This document shows, one piece after another, positions 1 through 64,000 of a DNA stretch of 64,000 bases. The position numbers were made by a program, and so were the translations under genes. Within the stretch, counting starts at the first letter, position 1. Each line of letters opens with the position of its first letter. The DNA is from Halisarca cf. caerulea (taxonomy: Eukaryota; Porifera; Demospongiae; Chondrillida; Halisarcidae): NCBI GenBank assembly GCA_963170055.1, contig CAUJGJ010000332.1, forward strand, positions 2,607,001 to 2,671,000, read 5' to 3'. The notes below the pieces were generated by a model that was not told the origin of the DNA, made no database searches, and was given only the letters and a program-made list of their open reading frames with translations.

Positions 1-324
1 TTAATCCTAACTTCATTTAGCCTTTCATTGATATAAACTTCGTCTGTTTGTGGATGAAAGCCATTAGGGAAAAGAGCAAAGGTGCTGCAGTGCTTCTTGA
101 TGACCCCTATTCTTCTGATGGCCATTTTGGTTGTTGCACAAGAGCTTTACCTTGATGGCTTCCAATCTGAAAAAAACGCAAAGTTTCATCCTGCGATAAA
201 TTGAGTGCATATGGCATTGTGTGTGTGTATGAGGAAGTACAGTGTGTGTCTGAGTTATAACAGATGCTGTAGCGCTATTGTGTCATAAGGACATTTCTTC
301 TTTGGCATTTGTTACAGTACATGG

Positions 325-1080
325 CAGGGTTTCATTTAGAAAAATGGGCAAGGGGGGGGGGGGCAAAACAATACTTACAAAAACATGGACGATAGCGCTC
401 CTTCTAGAGGGGTAGAAGGGCATTTCGAATTTATACCCTCAGAGGTGCATTTTTAGACTCTTTTGTGGTTCTCAAGTGACATGATGAGATGACCAGATTT
501 CTGGTGCTGCTCTCAGACTGACACTAAGTACCTACGTATAATATCAGGGTTCTATCTCGGATTAACTTTTTTGGGGAAGCTTCAGTATCACAGTTCATGT
601 CTGCTGTGCAAGACATGCCGGTAGTTTCATGTGTACATACTTGGTATCCTAATGTCTATAAGAACACATGCAGTGCAGTGATGTAAGGATGTGCGGATAT
701 GTACATAGTAGAGTCATAGGGATATATATAGCTAGGGGGTCTGGGGCATGGTCCCCCAGGGAAAATTTGAGTTTTTAGGTTATATAAGGTGGTATCTGAA
801 GCCATTTTGGATCATTCAAGGTTGATTGTGGCACAGAATTACTCTTTGACCTTGAAGAGATTGTAGATATGTGGAACAGAAAGGTAGAAGAACAGCTGTT
901 TAGGTTTTAAAACACTACATTCTCCTTTTATACTCCTTATTTGTGTTGAGTTCAGTTCTGTATTCAATTTTTCCTCTTTAACAAAAATAAGGCTAGCCTA
1001 ATTTCCAAGTGGGGTGAGACTCTGGCAAGGGGGGGCAATCCATTCCCCCCCCCCCCCCCCCCCCCCCAAATGAAACCCTG
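325..1080. mobile_element. TIR DNA transposon (non-autonomous, hAT-like), 756 bp
   Basis: The ends are perfect inverted repeats, CAGGGTTTCATTT (325-337) and its complement (1068-1080). They are flanked by a 5-bp direct repeat, catgg, at 320-324 and 1081-1085. Sub-terminal G and C runs of more than ten bases sit just inside both ends. No transposase frame is visible. The CAG start and short target duplication resemble hAT-type elements; the family assignment is an inference. Confidence 0.75.
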
Positions 1081-1338
1081 CATGGTTGTCAACTTTTGGT
1101 ATGTGCATAGTATTAATTCCCTGGTGATTGATTAACATAACTGATATTCCATTCATTATCCACAGCAAAAATTGACTAGCATGTTGGCATCCCTTTGCAC
1201 TACATTTCAGTGAGATAATTATGTCTAACGCCTTGAAACATGTTCTGAAGTAAACGTGAATATTCTGATTTAAACTCACCAAAAAATTAATGTTTTTGAC
1301 CAAAAACATGCAACCACAAACAACAAACAGTGACTTTT

Positions 1339-1416
1339 TCACAAATTTGTGATAATAATCAGCAGCCCAAATTGCTGAATCACAAATTTGTGAAAACTGA
1401 AAATCACAAATTTGTG
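1339..1416. repeat. Cluster of the 12-bp palindrome CACAAATTTGTG
   Basis: The self-complementary word CACAAATTTGTG occurs three times within about 80 bases. It recurs inside both ends of the small inverted-repeat element at 3122-3305. The cluster may be debris of related elements. Confidence 0.5.
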
Positions 1417-2159
1417 AAATCCTGTTTAAGTTTCCTAGTGATAGGGCAATAACCTGTGAATTATTATGCACTTGTAAGAAAACAAGCTAAAATGTAAAAT
1501 GTTGCTGGCCCAACATTTGCAAAGTTTTGATAACTTTCTTTTGGTTTTCAACATACCTCGCTAAAATCAAGGCTGTTTAATATAACAATATCCTTGTTTA
1601 CAACAATCCCTGCAGATTTGCTATGAAAACAGTATGAAAGTTAGCAATTTTGGCTACAAGCCAAATGAGAATTTTCACATTTACATCAGACGCTGTTTTG
1701 AGTTATTATGATATATTCTGTCGTGCAAGTTGTCAGAAAGAAAAACGCTCAATACGTCAGTATAAACACAGTCAATACAAACCTCTCTATAGCAAGCTGC
1801 CTCTGGACCACTGAAACGGTTCACTACATCAGGGTTCATTTACAATACAGTAAATTAGCTAAGGTTTACATTCTAAGGTCTATGTTGGTTATATCAGGGA
1901 GTGGATTGTATCCAGGGTTCATTATAGAGAGGTATAACTGACCTTATGTAGTGATTTGTATCGAGAATGTGTATATACATGATTCATTATAATGTAATGA
2001 ATCAGATGTATAAATATGTTCAAAAGCACTTAATGTACTGAAATATATTCATTAATATGAAGTACCTAGTGAGAATCACACAGACATTTATGAAGGATTT
2101 ATCAATTCCCTAAAACACACTGAAACAAGGCTGGGATGTTTGTTACATACTAGAAAAAC

Positions 2160-2440
2160 ATAGAGCTAGATGAGCATGTGGCTAGACATATGTAGTACAT
2201 GGGGCTAGGGGAACATACTTTAGAGCTAAGCATAATTTTGATAGACATTTATACAGCGTGAAAAATTTCTACATCCCACATTGCAGCCTACAGAGTATTG
2301 CATTAGATCTATGGGTTGTACAATTTTTTTGCCCACTGAAGTCAGTCCATAGAAATTGTGTCTATCTACATATGTATATGTCTGCTTAGCCCCATGTATG
2401 TCCAGCCTTATGTTCGTCTAGCCCTAATCATGTAGACCTA
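2160..2440. mobile_element. Possible small inverted-repeat element
   Basis: The left side (about 2160-2216) contains agctagatgagcat and acatggggctagg. The right side (about 2370-2432) reads as an imperfect reverse complement of it, containing agccccatgtatgtcc and cgtctagccct. The arms are about 50 bases with a few gaps. No clear target duplication was found. Confidence 0.4.
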
Positions 2441-2920
2441 TACCTAGATGTCCTAGACCTATGCAAGTCTAGGCCTATGCAACAAACATTCCCACATTGT
2501 TCCTGTGTTTTTATAATTGGCAACTCATCTGTGCATCCTTTTGCATTTTTAATGGTTATTATATTTTTGCAGTTAATATTAACATATGTATTTCCTTCAT
2601 GACCTCGGAAACGCATACGATTCGCAACAGGAGAAGTCAGCTCATTTGCCTACCTACTCCAGCATCTTTCATTGGCCATCCAAGTGGGCAACATGATCTC
2701 AATGTTGGGATCACTCGCAGCCACCACTGACATTAATTAGTGTATAGCTAAATTTAATGCCTGTACTAGGTTTTATTTTATTTTCTTTATGATATGTTAT
2801 TAATAATGATTGTGCATGAGAGCATGTCTCTGCCATTGAAACTTTCCTACAATTTGATAGTATATCTAATATACCATAGGATGAAATCAAGACATTGTAT
2901 TTCATGGAGATACAATGTTG

Positions 2921-3065
2921 TAGCACAAACTACTTAAAGTCTCTGTATTTGTTTCTACTATTTCTCAATGTGTTCCCTTGGTTATGTATGCTGTAGCACA
3001 AACTATAATTAAAGTCTCTATATTTGTTTCTACTATTTCTCATTATATTCCCTTGGTCATGTATG
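2921..3065. repeat. Two tandem copies of a ~72-bp repeat
   Basis: Two adjacent copies both contain tagcacaaact, aaagtctctgtatttg (tatatttg in the second) and tttctactatttctca, followed by ttcccttggt. They differ by a few substitutions and a short insertion. Confidence 0.7.
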
Positions 3066-3121
3066 GGCGTAGTATTATTGTAGTTATTTCCAATTAGCAA
3101 TGTACTTTCCATTATGAAAAG

Positions 3122-3305
3122 AATCAGCCTAAGATCCACAAATTTGTGAACCAAGAGAGATGGTAGCTGTAACAGCTGCTAGTCCACTGCTAAAGTTGTT
3201 TACTGCTACATTGTTATTTGTTTTGAAATTTGAAACACAAAACAATGCCTTTGATCTTTCCTTTGATCTTCCTGGTTTCACAAATTTGTGTATCTTAGGC
3301 TGATT
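3122..3305. mobile_element. Small MITE with ~32-bp terminal inverted repeats
   Basis: The left end begins aatcagcctaagatccacaa. The right end is its near-perfect reverse complement, ending ttaggctgatt. Each end includes the CACAAATTTGTG palindrome. The interior of about 120 bp has no coding signal. The family is not recognised. Confidence 0.7.
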
Positions 3306-3429
3306 TTTATTATATTGGAAGGTGTTGCTAATAATAAAATTATTATTTAATATTGGTGCATAATAATATTTAGATATCAGCAGTAGTACTAGTGGTGCAC
3401 ATTTGCTGTAACCTACGTATCTACTTTAG

Positions 3430-3590
3430 GGGATGAGTCCTGGATATCCTCACAACCGGAGTTGGTGGTTCCATGTATCAAGTGTCAGCTGGAATTGTGC
3501 CTCACTCCAGAAGAGTGGTGTGCCATCCTCTGTGGAGTTGTAGATGCTGAGGACTTGGAGGAATTGGATGTGTCCATGGTGTTCTCCAAT
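3430..3590 (+). CDS. Exon q, unit 0 (LRR-like, partial gene)
   Basis: This is a candidate internal exon after tatctactttag and before the donor gtaagt. It reads two bases that complete a split codon, then 53 codons ending FSN. The peptide holds IKCQLELCLTPEEW, then AILCGVVDAEDLEELDV. The last part matches exon q of units A-C almost residue for residue, while the first twenty residues differ. LEELDV fits the LxxLxV strand of a leucine-rich repeat. A 602-bp palindromic element is inserted immediately inside the following intron. No partner exon is recognisable in unit 0, so this may be a relic. LRR identity is an inference. Confidence 0.5.
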
Positions 3591-3604
3591 GTAAGTTGTG
3601 ATAT

Positions 3605-4206
3605 CAACAAAGGGTTTGTAGTTGTGCTTTGACCATACTATAAAAAAAAGCACCATCACGGTGGCAAATTCTCACAGTAAGAAGAGAGGACTTCAACGCG
3701 TAAAGACGCGACTACTCTAAAATTCTCTTCTTAACTTTTAAAAGCTCCAACTAAAGCTAGGGTAGGTAAAATGTACTAACTATTAGTACATTTTACCTAC
3801 CCTAGCTTTAGTTGGAGCTTTTAGAAGTTAAGAAGAGAATTTTAGAGTAGTCGCGTCTTTACGCATTGAAGTCCTCTCTTCTTACTGTGAGAATTTGCCA
3901 CCGTGATGGTGCTTTTTTTATAGTATGGTCAAAGCACAACTACAAACCCTTTGTTGATACTTTAGACCTGCTAACAAACCGGTACTTGGTGTTAATCTAG
4001 GCGTTCGGTGAAGATGTCTGTTTAGTACCATCTAGCTGTTTCGGATTTTCCTTGACCAATCCCGTGATGGGAGGTTTCCAAGGAACATCCGTTACTGCTC
4101 TGCCCAGTGCTACTGATGAAGGGTGGAATTCCCAGAAAAGGCCTTATAGCGCATTGGCAAAACAGCAATGTTTCGTCTCTGGTTAACGTGGTTAGTACAT
4201 TTTACC
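3605..4206. mobile_element. Palindromic fold-back insertion with 13-bp direct repeats
   Basis: Positions 3603-3779 and 3783-3959 form an almost perfect inverted repeat around a 3-base centre. A further segment of about 247 bp follows and ends in gttagtacattttacc (4191-4206), which is the complement of ggtaaaatgtactaac at the palindrome centre. The 13-bp word taagttgtgatat occurs on both sides (3592-3604 and 4207-4219). The other units have an uninterrupted homologous site, so this is an insertion. It has no open frame and its family is not recognised. Confidence 0.8.
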
Positions 4207-5556
4207 TAAGTTGTGATATGTTGTGAAGATGTTGTTTACTAAAGAGTTAAGCCATTTATAAGCTTTGGAGTTAAACTTTCAAAATTGTTAAGGATGGTCA
4301 TTTGTTCATTGATTCACATGATGATGTAAAAATTGTCTTTTTTGATAATTGAATTAGTATATAGTTTATATAGTATATAGTGTTGGAAACTCCACACCAG
4401 GGTACGGGTTAATCAATGACAAAGGTAAATTCTAACTGTTGGAGAATTTTGATCAAGTCCTCCATTCCCGACATGTGCATGGTTTTGGGGTTAAATTTTG
4501 GACGAAAACAACATTTTGGTGCACATCTCGCATACATAGAGGATTCAGCCCACTAAGATGCAGCCCACTAGGATGCAGGCCGGTGTAAAGATAGAATTGC
4601 AGTCTTTGAGTCAGTCTGACAATGTGTAATAATTGTGTGGCAAAGAGGACTAACACCAAAAGAACCCATTGCACTCACAATGTACATAGGGCTGAGCACA
4701 TGCCTTTTTGTGTGTTGCTTCACTGGGAAGTTATTATAATTGCTTAAAGAGTTGAAAAGCCCTGTGTTGTCATGATTTTGAGCACCATGTTTTTCATAGA
4801 TGACCTCAAATATGACAATTGGTAGCATTCTACCATTCGGCCAGTGTGGCGGTCACCAAAGTAATTAAGCCAAAGCATTGATGATGGGTTTTACCCAGTT
4901 TAAGTTTGATCTTGATTTAATTAGTGACCATCTTATCTGAAGGCCAAAACAATGTCATGCACTTTTAAGTTACCTAATGCAACCATGCAAATGTGCTCCT
5001 ATTGCGTCCTGTCTGCATGTTTGCCTAACCAAAAGGACTTCTTCAGGGTATTTTTCAGCTGATAATTGCTTACAGCTACTGTTCCTACAATATTATCAAT
5101 AATACCTAGTCCAGTGGACAACACTTGAAAACAGAACTACTGATAAATGCGAAGTTACATTTTGCCATTGCAATCAATTCCTTGTTAATTGGAGATCATG
5201 ATAGTACAAATTCCCACAATATATAAGGGGGATTTCTACTGTAGTGTGGGTACTGCATGGATCTAACTGGATTCTATATAACCAAAGACTTTAACTCAAT
5301 GTCACTTTCATTACTCAAAACCAGCACGTGCTGTACATCACCTGACTAGGCAGTTCACATAACTAAATATATAAGCAGTTCTACACCTAATAGAAGATAC
5401 ACAACAATTTATACTACATCTCCCTCGCATTATAAAATAGTAAATAAATGCACTACACCTTTAAAATTAAGTTGAATTAGATGTACTACAAGAAACTAGA
5501 CATTAACTATTCTAACACTACTAATGGGCAAAACAATATATTTGTGAGTTCCAGAA

Positions 5557-6178
5557 TCAGCAACCACAGCGCTTGGCAGGCTTGTGGACACACTGCATGA
5601 TGATACCATGGCTCTGACATTGCTGTAGCTGATGGTGGAACAGCATTGTTGGAACAGTGGCCTGATCATTGCACACGGTTGGTGTTGTAGGATCCTTGTG
5701 GGGATCTACAGAATTGCTGATGAAAGGCTTCAGGTGGTCAATGTGATGTTTCTGTTGACGACCATCATCCAAGTTTGCAAACTTGCCCCTTTGTTCACTT
5801 TGGTTGGTGGAGGTAGTCACATGTACAAACGAAATCACCTTTGGAAAGCTGATGCAGGCAGGCATGAGAGTGGTGATGATGCTTCTGCTGACTCTGTTGA
5901 GCTGTAGCATGGGAGTCCATGCTTGGGTGAAGTAAATCTAAGCAGGTGTGAATTTGACATTTAAACATGAGAGACGCAGGATTCTCAGCAATGGTGGCAT
6001 GAGACTTTGATGGATAAGTCAACAGGAAATGTGAAACGCAGTGCTGCAGTGAACAATCATCATCTTTGGAAGCTCTCATGGCTTCTTTGAATCTCCAAAT
6101 GAATCGTTCGGCAAGGCCGTTGGAAGAGAGATGATAGGGAAAGTAACAAAGTACATGCTGAGTGAAGAATTTGTACAT
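5557..6178 (-). pseudogene. Ty3/gypsy-type integrase fragment (decayed)
   Basis: Two overlapping minus-strand frames encode the C-terminal half of a retrotransposon integrase. The first contains SSNGLAERFIWRFKEAM, the usual region after the catalytic core, then FLLTYPSKSHATIAENPASL and LDLLHPS. A frameshift near 5800-5900 moves the frame into the downstream linker, SKGDFV and NLDDGRQQKHHIDHLKP. This is the DNA-binding tail layout of Ty3/gypsy elements. Reverse transcriptase, protease, gag and LTRs are absent. The fragment lies at nearly the same distance from exon q as the pol fragments of A-C but has a clearly different sequence. Confidence 0.75.
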
Positions 6179-7460
6179 TGTACACCCCTAATCATTCAGC
6201 ATGATGAGTAGGCAGTTTAGGAATGTCCAATTAACTTGAAGTACTGAAGTCTGTCAGCAGTGCAACATGCTGTTTGATCTTCAATAGAGTAACCCACTAT
6301 TAACACATATACTATTTGTATTGCCCTCTGTGGATAGGAGCAATACAAAGAATTGTATCAATTATAAGTCACACTTCCGCACCCCAGCTTTCCCATCATG
6401 TCTTACATTTTCATGCTTACGACTTGGTCCTTCTATTGTTAGGGTTATATTGCTCATGTGCTTGATACCTGGCAATCTGCATTCATTTATCCCAATCATC
6501 CTGCAAGATGAGTAGACAGTTTAAGAAAGTCCTATGAACTTGAAATACTGAATCACCACTCATATATGTATTCTAGCAGATGGTGGAACAGGGGGGGAGG
6601 GGGGGGAGGGTGCAGAGTTTATGTTAATTCAGGAAATTAACCTGTACTCACTGGTACACATTGTAAACGCTAGAACAACAGAAGTTCCTGTCAGAAGTGA
6701 GCATGAAATGGTACGTGCCACATGCATGCCAGTATAGTAAATAAAGAAAAATACCTTATGGATGGGAGTGTTTTGAATATTTAACAATTTTCAGATAGTA
6801 AATATGTCAATATGCTACTCGATTACATTGCTGAGTCTCTACACAGACACTTAGTTGCAATCTGTAGTGTCCAAGAATCATATTTAAATGATAATTTTGC
6901 AATCAATGATTGAGGTTCAAACTGGTAACATTCCTTCGTATGCTCTCTGCAGAGCCACGCTGGCACCCTTCACCAGAAATACCCTCTAGTGAACCATTGT
7001 TCACTAATGTATTCCAAAGCACTAATAATGTTCAAATAATTAAGTAATCTTAGCATATGCACTGGAATGCACAAGGGTAGGGGGCAATCGGCCCCGAATT
7101 TATTTTCTATATGGTATTGTTCCCCCTCCCCCCAAAAAACGGATTTGAAAAAGGGATTTCCCAAGTTAAATTCAGTATATACACAAAAGATAATATAATG
7201 TCATTTCCATCAAGTATGTGTTTAGAATGTGACAAAGTGATTGCATGGCCTATTGGCAGAACTGAGAGACTAGCGTAAGACTCACTCACAGTGCACCAGA
7301 GTAAGCCTCTTAAGCATCATGCAAGAGTATTGCGTACATGTTCTACTTCTGTACATCTTATTATATGGAATTACAGCAGTTGTCCATTCTTATCCTGCAT
7401 GAAGTCTGTGCACTTCACTGCTGCTATTTCTACATACTGTATATTTGCTAAGGTTGCAGG

Positions 7461-7500
7461 ACTCTTGAAGTCTGGCAGGATGCCTGATCCTGCTACAGAG
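7461..7500. other. ~36-bp local inversion relative to units A and B
   Basis: Unit 0 reads ctcttgaagtctggcagg on the plus strand here. Units A (about 26000-26034) and B (about 44397-44430) carry the reverse complement between the same right flank (atttcccc followed by gttgtaaaatcat). In A and B the pol fragment begins directly next to it. Confidence 0.55.
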
Positions 7501-7519
7501 TATTTCCCCTTCCGTTGTA

Positions 7520-8083
7520 AAATCATCCCATGTCATCTTCTCTTCCCTAGCAAAAAAAAAGAGATGCATGCCACGCAGTCCACTCATTTCTCTGCCATTG
7601 TATCATTCCAGCTGGATGGTAGCACCCTAATAGCCTGAGGGAAAGTACATTGTAGAGTCAATGTAGATCTACCTCCTCCACCAGCTACAATATGAACAAT
7701 GCAATCCCTTGACACTTGGATATTGGCAGAGCATATGACATTCAGAGGACATGTCCATTCAACTTTGACAAAGTTTATGTGTGTATCACAGGCTCTGCCA
7801 AATGCAGAATCTTCCCTTTGTTAGCAGTTCTAGGCCAAGTAATGGACCAATATTAGACCTGCTTTAGCTGATTTTTCATGTAATTTACTTCACTACAAAT
7901 AGCATCTTCCATGATGTATAACTTCACTCTTCAGGTATTTGAGCTGTTCAGATATGATTAAAGACCTCGTAAGTAGGTTGTAGTTTTTGCTAACATTTAT
8001 GCCATTTGTGTATACCTTTCCTAGAGCTATGGCAACAGAAGTGGTAGATGCAGTCTTAGGTGGGTCTGATCCAATCTCTCGTA
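7520..8083. repeat. Unit-end block shared by all units
   Basis: This stretch aligns with 26040-26950 (A) and 44440-45990 (B), for example at ccattgtatcattc, ggatggta, caactttgacaaagtt and the terminal junction word. A minus-strand frame in A (26078-26392) and B (44521-44718) reads LAKPVIHKLTLSKLNGHVIG and TVTLRLVG, but in unit 0 it is broken. I do not recognise a protein family. Confidence 0.55.
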
Positions 8084-8524
8084 GCTGAAAGTATCATTGC
8101 AATACGTACGTATGTTTCTATGCTGGTGCATGGCTTTCAGAACTCTTTCATGCCTTTTATTTGTGTATATGAAATGCTATCCATGCATTATAGGGATGGT
8201 TAGGATGCTGTATGTAGAGTGTCTTGGGTTCAAGGGGTTAACTATGTACACACATACAACACCCAAGGATGAGTACATACATGACACTAATGCATGAATG
8301 CCTGAATGCCATTGCCTAACTGATACATACATCCAGGGCTTTTGTCATGGGATATTTGCTTGCCGAGATGCAGCAAAGACCCCAAGGTACTCTACATACA
8401 GTATTCTACCTATTCTCCAAGGATTCATGGATTACATACTGTAGTACTACTCACCCTTGAGTATTTTATGTATGTACTGTAGGTATATTTAACCTCCTGA
8501 ACACATGAGCACCATTGCATAGCT

Positions 8525-9419
8525 GGTTCAGATGAGGGCCCTGAGATTGTTCTTTGGTGTAGGAACTCTACATCCAAAGGTTTCACTTTTAGCCGAGATG
8601 GGGGACCTACCAGTCAAATGGTTAGCGAGGATGAGGTGTGTGATGTTCTGGAGTAAGGTCCTGACCAGCAGAGAATATGATGGACGGTTGTTAAGACGAA
8701 TAGCAACGGCGGCAGTAGGGTTGGGTAGAGGTCCTTGGATTCGTAAGGTGGGGATGTGTTGGGGGCAGTTTGGGTGGAAGGATGTTAGTGTGGAAGTGCT
8801 TAAGGAGTTGTCGGCTGTGGAAGTGAGAGAGATGCTGGAAGCCATTGCCTGGAGGAAAGTACAGGAGGAATGGGGACAGGAGATGGAGACAAAGCCTAAG
8901 TTGGAGATGTTGAAGAGGATTGTGAGTTTGGGAGAGTGGTCGGAGTGTGCGAGAGTGTGGAGAAGATTGGATAGGAGGATGATGATGAAACTGAGAGGAG
9001 GCACAGCAGGATTTGAAATTGAGACGGGAAGATGGAGAGGTGTGTCAAGAGAGGAGAGAGTATGCAAATTATGTGATAGTGGTGAAGTGGAAGATGTGGG
9101 GCATTGGCTGATGAGATGTGAGGCATGGGGAGCACAGCGTGTACCATTGGAGGATTGGATGGAACGGCACACTGTCAGTACCCAAGATCCTGCTGCATCC
9201 CTGCTGTCTGCCGCATGCACAAACTACCAGCTATTGGAAATTATTTCATGTATGTGGCGTGCAAGATTTGGTTGACCCTATTTGTTATTATGACACTGCC
9301 CATTTCTTTTCTTTTGTGTGTGTGTTTTTCTTTCTGATGAAAGTGCTACATGGGGCCAGTGTGTGCCCTAGTGCCAGTGGGCATGGTGCACTGTAGTAAT
9401 TATTGATTGATTGATTGAT
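8525..9419 (+). mobile_element. 5'-truncated LINE (non-LTR retrotransposon)
   Basis: The insertion is present only at the start of unit A. B and C read through between gcaccattgcataact and the tataatgcactg region. It carries the C-terminal part of a LINE ORF2 and ends in a (TTGA)n tail, attgattgattgattgat at 9401-9418, typical of some LINE clades. The 5' end is lost, as expected from incomplete reverse transcription. Confidence 0.8.
8532..9275 (+). pseudogene. LINE ORF2 C-terminal fragment
   Basis: This is a 247-codon open frame without its own gene start. It continues from the post-reverse-transcriptase region: MRALRLFFGVGTLHPKVSLL and AEMGDLPVKW near the N-terminus match the conserved segment that follows RT in many LINEs. 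A C-terminal zinc-knuckle-like CKLCDSGEVEDVGHWLMRC fits the CxxC...H...C motif. RT catalytic motifs and endonuclease are missing, so the fragment is not autonomous. The frame is unbroken, so the insertion is comparatively young. Confidence 0.8.
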
Positions 9420-9523
9420 ATATAATGCACTGTTTATGTACTCATTCCTCCTCTAACATGTACATTGTCATACTATTGCGTCCTAGTAGCTATAATTTTG
9501 CTCACATTGGGCTGAACTCCCAG

Positions 9524-9694
9524 GACAAAGTCTTGACAAGAACTGTAGGGTCACATGTTGTGCTACACTTGCATAATCCATGCTTGATACAGATCACTAC
9601 CTGTCAACACAGATCACAACAAAGTATAAGCAGTAGATACTATATAGCAGGAACAATTGTAGCTTGGGGGTGCAACCTTACCCCCTTGAGCCAA
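9524..9694 (+). CDS. Candidate exon p, unit A (LRR-like?)
   Basis: This open segment of 57 codons lies between the acceptor gctgaactcccag and the donor gtgatt, phase 0 at both ends. HVVLHLHNPCLIQITTCQ shows hydrophobic spacing ending in cysteines, compatible with LxxLxLxxC. Unit B (28009-28179) and C (47608-47778) have identical length and borders. Several differences are silent, such as CAA to CAG at the last codon and ACT ACC to ACA ACT. The gtgatt donor is weak and is shared with exon t. The segment could also be a non-coding duplicated stretch. Confidence 0.35.
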
Positions 9695-10947
9695 GTGATT
9701 ACTCTCCTTTGGGTGCTCCTCTCATTCTCTGAATCATACTTTGGTGATTGTAGACTTATTCACTTTTGTATACTTGTACCTCACATGAATGTAATGTTGA
9801 ATGTGTAGATATTTACTATTGTTAGCCCTTCCAGTGTCTTTTGCCTTGCATAGACTTATTCACACCTGCACTCTGTATTTATCAACCAATGAACATCAAA
9901 ACAACCATTTTAGTCCATTAATCAATCAACACTGGTTGTGCAGTTCACATTGAATCATTGTTCTTGGTGTCCACAAAGGACGTTAAATGTTAGGAGGAGT
10001 GTAGTTTTACTTCTTAATTCTGTAATAATATTCTAATGCAGTCTTTACTTTGTAAACTTGCGTGATCTCTGTTTGCTTACATTTTATATTGGAAAACCAC
10101 ATTGACAATGGTTAACAGGACCGTAGGAACCTATTCGGCAGGTACCAATTCACCAATATTTTGTAAACCTTTGTAAAAAAGAATACTTGAAAGTTCTATA
10201 TTTGCAAGGAAAGTAAGAAACCATAATAATCTTGTGCATGACAGGGCCTCGTGCAAGAACTAGTTTATGATAAGAGCCAATCCAACCTTCATTCACTTTG
10301 ATACTAGCTATATCAATGAATTTGCCCAAAATGCAGCGAGTTTTCTTCAAAATAGTAATGAAGGTGAAAATTACCAAGCTGAAGGATAAGACCTTTGTAA
10401 ACCTGATACCATTGTTGCAGAGATAAACCGTTATAACATACTCACAAGTAATTCAGGACGAGTGGCGGCAGCCCCACGGTTTTTTTGCCCAAATTACTTG
10501 AATGAACCCTAACACTAACTCAGTAGGTTATTTCTTTTTTGTAACAGGCACAGTATGGTTGAATTGTCGTCGTCATCAAGTTTTGTGCTGCATTAATTTA
10601 ATTTTGTTAGTGATACAAAAAATGTTGCCTGACCAAAGAAAAATAGCTTCCTACGGCCCTGGTTAACATGTATTATGTTTCATGAGCAGTCACCCAAATG
10701 GTGCTAATGTATCCTCGCATGTCCTCAGTGCAGTGTGCATAACAGTTGAGAACTGAGTCAGGTACATTGGGGAGCTACTATTGATCACAGCTAGGTAGAG
10801 GCATTGTCTCAGAACTATAATCAGTTGTAGTTTAAGAAGTGCAGTGAAACCTATGTTGTCTGGATGGTGTGGCCAGGTCCAAAGGGTCTCCATAAGACTA
10901 CATAAAACTGCTGTGTTTTGAGTTGGTGCTTTCTGAATGTCTCACAG

Positions 10948-11016
10948 GAAAAGCTTAGGGGCTTGCTTCTTCAAACAGCAACAGCAGAGGACTCATTGAA
11001 TTGTCGTACAAATGAA
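10948..11016 (+). CDS. Candidate exon r, unit A
   Basis: The exon has 23 codons in phase 0-0 after the strong acceptor ctgaatgtctcacag. The peptide starts EKLRGLLLQTATAEDS and ends NCRTNE. The next bases, gtgtag, are a poor donor, and reading on meets a stop after one codon. B and C keep length and frame with one alanine-to-threonine change. The leucine-rich start would suit the family, but the exon is too short to classify. Confidence 0.4.
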
Positions 11017-11203
11017 GTGTAGCTGTCCTTTCCAACGCTTTGAACTTTTACTTCTTGTAAATGTGGGATGATCACATGTGTATTCTGCATCTTATTTTCT
11101 ACTCATTGTTCTGTTAGTATTGTGGAGATTGGAGTGAGTGTGAGAGTTGTTGTTTGTGCATTCACTACATGAATGTCTGTGTCCATACATGTCTCCTCTC
11201 CAG

Positions 11204-11290
11204 GACCAGACTCCAGTGAATGAGGAGGAATTGTGTGATGCATGGTCAAAATGCAAGTGTAAAACAGTGAATGTGAGAGTTGACCAATTA
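11204..11290 (+). CDS. Exon s, unit A (LRR-like)
   Basis: The exon has 29 codons in phase 0-0, between the polypyrimidine-rich acceptor tctcctctccag and the consensus donor gtaagt. The peptide includes PVNEEELCDAWSKCKCK followed by TVNVRV. Its helix-then-strand spacing (LCDAW, then V.V.V) resembles one LRR turn. It lies 187 bases downstream of exon r, and the phases allow direct joining. In B and C the last five residues differ (EIRSS or similar in place of RVDQL) without changing length. Splice signals are strong; the function is an inference. Confidence 0.55.
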
Positions 11291-12063
11291 GTAAGTGATG
11301 TGTACTGTATCACTGGTTATGTGACATGCTCTAAAGGATTCTAAATTTTGTACTACTACTGCAGCCATTACCCTTACTCACACCTGGTCCTACACAGAAC
11401 TTTCATGTACATACATATTACCATCTTATGTTGGTGCATGCTTTGCATTGTCTTATGTCTACACACCACCTGCATAGTCTTGTCACCAGTACAGTCCAGC
11501 ACGGTGGGTAGTAAACAATGAGTGCATGAGATCAAGTGTTGTCTGTTGCCTAACATTGTTCATGAATTGTATGTCAGTTGTGAGGACTAGCTAACCAGTA
11601 ATTATAGAGAGTGGTAGGCCCTTGCCTTGAGGGAAGACTACTTGTGTTACAATAGTCTGATGGTAGAGAAGGTGCTAATTTATCAAAGTCATTTCTGCTA
11701 AGTACGTATATCTCTTTCATTGTCATACTGTACAATATACATGTATTCCCAAAGTGTATAGGATCGAAGCATGTATATACATGTACACTCTTAAAGCAAT
11801 TACCATGTGCTTTGTTAGTTGTTTCAGAATTAAGTGTGTCAGGACACATACAAGAAGGGTGCCATTAATGTGGGTAAAGAAGGTTGTAGCTGGTTATACC
11901 CTGTCCCCCATCTTAAAACTACAGTATGTACAGTCAGACCTCACTTGTCTGTGCACATCTGTTCTGGATGTACTGCGGATATAGCAAGGGTGGAGGATAA
12001 ATGAGAGAGCAGTGGTATAGTATACAGTAGAATATTGCAATTCATTCCAATGAAAACTGCTTA

Positions 12064-12650
12064 ATATAATAATAATAATAATCATCACTGGTCATAGCCA
12101 AAATGGCCCTTGACCTCAGCAATAGTATTTATCTTATCATGACAAAGCAACTACACATGGTATGAAACATCATGTAAGAGTACACACACAGAGGACACAG
12201 TGGCAAACAAGGAAAACATGGTAAGAAACATCAACTGAAGAGTACACACACAAAGGGCATGTACAGTGGCAGGCAAAGAAAACAAATAGAAAACGACAGC
12301 AAAATCAAATAGGTGGCGATAAATAGGCTAATCTTAGTTGTGTTGCTTTTGAAATATATTGTGAAGTTTGATTGATGATTGCAGGGTCTCTACTGCCCAG
12401 GACATAAATAAATTTTTCATGGGAAGATAGAAATTTGAATGTACTATAACGACAATTTAAAAATGAGAATAGTTGAGATCGTGGTTGGGAATAAAATGGG
12501 CAGACAATCAAAAAGTGGACTTCATCCTCAATAGAATTTAGACTGCATAGTGTGCATTTACGTTCTAAGACAGGTGTGATGTGAAAATGTGAAAATATGT
12601 AATATGTAATGTAATATGTGAAAATATATGTATATATATATGTATGTATG
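12064..12650 (-). mobile_element. LINE 3' fragment, only in unit A
   Basis: This is a unit-private insertion: B and C read straight from the aaaactgc(a)ta region to the aggtgagg region. The minus-strand frame (about 12305-12595) contains CTLCSLNSIEDEVHFLIVC, the zinc-knuckle-like end of a LINE ORF2, then a 3' flank ending in an ATT repeat (complement at 12065-12081). TA-rich microsatellite (about 12600-12680) borders the 5' side. The fragment is decayed and short. Confidence 0.7.
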
Positions 12651-13128
12651 TTTTTGTATATATGTATATATAATATATGTGAACTGCATAATATATGTGA
12701 GGTGAGGATCAGTGAGGTCTCACTGTATACAGTATACAGTAGAACTTCCATTGCCTGACACTCCATAGTCTTCTGGTATATTGCAAATGTGTTGTGTTTA
12801 CTGCATGTCCTTGTACTCATTATTTACTCATGATTTTGTATGTCACACAGCTTACATAAGGTTTAGTCACACAGTAAACACGCGTGCGCACCACGTATTC
12901 TTGATTCCGTACTGCTGTTGTCTTAGGAACAATTGTGTATTGAGAAGTGACTAGGTTGATATAGGTAGTAGACTGAGTGTGATGCAATTTATTTATTCAT
13001 CTCATTTTGTTGTTTATTGGTTTGTCCCTTGATCTCTCAAGGACACTAACACTACCGTCTCGTGTAGCCCAGACCACACTTTCCATTAGTTCTATTTCTG
13101 TAATTGATGGTGACATGATTTGTTGCAG

Positions 13129-13210
13129 AGAAGGTAGTCTGGTGAAAATCCAATACCAAAGTTGTGTGAGTCCCAAAAGTTGGGGGTTCATTTGTTATGC
13201 CATTGCCCAG
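13129..13210 (+). CDS. Exon t, unit A (plus arm; LRR-like)
   Basis: The exon is 82 nt after acceptor tttgttgcag and before donor gtgatt: one base, then 27 codons. The peptide EGSLVKIQYQSCVSPKSW followed by YAIAQ shows LxxIxYxxC, the core of an RI/NLR-type leucine-rich repeat. SPxxW recurs in exon q (LSPVVW). The entry phase needs two bases from an upstream exon, which exon s (phase 0) does not supply, so an exon may be missing or the acceptor may be two bases later. Confidence 0.5.
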
Positions 13211-13602
13211 GTGATTAAACGGAATTCATGGTGTTGACATTAGCGAAGAGAAGCCAGAAAAAGACACTTTCCTGTCCTTTCCCAGTATCTAAGGTAAATC
13301 CATCGTTTTTGTCACACTACCAATTGTGTTTAATGGTCTTTGTGACAAGTAAGGGATAATTGTCGTTTGTATTAGCCCTTACTTTTGGTAGTACAGTGAA
13401 TACGCTGGATTTTCCTTAGTTAAGAACAGGAAAGTGTCTTTTCCCTGGTAGATATCAACATAAAAACCTCTTCCTGCTTGTCTCCAAGCTTCTCCGAACT
13501 AAATACAGTTGCTGTGTTCTTTAGCACAGCCTACATATGCAGAAACTAGAATTTTGCAGCCATCGTTTGCATCTCTTCGCTAACGTCTCTTTCGTTAATC
13601 AC

Positions 13603-13684
13603 CTGGGTAACCACATATTGATGGTGCCTCCCAGTTTTGGGGGCTGTCACAACTTTGGTATTTGATCTTCACCAGACCACCTTT
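13603..13684 (-). CDS. Inverted copy of exon t, unit A (minus arm)
   Basis: On the minus strand an 82-nt stretch lies between the acceptor cgtcacag and the donor gtgatt. It reads KGGLVKIKYQSCDSPQNW, then EAPSICGYPG. It is clearly homologous to exon t and remains open in all three units with mainly conservative changes (D/A, N/Q, S/L). It may belong to an opposed gene or be a relic caught in the inverted duplication. Confidence 0.4.
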
Positions 13685-14529
13685 CTGTGACGAAATGACA
13701 TCATCATATATAAAAGGAGCAGAAAGTGTGGTCTGGGTTACAAGATACTAGACACTCCATGGACTTCAAACGCAGGTGTCAGATTACAGATCAAGGTTGT
13801 TATAATGTTATTATGGAGTGATTCATGTCTCTCAGTTGATTGATGGTCAGGTTGGAGAGAATGTTGGAGTATTGAGGTGTCGGATTAAGGAAGTTCTACT
13901 GTATTACCAGCATGTTATATACATACGTATAGCATCCGTTACCATGGTAATGGCACAATTGTGATTTTATAACGTTTGAAACATGGATGTCTAACTCGCC
14001 GTGCGATTATACCTCGAAACCTGTGATTTCTGACTAATGTACCTCACCTTAATGCTCCTGACCAGCTTTCTGAAGTAATCCACACTGAATCGAACTCACA
14101 AGAAGCCAATCTTCACTGCAAGGAGTGTGTATAGCATCGTAGCTGAGAGAGATTTGTTTAGGAATTCTTACCGCCAATTCTCTTCCAAGACTCGATAATT
14201 ATATTTTAAATTGCTTTGTGCAATTCCTGGAAGACAGGAACGCTCACCCAAAGTCCACAAAGGATGCTTTGGTAGTTAAGACATAGGGAACAGGCTGCAT
14301 GGCATATAATATGCACTTGCCTTCAAGTGCTTCACACTCTCGGGACTCAGCATTTCATATGCTGAACAACCCTCACCCCTATGTCTTCACTACTATGTAA
14401 CAAGCATGTATCTATGACTTGAACTGAGATTCATTCATTATGTACTACATAAAGTATAACTACACACAGTTTCAGATTCCACCTCATAAGGCCTACAAGG
14501 AGGGGTCAGAGGAGATACTTAGTATAGTC

Positions 14530-14812
14530 CAGTGTTTTCCCCAGACAAAAATTAAAGGGGGAGGGGTATGGCTTTAGTGCTGCTGGGTGCCTGGCTTTCT
14601 AGTTTTCTTGTCTCGAATTAGAGGTGGAGTAAACAACTATACTGAACATATTGTATGGTTATTATCAGTGACAATATGTATATTATTAGAATTGAGTTGC
14701 TTCTATCTTTTTTCAAGCTTTTAGTGTACAGTACTGCATGAAAATTGAAATTTTTGCTATCCAAGATTATAGGGGGATGTAGTGCCCCCTACCCCTCTTT
14801 AAGGGAACACTG
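14530..14812. mobile_element. TIR MITE with 6-bp target duplication, unit A
   Basis: The ends are CAGTGTTTTCCCCAG and the complement of CAGTGTTCCCTTAAAG, flanked on both sides by atagtc (14524-14529 and 14813-14818). The interior is G-rich near the left end and C-rich near the right. It has no coding capacity. It sits about 75 bp upstream of exon u. It is present in all three units, so it predates the duplication. Confidence 0.75.
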
Positions 14813-14888
14813 ATAGTCTACTTCATTCACTAGTAAAAAGTTTGAATTACTTTAATATAAGCAGTTATTCACACAACTCCAACTGCAG

Positions 14889-15050
14889 GACTGTCGATCT
14901 TGTACAGAAAAATCAGCAGATATTATGTTGGGGATACTCAATCAAACTGCCAATCTGCCAGAAAATGACCAATATTTCCAGTTATTTGGTATCTATCAAA
15001 TTGACAGTTGTCCTTGTAACGCAGGTCTTACAACTCTTCCCTTCATGCAG
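14889..15050 (+). CDS. Exon u, unit A (LRR-like)
   Basis: The exon has 54 codons in phase 0-0 between acceptor actccaactgcag and donor gttcag; an earlier GT (gcaggt) is possible. The peptide starts DCRSCTEKSADIMLGILNQ, continues FQLFGIYQIDSCPC and ends GLTTLPFMQ. FGIYQIDSC fits the LxxLxLxxC strand, and the leading segment looks helical, together about two LRR turns. B is one codon longer; C has lost one base. Splice sites are conserved in all copies. Confidence 0.55.
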
Positions 15051-15697
15051 GTTCAGTGTGTTTTTCGGATTATTTGTTATTACCTCAAAATCCAGATGTC
15101 CTCCTTTATGTATAGATGTAGTATTTTACACTAACAGTGTGTAAAATGTAAACAGACTCAGTATAATTCATGGGTTACTTAAAATTGTTTATCTTGTGGG
15201 TTGTGTGTTAGCATGCAGTATTGAGTAATTTGGTGTAACTTGGCTAACGAGTGCTCTCCCAGAGCAAGACCATGTTAATATGTACCTAAGGAACTGTACA
15301 TCATGTCCAGAATGGTGCTACTACAGGACCCAGTTTAAATGTTGTATTGCCTCAACTATTGAATGCTGAATTGCAAAACCTTGTTGTTGTGAAGAGTACA
15401 TGTGGTGCTCTGTATCACGACGAGGAGTATCAGCCAATGCCAACAACATACTGTTTTGTTCTATGTTTCTTTGTTTATGACAGTTGATCTTCATACCCTT
15501 GGCTCAGGTGGGTTGAGAGTAATATTGCTTTGGGTAAATGGGTGTTGGAATACTTTGTGCATGCTAGACATCACTCAGTTTGTTTACTAGGTATGAGAAT
15601 TGAGTGTCCACCCATTCTATCAGCCGATAATGGATTTTGAAATGTACATACCACTGTACGATACTGTATCATTTTCACTTCCTTCTATTTTTCACAG

Positions 15698-15794
15698 GGA
15701 GATGATTGTGAAGGATATGTTACAAAATCAGTGTTAAAAGGAATGTCAATCAATAGACATGTACAACACTTATCTCTGGGCCCATATTATGAAG
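15698..15794 (+). CDS. Exon v, unit A (LRR-like)
   Basis: The exon is 97 nt, phase 0 in and phase 1 out, between acceptor tatttttcacag and donor gtatgt. The peptide is GDDCEGYVTKSVLKGMSI, then NRHVQHLSLGPYYE. The helix (SVLKGMS) plus strand (VQHLSL) reads as one RI/NLR-type leucine-rich repeat, the clearest one here. The trailing base joins in frame with the two leading bases of exon q, making glycine. Relative to B and C it lacks 15 nt after the strand, with the frame intact. Confidence 0.6.
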
Positions 15795-15890
15795 GTATGT
15801 ATCATTCCTTGTCTACTTCTGTAGTTGCTACAATTAATTCAAAGCACTGTAAATTCACTACATGGCTGTGCAGTACCATGTCAATTCATG

Positions 15891-16506
15891 GCCGTAGGAG
15901 CACCATTTTGAAGTGTCCGATCAGTTTGAGCCGATCACTACATACAGTACTATGCTCAGACCAGTCATGTTTCAGTTCATACTATTATTATATGCAAGTG
16001 CATAATAACACTATTGAACTTGTATAATATATTGAAACCAATAACTAAAGCATTTATTATTTAATTCCCAACAAAACAGCTCAAATCAATACTTAGACTA
16101 ATATGTGGTAAAAAGGGCTACTCCGCTGGGTTATTCTGTCCAAAAGACGTCTTTAGGAATGTAAATTTATCTGGACCGATGTGGAGAGGCAGATAGCAGC
16201 GGGTTATCCAACGATTCAGCAATGATTTTCCAGCACCGTTGTATGAAAGAATAGCACTCCACGAATGAAGTATTGACGCACGTGAGTACATAATCGTGGA
16301 TAAGCAGACTGATTAGAAATCTCCCAATTCTGGTATATAAAGCTAGTTTAAGCTGTAATGAAAGATCATCATAGCTTCTTGGGTTATGTGTATTTCTGGG
16401 TCTGCTAAAATGTTTTTTTCTTAAATTTACAAAATAATTATACTGAGTTTGGCTGAAATATTGGTCCGGTGAAAACCGAACCAACCGGACCTACTCCTGC
16501 AGCCAT
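15891..16506. mobile_element. Repeat R, second copy in unit A
   Basis: This block starts gccgtaggagcaccatttt and ends accggacctactcctgcagcc, and has imperfectly inverted ends. Near the right end ttggtccggtgaaaaccg forms a short hairpin. The same block occurs at 27321-27979, 34076-34762, 47303-47577 (internal deletion) and 53881-54548, so it is a dispersed non-autonomous element. A minus-strand frame (16167-16484) is conserved only because the copies are similar. Confidence 0.65.
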
Positions 16507-16698
16507 GCACTTCCATTGTTTTGAGGGCATTTGAATTCCTGACTTCACTCCAGGTATAGGATTGATGGTGTAACAGTAAGAGTTACTCTTTGCTTATTCA
16601 ACTGTACTATACGGATTTCTCGAGTCTTTTGGAGCTCTTAAGCCTACGTATCTCCGCGTAAGTACTACTATTAGAGTGGAGGTGGTTGCACCTCACAA

Positions 16699-16905
16699 CT
16701 ACCAAAAGACCATGTTAGTGTCTCCACATTTGTCCCTTGTTTGAAGTACATGCACTCCACTGATCATCCTTGTCTTTTGTTTCCCTTCATTCTGGAGTCC
16801 AAGGATAATAGTATTGTTTGTCAAATGCTCTTGTGTCAAAGCAACAACCTCAAAGTAGTGGTCACATATCATCACACACCAGTCATTGTTTAACATGTTG
16901 TCCAT
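16699..16905 (-). other. Conserved minus-strand open frame, unit A
   Basis: This frame of 68 codons contains NNDWCVMICDHYFEVVAL and HLTNNTIILGLQNEG. B (34957-35232) and C (54745-55008) extend it upstream to MSLLQRV, whereas A has a stop there. On the same strand a good donor (gaag followed by gtaagc) lies within the extended frame. The protein is not recognised, and conservation may only reflect recent duplication. Confidence 0.3.
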
Positions 16906-17342
16906 ACAGTACAGTAAACTGCTTACCTTCTGATACTAGACTCTTTGAAGTAAAGACATGATAGTGTAGTTAATCTAAAGGACATAATTGGATTTCCTGA
17001 AATATTTCCTCCCTAATATATGTTTCACCTACAAAAAGAGGGCACCGGCTCTCCATACAAAGCACGAAGACAACTGAATTGGTATTGTTTCTGCTGTGCT
17101 GGCAGGTATTAGTCAGTGGAATTTGGGGGCACTGTGCAAAAATCACTGAAATAGGTATTCATTATTGTTTCTATCTGCCTGTTATAAAGAGGATGGAATT
17201 GAAGTGAATGATGAAACCTTTCTAGAAACACAAAGTTACCACTTGTAAACTACCAAGATGGTGTCATATACATGCACAACTTCAGAATTAAATGCATTTT
17301 TCCTGCCAAAGTTTAGCGTTACAGTATTAGTCAAGGGTGGAC

Positions 17343-17495
17343 ATGATTGTGACAGCATCGATTTTTACTGCAATGGCTACCATACACATTAATTTAGCTG
17401 TTTTTGCTTGTGAAGAAACGGATTCATGTCCAATTGAGGGCACAGATGAGTTTGTAAGAACATGTAAGGAATGTACATGGTTGAGATATATATAA
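17343..17495 (+). CDS. Short ORF, 50 aa with hydrophobic leader, unit A
   Basis: The ATG-initiated frame starts MIVTASIFTAMATIHINLA, a hydrophobic stretch of about 20 residues like a signal peptide or membrane anchor. A cysteine-bearing tail follows (ACEETDSCPIEG, later RTCKEC), then TAA. It is intact in B and C at the same place. An in-frame gtaaga after DEF could be a splice donor, which would make this a first exon. Expression is unproven. Confidence 0.3.
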   Translation: MIVTASIFTAMATIHINLAVFACEETDSCPIEGTDEFVRTCKECTWLRYI

Positions 17496-18160
17496 ACCAA
17501 ACCACTCAGCGAAAATGTGGCAGTGATGAAGTTACGAAATTGATACCTCTTTGGAGAACACATTAATTGAAACACGCTCTGAATTTAGTCCCTAGCTAGT
17601 ACAGTAAAATCTCCACACTTAATTTTCTGCCTAACAATAATTTCTAGCATCATAGGTACAGTACAATCAGCTACCTCAGAGTATTAGATATTCATCAAGT
17701 CTGAAATCCTTCAAGCATGCAATATCAAAATTGTAACTCAAGATCAATCATTTCATTTTATGGATTCCGCATGAACTCAGTGTTTATTATATATGTAATT
17801 ATCCGTGTGTACATTGCCTGTGTTACTTTGTGGCATTTAATTGTGTTTATTATGAACTTGTCTGTATGAGTATAGCTATGCCTGTGTTACTGTGTACCTG
17901 AATGTCCAGGACCTGCATGAAAACCCACTCTTGTGGATGCAGCATTCCTGTTTCAAATAATTTATCTATCTACAGTACACTTCATAAAACCTGACGAGAA
18001 TAGCCCTTTCTGGTTCGAATTTGACACTTTCCATCACGTTTAGCGTTTGGCGAGTTTCTATTAGCGGTAGGCGTTTAATGTTTGACTAGCGCTAATTTAA
18101 GCATCAACCGTTAAGCGTTAACGGATTTCAGTTTACGTTAATAAACTTAGATTTTTCTTC

Positions 18161-18328
18161 ATGAAGGTAACAATTCGTTTAGATATGACGGCAAGACGTA
18201 TCTTGAGGTATATTCAAAGCTTCAAAGACAAGATGACACGTCTGGAAAGTTTCACGAAGGATAAGCAGTCCAGTAGGCGCTGTGAAGAAAAAGTCGAGCA
18301 GAAGGAAATTCACTGCTTCATAAAATAG
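18161..18328 (+). CDS. Short ORF, 55 aa, basic, conserved in all units (A)
   Basis: The frame begins MKVTIRLDMTARRILRYIQ and ends KEIHCFIK before TAG. The middle is rich in Lys, Arg, Asp and Glu. All three units keep ATG, length and stop (TAG, TAG, TAA), and several differences are silent. It follows a CpG-richer block (about 18000-18140) with repeated agcgtt-like words that could be a promoter. The overlapping 67-codon minus frame is broken in C, so the plus frame is preferred. No family is recognised. Confidence 0.4.
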   Translation: MKVTIRLDMTARRILRYIQSFKDKMTRLESFTKDKQSSRRCEEKVEQKEIHCFIK

Positions 18329-18589
18329 CTCACAAACGTCACTCCTTCGAATTCCTTTGAATCGATAGAAGTATACATTCACTTGGCAGCGTTTAAGGGG
18401 TGAACCGAGAAAAGATTATTTCGGATAAACGCTATCGGATTATGGCTTTCAGTAAATCGCACAGTGGAGAGATATATAATTTCGCTTTTGCAACTGATAT
18501 TCCGTCACCGGAAAAGCGCGAATACCTGTTAGAGGATTTCCATTGGCGTCACAATTTTTATGAAGCATACTGTATCTATCTGTTGTTTT

Positions 18590-18913
18590 GCCCTTTAATT
18601 CCAGCTATGCATGATCAAGTCTTTTCCCATTTGTCCTACCTTCAAATAAGACAATAGGAAAAATTACCTTGCACTTTGGATTTCCATATTCTGGAATGTA
18701 ATATATAACTTCAGGGAGAACACTTTGTTATCATATTGTGTAGATCCTTTTCTAGACTATCCATTCTTTCTTTAGCTCTATTGTTATTGTAAATGACAGC
18801 ATCAAATATTGATTGACTTCATCTGCATATTGCTCACTTTCATCTTTCAAACTATCCACAATACAGATTGCTCATTGAATAGACCTATTGCATCCTGTCC
18901 TTGTGCCTTGTGC
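18590..18913 (-). pseudogene. Broken copy of minus-strand exon, unit A
   Basis: This is homologous to the open frame at 37238-37597. A has a 4-base loss in the segment that reads ADELNQS in B and an in-frame TGA after CSP. A deletion of about 430 bp also removes the C-terminal part. Confidence 0.55.
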
Positions 18914-19351
18914 CTAAGCACAGCATGCTACCAAATGTATCGCTTTGCATTGTGTGAGCTGGCAAAAGTGTTCTTTCTCAGACACCCATTAGTTGGATTA
19001 ATTTTTAAGGTATCATTGGATGCTACTGTTATCCTACTGTCAGTACGTGAGTGTACGTAGGAATGTAATTCAGGAAGTAAGGGTACTTACATTGAAGGCA
19101 ATGCCACTCAGTCGTAAAACTCATGTTTACAGACATGTCTTGTGGCGATTAAGTTATGCACATCATCGGAGCTATGAATACCATTATTATTACTTTATTG
19201 AAACTTTGTTAAATGTTACAAATTACTAGCAATGACTCAGAATTAGTTTTAGACTGTTCTTTTGGTACCAGTATGCTGGTAATCTAAGTCAACATTGAGC
19301 AGCCATTTTCCATGCTATGCATAAAATTGTCTTCATAAGCATGTGATATGA

Positions 19352-19980
19352 CAGGCTCGTATAAGTTGGGGGGTTCGGGTGGTCTGTCCGAAACCCCACT
19401 GGACAGATGAGTTCCACTTGTCAGAATAAGTAAATCTTTTATTGCAGTATTGTTCTTGAATGTACATAAATTTAGAGGAAAAAACAGCTAGAATTGTCTT
19501 GAAACTACAAAATAACTAGTACAATAATCTATAACTAAATTTCATCTCTATACGTTGAGAACTAGGGCCATCTCTGAGATTGCAAAGTTGGGGACACCAT
19601 TTTGTTGTGATTTCAATATGTTTCATGACACATAATCACAAGGGCAACTCAACCCTGTAAAATCATGCTTATATAATGAACAAATTTGTATGTCTAAATT
19701 ATGTTCTATTATAAAACATTCAACTTGTTTTATTGATTTTCTGAAACAGTGTATGATTTTAAGGGTCCCCTGGGAGGAAGGTTCTACTGGTATAACAATA
19801 TAATACACACATTGGCACAGGGCTAGATGAGCATGCGCTACACATTGGCTAAACAGGCCTGTATAATTTGGAGGGTTTGGGTGGTTTGTCCGAACCCCCA
19901 CTGGACAGATGAGTCCCACTTGCCAGAATAAGTAAATCTTTTATTGCAGTATTGTTCTTGTATGTACAGAAATTTTAAGG
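19352..19980. repeat. Pair of ~120-bp direct repeats ~500 bp apart, unit A
   Basis: Copies at 19352-19475 and 19855-19980 share ccccactggacagatgag, agaataagtaaatctttt and tattgcagtattgttctt. The minus strand carries AATAAA. Both copies recur in B (about 38030, 38536) and C (about 57772, 58289). LTR-like or duplicated-exon origin cannot be decided. Sequence between and around them (19481-19850) shows no gene. Confidence 0.6.
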
Positions 19981-19981
19981 T

Positions 19982-20093
19982 TAGTTGGACTGAGTGCACA
20001 CTGTGCAAATTCCTACATCCCACAGCACATACGTACAATGTGTCGCACTTGTGGGATGTAGGAATTGGCACAGTGTGCACTCATTCCCAACTA
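19982..20093. repeat. Hairpin-forming inverted repeat, unit A
   Basis: Left arm tagttggactgagtgcac continues through ctgtgcaaattcctacat. The right arm is its reverse complement with small mismatches (atgtaggaattggcacag, then gtgcactcattcccaact). The arms are about 45 bases with a short loop. In B and C the inner part occurs a second time just downstream. Confidence 0.7.
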
Positions 20094-21896
20094 AACTTTG
20101 TCTAGCCCTATACCCATCTAGCCTCCAGTTTTTGGAGGGTCCTTTTTGATAAAGCCTTTTTGCACAATCCTGTGTCAACCCTACATCTTTCCACCATTTT
20201 TAATTGTATTTTATACACCCTATGTACATACATATAGACATTAATGTAGAATAAGTAGTTGTAAGTTAAATATGCCATGCAGACAGAGTGCCTATGTGTC
20301 AAGCATCATTTGACTGTTTAACTTGCTGACAACATAAGATCACATTTGTAAACAAAGTAAATATCAGTGAATGTCCCCCAAAGAGTACTTTCATTTGTGT
20401 TTCTTGTTTGCAGTGTTAAGTTGCTTCTTAATTGCCTTGACAAGCTCATTTCGTTTTGTTTGACCTGGAGCACCTTCTTTTAAGATGATTCGAAGGTACT
20501 TGGCTCTAGTCATAGGTTTCTAACCATAGATTCAAAACGGGTTTGATGTCCACATTTTATATAGTTGAAATTGCAGTACTAAGGTACCATTTCCATGGTA
20601 GCAGGTGCTTTTAATTTTATAGTGCATGAGTTCCCAGTCTTTGGTGACTTTACCACTGAAATAGATATGTACACGTCTGTGTACTTTAATATAGAAGTCA
20701 TGTAACAAGATATAGTTTATCATAACCTTATGACTGCATAATGCTCTAAACATTTGTTTGTTTCTTTCCTAATGACACTTTTGACTCAGCAATTATGTAA
20801 ATGAGCTATTTGAACCCAAAAGCCATCACAAGTCATGTATGATGAACCTATCCACATTCTCTGTACAACCAGAATATTACATACGTATGTACATCAGCAG
20901 ACCAGCCGTATGTATGTATGCATGCAACATGGGGTTACTGTACCTGTGACCACTTTAGCAAACAATAATCCAATTTTCATCCAATCTTGACTGGTATAGA
21001 AGAATAGTAACGTAGCATTCCGAGGCATGTGTAGAGATGTTTGGGTCCATCTGGGATCTATAGTATAGTATGAAGTATTTATCAAAAGTGGCAGTCATGT
21101 TAGATGATGTAGGATCAATGACAAGTAGCTGCGTAGTGTTTTGCGATCAATTAGAGCAGCCATTTTATTCACCAAATCTAGCTGTCATTATAGTTATTTG
21201 ACACCCGGCTATAATAGACCAACTATGGCTGTTTTCAATCCTGGCTACTAGATGAACCCAGCCTTCATACCAACACAGCCTTTGTTTGGTGAAATGTGAT
21301 GTGCTATTGTAGTACAGTGGTCCCCTGTTTATGGCATACACTTGGGACTTGGTGAAAGTATTCCTTTATCCAGTACACACAGCTCCTGCTGTGCAAGCAG
21401 TGTGGACTGTATATATGTATATTTGTATGAATTTCTGCATTTATTGTGATATATATGCATAGAGTAAAGTGAATAACATGTTTCAAATGGGACTTGGGAG
21501 AGGTAGAAAGAACTGTTATTGGCTTTTTCATTGCAGGGTAACTGGGTAACTGACTGGGATAAACAGTTTTAAATTTAGTGTGTGGTTACTATTCTTATAA
21601 GCAGTATGCTTTATATACTTGGTGAATATAAGTGAATTGAACTTCTTATTCCTAAGTATATCCAAAATATTCCTTTATAAGCAATATTCCTTGAAGCAGT
21701 TAATTTACTACAGTGTATATATATAAATGATTCTGTAAATGGAAACTACATTCCACTAACCAGAATATTATATTCCTTTAACCAGTATTCGAATATGTGG
21801 GGAGCACTGTACTTGGAACCTCTCATTTCATTGATATGATTTGTCACTGGTTTATTAGTGTTCTGTAATTATATTATGGGATCTACTTTGTTACAG
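20094..21896. other. No gene seen; intron-like sequence, unit A
   Basis: This is AT-rich sequence conserved between units with small indels. Open frames in it (20532-20753, 20894-21085, 21304-21531, minus) lack coding signatures. The acceptor-like ttttcattgcag near 21536 is followed by an early stop. Confidence 0.5.
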
Positions 21897-22069
21897 GAAT
21901 TGACGCAGAAAATCAAGATTGGCTGTATTCTCTCAAGAAGTTACTAATCTCACGTGTCAAGTGTAAGTTGGATTTGATACTCTCTCCAGTAGTGTGGTCT
22001 GCTATCCTCTGTGGAGTAGGAGATGCTGAGGACCTGGAGGAACTGGATGTGACCCTGTGGTTCTCCAAT
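21897..22069 (+). CDS. Exon q, unit A (LRR-like)
   Basis: The exon is 173 nt after acceptor actttgttacag and before donor gtaagt: two bases, then 57 codons, phase 1 in and 0 out. The peptide starts IDAENQDWLYSLKKLLIS, continues VKCKLDLILSPVVW and ends AILCGVGDAEDLEELDV, LWFSN. LKKLLIS...C and LEELDV are two LRR-like strands, with SPVVWSAILCGV as the intervening helix. Exon v (phase 1 out) precedes it in the unit. Conservation to unit 0 despite general divergence is the best evidence for past coding constraint. Confidence 0.6.
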
Positions 22070-22567
22070 GTAAGTTGTGGTATGTTGTTTAGAGTGGATT
22101 GTTGTTCTTCATTGATCAAGCCACAACATGTCAAAACAGATACTACATAGTGGGTGGTGGTCAGAGACTCAGACTATGTATAGTAACCTTCTACTGTATG
22201 TAGAGTGAAGCTCATTGTGAAAGCACTAACTGCTGTTTGACAGTACAGAATCTACTTGTTGATCTGTGTAGAGATAGCATACTAAAACATAGAGTGGACT
22301 TTCTCATTAATATTAGTGGAGCTAGTGATTCACTAATCATTTTATCTTTCCATAATGCACTGGTACACGTTGTACAGTGATACACATTGTCAGGGTTTTC
22401 CCCAGGAAAAAAAAAACAGCTAAAAAGATAATTGTGTAGGGACTGTGGTGCATCTCATGGTTACCTGAATTTTAATACCACAATACAGTAGAAACATTAG
22501 CAGCACATCTGTACTAGAGGAAAGACACTGCTCATCTTTGACCTTTTTGTAACCTGTTGTCATGATA

Positions 22568-23640
22568 TATATCCAGGCTGTATCCTCAGTTAATTCAAGG
22601 GGGAGCGGGTGGCTCAGTAGGTGAGCTAATAAAATTACAGTATAAGTTGTGTAAGGTTGAAGGTGTATCATATGAAAGCACTTGGCTCTAGTTGTAGGTT
22701 TCTAACCATAGATTCGAAACAGATGATCCACACCCAAACACCCGGATAGTGTACCCATTTGTGGATTTCTCTCTGCACCCCTCCACCTGTGGTGGACAGT
22801 ACTTTAGGCCTTGTGTGTTTTGTATTTTACTGCTTTCTGTACGTAATTGATTTTACTTTGCATCCATGTGCACAATAACGATCAGCCATTTGTGTCCTTT
22901 CCACCTGTCTTGTCTTGTCTCATGCTGGCTATGTTGTTCGATTAACTAATGGGTACGGTTCCCCTTCGAACTCACATCAACCATATTGGTGACCCTCGCG
23001 AGACACTGGTCATTTCGACCAAGAACATGGTTTTGACAACGGATCCTCTTCCTACCAGCACCACGGCTATGGCTACGCGGATCAACACCTCACTGTGCGC
23101 CCCACAACTTCAGGACATTCTCCTCCTGCATGCTTGACCAGCACCTTCAGGGTGGCTCGCTGGTCGGTGGCCTCCTTCGCAACCTTCGGCTCGTCCTCAT
23201 CCATGGCCCAGATATGCCCAAGTCCGGCTCATCATCAGCCACGCCACAACATGCACACTCATTGAAGTTTATATGCCTGCCTTGCCATGCCACATCCCTG
23301 AGACAGACACTAACGCTGGCACTTCCTCCACTATAAACCAGCACCCACATCCATTTCTCCGACTCTCTTGACTTCCTTGACGGATCCACTGTCACACCAG
23401 TGGCAAGGAGTCAAGGAGTACTCGAACATGGATTGCTTTCCTGTGAAATGCCATAACACACACTTCAACGACAGCACATGTGTATCCAGTCTGTATCTTC
23501 AATGTAATAAAGTTACAGTATAAGTCATGTAGTTGTGTAGGGTTGAAGGAGTGTCATAGGAAAGTACTTTGCTTTAGTCATAGGTTTCTAAAACACCCAG
23601 ATGGTGTACCGATTTGTGGATTTCTCCCTGTACCCCTCCC
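22568..23640 (+). mobile_element. LTR-retrotransposon leader-like block, unit A
   Basis: A stretch starting tgtggtggacagtac (about 22789) and ending near gaactcaca is followed by ccatattggtgaccctcg. The wording tggtgaccc after an LTR is usual at gypsy-type primer-binding and gag-leader regions. A GC-richer segment (about 23030-23400) with a gag-like open frame follows in B and C. Flanking direct repeats (about 22568-22790 and 23485-23640) share cctgtatc-like and ataaa-ttacagtataag words. Orientation is opposite to the pol fragment nearby. Assignment is tentative. Confidence 0.35.
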
Positions 23641-24011
23641 ACCCACCCCCTTCAACCAACTGAGAGATGAGAGGAGAACATCACCTATTAAATTACAGTC
23701 ACATGAACAATCAGTTTGATTCAGATTCAGTGTATGCTGATGTAGTGCATGTGTGAGTGTACAGTTGTGTAACTTAGGGTGTTGTATCGCGTTGCTTGTA
23801 GCGATCAATGAAACAGAACGATTTCACAGAATGAATCACAATACCAACAAGCACCAACTCGTGCAGTATAACTCTCACTAAAACTAACTGAATCAACATA
23901 GACCATGCAACCTATGTATACATCAACTAACAATCAAAGCACACATACGTACACATATCATGCACCGATAGTACCAAACACCAAAATTCACAATTCACAT
24001 ACACAAACAGT

Positions 24012-24434
24012 CTAGTTTGAGTTACTAAGTTGGTAGGGAACCATTCCATGGCGAGATGGTGGTTTCCTGGGCGGGGTTGAGCGGCATGGCTCCAGGTTAG
24101 TCTCTTTAGGGGATGAGGCCTCTGTTGGTTGATTAGCAGTGCTAGTAGTGGGAATCGGGATGTCGAAGTCATCTTCTGGAGCGGTTAATGGAGTTGTGTG
24201 GGTACGCACATGATCCACATGACGACATACAAATCTACCATCGGTACATTGAATTGTGTATAACAAACGTCCTCGAATTTCCTTGATAACCCCAGGAGAC
24301 CAATGGTTAGAAGCATTAAAGTTGCACACAAACAACGGATCTCCAATATTGAAACTTGTTTGGAAAGTAGAATCATCATGATCCAACTTCTGGTGGGATT
24401 GAGCAGACACCACCCTATCTGATCCAGATGTCAT
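24012..24434 (-). pseudogene. Integrase C-terminal tail, unit A
   Basis: This is the longest open frame of the element's 3' end. FNIGDPLFVCNFN matches the start of a Ty3/gypsy integrase C-terminal domain (usually GDxVxVRN). WSPGVIKEIRGRLLYTIQ and CRHVDHVRTHT follow, then a Pro/Thr/Ser-rich end. The usual RN has become CN here, while C keeps RN. Confidence 0.75.
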
Positions 24435-24925
24435 TTGATTCCCCTTCCCATTGATAACTGTGCAAGAGACGTTCCAGTTGTAGTATGAGAGGTACTACGA
24501 TAGCAGAAAAGGAAATGAACAAGCTGCTTCTAAACGCTGTCAGAGGTATCCTTTTTCATTGCTCTCTTAAATGTCTGCACATAGCTCTCAGCCAATCCAT
24601 TTGAGGATGGTTAATTCCTTGAACTCCACACTTGTGAAAGCTTTGCCATTATCAGATACCACAATGTCAGGAATGTCATGCGTAGCAAACATTTGTGGCA
24701 GTTGTGGCTGATGTTGCTGAGGGTATAATATCAATTTCCAACCACTCGGAATGAGTATCTACCACTACGAGGAACATTTTCCCCAGGAAGGGTCCAGCAT
24801 AATCAATGTGGAGTCAGCTCCACGGTTGATCTGGCCACTCCCATGGATGTAGTGGTGCTGCTGCTGGAGCTTTCTGATTGAGTTGACATTGCTGGAATAA
24901 TTTCACTCTCTCCTCAATAGCAGCA

Positions 24926-25408
24926 TCAATCCCTGGCCACCAGACTACTCCTCGTACAATTCCCTTGATCCTCGAAATTCCTGGCTAAACCAGCATGCAG
25001 TTCCTGTAGAACCTTGGAGTTGAACAATGAGTGCACAACAACTCTGTTACCTCGTGCAGAACAGACAACCATCCTGAAGCGACAGTTCATTTGTTCTGTG
25101 ATGGAATGGCTGAAATTCCTCGTCAACATTATGTTCACTCTATCCCGTAGCTCCATCTCCATCACTGTTGAAAGTGTGGGGTCCCGAACGGTAAACGTCT
25201 CTATGTTCGATGCTGACAATAAGCTCTGCAGGTTCTCCAATACAGGACATACAGTCTCCCCAAGTAGAGGAATTTCTCTGGGAGTTTCAGGTAGAGATAA
25301 GTGACTCAGCAAGTCTGCATTTCCATTCTCTGATCCTGGGCGATAGGCAATGATGTACTTGTAGGCATTGAGGGTTAGCACCCACCCCTGGAGATGGGCT
25401 GATGTCAT
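24926..25408 (-). pseudogene. RNase H end and integrase start, unit A
   Basis: This 160-codon frame includes YRPGSENGNADLLSHLSLPE, the standard end of Ty3/gypsy RNase H, a linker, then CRFRMVVCSARGNRVVVHS and LQELHAGLARN at the integrase zinc-binding part, where an HxGHxG-like motif is expected. It is out of frame with the flanking pieces. Confidence 0.75.
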
Positions 25409-26034
25409 TGCTGGAATGGTTTTCCCTTGTGCGAATATGTGTTGAAGTGGCTTGTGATCAGAGAAAATGGTGAAAAGGCGTCCTGCTAAGTACTGGTGAA
25501 ACCGTTTTACTCCAAAGACAATCGCAGAGGTTCTTTATCCAGTTGGGAGTAATTGCTGGCAAATACCATTGGCTTAACTTGTCCATGGGGAAAACAGTGT
25601 GACAATACGGCTCCAATTCTGTAGGGAGAGGTGTCGTAATCAAGGATGAGTTCCAAATCTGGGTCATAATGTGCAAGTACCTGAGCTGATGTGATTGCAG
25701 CCTTTGCCCGAACAATTGAACAAAAGTATCAGCTTGTGCTTTTCCCCATATCCATGTCTGTGACTTTTGCATCAATTGATACAAGGAGACAGAGTGGTTG
25801 CCAGATGTGGGAAGAACTAACTTGCTGTAGTAGTTGATGAGACCCAGAAATGACCGAAGCTGTTACAGGTTGGTTGGCATTGGAGCATCCTGGATAGTTC
25901 TAACCTTTGCTGTAGTGGGGTGGAGGCCATTAGCTGAGATGGTGTGTCCTAGATATTGGACAGAAGATAAGAGGAAGGCGCTTTTGTCCTTCTTCAAATG
26001 CAGCAGGATCAGTTATCCTGTCTGACTTCAAGAG

Positions 26035-26430
26035 CATTTCCCCTATAGTTGTAAAATCATTCCATGTCATCTCTTTCCTAGCTTTGAAACAGGAGAGCAT
26101 ACCACCACCCACTCCACTCCTTGCACTGCCATTGTATCATTCTATCTGGATGGTAGTACCCTACTAGCCTGAGGGTCACTGTAGTTCTATCTCCTCCAAC
26201 AGTTACAGTGTGAGCAATGCTATCCATCTTGAGTTTTAACCCTCGTACATTGGCAGAGTTAGTTGTACCAATGACATGTCCATTCAACTTTGACAAAGTT
26301 AACTTGTGTATCACAGGCTTTGCCAAATGCAGAATTTGCCCATTTCTTAACAGTTCTAGGTAAAGAAATAGTCTAAGACCAATATTAAACATGCTTTAGC
26401 TGATGGTTTCATGTACGTATTTTACTTCAT
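26035..26430 (-). other. Conserved open frame of unknown nature, unit A
   Basis: Minus frame 26078-26392 reads HLAKPVIHKLTLSKLNGHVI and TVTVGGDRTTVTLRLVGYYH. B keeps it (44521-44718) and unit 0 has a broken form. It adjoins the 5' end of the pol fragment but does not resemble pol. Its function is unknown. Confidence 0.3.
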
Positions 26431-27054
26431 TACAAATACGTAACAACTCCAATGATGTATGGTTTCACTCTTCATGCATTCTTGGAGCTGTTTAAACATC
26501 ATTGAAGATCTCATAAGTACATATGTTGGTGGCATTGCTATAGTACTTAGATGTAGGGCTCCATTCAGGGAGGGTGTGCTTGGATTGCTACTGCCCCCCT
26601 CTCCCCAGACTTGTATCAGAGCATACACTATCCCCTTAACCACCTTGAACTGTGTTACTGTTGATGTATTATTTATATAAGGCTTGCATGCATTCTGAGC
26701 ATGTTCAACCCAGTCCACAATGTTGAAATTCATTCATACGGTAGCTCCAGTTCATACTGAAAACCAAAATGCTACACTACTGTCATGGATGCAACAATTT
26801 CTTTATGGCCAGACAAAGCGGGAGCATTTACTCTCCACCTCTCATTGTGACCCAATTGACCCCCTTTGGCATAGCATGCAGTCTGTCTGTTGAGATTATA
26901 GTGCATGAGTACATTCAGTCTTGGCTGGGTCTGATCCAATCTCCCGTAGCTGAAAGTATCATTGCAATACGTATGTTTCTATGTTGGTGTATGGCTTTCT
27001 GAACTTGAAGGTACTTCAATACTCTTTCATGTCTTAATTGGTGTATATGGAGTG

Positions 27055-27150
27055 CTATATATATATACACCAATTAAGTTATATATATATATATACACCA
27101 ATACATATGTTATATATATACACCAATTAACCCTACATCAATTATACACC
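27055..27150. repeat. TA-rich minisatellite
   Basis: Four imperfect copies of tatatatacaccaattaa with (TA)n spacers lie just after the A/B junction. The same position in C is occupied by other sequence. Confidence 0.7.
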
Positions 27151-27320
27151 AATTAAGACATGAAGGGCTTGGGTATCGTATGTACTGTATGTATATGTAT
27201 GTATATGTAACCCCCTGAACACATGAGCACCATTGCATAACTAAGGAATATGTATAATGCACTGTTTATGTACTCCTCTAACATGTACGTTGTCATACTA
27301 TTGCGTCCTATTAGCTACGC

Positions 27321-27979
27321 GACCGTAGGAGCACCATTTTGATTGGTCCGGTCAGTATGAGCCAATCACTATATATTGCACCCGGACAGGTCGTATTTCA
27401 GTTTATACTATTATTATATACAAGTGCATAATAACACTATTAAACTTGCATTCAAACCAATTACTAAAGCATTTTTTGTTTTCAACAAAACAGCTCAAAT
27501 CAATAATTAAATGAACTAAAAAAATATTTGGTAAAAAGGGCTTCTCCACTGGTTTATTCTGCTCGAATGTCCTCTTTAGGAATGGAAATTTATGCGGTTG
27601 ATGTGGATAGGCAGGTGGCTGGTTATCCAATGATTCAGCACTGATTTTCCAACACCTCGTCACACGAAAGAATAGCACTTCGCAAACGAAGTACTGATGC
27701 ACATGACTACAAGAAAGGCGTTGAAGTGAACACATTACTTGCGCAATCGGCGAAATCATCTAGTATATGATCGTGGATAAGTAGACTGATTAAGAATCTC
27801 CTAATTCTGGTATATAAAGGTAATTTAAGCTATAATGAAAGATCATCATAGCTGCTTGGGGTATGTGTATTCTGAATCTGCTAAAAAGTTTGTTTCGCGG
27901 TTGAAAATTAAATATTGAGTTTGGCAGAAATATTTGTCCGGTGAAAACCGGACCAGCCGCACCTACTCTTACAGTCCCG
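27321..27979. mobile_element. Repeat R, first copy in unit B
   Basis: Starts gaccgtaggagcaccatttt and ends gcacctactcttacagtccc. Unit A lacks R at the matching place (near 9490) and reads straight on, so R inserted here in the B/C lineage or was lost in A. It contains the palindrome ggtccggtgaaaaccggacc. Confidence 0.65.
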
Positions 27980-28008
27980 ATCTTGCTCACATTGGGCTGA
28001 ACTCCCAG

Positions 28009-28179
28009 GATAAAGTCTTGCCAAGAACTGTAGGGTCACATGTTGTGCTACACTTACATAGTCCATGCTTGATACAGATCACAACTTGTCAACACAGATC
28101 ACAACAAAGTATAAGCAGTAGATACTATATAGCAGGAACAATTGTAGCCTGGGGGTGCAACCTTACCCCCTTGAGCCAA
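28009..28179 (+). CDS. Candidate exon p, unit B
   Basis: 57 codons, phase 0-0, the same borders as unit A. Differences from A include T to P after KVL and N to S in HLHNPC, plus silent changes. The coding status is uncertain for the same reason as in A: a weak gtgatt donor. Confidence 0.35.
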
Positions 28180-29468
28180 GTGATTACTCTCCTTTGGGTG
28201 CTCCTCTCATTCTCGGAATCATGCTTTGTTGATTATAGACTTATCCACTTTTATATACTTGTACCTCATGTGTATGTTGAATGTGTAGATATTTACTATT
28301 GTTAGCCCTTCCAGTGTCTTTTGCCTTGCATAGACTTATTCACACCTGCACTCTGTATTTATCAACCAATGAACATCAAAACAACCATTTTAGTCCATTA
28401 ATCAATCAACACTGGTTGTGCAGTTCACATTGAATCATTGTTCTTGGTGTCCACAAAGGACGTTAAATGTTAGGAGGAGTGTAGTTTTACTTCTTAATTC
28501 TGTAATAATATTCTAATGCAGTCTTTACTTAGTAAACTTGCGTGATCTCTGTTTGCTTACATTTTATATTGGAAAACCATTCACAATGGTTAACAGAGTC
28601 GTAGGAACCTAAGCAGCAGGTACCAGTTTACCAATAGTTTGTAAACCTTTGTAAAAAGAATACTTGAAAGTTCTATATTTGCAAGGAAAGTAAGAAACCA
28701 TAATAATTAACCTTGTGCATGACAGGGCCTCATGCAAGAAATAGTTTATGATAAGAGCCAATCCAACCTTCATTCCCTTTGATACTAGCCATATCAATGA
28801 ATTTCCCCAAAATGCAGCGAGTTTTCTTTAAAATAGTAATGAAGGTGAAAATTACAAAGCTCAAGGATTAGATGGCAACCTTTGTGATTTTATCAACTGT
28901 CACACTAACTTCAAACTCTTTGTTTCTTACCAAGTCTGCTTTGTGAAACCTGATACCATTGTTGCAGAGATTAACCATTATAACTTATTCGCGAGTAATT
29001 CAGGACGAGGGGCAGAAGCCCCACAGGTTTTTTGCCCGAATTACTTGAATGAACCCTAACACTAGCTCAGTAGGTTATTTCTGTTTTGTAACAGGCACAG
29101 TATGGTTGAATTGTCGTCGTCATCAAGTTAGTGATACAAAAAATGTTGCCTGACCAAAGAAAAATAGCTTCCTACGGCCCTGGTTAACATGTATTATGTT
29201 TCATGAGCAGCCACACAAGTGGTGCTAATGTATCCTCGCATGTCCTCAGTGCAGTGTGCATAACAGTTGAGAACTGAGTCAGGTACATTGGAGAGCTACT
29301 GTTGATCACAGCTAGGTAGAGGCATTGTCTCAGAACTATGATCAGTTGTAGTTTAAGAAGTGCAGTGAAACCTATGTTGTCTGGATGGTGTGGCCAGGTC
29401 CAAAGGGTCTCCATAAGACTACATAAAACTACTGAGTTTTAAGTTGGTGCTTTCTGAATGTCTCACAG

Positions 29469-29537
29469 GAAAAGCTTAGAGGCTTGCTTCTTCAAACAGC
29501 AACAACAGAGGACTCATTGAATTGTCGTACAAATGAA
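29469..29537 (+). CDS. Candidate exon r, unit B
   Basis: 23 codons, phase 0-0, after gaatgtctcacag. It differs from A by a silent change (AGG to AGA) and Ala to Thr (ATTEDS). The weak donor gtgtag is shared. Confidence 0.4.
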
Positions 29538-29724
29538 GTGTAGCTGTCCTTTCCAACACTTTGGACTTTTACTTCTTGTAAATGTGGGATGATCACATGT
29601 GTATACTGCATCTTATTTTCTACTCATTGTTCTGTTAGTATTGTGGAGATTGGAGTGAGTGTGAGAGCTATTGTTTGTGCATTCACTACATGAATGTCTG
29701 TGTCCATACATCTCTCCTCTCCAG

Positions 29725-29811
29725 GACCAGACTCCAGTGAATGAGGAGGAATTGTGTGATGCATGGTCAAAATGCAAGTGTAAAACAGTGAATGTGGAAA
29801 TTAGATCATCA
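29725..29811 (+). CDS. Exon s, unit B (LRR-like)
   Basis: 29 codons, phase 0-0. It is identical to A over PVNEEELCDAWSKCKCK, then VNVEIRSS at the end in place of VNVRVDQL. Donor gtaagt is kept. The cluster of changes at the 3' end, in otherwise near-identical sequence, hints at conversion from another paralogue. Confidence 0.55.
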
Positions 29812-31027
29812 GTAAGTGATGTGTGCAGTATCACTGGTTATGTGACATGCTCTAAAGGACTCTAAGTTTTGTACTAGTACTACAGCCATTACCCTTACTC
29901 ACACCTGGTCCAACACAGAACTTTCATGTACATATTACCATCTTATGTTGGTGCATGCATTGCATTGTCTTATGTCTACACACCACCTGCACAGTCTTGT
30001 CACCAGTACAGTCCAGCACGGTGGGTAGTAGACAATGAGTGCATGAGATCAAGTGTTGTCTGTTGCCTAACATTGTTCATGAATTGTATGTCAGTTGTGA
30101 AGACTAGCTAACCAGTAAATATGGGGAGTGGTAGGCCCTTGCCTTGAGGGAAGACTACTTGTGTTACAATAGTCTGGTGGTAGAGAAGGTGCTAATTTAT
30201 CAAAGTGATTTCTGCTAAGTATATCTCTTTCATTGTCATACTGTACAATATACATGTATGCCCAAAGTATTTAGGATCGAAGCATGTATATACATGTACA
30301 CTCTTAAAGCAAGTACCATGTGCTTTGTTAGCTGTTTCAGAAGTGTGTCAGGACGCATACAAGAAGGGTGCCATTTATGTGGGTATAGAAGGTTGTAGCT
30401 GGTTACCCTGTCCCCCATCTTAAAACTATAGTACGTACAGTCAGACTTCAGTTGTCTGTGCACATCTGTTCTGGATGTACTGCAGATACAGCAAGGGTGG
30501 AGGATAAATGAGGGAGCAGTAGTATAGTATACAGTAGAATATTGCAATTTATTCCAATAAAAACTGCATAAGGTGAAGGAACTGCATATATATATGAGGT
30601 GAGGGTCAGTGAATTCTCACTGTATACAGTATACAGTAGAACTTCCATTGCCTGACACTCCATAGTCTTGTGGTATATTGCAAATGTGTTGTATTTACTG
30701 CATGTCCTTGTACTCATTACTTACTCATGATTTTGTATGTCACACGGCTTACATAAGGTTTAGTCACACAGTAAACACGTGTGCGCACTACGTATTCTTG
30801 ATTCCGTACTGCTGTTGTCTCAGGAACAATTGTGTATTGAGAAGGGACTAGGTTGAGTCCTAGGTAGTAGACTGAGTTTGATACAATTTATTTATTCATC
30901 TCATTTTGTTGTTTATTGGTTCGTCCCTTGATCTCTCAAGGACACTAACACTACAGTCTCGTGTAGCCCAGACCACACTTTCCATTAGTTCTATTTCTGT
31001 AATTGATGTTGACATGATTTGTTACAG

Positions 31028-31109
31028 AGAAGGTATTCTGGTGAAAATCCAATACCAAAGTTGTGTGAGTCCCAAAAGTTGGAGGTTCCTTTGTTATGCC
31101 ATTGCCCAG
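31028..31109 (+). CDS. Exon t, unit B (plus arm)
   Basis: 82 nt after tttgttacag and before gtgatt. It reads EGILVKIQYQSCVSPKSW, then RFLCYAIAQ; Ser to Ile and Gly to Arg differ from A. Length and splice borders are unchanged. Confidence 0.5.
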
Positions 31110-31514
31110 GTGATTAAGTAAAATTCATGGTGTTGACATTAGCGAAGAGAAGCCAGAAAAAGACACTTTCCTGTCCTTTCTCAGCATCTAAGGTAAATTC
31201 ATCGTTTTTGTCTCACTACCAATTGTGTTTAATGGTCTTTGTGACAAGTAAGGGAGCATTGTCGTTTGTATTAGCCCTTACTTTTGGTAGTGCAGTGAAT
31301 ACGCTGGATTTTCCTTAGTTAAGGAGAGGAAAGTGTCTTTTCCCTGGCTGATATCAACATATATAAGAACTTCTTCCTGCTTGTCTCCAAGCTTCTCCGA
31401 ACTACATAGTGTTGCTGTGTTCTTTAGCACAGCCTACGTATGCAGAATCTAGAATTGTGCAGCCATCGTTTGCTTCTCTTCGCTAACGTCAATCCCATTT
31501 ATTTCATTAATAAC

Positions 31515-31596
31515 CTGGGTAACCGCATATTGATGGTGCCTCCCACTGTTGGGGGCTGGCACAACTTTGGTATTTGATCTTCACCAGACCACCTTT
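31515..31596 (-). CDS. Inverted copy of exon t, unit B (minus arm)
   Basis: KGGLVKIKYQSCASPQQW, then EAPSICGYPG, open between cgtcacag and the minus-strand GT. The downstream minus context differs from A (ggtta instead of ggtgattaac), so the donor is gttatt. Confidence 0.35.
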
Positions 31597-32459
31597 CTGT
31601 GACGAAATGACATCATCATATATAAAAGGAGCAGAAAGTGTGGTCTGGGCTACAAGATACTAGACACTCCATGGACTTCAAACGCAGGTGTCAGATTACA
31701 GATCAAGGTATATAGTTGTAATACATGTATTATTATGGAGTGACTCATGTCTTTCAGATGATTGATGTTCAGGTTGGAGAGAATGTTAGACTATTGAGGT
31801 GTCGAATTAAAGGAGTTCTACTGTATTACCAGTATGTTATATACTACGTACGTATAGCATCCGTTACCATGGTAATGACACAATTGTGATTTTATAATGT
31901 ATGAAATATGGATGTCTAACTCGCCGTGAGATTATACCTCGAAACCTGTGATTTCTGACCAATATACCTCACTTTAGTGCTCCTGACTATATAGCTTTCC
32001 GAAGTAATGCACACTGAATCGAACTCACAAGAAGCCAATCTTCACTGCAAGAAGTGTATATAGCATCGTAGCTGAGAGAGATTTGTTTAGGAATTCTTAC
32101 CGCCAATTCTCTTCCAAGACTCGATAATTAAAGTTTAAATTGCTTTGTGCAATTCCTGGAAGACAGAAACATTCATCCAAAGTCCACAAAGGATGCTTTG
32201 GCAGTTAAGACATAGGCACTTGGGCTGCATGGCATATAATATGCACTTGCCTTCAAGTGCTTCACACTCTCGGGACTCAGCATTTCATATGCTGTACAAC
32301 CCTCACTCCTATGTCTTCACTACTATGTAACAAGCATGTATGTATGACTTGAACGGAGATTCATTCATTATGTACTACATAAAGTATAACCACACACAGT
32401 TTCAGATTCCACCTAATAAGGCCTACAAGGAGGGGAGGGGGGAGATACTTAGTATAGTC

Positions 32460-32744
32460 CAGTGTTTTCCCCAGACAAAAATTAAAGGGGGAGGGTATGG
32501 CGGTTAGTGCTGCTGGGTGCCTGGCTTTCTAGTTTTCTTGTCTCGAATTAGAGGTGGAGTAAACAACTATACTGAACATATTGTATGGTTATTATCAGTG
32601 ACAATATGTATATTTAATTTATTAGAATTGAGTTGCTTCTAGCTTTTTGTCAAGCTTTTAGTGTACTACATTGAAGTTGAAAGTGTTGATATCCAAGATT
32701 ATAGGGGGATGTAGTGCCCCCTACCCCTCTTTAAGGGAACACTG
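32460..32744. mobile_element. TIR MITE with 6-bp target duplication, unit B
   Basis: Orthologous to 14530-14812: the same CAGTGTTTTCCCC and ACACTG ends between atagtc copies. The interior has small indels. Confidence 0.75.
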
Positions 32745-32820
32745 ATAGTCTACTTCATTCACTAATGAAAAGCGTGAATTACTTTAATATAAGCAGTTAT
32801 TCACACAACTCCAACTGCAG

Positions 32821-32985
32821 GATTGTCAACCTTGTACAGAAAAATCAGCAGATATTATGTTGGGGATACTCAATCAAACTGGCAATCTGCCAGAACATGA
32901 CCACCATTATTTCCAGTTATTTGGTATCTATCAAATTGACAGTTGTCCTTGTAATGCAGGTCTTACAACTCTTCCCTTCATGCAG
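32821..32985 (+). CDS. Exon u, unit B (LRR-like, intact)
   Basis: 55 codons, phase 0-0. DCQPCTEKSADIMLGILNQ, then GNLPEHDHHYFQLFGIYQ and the same end as A. One extra codon (HH) keeps the frame. It ends before gttcag. Confidence 0.55.
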
Positions 32986-33272
32986 GTTCAGTGTGTTTTT
33001 CGGATTATTTGTTATTACCTCATAATCCAGATGTCCTCCTTTATGTATAGATATAGTATTTTACACTGATAGTGTGTAAAATGTAAACAGACTCAGTATA
33101 ATTCATGGGTTACTAAAAATAGTTTATCTTGTGGGTTGTGTGTTAGCATGCAGTATTGAGTAATTTGGTGTAACTTGGCTAACGAGTGCTCTCCCAGAGC
33201 AAGACCATGTTAATATGTACCCAATGAAGTTTACAGAATGTCCAGAATGGTGCTACTACAGGACCAAGTTTA

Positions 33273-33527
33273 TAAGAAGGGTCCAACGGAAGAAGTTGAT
33301 AAGTCCATTTTTCAACGAGTCCTTTTTTCCTCGGTTTTACGTTAGATTCATAATATGTACTTTGCTAGGATATGAGACTGTTTCAGTTTAATACCAATGA
33401 AGCCTGTCTCATACACAATGTCAGAAGGCATAAAACAACAAAGGGCATGTGTATCTCAAATTAAATTGGGGAGAAGAAGGAATAGGTAAAAATGGACTTA
33501 TCAGCTTCTTCCGTTGGACCCTTCTTA
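33273..33527. mobile_element. TIR MITE private to unit B, ~255 bp
   Basis: The terminal inverted repeats are about 39 bp and nearly perfect, taagaagggtccaacgga on the left and its complement on the right. TA at both borders suggests a Tc1/mariner-type target duplication. A and C lack it and keep a short stretch (atgttgtattgcctca) that B has lost. Confidence 0.8.
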
Positions 33528-33867
33528 ATAACTATTGAATACTGAATTGCAAAACCTTGTTGTGAAGAGTACATGTGGTGCTCTGTATCACGACAAGGAA
33601 TATAAGCCAATTCCAACAACATACTGTTTTCTTCTATGTTTCTTTGTTGTTGTCAGGTGATCTTTGTACCCTTGGCTTAGGAGGGTTGAGAGTAACATTG
33701 CTTTGGGTAAATGGGTGTTAGAATACGTGCATGCTAGACATCACTTGGTTTGTTTACTGGGTATAAGAATTGAGTGTCCACCCATTCTATCAGCCGATGA
33801 TGGATTTTGAACTGTACATACCACTGTACGATACTGTATCATTTTCACTTCTTTCTATTTTTTACAG

Positions 33868-33979
33868 GGAAATGATTGTACAAGATATTTTGTAAAATCA
33901 GTGTTAAAAGGAATGTCAACTAATAGACATGTACAACACTTGAAAGTTGATACTCCCTATGTGGACCCATATTGTCAAG
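33868..33979 (+). CDS. Exon v, unit B (LRR-like)
   Basis: 112 nt, phase 0 in and 1 out, before gtatgt. GNDCTRYFVKSVLKGMST, then NRHVQHLKVDTPYVDPYCQ. It is five codons longer than A after the VQHL strand. The helix SVLKGMS and the strand are unchanged. Confidence 0.6.
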
Positions 33980-34075
33980 GTATGTATCATTCTTTGTCTA
34001 CTTGTGTAGTTGCTACGATCAATTCAAAGCACCGTAAATTCACTATATGGCTGTGCAGTACCATGTCACTTCATG

Positions 34076-34762
34076 GCCTTAGGAGCACCATTTTGATTGG
34101 TCTGATCAGTTTGAGCCAATCACTACATACTATGCTCAGACCAGTCATGTTTCAGTTCATACTATTATTATATGCAAGTGCATAATAACACTATTGAACT
34201 TGTATATATTGAAACCGATAACTAAGGCATTTATTATTTAATTCCCAACAAAACAACTCAAATCAATACTTAGACTAATATTTGGTAAAAAGGGCTACTC
34301 CGCTGGCTTATTCTGTCCAAAAGACGTCTTTAGGAATGTAATTTTATCTGGACCGATGTGGAGAGGCAGATAGCAGCGGGTTATAATTATCCAAGGATTC
34401 AGCAATGATTTTCCAGCACCGTTGTACGAAAGAATAGCACTCCACAAACGAAGTATTGACGCACGTGACTGCATGTAAAGAAGAAAGAAATGGCGTCGAA
34501 GTGGCCACATTTCTTGCGCGATCGGCAGAATCATCATCTAGTACATGATCGTGGATAAGCAGACTGATTAGAAATCTCCCAATTCTGGTATATAAAGCTA
34601 GTTTAAGCTGTAATGAAAGATCGTCATAGCTTCTTGGGTTATGTGTATTTCTGGGTCTGCTAAAATGTTTGTTTCTTAAATTTACAATATAATTATACTG
34701 AGTTTGGCTGAATTATTGGTCCAGTGAAAACCGGACCAACCGGACCTACTCCTGCGGCCATG
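34076..34762. mobile_element. Repeat R, second copy in unit B
   Basis: Orthologous to 15891-16506. It begins cttaggagcaccattttg and ends cctactcctgcggcc. It is longer than the A copy because it retains a segment (tggcgtcgaagtggccac and neighbours) deleted in A. Confidence 0.65.
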
Positions 34763-34956
34763 CATGCTCTTCCATTGTTTTGAGGGCATTTGAATTCCTG
34801 ACTTCACTCCAGGTATAGGATGATGGTGTAACAGTAACAGTTACTGTTTGCTTATTCAACTGTACTATACGGATTTCTCGAGTCTTTTGGAGTTCTTAAG
34901 CCCGTGTATCTCCGCGTAAGTACTACTATTAGAGTGAAGGTGGTTGCACCTCACAA

Positions 34957-35232
34957 TCACCAAAAGACCATGTTAGTGTCTCCACATTTGTTCCTTGTTG
35001 CATCATATAATATTTGAAGTACATGCACTCCACTGATCATCTTTGTCATTTGTTTCCCTTCATTCTGGAGTCCAAGGATAATAGTATTGTTCATCAAATG
35101 CTCTTGTGCCAAAGCAACAACCTCAAAGTAGTGGTCACATATCATCACACACCAGTCTTTGTTTAGCATGTTGTCCATACAGTACAGTAAACTGCTTACC
35201 TTCTGATACTGGACTCTTTGAAGTAAAGACAT
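34957..35232 (-). other. Conserved minus-strand open frame, unit B
   Basis: 91 codons from MSLLQRVQYQK. The A copy has a stop in this first part. An internal consensus donor (CAGAAG then gtaagc) raises the possibility that only the first 11 codons are exonic. The product is unknown. Confidence 0.3.
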
Positions 35233-35618
35233 GATAGTGTAGTTAATCTAAAGGATATTATTGGATTTCCAGAAATATTTCCTCCCTAATATAATATGTT
35301 TCACCTACAAAAAGAGGGCACCCTCCATACAAAGCACAACTGAGACAACTGAATTGGTATTGTTTCTGCTATGGTGTTGGCAGGTATTAGTTAGTAAATT
35401 TGGGGGCACTGTGCAAAATCACTGAAATAGGTATTCATTATTGTTTCTATCTGCCTGTTATAAAGAGGATGGAATTGAAGTGAATGATGAAAGCTTTCTA
35501 GAAACACAAAGTTATCACTTGTAAACTACCAAGATGGTGTCATATACATGCAGAACTTCAGAATTAAATGCATTTTTCCTGCCAAATTTTAGCGTTACAG
35601 TATTAGTCAAGGGTGGAC

Positions 35619-35771
35619 ATGATTGTGACAGCATCAATTTTTACTGAAATGGCTACCATACACATTAATTTAGCTGTTTTTGCTTGTGAAGAAACAGATT
35701 CAGGTCCAATTGAGGGCACAGATGAGTTTGTAAGAACATGTAAGGAATGTACATGGTTGAGATATATATAA
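35619..35771 (+). CDS. Short ORF with hydrophobic leader, unit B
   Basis: 50 codons and TAA as in A. Changes are A to E inside the leader (IFTEMATIH) and loss of one cysteine (DSGPIEG). The charged residue in the leader weakens a signal-peptide reading for this copy. Confidence 0.25.
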   Translation: MIVTASIFTEMATIHINLAVFACEETDSGPIEGTDEFVRTCKECTWLRYI

Positions 35772-36438
35772 ACCAAGTCACTCAGCGAAAATGTGGCAGT
35801 GATGAAATTACTAAATTGATGCCTCTTTGGAGAACACATTAATTGAAACACGCTCTGAATTTAGTCCCTAGCTGCTACAGTAAAATCTCCACACTTAATT
35901 TTCTGCCTAACAATAATTTCTAGCATCATAGGTACAGTACAATCAGCTACCTCAGAGTATTAGATATTCATCAAGTCTGAAATCCTTCAAGCATGCAATA
36001 TCAAATTTGTAACTCATGATCAATCATTTCATTTTATGGATTCCGCATGAACTCAGTGTTTATTATGTATGTAATTATCTGTGTGTGCATTGCCTGTGTT
36101 ACTTTGTGGCATTTAATTGTGTTTATTATGAACTTGTCTGTATGAGTATAGCTATGCCTGTGTTACTGTGTACCTGAATCTCCAGGACCTGCATGAAAAC
36201 CCACTCTTGTGGATGCAGCATTCCTGTTTCAAATAATTTATCTATGTACAGTACACTTCATAAAATACCTGACGAGAATAGCCCTTTCCGGTTCGAATTT
36301 GACACTTTCCATCACGTTTAGCGTTTGGCAAGTTTCTATTAGCGGTAGGCATTTGATGTTTGACTAGCGCTAATTTAAGCATCAACCGTTAAGCGTTAAC
36401 GGATTTCAGTTTACGTTAATAAACTTGGATTTTTCTTC

Positions 36439-36606
36439 ATGAAGGTAACAATTCGTTTAGATATGACGGCAAGACGTATCTTGAGGTATATTCAAAGCTT
36501 CAAAGACAAGATGACACGTCTGGAAAGTTTTGCGAAGGTTAAGCAGTCCAGCAGGCGCTGTGAAGATAAAGTCGAGCAAAAGGAAATTCACTGCTTCGTA
36601 AAATAG
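36439..36606 (+). CDS. Short ORF, 55 aa, basic, unit B
   Basis: The same start and stop as A. It differs at FAKVKQ, CEDKV and CFVK, all without indels. The upstream CpG-richer block is conserved. Confidence 0.4.
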   Translation: MKVTIRLDMTARRILRYIQSFKDKMTRLESFAKVKQSSRRCEDKVEQKEIHCFVK

Positions 36607-37237
36607 CTCACAAATGTCACTCCTTCGAATTTCTTTGAATCGATAGAAGTATACATTCACTTGGCAGCATTTAAGGGGTGAACCGAGAAAAGATTAATTC
36701 GGATAAACGCTATCGGATTACGGCTTTCAGTAAATCGCACAGTGGAGCGATAATTTCGCTTTTGCAACTGATATTCCGTCACCGGAAAAGTGCGAATACC
36801 TGTTAGAGGATTTCAGTTGGCGTCACAATTTTTATGAAGCGTACTGCATCTATCGATCTATTCTTAAGTGCTTAGTACGGTGGTACTCTTAAAGAGAATT
36901 CCCACCATCCGACGGAATGGTAACTACAAATGTAAAGGATGGTAATAGGGTGAAAAGCGTGGAAAAGGGACAGATAACGTGCACCTTTTGCTAGATTTAG
37001 TGCTTTGGCATTTTCAACTGTTGTGCAGGTAGTAACTTTCTTTGGGTCTTCTGTATGTGTACATTGGATGAATAATCATCCAGTGCTTTAAGTGAGAGTA
37101 GTTCTGTGATTAGTTCAAAGTTGTATCATACTGATTGACGGAGCATTTTCTATGCCTGGCACCCTAGGGATAGCATGCAAACCATAAGGCACACTAGGTA
37201 TGGCTGAATGGCTCATTTGTTTGATCTGACAACTGTG

Positions 37238-37597
37238 TCAGGTCACCAGCTCCTTGTTGTGATGATGTCTGCACAGCAGTTGTTTTACCCTTTCCAGCAA
37301 TGCATGATCAAGTCTTTTCCCATTTGTCCTACCTTCAAATAAGACAATAGGAAAAATTACCTTGCACTTTGGATTTCCATATTCTGGACTTCTGGGAGAA
37401 CACTTTGTTATCATATTGTGTAGTTCCTTTTCTAGACTATCCATTCTTTCTTTAGCTCTATTGTTATTGTAAATGACAGCATTAAATATTGATTGATTAA
37501 GTTCATCTGCATATTGTTCACTTTCATCTTTCAAACTATCCACAATACAGATTGCACATTGAATAGACCTATTGCATCCTGTCCTTGTGCCTTGTGC
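37238..37597 (-). CDS. Minus-strand candidate terminal exon, open only in unit B
   Basis: Reading from an AG acceptor (tgtgcttag) there are 119 codons and a TGA. Parts read CNRSIQCAICIVDSLKDESE, KERMDSLEKELHNMITK and KVIFPIVLFEGRTNGKRL. The composition (charged helix with heptad-like leucines, then a hydrophobic strand) looks like genuine protein. The frame without the upstream part also starts with Met at 37543. A and C have stops and deletions. No protein family is recognised; a transposon origin is not excluded. Confidence 0.45.
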   Translation of the reverse strand, partial: AQGTRTGCNRSIQCAICIVDSLKDESEQYADELNQSIFNAVIYNNNRAKERMDSLEKELHNMITKCSPRSPEYGNPKCKVIFPIVLFEGRTNGKRLDHALLERVKQLLCRHHHNKELVT

Positions 37598-38029
37598 CTA
37601 AGCACAGCATGCTACCAAATGTATCGCTTTGCATTGTGTGAGCTGGCAAAAGTGTTCTTTCTCAGACACCCATTAGTTGGATTATTTTAAGGTATCATTG
37701 GATGCTACTGTTATCCTACTGTCAGTACGTGAGTGTAGGAATGTAATTCAGGAAGTAAGGGTACTTACATTGAAGGCAATGTCACGCAGTCGTAAAACTC
37801 ATGTTTACAGACATGTCTTGTGGCGATTAAGTTATGCACATCATTGGAGCTATGAATACCATTATTATTGCTTTTTTGAAACTTTGTTAAATGTTACAAA
37901 TTACTAATAATGACTCAGAATTAGTTTTAGACTGTTCTTTTGGTACCAGTATGCTGGTAATCTAAGTCAACATTGAGAAGCCATTTTCCATGCTATGCAT
38001 AAAATTGTCTTCATAAGCATGTGATATGA

Positions 38030-38660
38030 CAGGCCCGTATAAGTTGGGGCATTCGGGTGGTCTGTCCGAAACCCCACTGGACAGATGAGTTCCACTTGTC
38101 AGAATAAGTAAATCTTTTATTGCAGTATTGTTCTTGAATGTACAGAAATTTAGAGTATAAAACAGCTAGAATTGTCTTGAAACTACAAAATAACTAGTAC
38201 AATAAGCTATAACTAAATTCCATCTCTATACGTTGAGAACTAGGGCCATCTCTGAGATTGCAAAGTTGGGGACACCATTTTGTTGTGATTTCAATATTAT
38301 GTTTCATGACACATAATCACAAGGGCAACTCAACCCTGTAACAAATTTGTATGTCTAAATTATGTTCTATTATAAAACATTCAACTTGTTTTATTGATTT
38401 TTTGAAACAGTGGATGATTCTAAGGGTCCCTGGGAGGAAGGTTCTACTGGTACAGTATCTGTAGTATGTTGGAACAATATAATACACACATTGGCACAGG
38501 GCTAGGTGAGCATGGGCTACACATAGGTTAGACAGGCTCGTATAATTTGGGGGGTTGGGTGGTTTGTCCAAACCGCCACTGGACTGATGAGTTCCACTTG
38601 CCAGAATAAGAGAATCTTTTATTGCAGTATTGTTCTTGTATGTACAGAAATTTTAGGGTT
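38030..38660. repeat. Pair of ~120-bp direct repeats, unit B
   Basis: Copies at about 38030-38153 and 38536-38660, matching those of unit A in order and spacing. Confidence 0.6.
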
Positions 38661-38859
38661 AGTTGGACTGAGTGCACACTGTGCAAATTCCTACATCCCA
38701 CAGCACATACGTATAATGTGGTGCACATGTGGGATGTAGGAATTGGCACAGTGTGCACTCATTCCCAACTAAACTTTGTTTAGCCCTATACCCATCTAAA
38801 TTCCTACATCCCACAGCACATATGTATAATGTGCTGCACATGTGGGATGTAGGAATTGG
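38660..38859. repeat. Hairpin inverted repeat plus tandem second hairpin, unit B
   Basis: The first hairpin (38660-38772) corresponds to that of A. A second (38800-38859) repeats the core aattcctacatcccacag with its complement ctgtgg-like atgtgggatgtaggaatt after a spacer shared with the first. This duplication is absent in A and present in C. Confidence 0.7.
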
Positions 38860-40728
38860 CACAGTGTGCACTCATTCCCAACTAAACTTTGTCTAGCCCT
38901 ATACCCATCTAGCCTCCGGTTTTTGGAGGGTCCTTTTTGATAAAGCCTTTTTGCACAATCCTGTGTCAACCCTACATCCTTCCACCATTTTTAATTGTAT
39001 TTTATACACCCTAGTACATACATATAGACATTAATGTAGAATAAGTAGTTGTAAGTTAAATATGCCATGCAGACAGAGTGCCTATGTGTCAAGCATCATT
39101 TGACTGTATAACTTGCTGACAACATAAGATCACATTTGTAAACAAAGTAAATATCAGTGAATGTCCCCCAAAGAGTACTTTCATTGTGTTTCTTGTTTAC
39201 AGTGTTAAGTTGCTTCTTAATTGCCTTGGCAAGACTCATTTCGTTTTGTTTGACCTGGAGCACCTTCTTTTAAGATGATTTGAAGGTACTTGGCTCTAGT
39301 CATAGGTTTCTATCCATAGATTCAAAACGGGTTTGATGTCCACATTTCATATAGTTGAAATTGCAGTACTAAGGTACCATTTCCATGGTAGCAGGTGCAT
39401 TTAATTTTATAGTGCGTGAGTTCCCAGTCTTTGGTGACTTTACCACTACATAAGTATGTACACGTCTGTGTGTTTTAGTATAAAAGTCATGTAACAAGAT
39501 ATAGTTTGCATGCTATATTGGTGGGTATGATCCATCATCCCTTATTTGGAGCAATCAGTTATGGATCATAACTTTATGACTGCATAATGCTCTAAACATT
39601 TGTTTGTTTCTTTCGTGATGACACTTTTGACTCAGCAATTATGTACGTAAATGAGCTATTTGAACCCAAAAGCCATCACAAGTCATGTGTGATGAACCTG
39701 TCCACATTCTCTGTACAACCAGAATAATACATCAGCAGACCAGCCAAATATATGCATGCAACATGGGGTTACTGTACCTGTGACCACTTTAGCAAACAAT
39801 AATCCAATTGTCATCCTATCTTGAGTGGTATAGAAGAATAACTACATTGTAACATTCCGAGGCATGTGTAGAGATGTTTGGGTCCATCTGGGATCTATAG
39901 TATAGTATGAAGTATTTATCAAAAGTGACAGTCATGTTAGATGATGTAGGATCAATGACAATTAGCTGCGTAGTGTTTTGCGATCAATTAGAGCAGCCAT
40001 TTTATTCACCAAATCTAGCAGTCATTAATAATTTGACAACTGGGCTATAATAGAACAACTATGGTTGTTTTCAATCCTAGCTACTAGATGAACCCAGCCT
40101 TCATGCCAACACAGCCTTTGTTTGGTGAAATGTGATGTGCCATTGTAGTACAGTGCTCCACTGTTTATGGCATACACTTGGGACTTGGTAATAGTATTCC
40201 TTTATCCAGTACATACACTCCTGCTGTGCAAGCAGTGGGGACTGTATATATGTATATTTGTATGAATTTGTGCATGTATTGTGATATATATGCATAGAGT
40301 GAAGTGAATAACATGTTTCAAATGGGACTTGTAAGAGGTAGCAAGAACTGTTATTGGCTTTTTCATTACAGAGTAACTGGGTAACTGACTGGGATAAACA
40401 GTTTTAAATTTGGTGTGCGGTTACTATTCTTATAAGCAGTATGCTTTGTATACTTGGTGAATATAAGTGAATTGAACTTCTTATTCCTAAGTATATCCAA
40501 AATATTCCTTTATAAGCAATATTCCTTGAAGCAGTTAATTTGCTACAGTGTACATATATAAATGATTCTGTAAATGGAAACTACATTCCACTAACCAGAA
40601 TATATTCCTTTAACCAGTATTCGAATATGTGGGGAGCACTGTACTTGGAACCTCTCATTTCATTGATATCATTTGTCACTGGTTTATTAGTGTTCTGTAA
40701 TTATATTATGGGATCTACTTTGTTACAG

Positions 40729-40901
40729 AAACTGACTCAGAATATCAAGATTGTCTATATTCTCTCAAGAAGTTACTAATCTCACGTGTCAAGTGTAAGT
40801 TGGATTTGATACTCTCTCCAGTAATGTGGTCTGCTATCCTCTGTGGAGTAGGAGATGCTGAGGACTTGGAGGAACTGGATGTGACCCTGCGGTTCTCCGA
40901 T
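40729..40901 (+). CDS. Exon q, unit B (LRR-like)
   Basis: 173 nt with the same borders. TDSEYQDCLYSLKKLLIS, then VKCKLDLILSPVMW and the shared LEELDV, ending LRFSD. The N-terminal differences from A and C are mostly non-silent, while the LRR-like core is unchanged. Confidence 0.6.
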
Positions 40902-41399
40902 GTAAGTTGTGGTATGTTGTGTAGAGTGGATTGTTGTTCTTCACTGATCAAGCCACAACATGTCAAAACAGATACTACATAGTGGATGGTGGTCAGAGAC
41001 TCAGACTATGTATAGTAAACCTGTACTGTATGTAGAGTGAAGCTCATTGTGGAAGCACTAACTGCTGCTTGACAGTACAGAATCTACTTATTAATCTGTG
41101 TAGAGATAGGATCCTAAAACATAGAGTGGACTTTCACATTAATATTAGTGGAGCTAGTGATTCACTAATCATTTTATCTTTCCATAATGCACTGGTACAC
41201 ATTGTACAGTGATACACATAGTCAGGGTTCTCCCCAGGAAAAAAGAAACAACTGAAAAGATAATTATGTAGGGACTGTGGTGCATCTCATGGTTACCTGA
41301 ATTTTAATACCACAGTACAGTAGAAACATTAGCAGCACATCTGTACTAGAGGAAAGAAACTGCTCATCTTTGACCTTTTTGTAACCTGTTGTCATGATA

Positions 41400-42430
41400 T
41401 ATATCCAGGCTGTATCCTCAGTTAATTCAAGGGGGAGCGGGTGGCTCAGTAGGTGAGCTAGTAAAGTTACAGTATAAGTTGTGTAAGGTTGAAGGAGTGT
41501 CATATTAAGCACTTGGCTCTAGTTGTAGGTTTCTAACCATAGATTCAAAACAGATGATCCACACCCAAACACCCGGATAGTGTACCCATTTGTGGATTTC
41601 TCTCTGCACCCCTCTAGCTGTGGTGGACGGTACTTTAGGCCTTGTGTGTTTTGTATTTTACCGCTTTCTGTACGTAATTGATTTTACTTTGCATGCATGT
41701 GCACAATAACGATCATCCATTTGTGTCCCTGTCCACCTGTCTTGTCTTGTCTCATGCTGGCTATGTTATTCGATTAACTAATGGTTACGGTTCCCCTTCG
41801 AACTCACATCAACCATATTGGTGACCCTCGACACTGGTCATTTCGACCAAGAACATGCTTTTGACAACGGATCCACGGCTACGGCTACGCAGATCGATAC
41901 CTCACTGTGCGCCCTACAACTTCAGGACATTCTCCTCCTGCATGCTTGACCAGCCATTTCAGGGTAGCTCGCTGGTCGGTGGCCTCCTTCACAACCTTTG
42001 GCTCGTCCTCATCCATGGCCCAGATACGCCCAAGTCCGGCTCATCATCAGCCACGCCACAACACGCGCACTCATTTGAAGTTATGTGCCTGCCTTGCCAT
42101 GCCACATCCCTGAGACAGACATGCACTAACGCTGGCACTTCATTCATTATAAACCGGCACCCACATCCATTTCTCCGACTCTCTTGACTTCCTTGACATA
42201 TCCACTGTCACACCAGTGGCAAGGAGTCAAGGAGTACTCGAACCTGGATTGCTTTGCTGTGAAATGCCATAACACACACTTCAACGACAGCACATGTGTG
42301 TCCAGTCTGTATCCTCAGTGTAATAAAGTTACAATATAAGGGTTAAAGGAGTGTCATAGGAAAGTACTTGGCTCTAGTCATAGGTTTCTAAAACACCCAG
42401 ATGGTGTACCCATTTGTGGATTTCTCTCTG
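41400..42430 (+). mobile_element. LTR-retrotransposon leader-like block, unit B
   Basis: Counterpart of 22568-23640, with ccatattggtgaccctcg near 41812 and GC-richer gag-like sequence to about 42240. A short deletion removes the stretch around ctcttcctaccagcacc. Confidence 0.35.
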
Positions 42431-42883
42431 CACCCTCCCCCCACCCCCTTCAACCAACTGAGAGATGAGAGGAGAACATCACCTATTAAATTACAGTCAC
42501 ATGAACAATCAGTTTGATTCAGATTCATTGTATGCTGATGTAGTGCATGTGTGTGTGTACAGTTGTGTAACTTGGGGGTGTTGTATCGCGTTGCTTGTAG
42601 CGATCAACGAAACAGAGCGATTTCACATAATGAATCACAATACCAACAAGCACCAACTCGTGCAGTATAACTCTCACTAAAACTGACTGAATCAACATAG
42701 ACCATGCAACCTATGTAAACATCAACTAACAATCAAATCACACACACATATAATGCTCTGATAGTACCAAACACCAAAGTTCACAATTCACATACACAAA
42801 CAGTCTAAATCGAGTTACTAAGTTACTATATCCCTCCCCTCTTAGTAGGGAACCACTCCATAGCGAGATGGTAGTTTCCTGGG

Positions 42884-43225
42884 TCAGGTTGAGCAGCGTG
42901 GCTCCAGGTAAGTCTCTTCAGGGGATGAGGCCTCTGTTGGTTGATCAGCAGTGCTAGTAGTGGGAATCGGGATGTCAAAGTCATCTTCTGGAGCGGTTAA
43001 TGGAGTTGTGCGGGTACGCACATGATCCATATGACGACGTACAATTCTACCATCGGTACATTGAATAGTGTGTGACAAACGTCCTCGAATTTCCTTGATA
43101 ACCCCTGGAGACCAAGGATTAGAAGCATTGAAGTTCCGCACAAACACCAGATCTCCAATGTTGAAACTTGTTTGGACGGTAGAATGATCATGATCCAACT
43201 TCTGGTGGGATTGAGCAGACACCAC
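42884..43225 (-). pseudogene. Integrase C-terminal tail, unit B
   Basis: FNIGDLVFVRNFNASNPW and SPGVIKEIRGRLSHTIQC, with RRHMDHVRTRT. GDLVFVRN is closer to the family consensus than in A or C. Confidence 0.75.
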
Positions 43226-43478
43226 CCTATAGCTTTGAGGCTTGGGCGTAGCTGATCCAGATGTGTTTTGATTTCTCTTCCCATTGATAACTGTGCAAGA
43301 GACGTTCCAGTTGTAGTATGAGAGGTACTACGATCGGGAAAGGGACGAGTAAGCTGCTTCTGGATACTGTCAGAGGTATCCTTTTTCATTGCTCACTTAA
43401 ACATCTGCACATACCGCTCAGTCAATCCATTTGAGGAAGGGTAATACGGAGAAGATGTTATGTGACGGATTCCATTCT

Positions 43479-44045
43479 TTAACAGGAATTCCTTGAACTC
43501 CACACTTGTGAAAGCTGTGGCGTCATCACATACCACGATGTCAGGAATGCCATGGGTCTTAACGTCTTAAAGTGGGATGCTGACAATGATCTGTGCAGGT
43601 TTTCCAGTAGATGTACAGTCTCCCCAGGTAGAGGAATTTCTCTGGGAGCTTCAGGTAGAGGTAAGCGACTCAGTAAATCTGCATTTCCATTCTCTGATCC
43701 TGGGCTATAGACAATGGTGTACTTGTAGGCCTTGAGGGTTAGCGCCCACTGCTGGAGAAGAGCTGGTGCCATTTCTGGAATGAGTTTCCCTTTTGCGGAT
43801 ATGTGTTGAAGTGGCTTGTGGTCAGAGAAAATGGTTAAAAGGCGTCCTGCTAAGTACTGGTGAAACTGTTTTACTCCAAAGACAATCGCAATGCCTTCTT
43901 TGTCCAGCTGGGAGTAATTCATCTCTGCCACAGCGAGAGAACGGCTGGCAGATGCCATTGGCTTAACTTGTCCATCGGGAAAACAGTGTGACAATACGGC
44001 TCCAATTCTGTAGGGAGAGGTGTCGTAATCAAGGATGAGTTCCAA
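43479..44045 (-). pseudogene. Ty3/gypsy RNase H domain, best copy
   Basis: MELILDYDTSPYRIGAVLSH, SRSLAVAEMNYSQLDKEG and FGVKQFHQYLAGR, then TIFSDHKPLQHI and YSPGSENGNADLLSRL follow the classic order of a Ty3/gypsy RNase H (first Asp, ExxY, SDHKPL, linker). The first catalytic Asp context is DYDTS where DASxxG is usual. Beyond the linker the frame runs into rearranged sequence. Confidence 0.8.
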
Positions 44046-45169
44046 ATCTGGGTCATAATGTGCAAGTACCTGAGCTGATGTGAGTGCAGCCTTTGCCCGA
44101 ACAATTGAACAAAAGCATCAGCTTGTGCTTTTCCCCATATTCATGTCTGTGACTTTTGCATCAATTGATACAAGGGACAGAGTGGTTGCCAGATGTGGGA
44201 AGAACTAAGTTGCTGACAGTAGTAGTTGATGAGACCCAGAAATGACCGAAGCTGTTGCAGGTTGGTTGGCATTGGAGCATCCCGGATAGCTCTAACCTTT
44301 GCTGTAGTGGGGTGGAGGCCATTAGCTGAGATGGTGTGTCCTAGATATTGGACAGAAGATAAGAGGAAGGCGCTTTTGTCCTTCTTCAAATGTAGCAGGA
44401 TCAGTTATCCTGTCTGACTTCAAGAGCATTTCCCCTATAGTTGTAAAATCATCCCATTTCATCTCTTTCCTAGCAAAAAAGCAGGAGAGCATACCACCAC
44501 CCACTCCGCTCCTTGCACTGTCATTGTATCATTCTAGCTGGATGGTAACACCCTACTAGCCTGAGGGTCACTGTAGTTCTATCTCCTCCAACAGCTACAG
44601 TGTGAGCAATGCTATCCATCGTGAATTTTGAACCTTGTACATTGGCAGAGTTAGTTGTACCAATGACATGTCCGTTCAACTTTGACAAAGTTAACTTGTG
44701 TATCACAGGCTTTGCCAAATACAGAATTTGCCCAATTTTTAGTGGTTCTAGGCAAAGAGATAGACCAATATTAAACCTGCTTCAGCTGATCATTTCATGT
44801 CCGTATTTCACATCACTACAAATACGTAACAACTCCCATGATGTATGGTTTCACTCTTCAGGCATTCTTGGAGCTGTTTTAACATCATTAAAGATATCAT
44901 AAGTACGCATGTTGGTGGCATTGCTATAGTACTTAAATGTAGGGCTCCATTCATGTAGGGTGGGCTTGGATTGCTACTGCCCCCCTCCCCCAGACTCGTA
45001 TCAGAGCATACACTATCCCCTTAACCACCTTGAACTGTGTTGCTGTTGATGTATTATTTAAGGCATGCATGCATTCTGACCATGTTCAACCCAGTCCACA
45101 ATGTTGAGATTCATTCATACGGTATCTCCAGTTCATACTGAAAACCAAAATGCTACACTCGTGTCGGGG

Positions 45170-46060
45170 ATGCCACAATTTCTTTGGGGCCAGACAAAGC
45201 GGGAGCATTTCCTCTCCACCTCTCATTGGGACCCAGTTGATATAGGATACATGTATAATTGTAGTAATGGATTCACAAGCCTGCGTAGGTTGTCTCAAAT
45301 GGCCTCAGATAACACCTTGTAAGGCATAAGAAGCAATTTTTCTCTGAGGTACGTAGCATACACCCAGACCCCCTAGCTATTATGATGCTCACCTCCACAA
45401 TACCACACACATAGCAGTTACAGTATACCTACTGCCCTCCACCCCACACACACCCAGGTCTCTGTACACATACACTTAAATTGTCCCAGCCTGGTATGTG
45501 TATAACTTTTCCCAGAGCTATGGCAACAGAAGTGGTATATACAGTCTTAGCTGGGTCTGATCCAGTCTCCCGTAGCTGAAATTTCTTTATGGCCAGACAA
45601 AGTGGGAGCATTTACTCTCCACCTCTCATTGTGACCCAGTTTATCCCCTTGGCATAGCATGCAGTCTGTCTGTTGAGAATATAGTGCATGAGTAGATGCA
45701 GTCTTGGCTGGGTCTGATCCAATCTCCCGTAGTTGAAAGTATCATTGCAATGTGTATGTTTCTATGTAGGTGTATGGCTGGCTTTCTGAACTTGAATGTA
45801 CTTCAATACCTCCTACAATACCACACACATAGCAGTTACCTATTCCCCTCCACCCCACACACACCCTGGTCTCTGTACACGTACACTTCAACATTGCATT
45901 GTCCCAGCCTGATATGTGTATAACTTTTCCTAGAGCTATGGCGACAGAAGTGGTATATGTAGTCTTAGTTGGATATGATCCAATCTCTCGTAGCTGAAAG
46001 TATCATTGCAATACGTATGTTTCTATGTTGGTGTATGGCTTTCTGAACTTGAATGTACTT
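45170..46060. repeat. Partial tandem repeats at the B/C junction
   Basis: Words such as gccagacaaagcgggagcat (45189, 45592), ggtctgatcca.tctcccgtag (45555, 45712) and tatgtttctatgt (45753, 46015) recur two or three times. In A the same stretch occurs once (26811-26990). This is consistent with slipped or unequal exchange at the unit boundary. Confidence 0.65.
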
Positions 46061-46134
46061 CAATACTCTTTTATGCCTTAATTGGTGCATATGAAGTACT
46101 ATCCTTGCATGCAGTATATATAGGGGATAGTTAT

Positions 46135-46882
46135 CAGGGGTGAAAATAACAGCCGGCCATCGGCCATTGACCAACCATTTGCCTTGGACTGGCCGTTCAA
46201 AAGTCAAAGTAATCTGACATTTGACGTACTGTAGCAAGTCTCTTGTTTTGATCCCCCATTAAAATACAGATTATGCACATTTCAAGGTTACCAGCGGGAG
46301 CAATAGGTACATATTAAGTCTTAATCATCGACAAAGGAACATTATTAACATTATTCAGTAGAAAAGAACACCAAAAATTCCCGGAACAGTGCTTTTTGAT
46401 CAGCAATTGGCGGAACAACCATTTTATTTTTCTTTAGCAAAGCACACGCAATGTGTTAGTCTCATTCCCAGCCCCACTTCTGTCCGCCACCTTCCCGTTG
46501 AGAATAAATTGGCGGCGGTAAGTGGGGCTGTGAAGGAGACTAGTGTGGTGTAGACACGTGTACATAGCAGAACCATGAATTTGATTAAATTTAGAATTTG
46601 ACTTGTAACTGATTTTGCTGAATTAAATAGAATGCTTGCAATGTACGTGTGCCAATAAGTGATTCAGACCTTGAGGCTATTACACTAATCATGGAGTATG
46701 GTAGTACTCTGTGTCAATTGACCCAAAGTTAACTCAAGGTATCATCTTGCAAAAATTGTTGGAAGTACGTATATACGTACGTAGTAGAGTCTAATGTCTG
46801 AACAAGAGTCCTGATGGCCGATCAAGATTAAAAGTGATCTGGCAAAGTTTAGATCCAATCATGGAAGTTATTTTCACCCCTG
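46135..46882. mobile_element. TIR DNA transposon private to unit C, 748 bp
   Basis: Perfect 16-bp inverted ends, CAGGGGTGAAAATAAC at the left and its complement at the right. It lacks a transposase frame. The corresponding site in unit 0/A (near 8190) is uninterrupted. A clean target duplication is not visible. The CAGGGG end suggests the hAT group. Confidence 0.75.
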
Positions 46883-47302
46883 AATTAGGATGCTGTGTGT
46901 AGTGTACCTTGGATTCAGTGGGTTGGATGTACGCATGCACATACAACACCCAAGAGTGAGTACATATGTATGTGTTATCCATGAATGCCTGAATGCCATC
47001 TCATAACTGATACATACATCCCGGGCTTTTGAACATATATCTCGGGCTTTTGTACATGGGATAATTGCTTGACCCCAAGGTACTCTGTATAGCATTCTAC
47101 ATATTCTTCAAGGATAAGCATTCATTGATTGCATACTCATCCTTCAATACAAGGGTTGGGTATCGTATGTACTGTATGTATATGTATGTATATGTAACCC
47201 CCTGAACACATGAGCACCATTGCATAACTAAGGAATATTGTTTATGTGCTTATTCCTCCTCTAACATGTACGTTGTCATACTATTGCGTCCTATTGGCTA
47301 CA

Positions 47303-47577
47303 TGACCGTAGGAGCACCATTTTGATTGGTCCGGTCAGTATGAGCCAATCACTATATATTGCACCCAGACCGGTTGTATTTCAGTTTATACTATTATTAT
47401 ATACAAGTGCATAATAACACTATTAAACTTGCATTGAAACCATTTACTAAAGCATTTATTGTTTTCAACAAAACAGCTCAAATCAATACTTAAATACAAT
47501 CAATACTTAAATACTGAGTTTGGCAGAAATGTTTGTCCAGTGATAACCGGACCAGCCGCACCTACTCTTACTGCCAC
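47303..47577. mobile_element. Repeat R, first copy in unit C, internally deleted
   Basis: The same ends as the B copy, but about 380 bp of the interior is missing, with a short duplicated atcaatacttaaata at the join. Confidence 0.6.
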
Positions 47578-47607
47578 GATCTTGCTTACATTGGGCTGAA
47601 CTCCCAG

Positions 47608-47778
47608 GATAAAGTCTTGACAAGAACTGTAGGGTCACATGTTGTGCTACACTTACATAGTCCATGCTTGATACAGATCATAACTTGTCAACACAGATCA
47701 CAACAAAGTATAAGCAGTAGATTCTATATAGCAGGAACAATTGTAGCCTGGGGGTGCAACCTTACCCCCTTGAGCCAG
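47608..47778 (+). CDS. Candidate exon p, unit C
   Basis: 57 codons, phase 0-0, ending CAG before gtgatt. It carries I for T in QIITCQ and F for Y in SSRFY relative to A. Borders are conserved. Confidence 0.35.
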
Positions 47779-49025
47779 GTGATTGCTCTCCTTTGGGTGC
47801 TCCTCTCATTCTCTGAATCATACTTTGGTGATTGTAGACTTAGCCCCTTTTACTTGCACCTCACGTGAATGTTGAATGTGTAGATATTTACTATTGTTAG
47901 CCCCTTCCAGTTTCTTTTGCCTTGCATGGACTTACTGTATTCACACCTGCACTCTGTATTTATCAACCAATGAACATCAAAACAACCATTTTAGTCCATT
48001 AATCAATCAACACTGGTTGTGCAGTTCACATTGAATCATTGTTCTTGGTGTCCACAAAGGACGTTAAATGTTAGGAGGAGTGTAGTTTTACTTCTTAATT
48101 CTGTAATAATATTCTAATGCAGTCTTTACTTTGTAAACTTGCGTGATCTCTGTTTGCTTACATTTTATATTGGAAAACCATTGACAATGGTTAACAGGGC
48201 CGTAGGAACCTATTCGGCAGGTACCAATTCACCAATATTTTGTAAACCTTTGTAAAAAAGAATACTTGAAAGTTCTATATTTGCAAGGAAAGTAAGAAAC
48301 CATAATAATCTTGTGCATGACAGGGCCTCGTGCAAGAAATAGTTTATGATAAGAGCCAATCCAACCTTCATTCACTTTGATACTAGCTATATCAATGAAT
48401 TTGCCCAAAATGCAGCGAGTTTTCTTCAAAATAGTAATGAAGGTGAAAATTACCAAGCTGAAGGATAAGACCTTTGTAAACCTGATACCATTGTTGCAGA
48501 GATAAACCGTTATAACATACTCACAAGTAATTCAGGACGAGTGGCGGCAGCCCCACAGGTTTTTTGCCCAAATTACTTGAATGAACCCTAACACTAGCTC
48601 AGTAGGTTATTTCTTTTTTGTAACAGGCACAGTATGGTTGAATTGTCATCGTCATCAAGTTTTGTGCTATATTAATTTAATTTTGTTAGTGATACAAAAA
48701 ATGTTGCCTGACCAAAGAAAAATAGCTTCCTACAGCCCTGGTTAACATGTATTATGTTTCATGAGCAGCCACACAAGTGGTGCTAATGTATCCTCGCATG
48801 TCCTCAGTGCAGTGTGCATAACAGTTGAGAACTGAGTCAGGTACATTGGGGAGCTACTGTTGATCACAGCTAGGTAGAGGCATTGTCTCAGAACTATAAT
48901 CAGTTGTAGTTTAAGAAGTGCAGTGAAACCTATGTTGTCTGGATGTGTGGCAAGGTCCAAAGGGTCTCCATAAGACTACATAAAACTACTGAATTTTGAG
49001 TTGGTGCTTTCTGAATGTCTCACAG

Positions 49026-49094
49026 GAAAAGCTTAGGGGCTTGCTTCTTCAAACAGCAACAACAGAGGACTCATTGAATTGTCGTACAAATGAA
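49026..49094 (+). CDS. Candidate exon r, unit C
   Basis: 23 codons, phase 0-0. It matches A except for the Thr shared with B (ATTEDS). Confidence 0.4.
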
Positions 49095-49286
49095 GTGTAG
49101 CTGTCCTTTCCAACACTTTGGACTTTTACTTATTGTAAATGTGGGATGATCACATGTGTATACTGCATCTTATTTTTCTACTCATTGCATGTTCTGTTAG
49201 TATTGTGGAGATTGGAGTGAGTGTGAGAGCTATTGTTTGTGCATTCACTACATGAATGTCTGTGTCCGTACATGTCTCCTCTCCAG

Positions 49287-49373
49287 GACCAGACTCCAGT
49301 GAATGAGGAGGAATTGTGTGATGCATGGTCAAAATGCAAGTGTAAAACAGTGCATGTGGGAATTAGATCATCA
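49287..49373 (+). CDS. Exon s, unit C (LRR-like)
   Basis: 29 codons between tctcctctccag and gtaagt. The end reads TVHVGIRSS, close to B (VNVEIRSS) and unlike A. Confidence 0.55.
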
Positions 49374-50608
49374 GTAAGTGATGTGTACTGTATCACTGGT
49401 TATGTGACATGCTCTAAAGGATTCTAATTTTGTAGTACTACTGCAGCCATTACCCTTACTCACACCTGGTCCAACACAGAACTTTCATGTACATATTACC
49501 ATCTTATGTTGGTGCATGCTTTGCATTGTCTTATGTCTACACACCACCTGCACAGTCTTGTCACCAGTACAGTCCAGCACGTTGGGTAGTAAACAATGAG
49601 TGCATGAGATCAAGTGTTGTCTGTTGCCTAGCATTGTTCATTGAATTGTATGTCAGTTGTATGAGGACTAGCTAACCAGTACGTATGGAGAGTGGTAGGC
49701 CCTTACCTTGAGGGAAGACTACTTGTATTGCAACAACCTGGTGGTAGAGAAGGTGCTAATTTATCAATGTCATTTCCGCTAAGTATATCACTTTCATTGT
49801 CATACTGCACAATATACATGTATTCCCAAAGTGTATAGGATCGAAGCATGTATATACATGTACACTCTTAAAGCAATTGCCATGTGCTTTGTTAGTTGTT
49901 TCAGAAGTGTGTCAGGACGCATACAAGAAGGGTGCCATTTATGTTGGTAAAAAAGGTTGTAGCTGGTTACCCTGTCCCCCATCTTAAAACTATAGTACGT
50001 ACAGTCAGACTTCACTTGTCTGTGCACATCTGTTCTGGATGTACAGTGGATGCAGCAAGGGTGGAGGATAAATGAGGGAGCAGTAGTCTAGTATACAGTA
50101 GAATATTGCAAATTTGTTCCAATATTAACTGCATAAGGTGAAGGAACTGTATATATGTGAACTGCATAATATATGTGAGGTGAGGATCAGTGAGGTCTCA
50201 CTGTATACAGTATACAGTAGAACTTCCATTGCCTGACACTCTATAGTCTTGTGGCATATCACAAGTGTGTTATATGTACTGTATGTCCTTGTAGTCATTA
50301 CTTACTCATGATTATGTATGTCACACGGCTTACATAAGGTTTAGTCACACAGTAAACACGCGTGCGCACCACGTATTCTTGATTCCGTACTGCTGTTGTC
50401 TCAGGAACAATTGTGTATTGAGAAGTGACTAGGTTGATTCCTAGGTAGTAGACTGAGTTCGATACAAATTATTTATTCATCTCATTTTGTTGTTTATTGG
50501 TTCGTCCCTTGATCTCTCAAGGACACTAACACTACAGTCTCGTGTAGCCCAGACCACACTTTCCATTAGTTCTATTTCTGTAATTGATGGTGACATGATT
50601 TGTTGCAG

Positions 50609-50690
50609 AGAAAGTAGTCTGGTGAAAATCCAATACCAAAGTTGTGTGAGTCCCAAAAGTTGGGGGTTCCTTTGTTATGCCATTGCCCAG
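50609..50690 (+). CDS. Exon t, unit C (plus arm)
   Basis: 82 nt. ESSLVKIQYQSCVSPKSW, then GFLCYAIAQ. Gly to Ser at the second residue. Borders as in A. Confidence 0.5.
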
Positions 50691-51093
50691 GTGATTAAGC
50701 AAAATTCATGGTGTTGACATTAGCGAAGAGAAGCCAGGAAAGGACACTTTCCTGGCATTTCCCAGTATCTAAGGTAAATCCATCGTTTTTGCCACACTAC
50801 CAATTGTGTTTAATGGTCTTTGTGACAAGTAAGGGAGCATTGTCGTTTGTATTAGCCCTTACTTTTGGTAGTGCAGTGAATACGCTGAATTTTCCTTAGT
50901 TAAGAACAGGAAAGTGTCTTTTCCCTGGCTGATATCAGCATAAAAACCTCTTCCTGCTTGTCTCCAAGCTTCTCAGAACTAAATACAGTTGCTGTGTTCT
51001 TTAGCACAGCCTATGTATGCAGAATCTAGAATTGTGCAGCCATCGTTTGCTTATCTTTACTATAACGTCAATCCCATTTATTTTGTTAATCAC

Positions 51094-51175
51094 CTGGGTA
51101 ACCGCATATTAATGGTGCCTCCCAGTTTTGGGGGCTGGCACAACTTTGGTATTTGATCTTCACCAGACCACCTTT
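51094..51175 (-). CDS. Inverted copy of exon t, unit C (minus arm)
   Basis: KGGLVKIKYQSCASPQNW, then EAPLICGYPG, open between cgtcacag and gtgatt. Confidence 0.4.
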
Positions 51176-52034
51176 CTGTGACGAAATGACATCATCATAT
51201 ATAAAAGGAGCAGAAAGTGTGGTCTGGGCTACAAGATACTAGACACTCCATGGACTTCAAACGCAGGTGTCAGATTACAGATCAAGGTTGTTATAATGTT
51301 ATTATGGAGTGATTCATGTCTCTCAGATGATTGATGGTCAGGTTAGAGAGAATGTTGGAGTATTGAGGTGTCAGATTAAGGAAGTTCTACTGTATTACCA
51401 GTATGTTATATACTACGTACGTATAGCATCCGTTACCATGGTAATGGCACAATTGTGATTTTATATTGTATGAAACATGGATGTCTAACTCGCCGTGCGA
51501 TTATACCTCGAAACCTGTGATTTCTGACCAATATAATATACCACACTTTAGTGCTCCTGACTATATAGCTTCCCGAAGTAATGCACACTGAATCGAACTC
51601 ACAAGAAGCCAATCTTCACTGCAAGAAGTGTATATAGCATCGTAGCTGAGAGAGATTTGTTTAGGAATTCTTATCGCCAATTCTCTTCCAAGACTCGATA
51701 ATTAAAGTTTAAATTGCTTTGTGCAATTCCTGGAAGACAAAAACGCTCACCCAACGTCCACAAAGGATGCTTTGGTAGTTAAGACATAGGGAACAGACTG
51801 CATGGCATATAATATGCACTTACCTTCAAGTGCTTCACACTCTCGGGACTCAGCATTTCATATGCTGTACAACCCTCACCCCTATGTCTTCACTACTATG
51901 TAACATGCATGTATCTATGACTTGAACGGAGATTCATTCATTATGTACTACATAAAGTATAGCCACACACAGTTTCAGATTCCACCTAATAAGGCCTACA
52001 GGGAGGGGAGGGGGGAGATACTTAGTATATAGTC

Positions 52035-52318
52035 CAGTGTTTTCCCCAAACAAATTTAAAGGGGGAGGGGTATAGCGGTTAGTGCTGCTGGGTGCCTGGC
52101 TTTCTAGTTTTCTTGTCTCGAATTAGAGGTGGAGTAAACAACTATACTGAACATATTGTATGGTTATTATCAGTGACAATATGTATATTATTAGAATTGA
52201 GTTGCTTCTAGCTTTTTATCAAGCTTTTAGTGTACAGTACTACATTGAAGTTGAAATTTTTGCTATCCAAGATTATAGGGGAATGCAGTGCCCCCTACCC
52301 CTCTTCAGGGGAACACTG
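52035..52318. mobile_element. TIR MITE with 6-bp target duplication, unit C
   Basis: Third orthologue, with ends CAGTGTTTTCCCC and AACACTG. The flanking word is tatagtc on the left and atagtc on the right. Confidence 0.75.
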
Positions 52319-52394
52319 ATAGTCTACTTCATTCACTAGTAAAAAGTTTGAATTACTTTAATATAAGCAGTTATTCACACAACTCCAACTGCAG

Positions 52395-52558
52395 GACTGT
52401 CGACCTTGTGCAGAAAAATCAGCAGATATTATGTTGGGGATATTCAATCCACCTGCAATCTGCCAAAAAATGACCACAAATATATCCAGTTATTTGGTAT
52501 CTATCAAATTGACAGTTGTCCTTGTAATTCAGGTCTTACAACTCTTCCCTTCATGCAG
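52395..52558 (+). pseudogene. Exon u, unit C, one-base frameshift
   Basis: 164 nt where A has 162 and B 165. One base is lost near aatccacctgcaatc, so the downstream FQLFGIYQIDSC part lies in another frame. Both splice borders are kept. Either this copy is dead, the exon is skipped, or the base reflects an assembly error. Confidence 0.55.
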
Positions 52559-52606
52559 GTTCAGTGTGTTTTTTGGATTATTTGTTATTACCTCAAAATC
52601 CAGATG

Positions 52607-53063
52607 CAGAGGCGGATCCAGGATTTTGAGAAAGGGGGGGCGCAAAATTCGGTACAGACTAGCATGTAATACAGCATGTAATACTCATCGAAATGACATA
52701 TCATGAGAAAAAATCCAGAATTGATGCGTGCACGGCGCACGTTTTTCTGCCATTTGTTCACTGATGATGTCATCAAGCATGGTCATTCCCAGTATAATAA
52801 AATGGCTGACTCACAACTTGTGGAGAATCGGTGATAGTTTTTTCGAAACAGAAGAAACTTTTCTTATTGGCGATTGATCAGAATACAATAATTTGACCTT
52901 TCTTATTCCTATTCACTCATTTTTGTTTCTTGTTTAAACCTTCCATTACCAAATCTTTCTGACTTCACAATAAAGATTGTAAGTTGTTCTTTTTTAAAAA
53001 TTGAGGCATTCACAAAATAGGGGGGGCGCGCGCCCTGGGCGCCCTTGCCTGGATCCGCTACTG
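52607..53063. mobile_element. hAT-like TIR element private to unit C, 457 bp
   Basis: Ends CAGAGGCGGATCCAGG and the complement of CAGTAGCGGATCCAGG, flanked by the 5-bp repeat agatg (52602-52606 and 53064-53068). G and C runs sit just inside each end. A and B show the empty site. The CAGnnGCGGATCCAGG end is typical of hAT-type MITEs. It lies 48 bp downstream of exon u. Confidence 0.85.
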
Positions 53064-53672
53064 AGATGTCCTCCTTTATGTATACAGTAGATGTAGTATT
53101 TTACACTAACAGTGTGTAAAATGTAAACAGACTCAGTATAATTCATGGGTTACTTAAAATAGTTTATCTTGTGGGTTGTGTGTTAGCATGCAGTATTGAG
53201 TAATTTGGTGTAACTTGGTAACGAGTGCTCTCCCAGAGCAAGACCATGTTAGTATGTACCCAATAAAGTTTACAGCATGTCCAGAATGGTGCTACTACAG
53301 GACCCAGTTTAAATGTTGTATTGCCTCAATTGTTGAATGCTGAATTGCAAAACCTTGTTTTAGTGAAGAGTACATGTGGTGCTCTGTATCACAACAAGGA
53401 GTATCAGCCAATGCCAACAACATACTGTTTTGTTCTATGTTTCTTTGTTTTTGTCAGGTGATCTTTATACCCTTGGCTTAGGAGGGTTGAGAGTAATATT
53501 GTTTTGGGCAAATGGGTGTTAGAGTACTTTGTGCATGCTAGACATCACTTGGTTTGTTTACTGGGTATAAGAATTGAGTGTCCACCCATTCTATCAGCCT
53601 GATAATGGATTTTGAACTGTACATATCACTGTACGATACTGTATCATGTTCACTTCTTTCTATTTTTCACAG

Positions 53673-53784
53673 GAACATGATTGTGCAAGATATTTTGTAA
53701 AATCAGTGTTGAAAGGAATGTCAATTAATAGACATGTACAACACTTGAAAGTTGATACTTCCTATGTGAGCCCATATTTTCAAG
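53673..53784 (+). CDS. Exon v, unit C (LRR-like)
   Basis: 112 nt, phase 0 in and 1 out. EHDCARYFVKSVLKGMSI, then NRHVQHLKVDTSYVSPYFQ. It shares the five extra codons with B. Confidence 0.6.
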
Positions 53785-53880
53785 GTATGTATCCTTCCTT
53801 GTCTACTCTGTAGTTGCTACGATCAATTCAAAACACCGTAAATTTCACTATACGGCTGTGCAGTACCATGTCACTTCATG

Positions 53881-54548
53881 GCCGTAGGAGCACCATTTTG
53901 ATTGGTCCGATCAGTTTGAGCCGATCACTACATACTATGCTCAGACCGGTCATGTTTCAGTTCATACTATTATTATATGCAAGTGCATAATAACACTATT
54001 GAACTTGTATATATTGAAACCGATAACTAAAGCATTTATTATTTAATTCCCAACAAAACAGCTCAAATCAATACTTAAGACTTATATTTGGTAAAAAGGG
54101 CTTCTCCGCTGGCTTATTCTGTCCAAAAGACGTCTTTAGGAATGTAATTTTATCTGGACCAATGTGGAGAGGCAGATAGCAACGGGTTATCCAACGATTC
54201 AGCAATGATTTTCCAGCACCGTTGTACGAAAGAATAGCACTCCACGAACGAAGTATTGACGCACGTGACTGCATGTAAAAATGGCGTCGAAGTGGCCACA
54301 TTTCTTGCGCGATCGGCAGAATCATCTAGTACATTATCGTGGATAAGCAGACTGATTAGAAATCTCCCAATTCTGGTATATAAAGCTAGTTTAAGCTGTA
54401 ATGAAAGATTGTCATAGCTTCTTGGGTTATGTGTATTTCTGGGTCTGCTAAAATGTTTGTTTCTTAAATTTACAATATAATTATACTGAGTTTGGCTGAA
54501 ATATTGGTCCAGTGAAAACCGGACCAACCGGACCTACTCCTGCAGCCA
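53881..54548. mobile_element. Repeat R, second copy in unit C
   Basis: Starts gccgtaggagcaccatttt and ends cctactcctgcagcc. It retains the segment missing in A. Contains a minus-strand frame (54150-54527) of unknown meaning. Confidence 0.65.
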
Positions 54549-54744
54549 TACATGCTCTTCCATTGTTTTGAGGGCATTTAAATTCCTGACTTCACTCCAG
54601 GTATAGGATGATGGTGTAACAGTAACAGTTACTGTTTGCTTATTCAACTGTACTATACGGATTTCTCGAGTCTTTTGGAGCTCTTAAGCCTGCGTATCTC
54701 CGCGTAAGTACTGCTATTAGAGTGGAGGTGGTTGCGCCTCACAA

Positions 54745-55008
54745 CTACCAAAAGACCATGTTAGTGTCTCCACATTTGTTCCTTGTTTGAAGTACATGCA
54801 CTCCACTGATCATCTTTGTCATTTGTTTCCCTTCATTCTGGAGTCCAAGGATAATAGTATTGTTTGTCAAATGCTCTTGTGCCAAAGCACCAACCTCAAA
54901 GTAGTCTTCACATAATATCATCACACACCAGTCATTGTTTAGCATGTTGTCTATACAGTACAGTAAACTGCTTACCTTCTGATACTTGACTCTTTGAAGT
55001 AAAGACAT
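54745..55008 (-). other. Conserved minus-strand open frame, unit C
   Basis: 87 codons from MSLLQRVKYQK. A 3-nt gain changes the middle to MILCEDYFEVGAL. The end is as in A and B. Confidence 0.3.
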
Positions 55009-55389
55009 GATAGTGTAGTTAATCTAAAGGACATACTGTAATTGGATTTCCAGAAATATTTCCTCCCTAATATATGTTTCACCTACAAAAAGAGGGCACC
55101 CTCCATACAAAGCACGAAGACAACTGAATTGGTATTGTTTCCGCTATGGTGTTGGCAGGTATTAGTTAGTAAATTTGGTGGCACTGTGCAAAATCACTGA
55201 AATAGGTATTCATTATTGTTTCTGTCTGTTATAAAGAGAATGGAATTGAAGTGAATGATGAAAGCTTTCTGGAAACACAAAGTTACCACTTGTAAACTAC
55301 CAAGATGGTGTCATATACATGCACAACTTCAGAATTAAATGCATTTTTCCTGCCAAATTTTAGCATTACAGTATTAGTCAAGGGTGGAC

Positions 55390-55542
55390 ATGATTGTGAC
55401 AGCATCAATTTTTGCTGCAATGGCTACCATACACTTCAATTTAGCTGTTTTTGCTTGTGAAGAAACGGATTCATGTCCAATTGAGGGCACAGATGAGTTT
55501 GTAAGAACATGTAAGGAATGTACATGGTTGAGATATATATAA
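55390..55542 (+). CDS. Short ORF with hydrophobic leader, unit C
   Basis: 50 codons and TAA. The leader is MIVTASIFAAMATIHFNLA. The four cysteines of the A copy are kept. Confidence 0.3.
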   Translation: MIVTASIFAAMATIHFNLAVFACEETDSCPIEGTDEFVRTCKECTWLRYI

Positions 55543-56215
55543 ACCAAGCCACTCAGCAAAAATGTGGCAGTGATGAAATTACGAAATTGATACCTCTTTG
55601 GAGAACACATTAATTGAAACACGCTCTGAATTTAGTCCCTAGCTGCTACAGTAAAATCTCCACACTTAATTTGCTGCCTAACAATAATTTCTAGCATCAT
55701 AGGTACAGTACAATCAGCTACCTCAGAGTATTTGATATTCATCAAGTCTGAAATCCTTCAAGCATGCAATATCAAATTTGTAACTCATGATCAATCATTT
55801 CATTTTATGGATTCTGCATGAACTCAGTGTTTATTGTGTATGTAATTATCTGTGTGTACATTGCCTTTGTTACTTTGTGGCATTTAATTGTGTTTATTAT
55901 GAACTTGTCTGTGTGAGTATAGCTATGCCTGCGTTACTGTGTACCTGAATGTCCAGGACCTGCATGAAAATCCACTCTAAGACTTGTGGATGCAGCATTC
56001 CTGTTTCAAATGATTTATCTATCTATAGTACACTTCATAAAAAACCTGACGGGAATAGCCCTTTCCGGTTCGAATTTGATACTTTCCATCACATTTAGTG
56101 TTTGGCGAGTTTCTATTAGCGGCAGGCGTTTGATGTTTGACTATCACTAATTTAAGCATCAACCGCGAAGCGTTAACGGATGTCAGTTTACGTTTATTAA
56201 CTTAGATTTTTCTTC

Positions 56216-56383
56216 ATGAAGGTAACAGTTCATTTAGATATGACGGCAAGACGTATCTTGAGGTATATTCAAAGCTTGAAAGACAAGATGACACGTCTGG
56301 AAAGTTTCACGAAGGATAAGCAGTCCAGCAGTCGCTGTGAAGATAAAGTTGAGCGAAAGGAAATTCACTGCTTTATAAAATAA
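56216..56383 (+). CDS. Short ORF, 55 aa, basic, unit C
   Basis: MKVTVHLDMTARRILRYIQ to HCFIK with TAA as stop. The substitutions include silent GTC to GTT and TTC to TTT. The antisense frame seen in A and B has a stop here. Confidence 0.4.
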   Translation: MKVTVHLDMTARRILRYIQSLKDKMTRLESFTKDKQSSSRCEDKVERKEIHCFIK

Positions 56384-57019
56384 CTCACAAACGTCACTCC
56401 TTCGAATTTCTTTGAATCAATAAAAGTATACATTCATTTGGCAGCATTTAAGGGGTGAACCGAGAAAAGATTAATTCGGATAAACGCTATCGGATTACGG
56501 CTTTCAGTAAATCGCACAGTGGAGCGATAATTTCGCTTTTGCAACTGATATTCCGTCACCAGAAAAGCGCGAATACCTGTTAGAAGATTTCAGTTGGCGT
56601 CACAATTATTATGAAATGTACTGTATCTATCTATCTATTCTTAAGTGCTTTGTACAGTGGTACTCTTAAAGAGAATTCCCACCATCCGACTAAATGGTAA
56701 CTACAAATGTAAAGGATGGTAATAGGGTGAAAAGCGTGGAAAAGGGACAGATAATGTGCACCTTTTGCTAGATTTAGTGCTTTGGCATTTTAGACTGTTG
56801 TGCAGGTAGTAACGTTCTTTGGGTCTTCTGTATGTGTACATTGGATGAATAATCATCCAGTGCTTTAAGTGAGAGTAGTTCTGTGATTAGTTCAAAGTTG
56901 TCTCATACTGATTGACGGAGCATTTTCTATGCCTGGCACCCTAGGGATAGCATGCAAACCATAATGCACAGTAGGTATGGCTGAATGGCTCATTTGTTTG
57001 ATCTGACAACTGTGTCAGG

Positions 57020-57372
57020 TCACCAGCTCCTTGTTGTGATGGTGTCTGCACAGCAGTTGTTTTGCCCTTTAATTCCAGCAATGCATGATCAAGTCTTTTC
57101 CCATTTGTCCTACCTTCAAATAAGACAATAGGAAAAATTACCTTGCACTTTGGATTTCCATATTCTGGAATGTAATAACTTCAGGGAGAGCACTTTGTTA
57201 TCATATTGTGTAGTTCCTTTTCTAGACTATCCATTCTTTCTTTAGCTCTATTGTTATTGTAAATGACAGCATCCAATATTCATTGATTAACATCATCTGC
57301 ATATTGCTCACTTTCATCTTTCAAACTAGCCACAATACAGATTGCACATTGAATAGACCTATTGCATCCTGT
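57020..57372 (-). pseudogene. Broken copy of minus-strand exon, unit C
   Basis: Homologous to 37238-37597 but with a TGA in the part reading LNQS in B, the same in-frame TGA after CSP as A, and loss of the region just after the acceptor. Confidence 0.5.
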
Positions 57373-57771
57373 CGTGTGAGCTGGCAAAAGTATTCTTTCT
57401 CAGACACCCATTAGTTGTATTATTTTAAGGTATCATTGGATGCTACTGTTATCCTACTATCAGTACGTGAGTGTAGGAATGTAATTCAGGAAGTAAGGAT
57501 ACTTACATTGAAGGCACTGCCACGCAGTCGTAAAACTCATGTTTACAGACATGTCTTGTGGCGATTAAGTTATGCACATCATCGGAGCTATGAATACCAT
57601 TATTATTGCTTTATTGAAACTTTGTTAAATGTTACAAATTACTAACAATGACTCAGAATTAGTTTTAGACTGTTCTTTTGGTACCAGTATGCTGGTAATC
57701 TCAGTCAACGTTGAGCAGCCATTTTCCATGCTATGCATAAAATTTGTCTTCATAAGCATGTGATATGACAG

Positions 57772-58420
57772 GCCCGTATAAGTTGGGGGATTCGGGTGGT
57801 CTGTCTGAAACCCCACTGGATAGATGGGTTCCACTTGCCAGAATAAGTAAATCTTTTATTGCAGTATTGTTCTTGAATGTACAGCAATTTAAAGGAAAAA
57901 ACAGCTATAGAATTCTCTTGAAACTACAAAATATCTAGTACAATAAGCTATAACTAAATTCCATCTCTATACTTTGAGAACTAGGGCCATCTCTGAGATT
58001 GCAAAGTTGGGGACACCATTTTGTTGTGATTTCAATATGTTTCATGACACATAATCACAAGGGCAACTCAACACTATAGAAAATCATGCTTATATAATGA
58101 ACAAATTTGTATGTCTAAATTATGTTCTATTATAAAACATTCAACTTGTTTTATTGATTTTCTGAAACAGTGGGTGATTCTAAGGGTCCCTGGGAGGAAG
58201 GTTCTACTGGTACAGTATCTGTAGTATGTTGGAGCAATATAATACACACATTGGCACAGGGCTAGATGAGCATGGGCTACACATGGGCTAAACAGGCTCG
58301 TATAATTTGGGGGGGTTGGGTGGTTTGTCCGAAACCCCACTGGACAGATGAGTTCCACTTGCCAGAATATGTAAATCTTTTATTGCAGTATTGTTCTTGT
58401 ATGTACAGAAATTTTAGGGT
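57772..58420. repeat. Pair of ~120-bp direct repeats, unit C
   Basis: Copies at about 57772-57895 and 58289-58420, collinear with A and B. Confidence 0.6.
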
Positions 58421-58620
58421 TAGTTGGACTGAGTGCACACTGTGCAAATTCCTACATCCCACAGAACATACATATAATGTGCTGCACATGTGGGATGTAG
58501 GAATTGGCACAGTGTGCACTCATTCCCAGCTAAACTTTGTTTAGCCCTATACCCATCTAAATTCCTACATCCCACAGCACATACGTATAATGTGCTGCAC
58601 ATGTGGGATGTAGGAATTGG
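58421..58620. repeat. Hairpin inverted repeat plus tandem second hairpin, unit C
   Basis: The first hairpin is at 58421-58533 and the shorter second at 58560-58620, as in B. Confidence 0.7.
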
Positions 58621-60410
58621 CACAGTGTGCACTCATTCCCAACTAAACTTTGTCTAGCCCTATACCCATCTAGCCTCCAGTTTTTGGAGGGTCCTTTTTG
58701 ATAAAGCCTTTTTGCACAATCCTGTGTCAACCCTACATCTTTCCACCATTTTTAATTGTATTTTATACACCCTATGTACATACATATAGACATTAATGTA
58801 GAATAAGTAGTTGTAAGTTAAATATGCCATGCAGACAGAGTGCCTATGTGTCAAGCATCATTTGACTGTATAACTTGCTGACAACATAAGATCACATTTG
58901 TAAACAAAGTAAATATCAGTGAATACCCCCAAAGAATACTTTCATTGTGTTTCTTGTTTACAGTGTTAAGTTGCTTCTTAATTGCCTTGACAAGCTCATT
59001 TCGTTTTGTTTGACCTGGAGCACCTTCTTTTAAGATGATTTGAAGGTACTTGGCTCTAGTCATAGGTTTCTATCCATAGATTCAAAACGGGTTTGATGTC
59101 CACATTTTATATAGTTGAAATTGCAGTACTAAGGTACCATTTCCATGGTAGCAGGTGCTTTTAATTTTATAGTGCGTGAGTTCCCAGTCTTTGGTGACTT
59201 TACCACTGAAATAGATATGTACACGTCTGTGTACTTTAATATAGAAGTCATGTAACAAGATGTAGTTTATCATAACCTTATGACTGCATAATGCTCTAAA
59301 CATTTGTTTATTTCTTTCCTAATGACACTTTTGACTCAGCAATTATGTAAATGAGCTATTTGAACCCAAAAGCCATCACAAGTCATGTATGATGAACCTA
59401 TCCACATTCTCTGTACAACCAGAATACATCAGCAGACCAGCCGTATGTATGTATGCATGCAACATGGGGTTACTGTACCTGTGACCACTTTACCAAACAA
59501 TAATCCAATTTTCATCCAATCTTGACTGGTATAGAAGAATAGTAACGTAGCATTCCGAGGCATGTGTAGAGATGTTTGGGTCCATCTGGGATCTATAGTA
59601 TAGTATGAAGTATTTATCAAAAGTGACAGTCATGTTAGATGATGTAGGGTCAATGACAAGTAGCTGCGTAGTGTTTTGCGATCAATTAGAGCAGTCATTT
59701 TATTCACCAAATCTAGCTGTCATTATAGTTATTTGACACCCGGCTATAATAGACCAACTATGGCTGTTTTCAATCCTGGCTACTAGATGAACCCAGCCTT
59801 CATGCCAACACAGCCTTTGTTTGGTGAAATGTGATGTGCTATTGTAGTACAGTGGTCCCCTGTGAATTGCATACCCTTGGGACTTGGTAAAAGTTTTCCC
59901 TTATCCAATACATACACTCCTGCTGTGCAAGCAGTGGGGACTGTATATAATATGTATATTTGTATGAATTTGTGCATTTATTGTGATATATATGCATAGA
60001 GTGAAGTGAATAACATGTTTCAAATGGGACTTGGGAGAGGTAGAAAGAACTGTTATTGGCTTTTTCATTGCAGGGTAACTGGGTAACTGACTGGGATAAG
60101 CAGTTTAAATTTAGTGTGTGGTTACTATTCTTATAAGCAGTATGCTTTATATACTTGGTGAATATAAGTGAACTGAACTTCTTATTCCTAAGTATATCCA
60201 GAATATTCCTTTAAGCAGTTAATTTACTACAGTGCACATATATAAATGATTCTGTAATTTGAGACTACATTCCACTAACCAGAATATTCCTTTAACCAGT
60301 ATTCGAATATGTGGGGAGCACTGTACTTGCAACCTCTCATTTCGTTGATATCATTTGTCACTGGTTTATTAGTGTTCTGTAATTATATTATGGGATCTAC
60401 TTTGTTGCAG

Positions 60411-60583
60411 GAATTGACGCAGAAAATCAAGATTGGCTGTATTCTCTCAAGAAGTTACTAATCTCACGTATCAAGTGTGCGTTGAACTTGAAACTCTCTC
60501 CAATAGTGTGGTCTGCTATCCTCTGTGGAGTAGGAGATGCTGAGGACCTGGAGGAACTGGATGTGACCCTGTGGTTCTCCAAT
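60411..60583 (+). CDS. Exon q, unit C (LRR-like)
   Basis: 173 nt after tttgttgcag. The start is IDAENQDWLYSLKKLLIS like A, then IKCALNLKLSPIVW, and LEELDV, LWFSN. The central KC-LDL part carries three non-silent changes, the rest none. Confidence 0.6.
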
Positions 60584-61074
60584 GTAAGTTGTGGTATGTT
60601 GTGTAGAGTGGATTGTTGTTCTTCATTGATCAAGCCACAACATGTCAAAACAGATACTACATAGTGGATGGTGATCAGAGACTCAGACTATGTATAGTAA
60701 ACCTGTACTGTATGTAGAGTGAAGCTCATTGTGGAAGCACTAACTGCTACTTGACATCACAGAATCTACTTGTTGATCTGTGTAGAGATAGCATCCTAAA
60801 ACATAAGAGTGGACTTTCACATTAGTGGAGCTAGTGATTCACTAATCATTTTATCTTTCCATAATGCACTGGTACACGTTGTACAGTGATACACATTGTC
60901 AGGGTTCTCCCTAGGAAAAAAGAAACAACTAAAAAAGATAATTATGTAGGGACTGTGGTGTATCTCATGGTTACCTGAATTTTAATACCATAATAAAAAC
61001 ATTAGCAGCACATTTGTACTAGAGGAAGGAAACTGCTCATCTTTGACCTTTTTCTAACCTGTTGTCATGATGTA

Positions 61075-62130
61075 TATCCAGGCTGTATCCTCAGTTATTT
61101 CAAGGGAGAGCGGGTGGCTCAGTAGGTGAGCTAATAAAATTACTACAGTATAAGTTGTGTAAGGTTGAAGGAGTGTCATATGAAAGCACTTGGCTCTAGT
61201 CGTAGGTTTCCAACCATAGATTCGAAACAGATGATCCACACCCAAACACCCGGATAGTGTACACATTTGTGGATTTCTCTCTATACCCCTCCACCTGTGG
61301 TGGACAGTACTTTAGACCTTGTGTGTTTTGTATTTTACTGCTTTCTGTATGTAATTGATTTTACTTTGCATGCATGTGCACAATAACAATCATCCATTTG
61401 TGTCCCTGTCCACCTGTCTTGTCTTGTCTCATGCTGGCTATGTTATTCGATTAACTAATGGTTACGGTTCCCCTTCGAACTCACATCAACCATATTGGTG
61501 ACCCTCGACGCTGGTCATTTCGACCAAGAACATGCTTTTGACAACGGATCCTCTTTCCTACCAGCACCACGGCTACGGCTACGCGGATCGACATCTCACT
61601 ATGCGCCCCACGACTTCAGGACATTCTCCTCCTACATGCTTGACCAGCACCTTTAGGGTGGCTCGCTGGTCGGTGGCCTCCTCCGCAACCTTCGGCTCGT
61701 CCTCATCCATGGCCCAGATACGCCCAAGTCCGGCTCATCATCAGCCACGCCACAACATGCGCACTCATTGAAGTTTATATGCCTGCCTTGCCATGCCACA
61801 TCCCTGAGACAGACACTAATGCTGGCACTTCCTCCACTATAAACCAGCACCCACATCCATTTCTCCGACTCTCTTGACTTCCTTGACGGATCCACTGTCA
61901 CACCAGTGGCAAGGAGTCAAGGAGTACTCGAACATGGATTACTTTGCCGTGAAATGCCATAACACACACTTCAACGACAGCACATGTGTATCCAGTCTGT
62001 ATCTTCAATGTAATAAAGTTACAGTATAAGTCATTTAATTGTGTAGGGTTGAAGGAGTGTCATAGGAAAGTACTTTGCTTTAGTCATAGGTTTCTAAAAC
62101 ACCCAAATGGTGTACCGATTTGTGGATTTC
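61075..62130 (+). mobile_element. LTR-retrotransposon leader-like block, unit C
   Basis: Third orthologue, with attggtgaccctcgacgctg near 61493 and an open gag-like frame (61532-61771) starting MLLTTDPLSYQHHGYGYAD. Basic, Ser/His/Pro-rich. No capsid motif can be recognised. Confidence 0.35.
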
Positions 62131-62518
62131 TCCCTGTACCCCTCCCCCCCACCCCCTTCAACCACCTGAGAGATGAGAGGAGAACATCACCTATTAAATT
62201 ACAGTCACATGAACAATCAGTTTGATTCAGATTCATTGTATGTTGATGTAGTGCATGTGTGTGTGTACAGTTGTGTAACTTGGGGGTGTTGTATCGCGTT
62301 GCTTGTAGCGATCAATGAAACAGAACGATTTCACAGAATGAATCACAATACCAACAAGCACCAACTCATGCAGTATAACTCTCACTAAAACTAACTGAAT
62401 CAACATAGACCATGCAACCTATGTATACATCAACTAACAATCAAAACACACATACGTACACATATCATGCACCGATAGTACCAAACACCAAAATTCACAA
62501 TTCACATACACAAACAGT

Positions 62519-64000
62519 CTAGTTTGAGTTACTAAGTTGGTAGGAAACCATTCCATGACGAGATGGTGGTTTCCTGGGCGGGGTTGAGCGGCATGGCTCC
62601 AGGTTAGTCTCTTTAGGGGATGAGGCCTCTGTTGGTTGATCAGCAGTGCTAGTAGTGGGAATCGGGATGTCGAAGTCATCTTCTGGAGCGGTTAATGGAG
62701 TTGTGTGGGTACGCACATGATCCACATGACGACATACAAATCTACCATCGGTACATTGAATTGTGTATAACAAACGTCCTCGAATTTCCTTGATAACCCC
62801 AGGAGACCAATGGTTAGAAGCATTAAAGTTGCGCACAAACAACGGATCTCCAATATTGAAACTTGTTTGGAAGGTAGAATGATCATGATCCAACTTCTGG
62901 TGGGATTGAGCAGACACCACCCTATCTGATCCAGATGTGATTTGATTCCCCTTCCCATTGATAACTGTGCAAGATGCGTTCCAGTTGTAGTATGAGAGGT
63001 ACTACGATAGCAGAAAAGGAAATGAACAAGCTGCTTCTAAACGCTGTCAGAGGTATCCTTTTTCATTGCTCTCTTAAATGTCTGCACATAGCTCTCAGCC
63101 AATCCATTTGAGGATGGTTAATTCCTTGAACTCCACACTTGTGAAAGCTTTGCCATTATCAGATACCACAATGTCAGGAATGTCATGCGTAGCAAACTTT
63201 TGTGGCAGTTGTGGCTGATGTTGCTGAGGGTATAATATCAATTTCCAACCACTCGGAATGAGTATCTACCACTACGAGGAACATTTTCCCCAGGAAGGGT
63301 CCAGCATAATCAATGTGGAGTCAGCTCCACGGTTGATCTGGCCATTCCCATGGATGCAGTGGTGCTGCTGCTGGAGCTTTCTGATTGAGTTGACATTGCT
63401 GGAATAATTTTACTCTCTCCTCAATAGCAGCATCAATCCCTGGCCACTAGACTACTCCTTGTACAATTCCCTTGATCCTCGAAATTCCCGGCTAAACCAG
63501 CATGCAGTTCCTGTAGAACCTTGGAGTTGAACAATGAGTGCACAACAACTCTGTTACCTCGTGCAGAGCAGACAACCATCCTGAAGCGACAGTTCATTTG
63601 TTCTGTGATGGAATGGCTGAAATTCCTCGTCAACATTATGTTCACTCTATCCCGTAGCTCCATCTCCATCACTGTTGAAAGTGTGGGGTCCCGAACGGTA
63701 AACGTCTCTATGTTCGATGCTGACAATAAGCTCTGCAGGTTCTCCAGTAGACGTACAGTCTCCCCAAGTAGAGGAATTTCTCTGGGAGTTTCAGGTAGAG
63801 ATAAGTGACTCAGTAAGTCTGCATTTCCATTCTCTGATCCTGGGCGATAGGCAATGATGTACTTGTAGGCATTGAGGGTTAGCACCCACCCCTGGAGATG
63901 GGCTGATGTCATTGCTGGAATGGTTTTCCCTTGTGCGAATATGTGTTGAAGTGGCTTGTGATCAGAGAAAATGGTGAAAAGGCGTCCTGCTAAGTACTGG
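62519..64000 (-). mobile_element. Decayed Ty3/gypsy pol fragment, unit C, cut by window end
   Basis: Closely follows the A copy, including the same in-frame stop before KQL and the same deletion before SSNGLAE. The integrase tail (62519-62920) reads FVRNFN; the RNase H/integrase-start frame (63433-63912) reads YRPGSENGNADLLSHL. The RT part lies beyond the window. Confidence 0.85.

Follow-up and report, generated by a model that had tools for sequence, protein, structure and literature searches.

A probable NLR-type gene in the sponge Halisarca cf. caerulea, its repeat region apparently lengthened by copying of a three-exon block

The locus considered here lies on contig C308 of the sponge Halisarca cf. 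caerulea, at positions 2607001-2671000. This whole stretch of 64,000 nucleotides is called the window; coordinates follow its numbering and negative values designate positions upstream of it. The genome searched comprised 194,469,755 bases in 454 contigs. Self-comparison of the window confirms the tandem array of about 19 kb that had been claimed in an earlier note on this DNA. The array consists of three head-to-tail units on the + strand, A (9495-27979), B (27980-47506) and C (47507-64000), the last of which runs about 2 kb beyond the window end. Over the 14,227 noncoding columns common to the units, A and B differ by 4.8%, A and C by 3.7%, and B and C by 4.8%. With such a divergence between copies (about 4-5%), the array seems to have been copied recently. 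Older, diverged partial copies are found on both flanks, at 7463-8524 on the left (73-91% in pieces) and, outside the window, at about 66030-68635 on the right (77-86% in larger pieces). Thus, an older array seems to have undergone a recent expansion. A search of a phage collection gave no match.

Within each unit, a module of three + strand exons, designated G, R and q, occurs once, at 11204-22069 in A, 29725-40901 in B and 49287-60583 in C. Exon G has 87 nt in the three modules (11204-11290, phase 0-0, in A; 29725-29811 in B; 49287-49373 in C), and a fourth copy lies on the same strand outside the window (67744-67830). Exon R has 97 nt in A (15698-15794, phase 0-1), 15 nt less than in B and C (112 nt; 33868-33979 and 53673-53784), its frame being intact. 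Exon q has 173 nt throughout (21897-22069, phase 1-0, in A; 40729-40901 in B; 60411-60583 in C). All nine exons are placed by their borders and by matches to a public protein, P0121 (see below), to which the exon chain described below is added for G of A and the six exons of B and C; P0121 and the chain also designate the fourth G. The modules measure 357, 372 and 372 nt in A, B and C (119-124 residues) and, since they run from phase 0 to phase 0, a module can be gained or omitted with the reading frame preserved. The splice signals are nearly constant for each exon, with tctcctctccag and gtaagt for the four copies of G, tatttttcacag or tattttttacag and gtatgt for R, and actttgttacag or actttgttgcag and gtaagt for q. 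Intron lengths are alike within each kind, with 7.2-8.4 kb from q to G, 4.1-4.4 kb from G to R and 6.1-6.7 kb from R to q. The borders of q were read from the sequence ahead of the discovery of P0121; q was also the sole exon picked out when an LRR profile made by hand and a regular expression were applied, and a search for exons from the substitution pattern alone ended in a noisy list. Among the split exons (s, t, u, v and q) that the earlier note had described as equal in order and borders across three units, q is retained, together with G and R. Exons s, u and v had been given without coordinates, so that they are unmatched to G and R, and t has to be set aside.

The t segment (SPKSW, about 13.06-13.25 kb) corresponds to one arm (13057-13254) of an inverted, or foldback, repeat located in the G-R intron at 13057-13748. 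The other arm is at 13595-13748, and copies of the repeat are found at 30955-31661 in B and 50536-51240 in C. An 801-base stretch around t gave 94 matches on many contigs, many of them as + and - pairs. Among the copies listed, the four on the + strand outside the array all have the t frame broken by stops (3, 3, 1 and 1), and the copy in unit B carries one in-frame stop. P0121 joins G to R without t. The t segment is thus ruled out as an LRR exon; it belongs, as one arm, to an inverted repeat dispersed in the genome and lies outside the gene product.

About 21 kb upstream of the window lies the start of an NLR (NACHT) gene. Its exons 1-8, mapped on the + strand with the public protein P0001, extend from -20825 to -3506. 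They are an N-terminal exon (3' end at -20496), a short exon (-14004 to -13942), the sole NACHT exon on C308 (-10955 to -9278) and five repeat exons (-8722 to -8586, -5916 to -5812, -4853 to -4746, -4389 to -4333 and -3656 to -3506). The ninth coding exon, q0 (3430-3590, + strand, phase 1 in and 0 out), falls in the diverged unit 0, in which q was indeed said to persist. It has 161 nt, matches P0001 and P0002, and shows 82-83% DNA identity to q of A-C. The NACHT exon has Walker A and B motifs (GAPGCGKST and ILDGYDEL), and the domain is recognized by Pfam with an E value of 9.1e-21 in the close relative P0001, 93% identical in this exon. For the N-terminal exon, where an effector domain (CARD, DEATH, PYD or other) would be looked for in an NLR, the best Pfam hit, DUF4853, is below cut-off (E 0.082).

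A protein search with the NACHT exon of C308 returned 330 proteins. Among the best 120 of these 330, the two closest are P0001 and P0002, each a "hypothetical protein" of 857 residues from a 3430-nt contig (source JGI). P0001 joins NACHT to the repeats and to q, exon by exon along C308, all five middle repeat exons being 100% identical; over q0, P0001 and P0002 are 74-83% identical. Both end soon after q, where the donor is read past, to a stop. They are identical to each other up to residue 497 and again from about residue 786 onwards, and strongly different between. A search with residues 570-857 of P0001 returned P0001 and P0002 alone and thus gave no second isoform. When the q ORF of unit A was the query, a single protein was returned, P0121 (158 residues, 901-nt contig, source JGI). 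It contains, in this order, the end of G, R, q, G and the start of R, and it ends where the second R leaves the frame. Its q is 82, 80 and 84% identical to those of A, B and C in this genome, its R matches at 15704, 33871 and 53673, and its G at 11207, 29728, 49290 and 67747. Because the G that follows q belongs to the next unit, P0121 crosses the unit border. The absence of splicing across the exon borders had been named as an observation that would count against the exons; the border types are in fact crossed in these intron-free public proteins of a close relative, that from q0 to G being seen only as the same junction type, in P0121. P0001 and P0121, with identities of 93% (NACHT) and 80-84% (q), may be assembly products.

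When 19 exons are chained, starting at an ATG chosen in the N-terminal exon and finishing with the fourth G, they form a single frame of 1326 residues with zero stops, GT-AG borders in 18 of 18 introns, and phases that fit; beyond the fourth G, neither an R nor a q nor a last exon came to light. The window very likely corresponds to the 3' part of one + strand NLR-type immune-sensor gene, running from q0 through three serial G-R-q modules to the fourth G. The probable recognition part of this gene would have been lengthened by copying of the three-exon block, and a full 19-exon message would be made in this species. It could be imagined instead that every unit is a short LRR gene of its own, with its own start and end, as the head-to-tail repetition of the units and the clustering of NLR genes elsewhere in the genome might suggest. 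But P0121 passes from q into G and R of the next unit, and the search of units A-C for NACHT or first-half repeat exons gave nothing convincing except q, whether tblastn was run with C290 sequences (two NACHT exons, five further ORFs), with P0001 and P0002 or with single exons. Separate genes are therefore highly improbable.

Comparison with the other NLR genes of this genome also speaks for one gene. At E ≤1, the q peptide has 15 matches in the genome; four lie on C308 and, of the other 11, six are on C290, four on C172 and one on C5. Each of the 11 has on its strand a NACHT match of its own, 2.5-12.5 kb upstream, whereas one NACHT exon serves four q on C308. Hence, of the "expanding recognition-type gene family" of the earlier note, a probable recognition role and the expansion are kept, but the family becomes one gene with serial modules. 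In the C290 cluster, NACHT exons are accompanied by q-like repeat exons, of which there are two kinds in all. P0001 gave at least 53 genome matches at E ≤1e-5, at least 51 of them in the NACHT part. The 26 matches of P0121 are divided into 11 array exons and 15 weak q-like ones (E ≥0.028), and seven of the eight matches of a G plus R peptide are in the array, the eighth having an E value of 1.76. A genome search with LRR_6 gave no match, and neither did its controls.

Comparison of the modules bears on whether they are used. Nonsynonymous and synonymous differences per module amount to 31.3 and 4.7 (A-B), 28.3 and 4.7 (A-C), and 24.0 and 4.0 (B-C). The corresponding ratios of rates, 1.84, 1.66 and 1.63, are above 1 but not significantly so when taken alone (one-sided p 0.165, 0.242 and 0.242). 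In the segments predicted as beta-strands the ratios reach 2.38, 1.96 and 2.70, versus 1.48, 1.23 and 1.27 elsewhere; these segments were picked after the sequences had been seen, the three pairs are not independent, and one patch may represent one event. Exons differ more than noncoding columns (9.5 vs 4.8% for A-B, 8.7 vs 3.7% for A-C, 7.5 vs 4.8% for B-C; empirical p 0.017, 0.0046 and 0.072). Change at nonsynonymous sites is in excess of the noncoding rate (p 2e-5, 3e-6 and 0.0099), and synonymous sites show no such excess. As to q, the A and C copies are no more divergent than their flanks (7/173 vs 19/355), and the ratios of q alone (0.94, 1.88 and 1.4) are close to neutral. In q of A-C, three strand positions carry 8 of the 18 nonsynonymous pairwise differences. 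For two related exons, with seven copies each taken from C290 and C5 (C172 copies being left out), the ratios are 2.05 and 3.0 when three alternate strand positions are considered, and 0.42 and 0.61 outside them (permutation p 0.0019 and 0.0015). Most differences between the module copies would fall where contact with a ligand is expected, and the fast positions would touch ligands. Near-neutral ratios between units had been put forward as an argument against the earlier reading; q by itself comes close to them, the whole module gives 1.63-1.84 (not significantly above 1), and nonsynonymous change is in excess over the noncoding rate.

These figures have to be weighed against the idea that the module copies are spare exons left by segmental duplication and mostly unused in the message. 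Besides the near-neutral q and a ratio that does not significantly exceed 1, the stop of P0001 and P0002 after q would agree with it. So would the frequency of frames intact by chance: among 214 windows of 165 bases open in A, 52, or about a quarter, remain open in B and C as well, without gaps. At such identity, shared ORFs alone are weak evidence, and the weight of the exon case lies with the phase-consistent splice borders and the intron-free public proteins. All 10 array exons retain frame, borders and phase jointly, the relative's protein P0121 carries the module in series, and the core of q from helix to second strand is without any amino acid change in A-C. Together with the raised nonsynonymous rate, this makes disused copies quite unlikely, and the reading as one gene with modules in series is retained in what follows.

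What the C-terminal part encodes can be approached from models. That of P0001 has a mean pLDDT of 67.3, with values under 50 past residue 688; its best alignments are with NLRC4, NOD2 and NLRP3, and the predicted core fold is of the NLR type. Strands and helices alternate in it from 533 to 694, at low confidence. The model of P0121, a poor one (mean pLDDT 41.7), has strands at 9, 41, 80, 107 and 135, with helices between them. Strand motifs of module B are at residues 21, 53, 91 and 116 of 124. This predicted spacing agrees with repeats of the ribonuclease-inhibitor type, about 25-38 residues long, a module representing about four repeat turns. In the 684 C-terminal residues, no Pfam LRR was found above or below cut-off, and no PDB sequence match. 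Hence, the name LRR rests on position, on the modelled strand-helix pattern and on the pattern of variation. The LRR-like, RI/NLR-type reading of the earlier note, for which it had advised a profile search, gains from the NLR context, with a NACHT exon preceding in frame, and finds no counterpart in Pfam. The SPxxW signature that it did not recognise belongs to q, where (S/T)PxxW would open the helix after the first strand, according to the low-confidence model; its occurrence in t is not that of an exon. The C-terminal arc would be a leucine-rich-repeat sensor, and the NACHT domain would signal as known NLRs do, through oligomerisation under nucleotide control. This arc would be lengthened whenever an entire unit is duplicated, unequal crossing-over being the probable route, and as the module begins and ends in phase 0 the frame would be unbroken.

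A variant compatible with the one-gene model, though going further, is that the gene yields receptors of several lengths, through the number of modules joined or through a stop after any q, where the intron is read into. With phase 0-0 modules, any number can be joined in frame, and P0001 and P0002 read past the q donor at which P0121 is spliced. But a read-through end can also reflect incomplete splicing, and polyadenylation-like motifs (AATAAA or ATTAAA) within 1500 bases after q are irregular (none in unit 0, two in A, one in B, three in C). Such a choice of ends is possible, if rather unlikely. An orphan or alternative last exon was the first reading of q; it was displaced by the module of P0121 and survives as a rival. 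It is more doubtful still that the array acts as a repertoire generator, in which varying module numbers and ends, combined with gene-conversion patches, would give one gene many arcs. Patch movement is hinted at by the patchwork of P0001 and P0002 and by the composite q of P0121, both of which may also be assembly mixtures. In P0121, q combines a patch special to q of B (ETxSEYQDC) with a strand patch of q of C (CALNxKL).

Returning to the gene with modules in series, its closest likeness is with animal NLRs (NLRP3, NOD2, NLRC4 and the expanded sponge NLRs), which share the NACHT core and the helical part that follows, repeats C-terminal to NACHT and many-copy genome clusters. It differs by C-terminal repeats that Pfam misses, an N-terminal exon without Pfam family and recently copied three-exon modules. 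Lamprey VLR cassettes and arthropod Dscam exon arrays are also arrays of repeat-coding cassettes beside a constant part; unlike in VLR somatic assembly or Dscam mutually exclusive splicing, the modules appear here to be used in series. In human NLRs, according to PMC6642158, each LRR exon is itself a module, and NLRP3 skips one 171-bp exon, whereas the in-phase unit is here made of three exons. Brown algal ROCO and NB-ARC-TPR genes, as described in PMC11378527, where Dscam is also mentioned, resemble the present gene by tandem repeat exons, exon duplication and ligand-facing variation, with alternative splicing proposed; there, a 72-bp exon is one repeat, and receptor class and lineage are different.

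The locus would thus offer an animal NLR with a probable sensing end grown by whole in-phase exon blocks, the copies being recent enough (about 4-5% divergence) for selection between them to be followed. It suggests that NLR-like genes can carry C-terminal repeats missed by Pfam. In Dysidea, 63 genes have a NACHT annotation only, as reported in PMC12909245, and some of these may hide such exons. If the module number varies between individuals, a link between copy number and recognition becomes testable. Exons of this kind elsewhere in the genome, in a different cluster, display the same strand-position pattern, as judged from the C290 and C5 ratios.

Two public 857-residue proteins that match the upstream half of the NLR gene, P0001 and P0002, are identical at residues 1-497 and again from about residue 786 to the end. 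Between residue 497 and about residue 786 they differ strongly, mostly in repeat exons. A further public protein, P0121 (158 residues), reads the end of G, then R, q, G and the start of a second R, these being the three exons of the repeated module. It stops where the second R exon appears out of frame (residues 150-158, ...RYFVTNQC), and this apparent loss of frame may reflect either a sequence error or a broken copy.

A further NLR cluster is observed on another contig of the same genome (C290:200001-380000), with NACHT exons spaced about 20-35 kb and each followed by q-like repeat exons. The latter vary strongly at alternate strand positions.

Several repeats and open reading frames accompany the array. 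Immediately 3′ of the earlier q exon, q0, inverted arms (3607-3711 and 3851-3997) share identical translated stretches; they probably represent the insertion of a small mobile element just past the q0 donor. Within q-to-next-G introns lie two minus-strand retroelement fragments, at 24929-25534 and 43482-44117, which carry a reverse-transcriptase RNase H-like domain (Pfam, 2.2e-10 and 7.8e-25, respectively). The R-q intron of unit A contains a dispersed repeat of about 600 bases (17970-18575), copies of which are found on many other contigs with up to 91% identity. In unit B, a minus-strand ORF of 119 residues (37241-37597) has a protein-like composition; a Pfam search with it gave no match, and unit A, when aligned, shows a gap near the corresponding position. 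To the right of the array, outside the window, a minus-strand ORF of 471 residues (76412-77824, window numbering), which we take from the look of its sequence to be a putative RecQ-type helicase, lies among other mobile-element-like ORFs.
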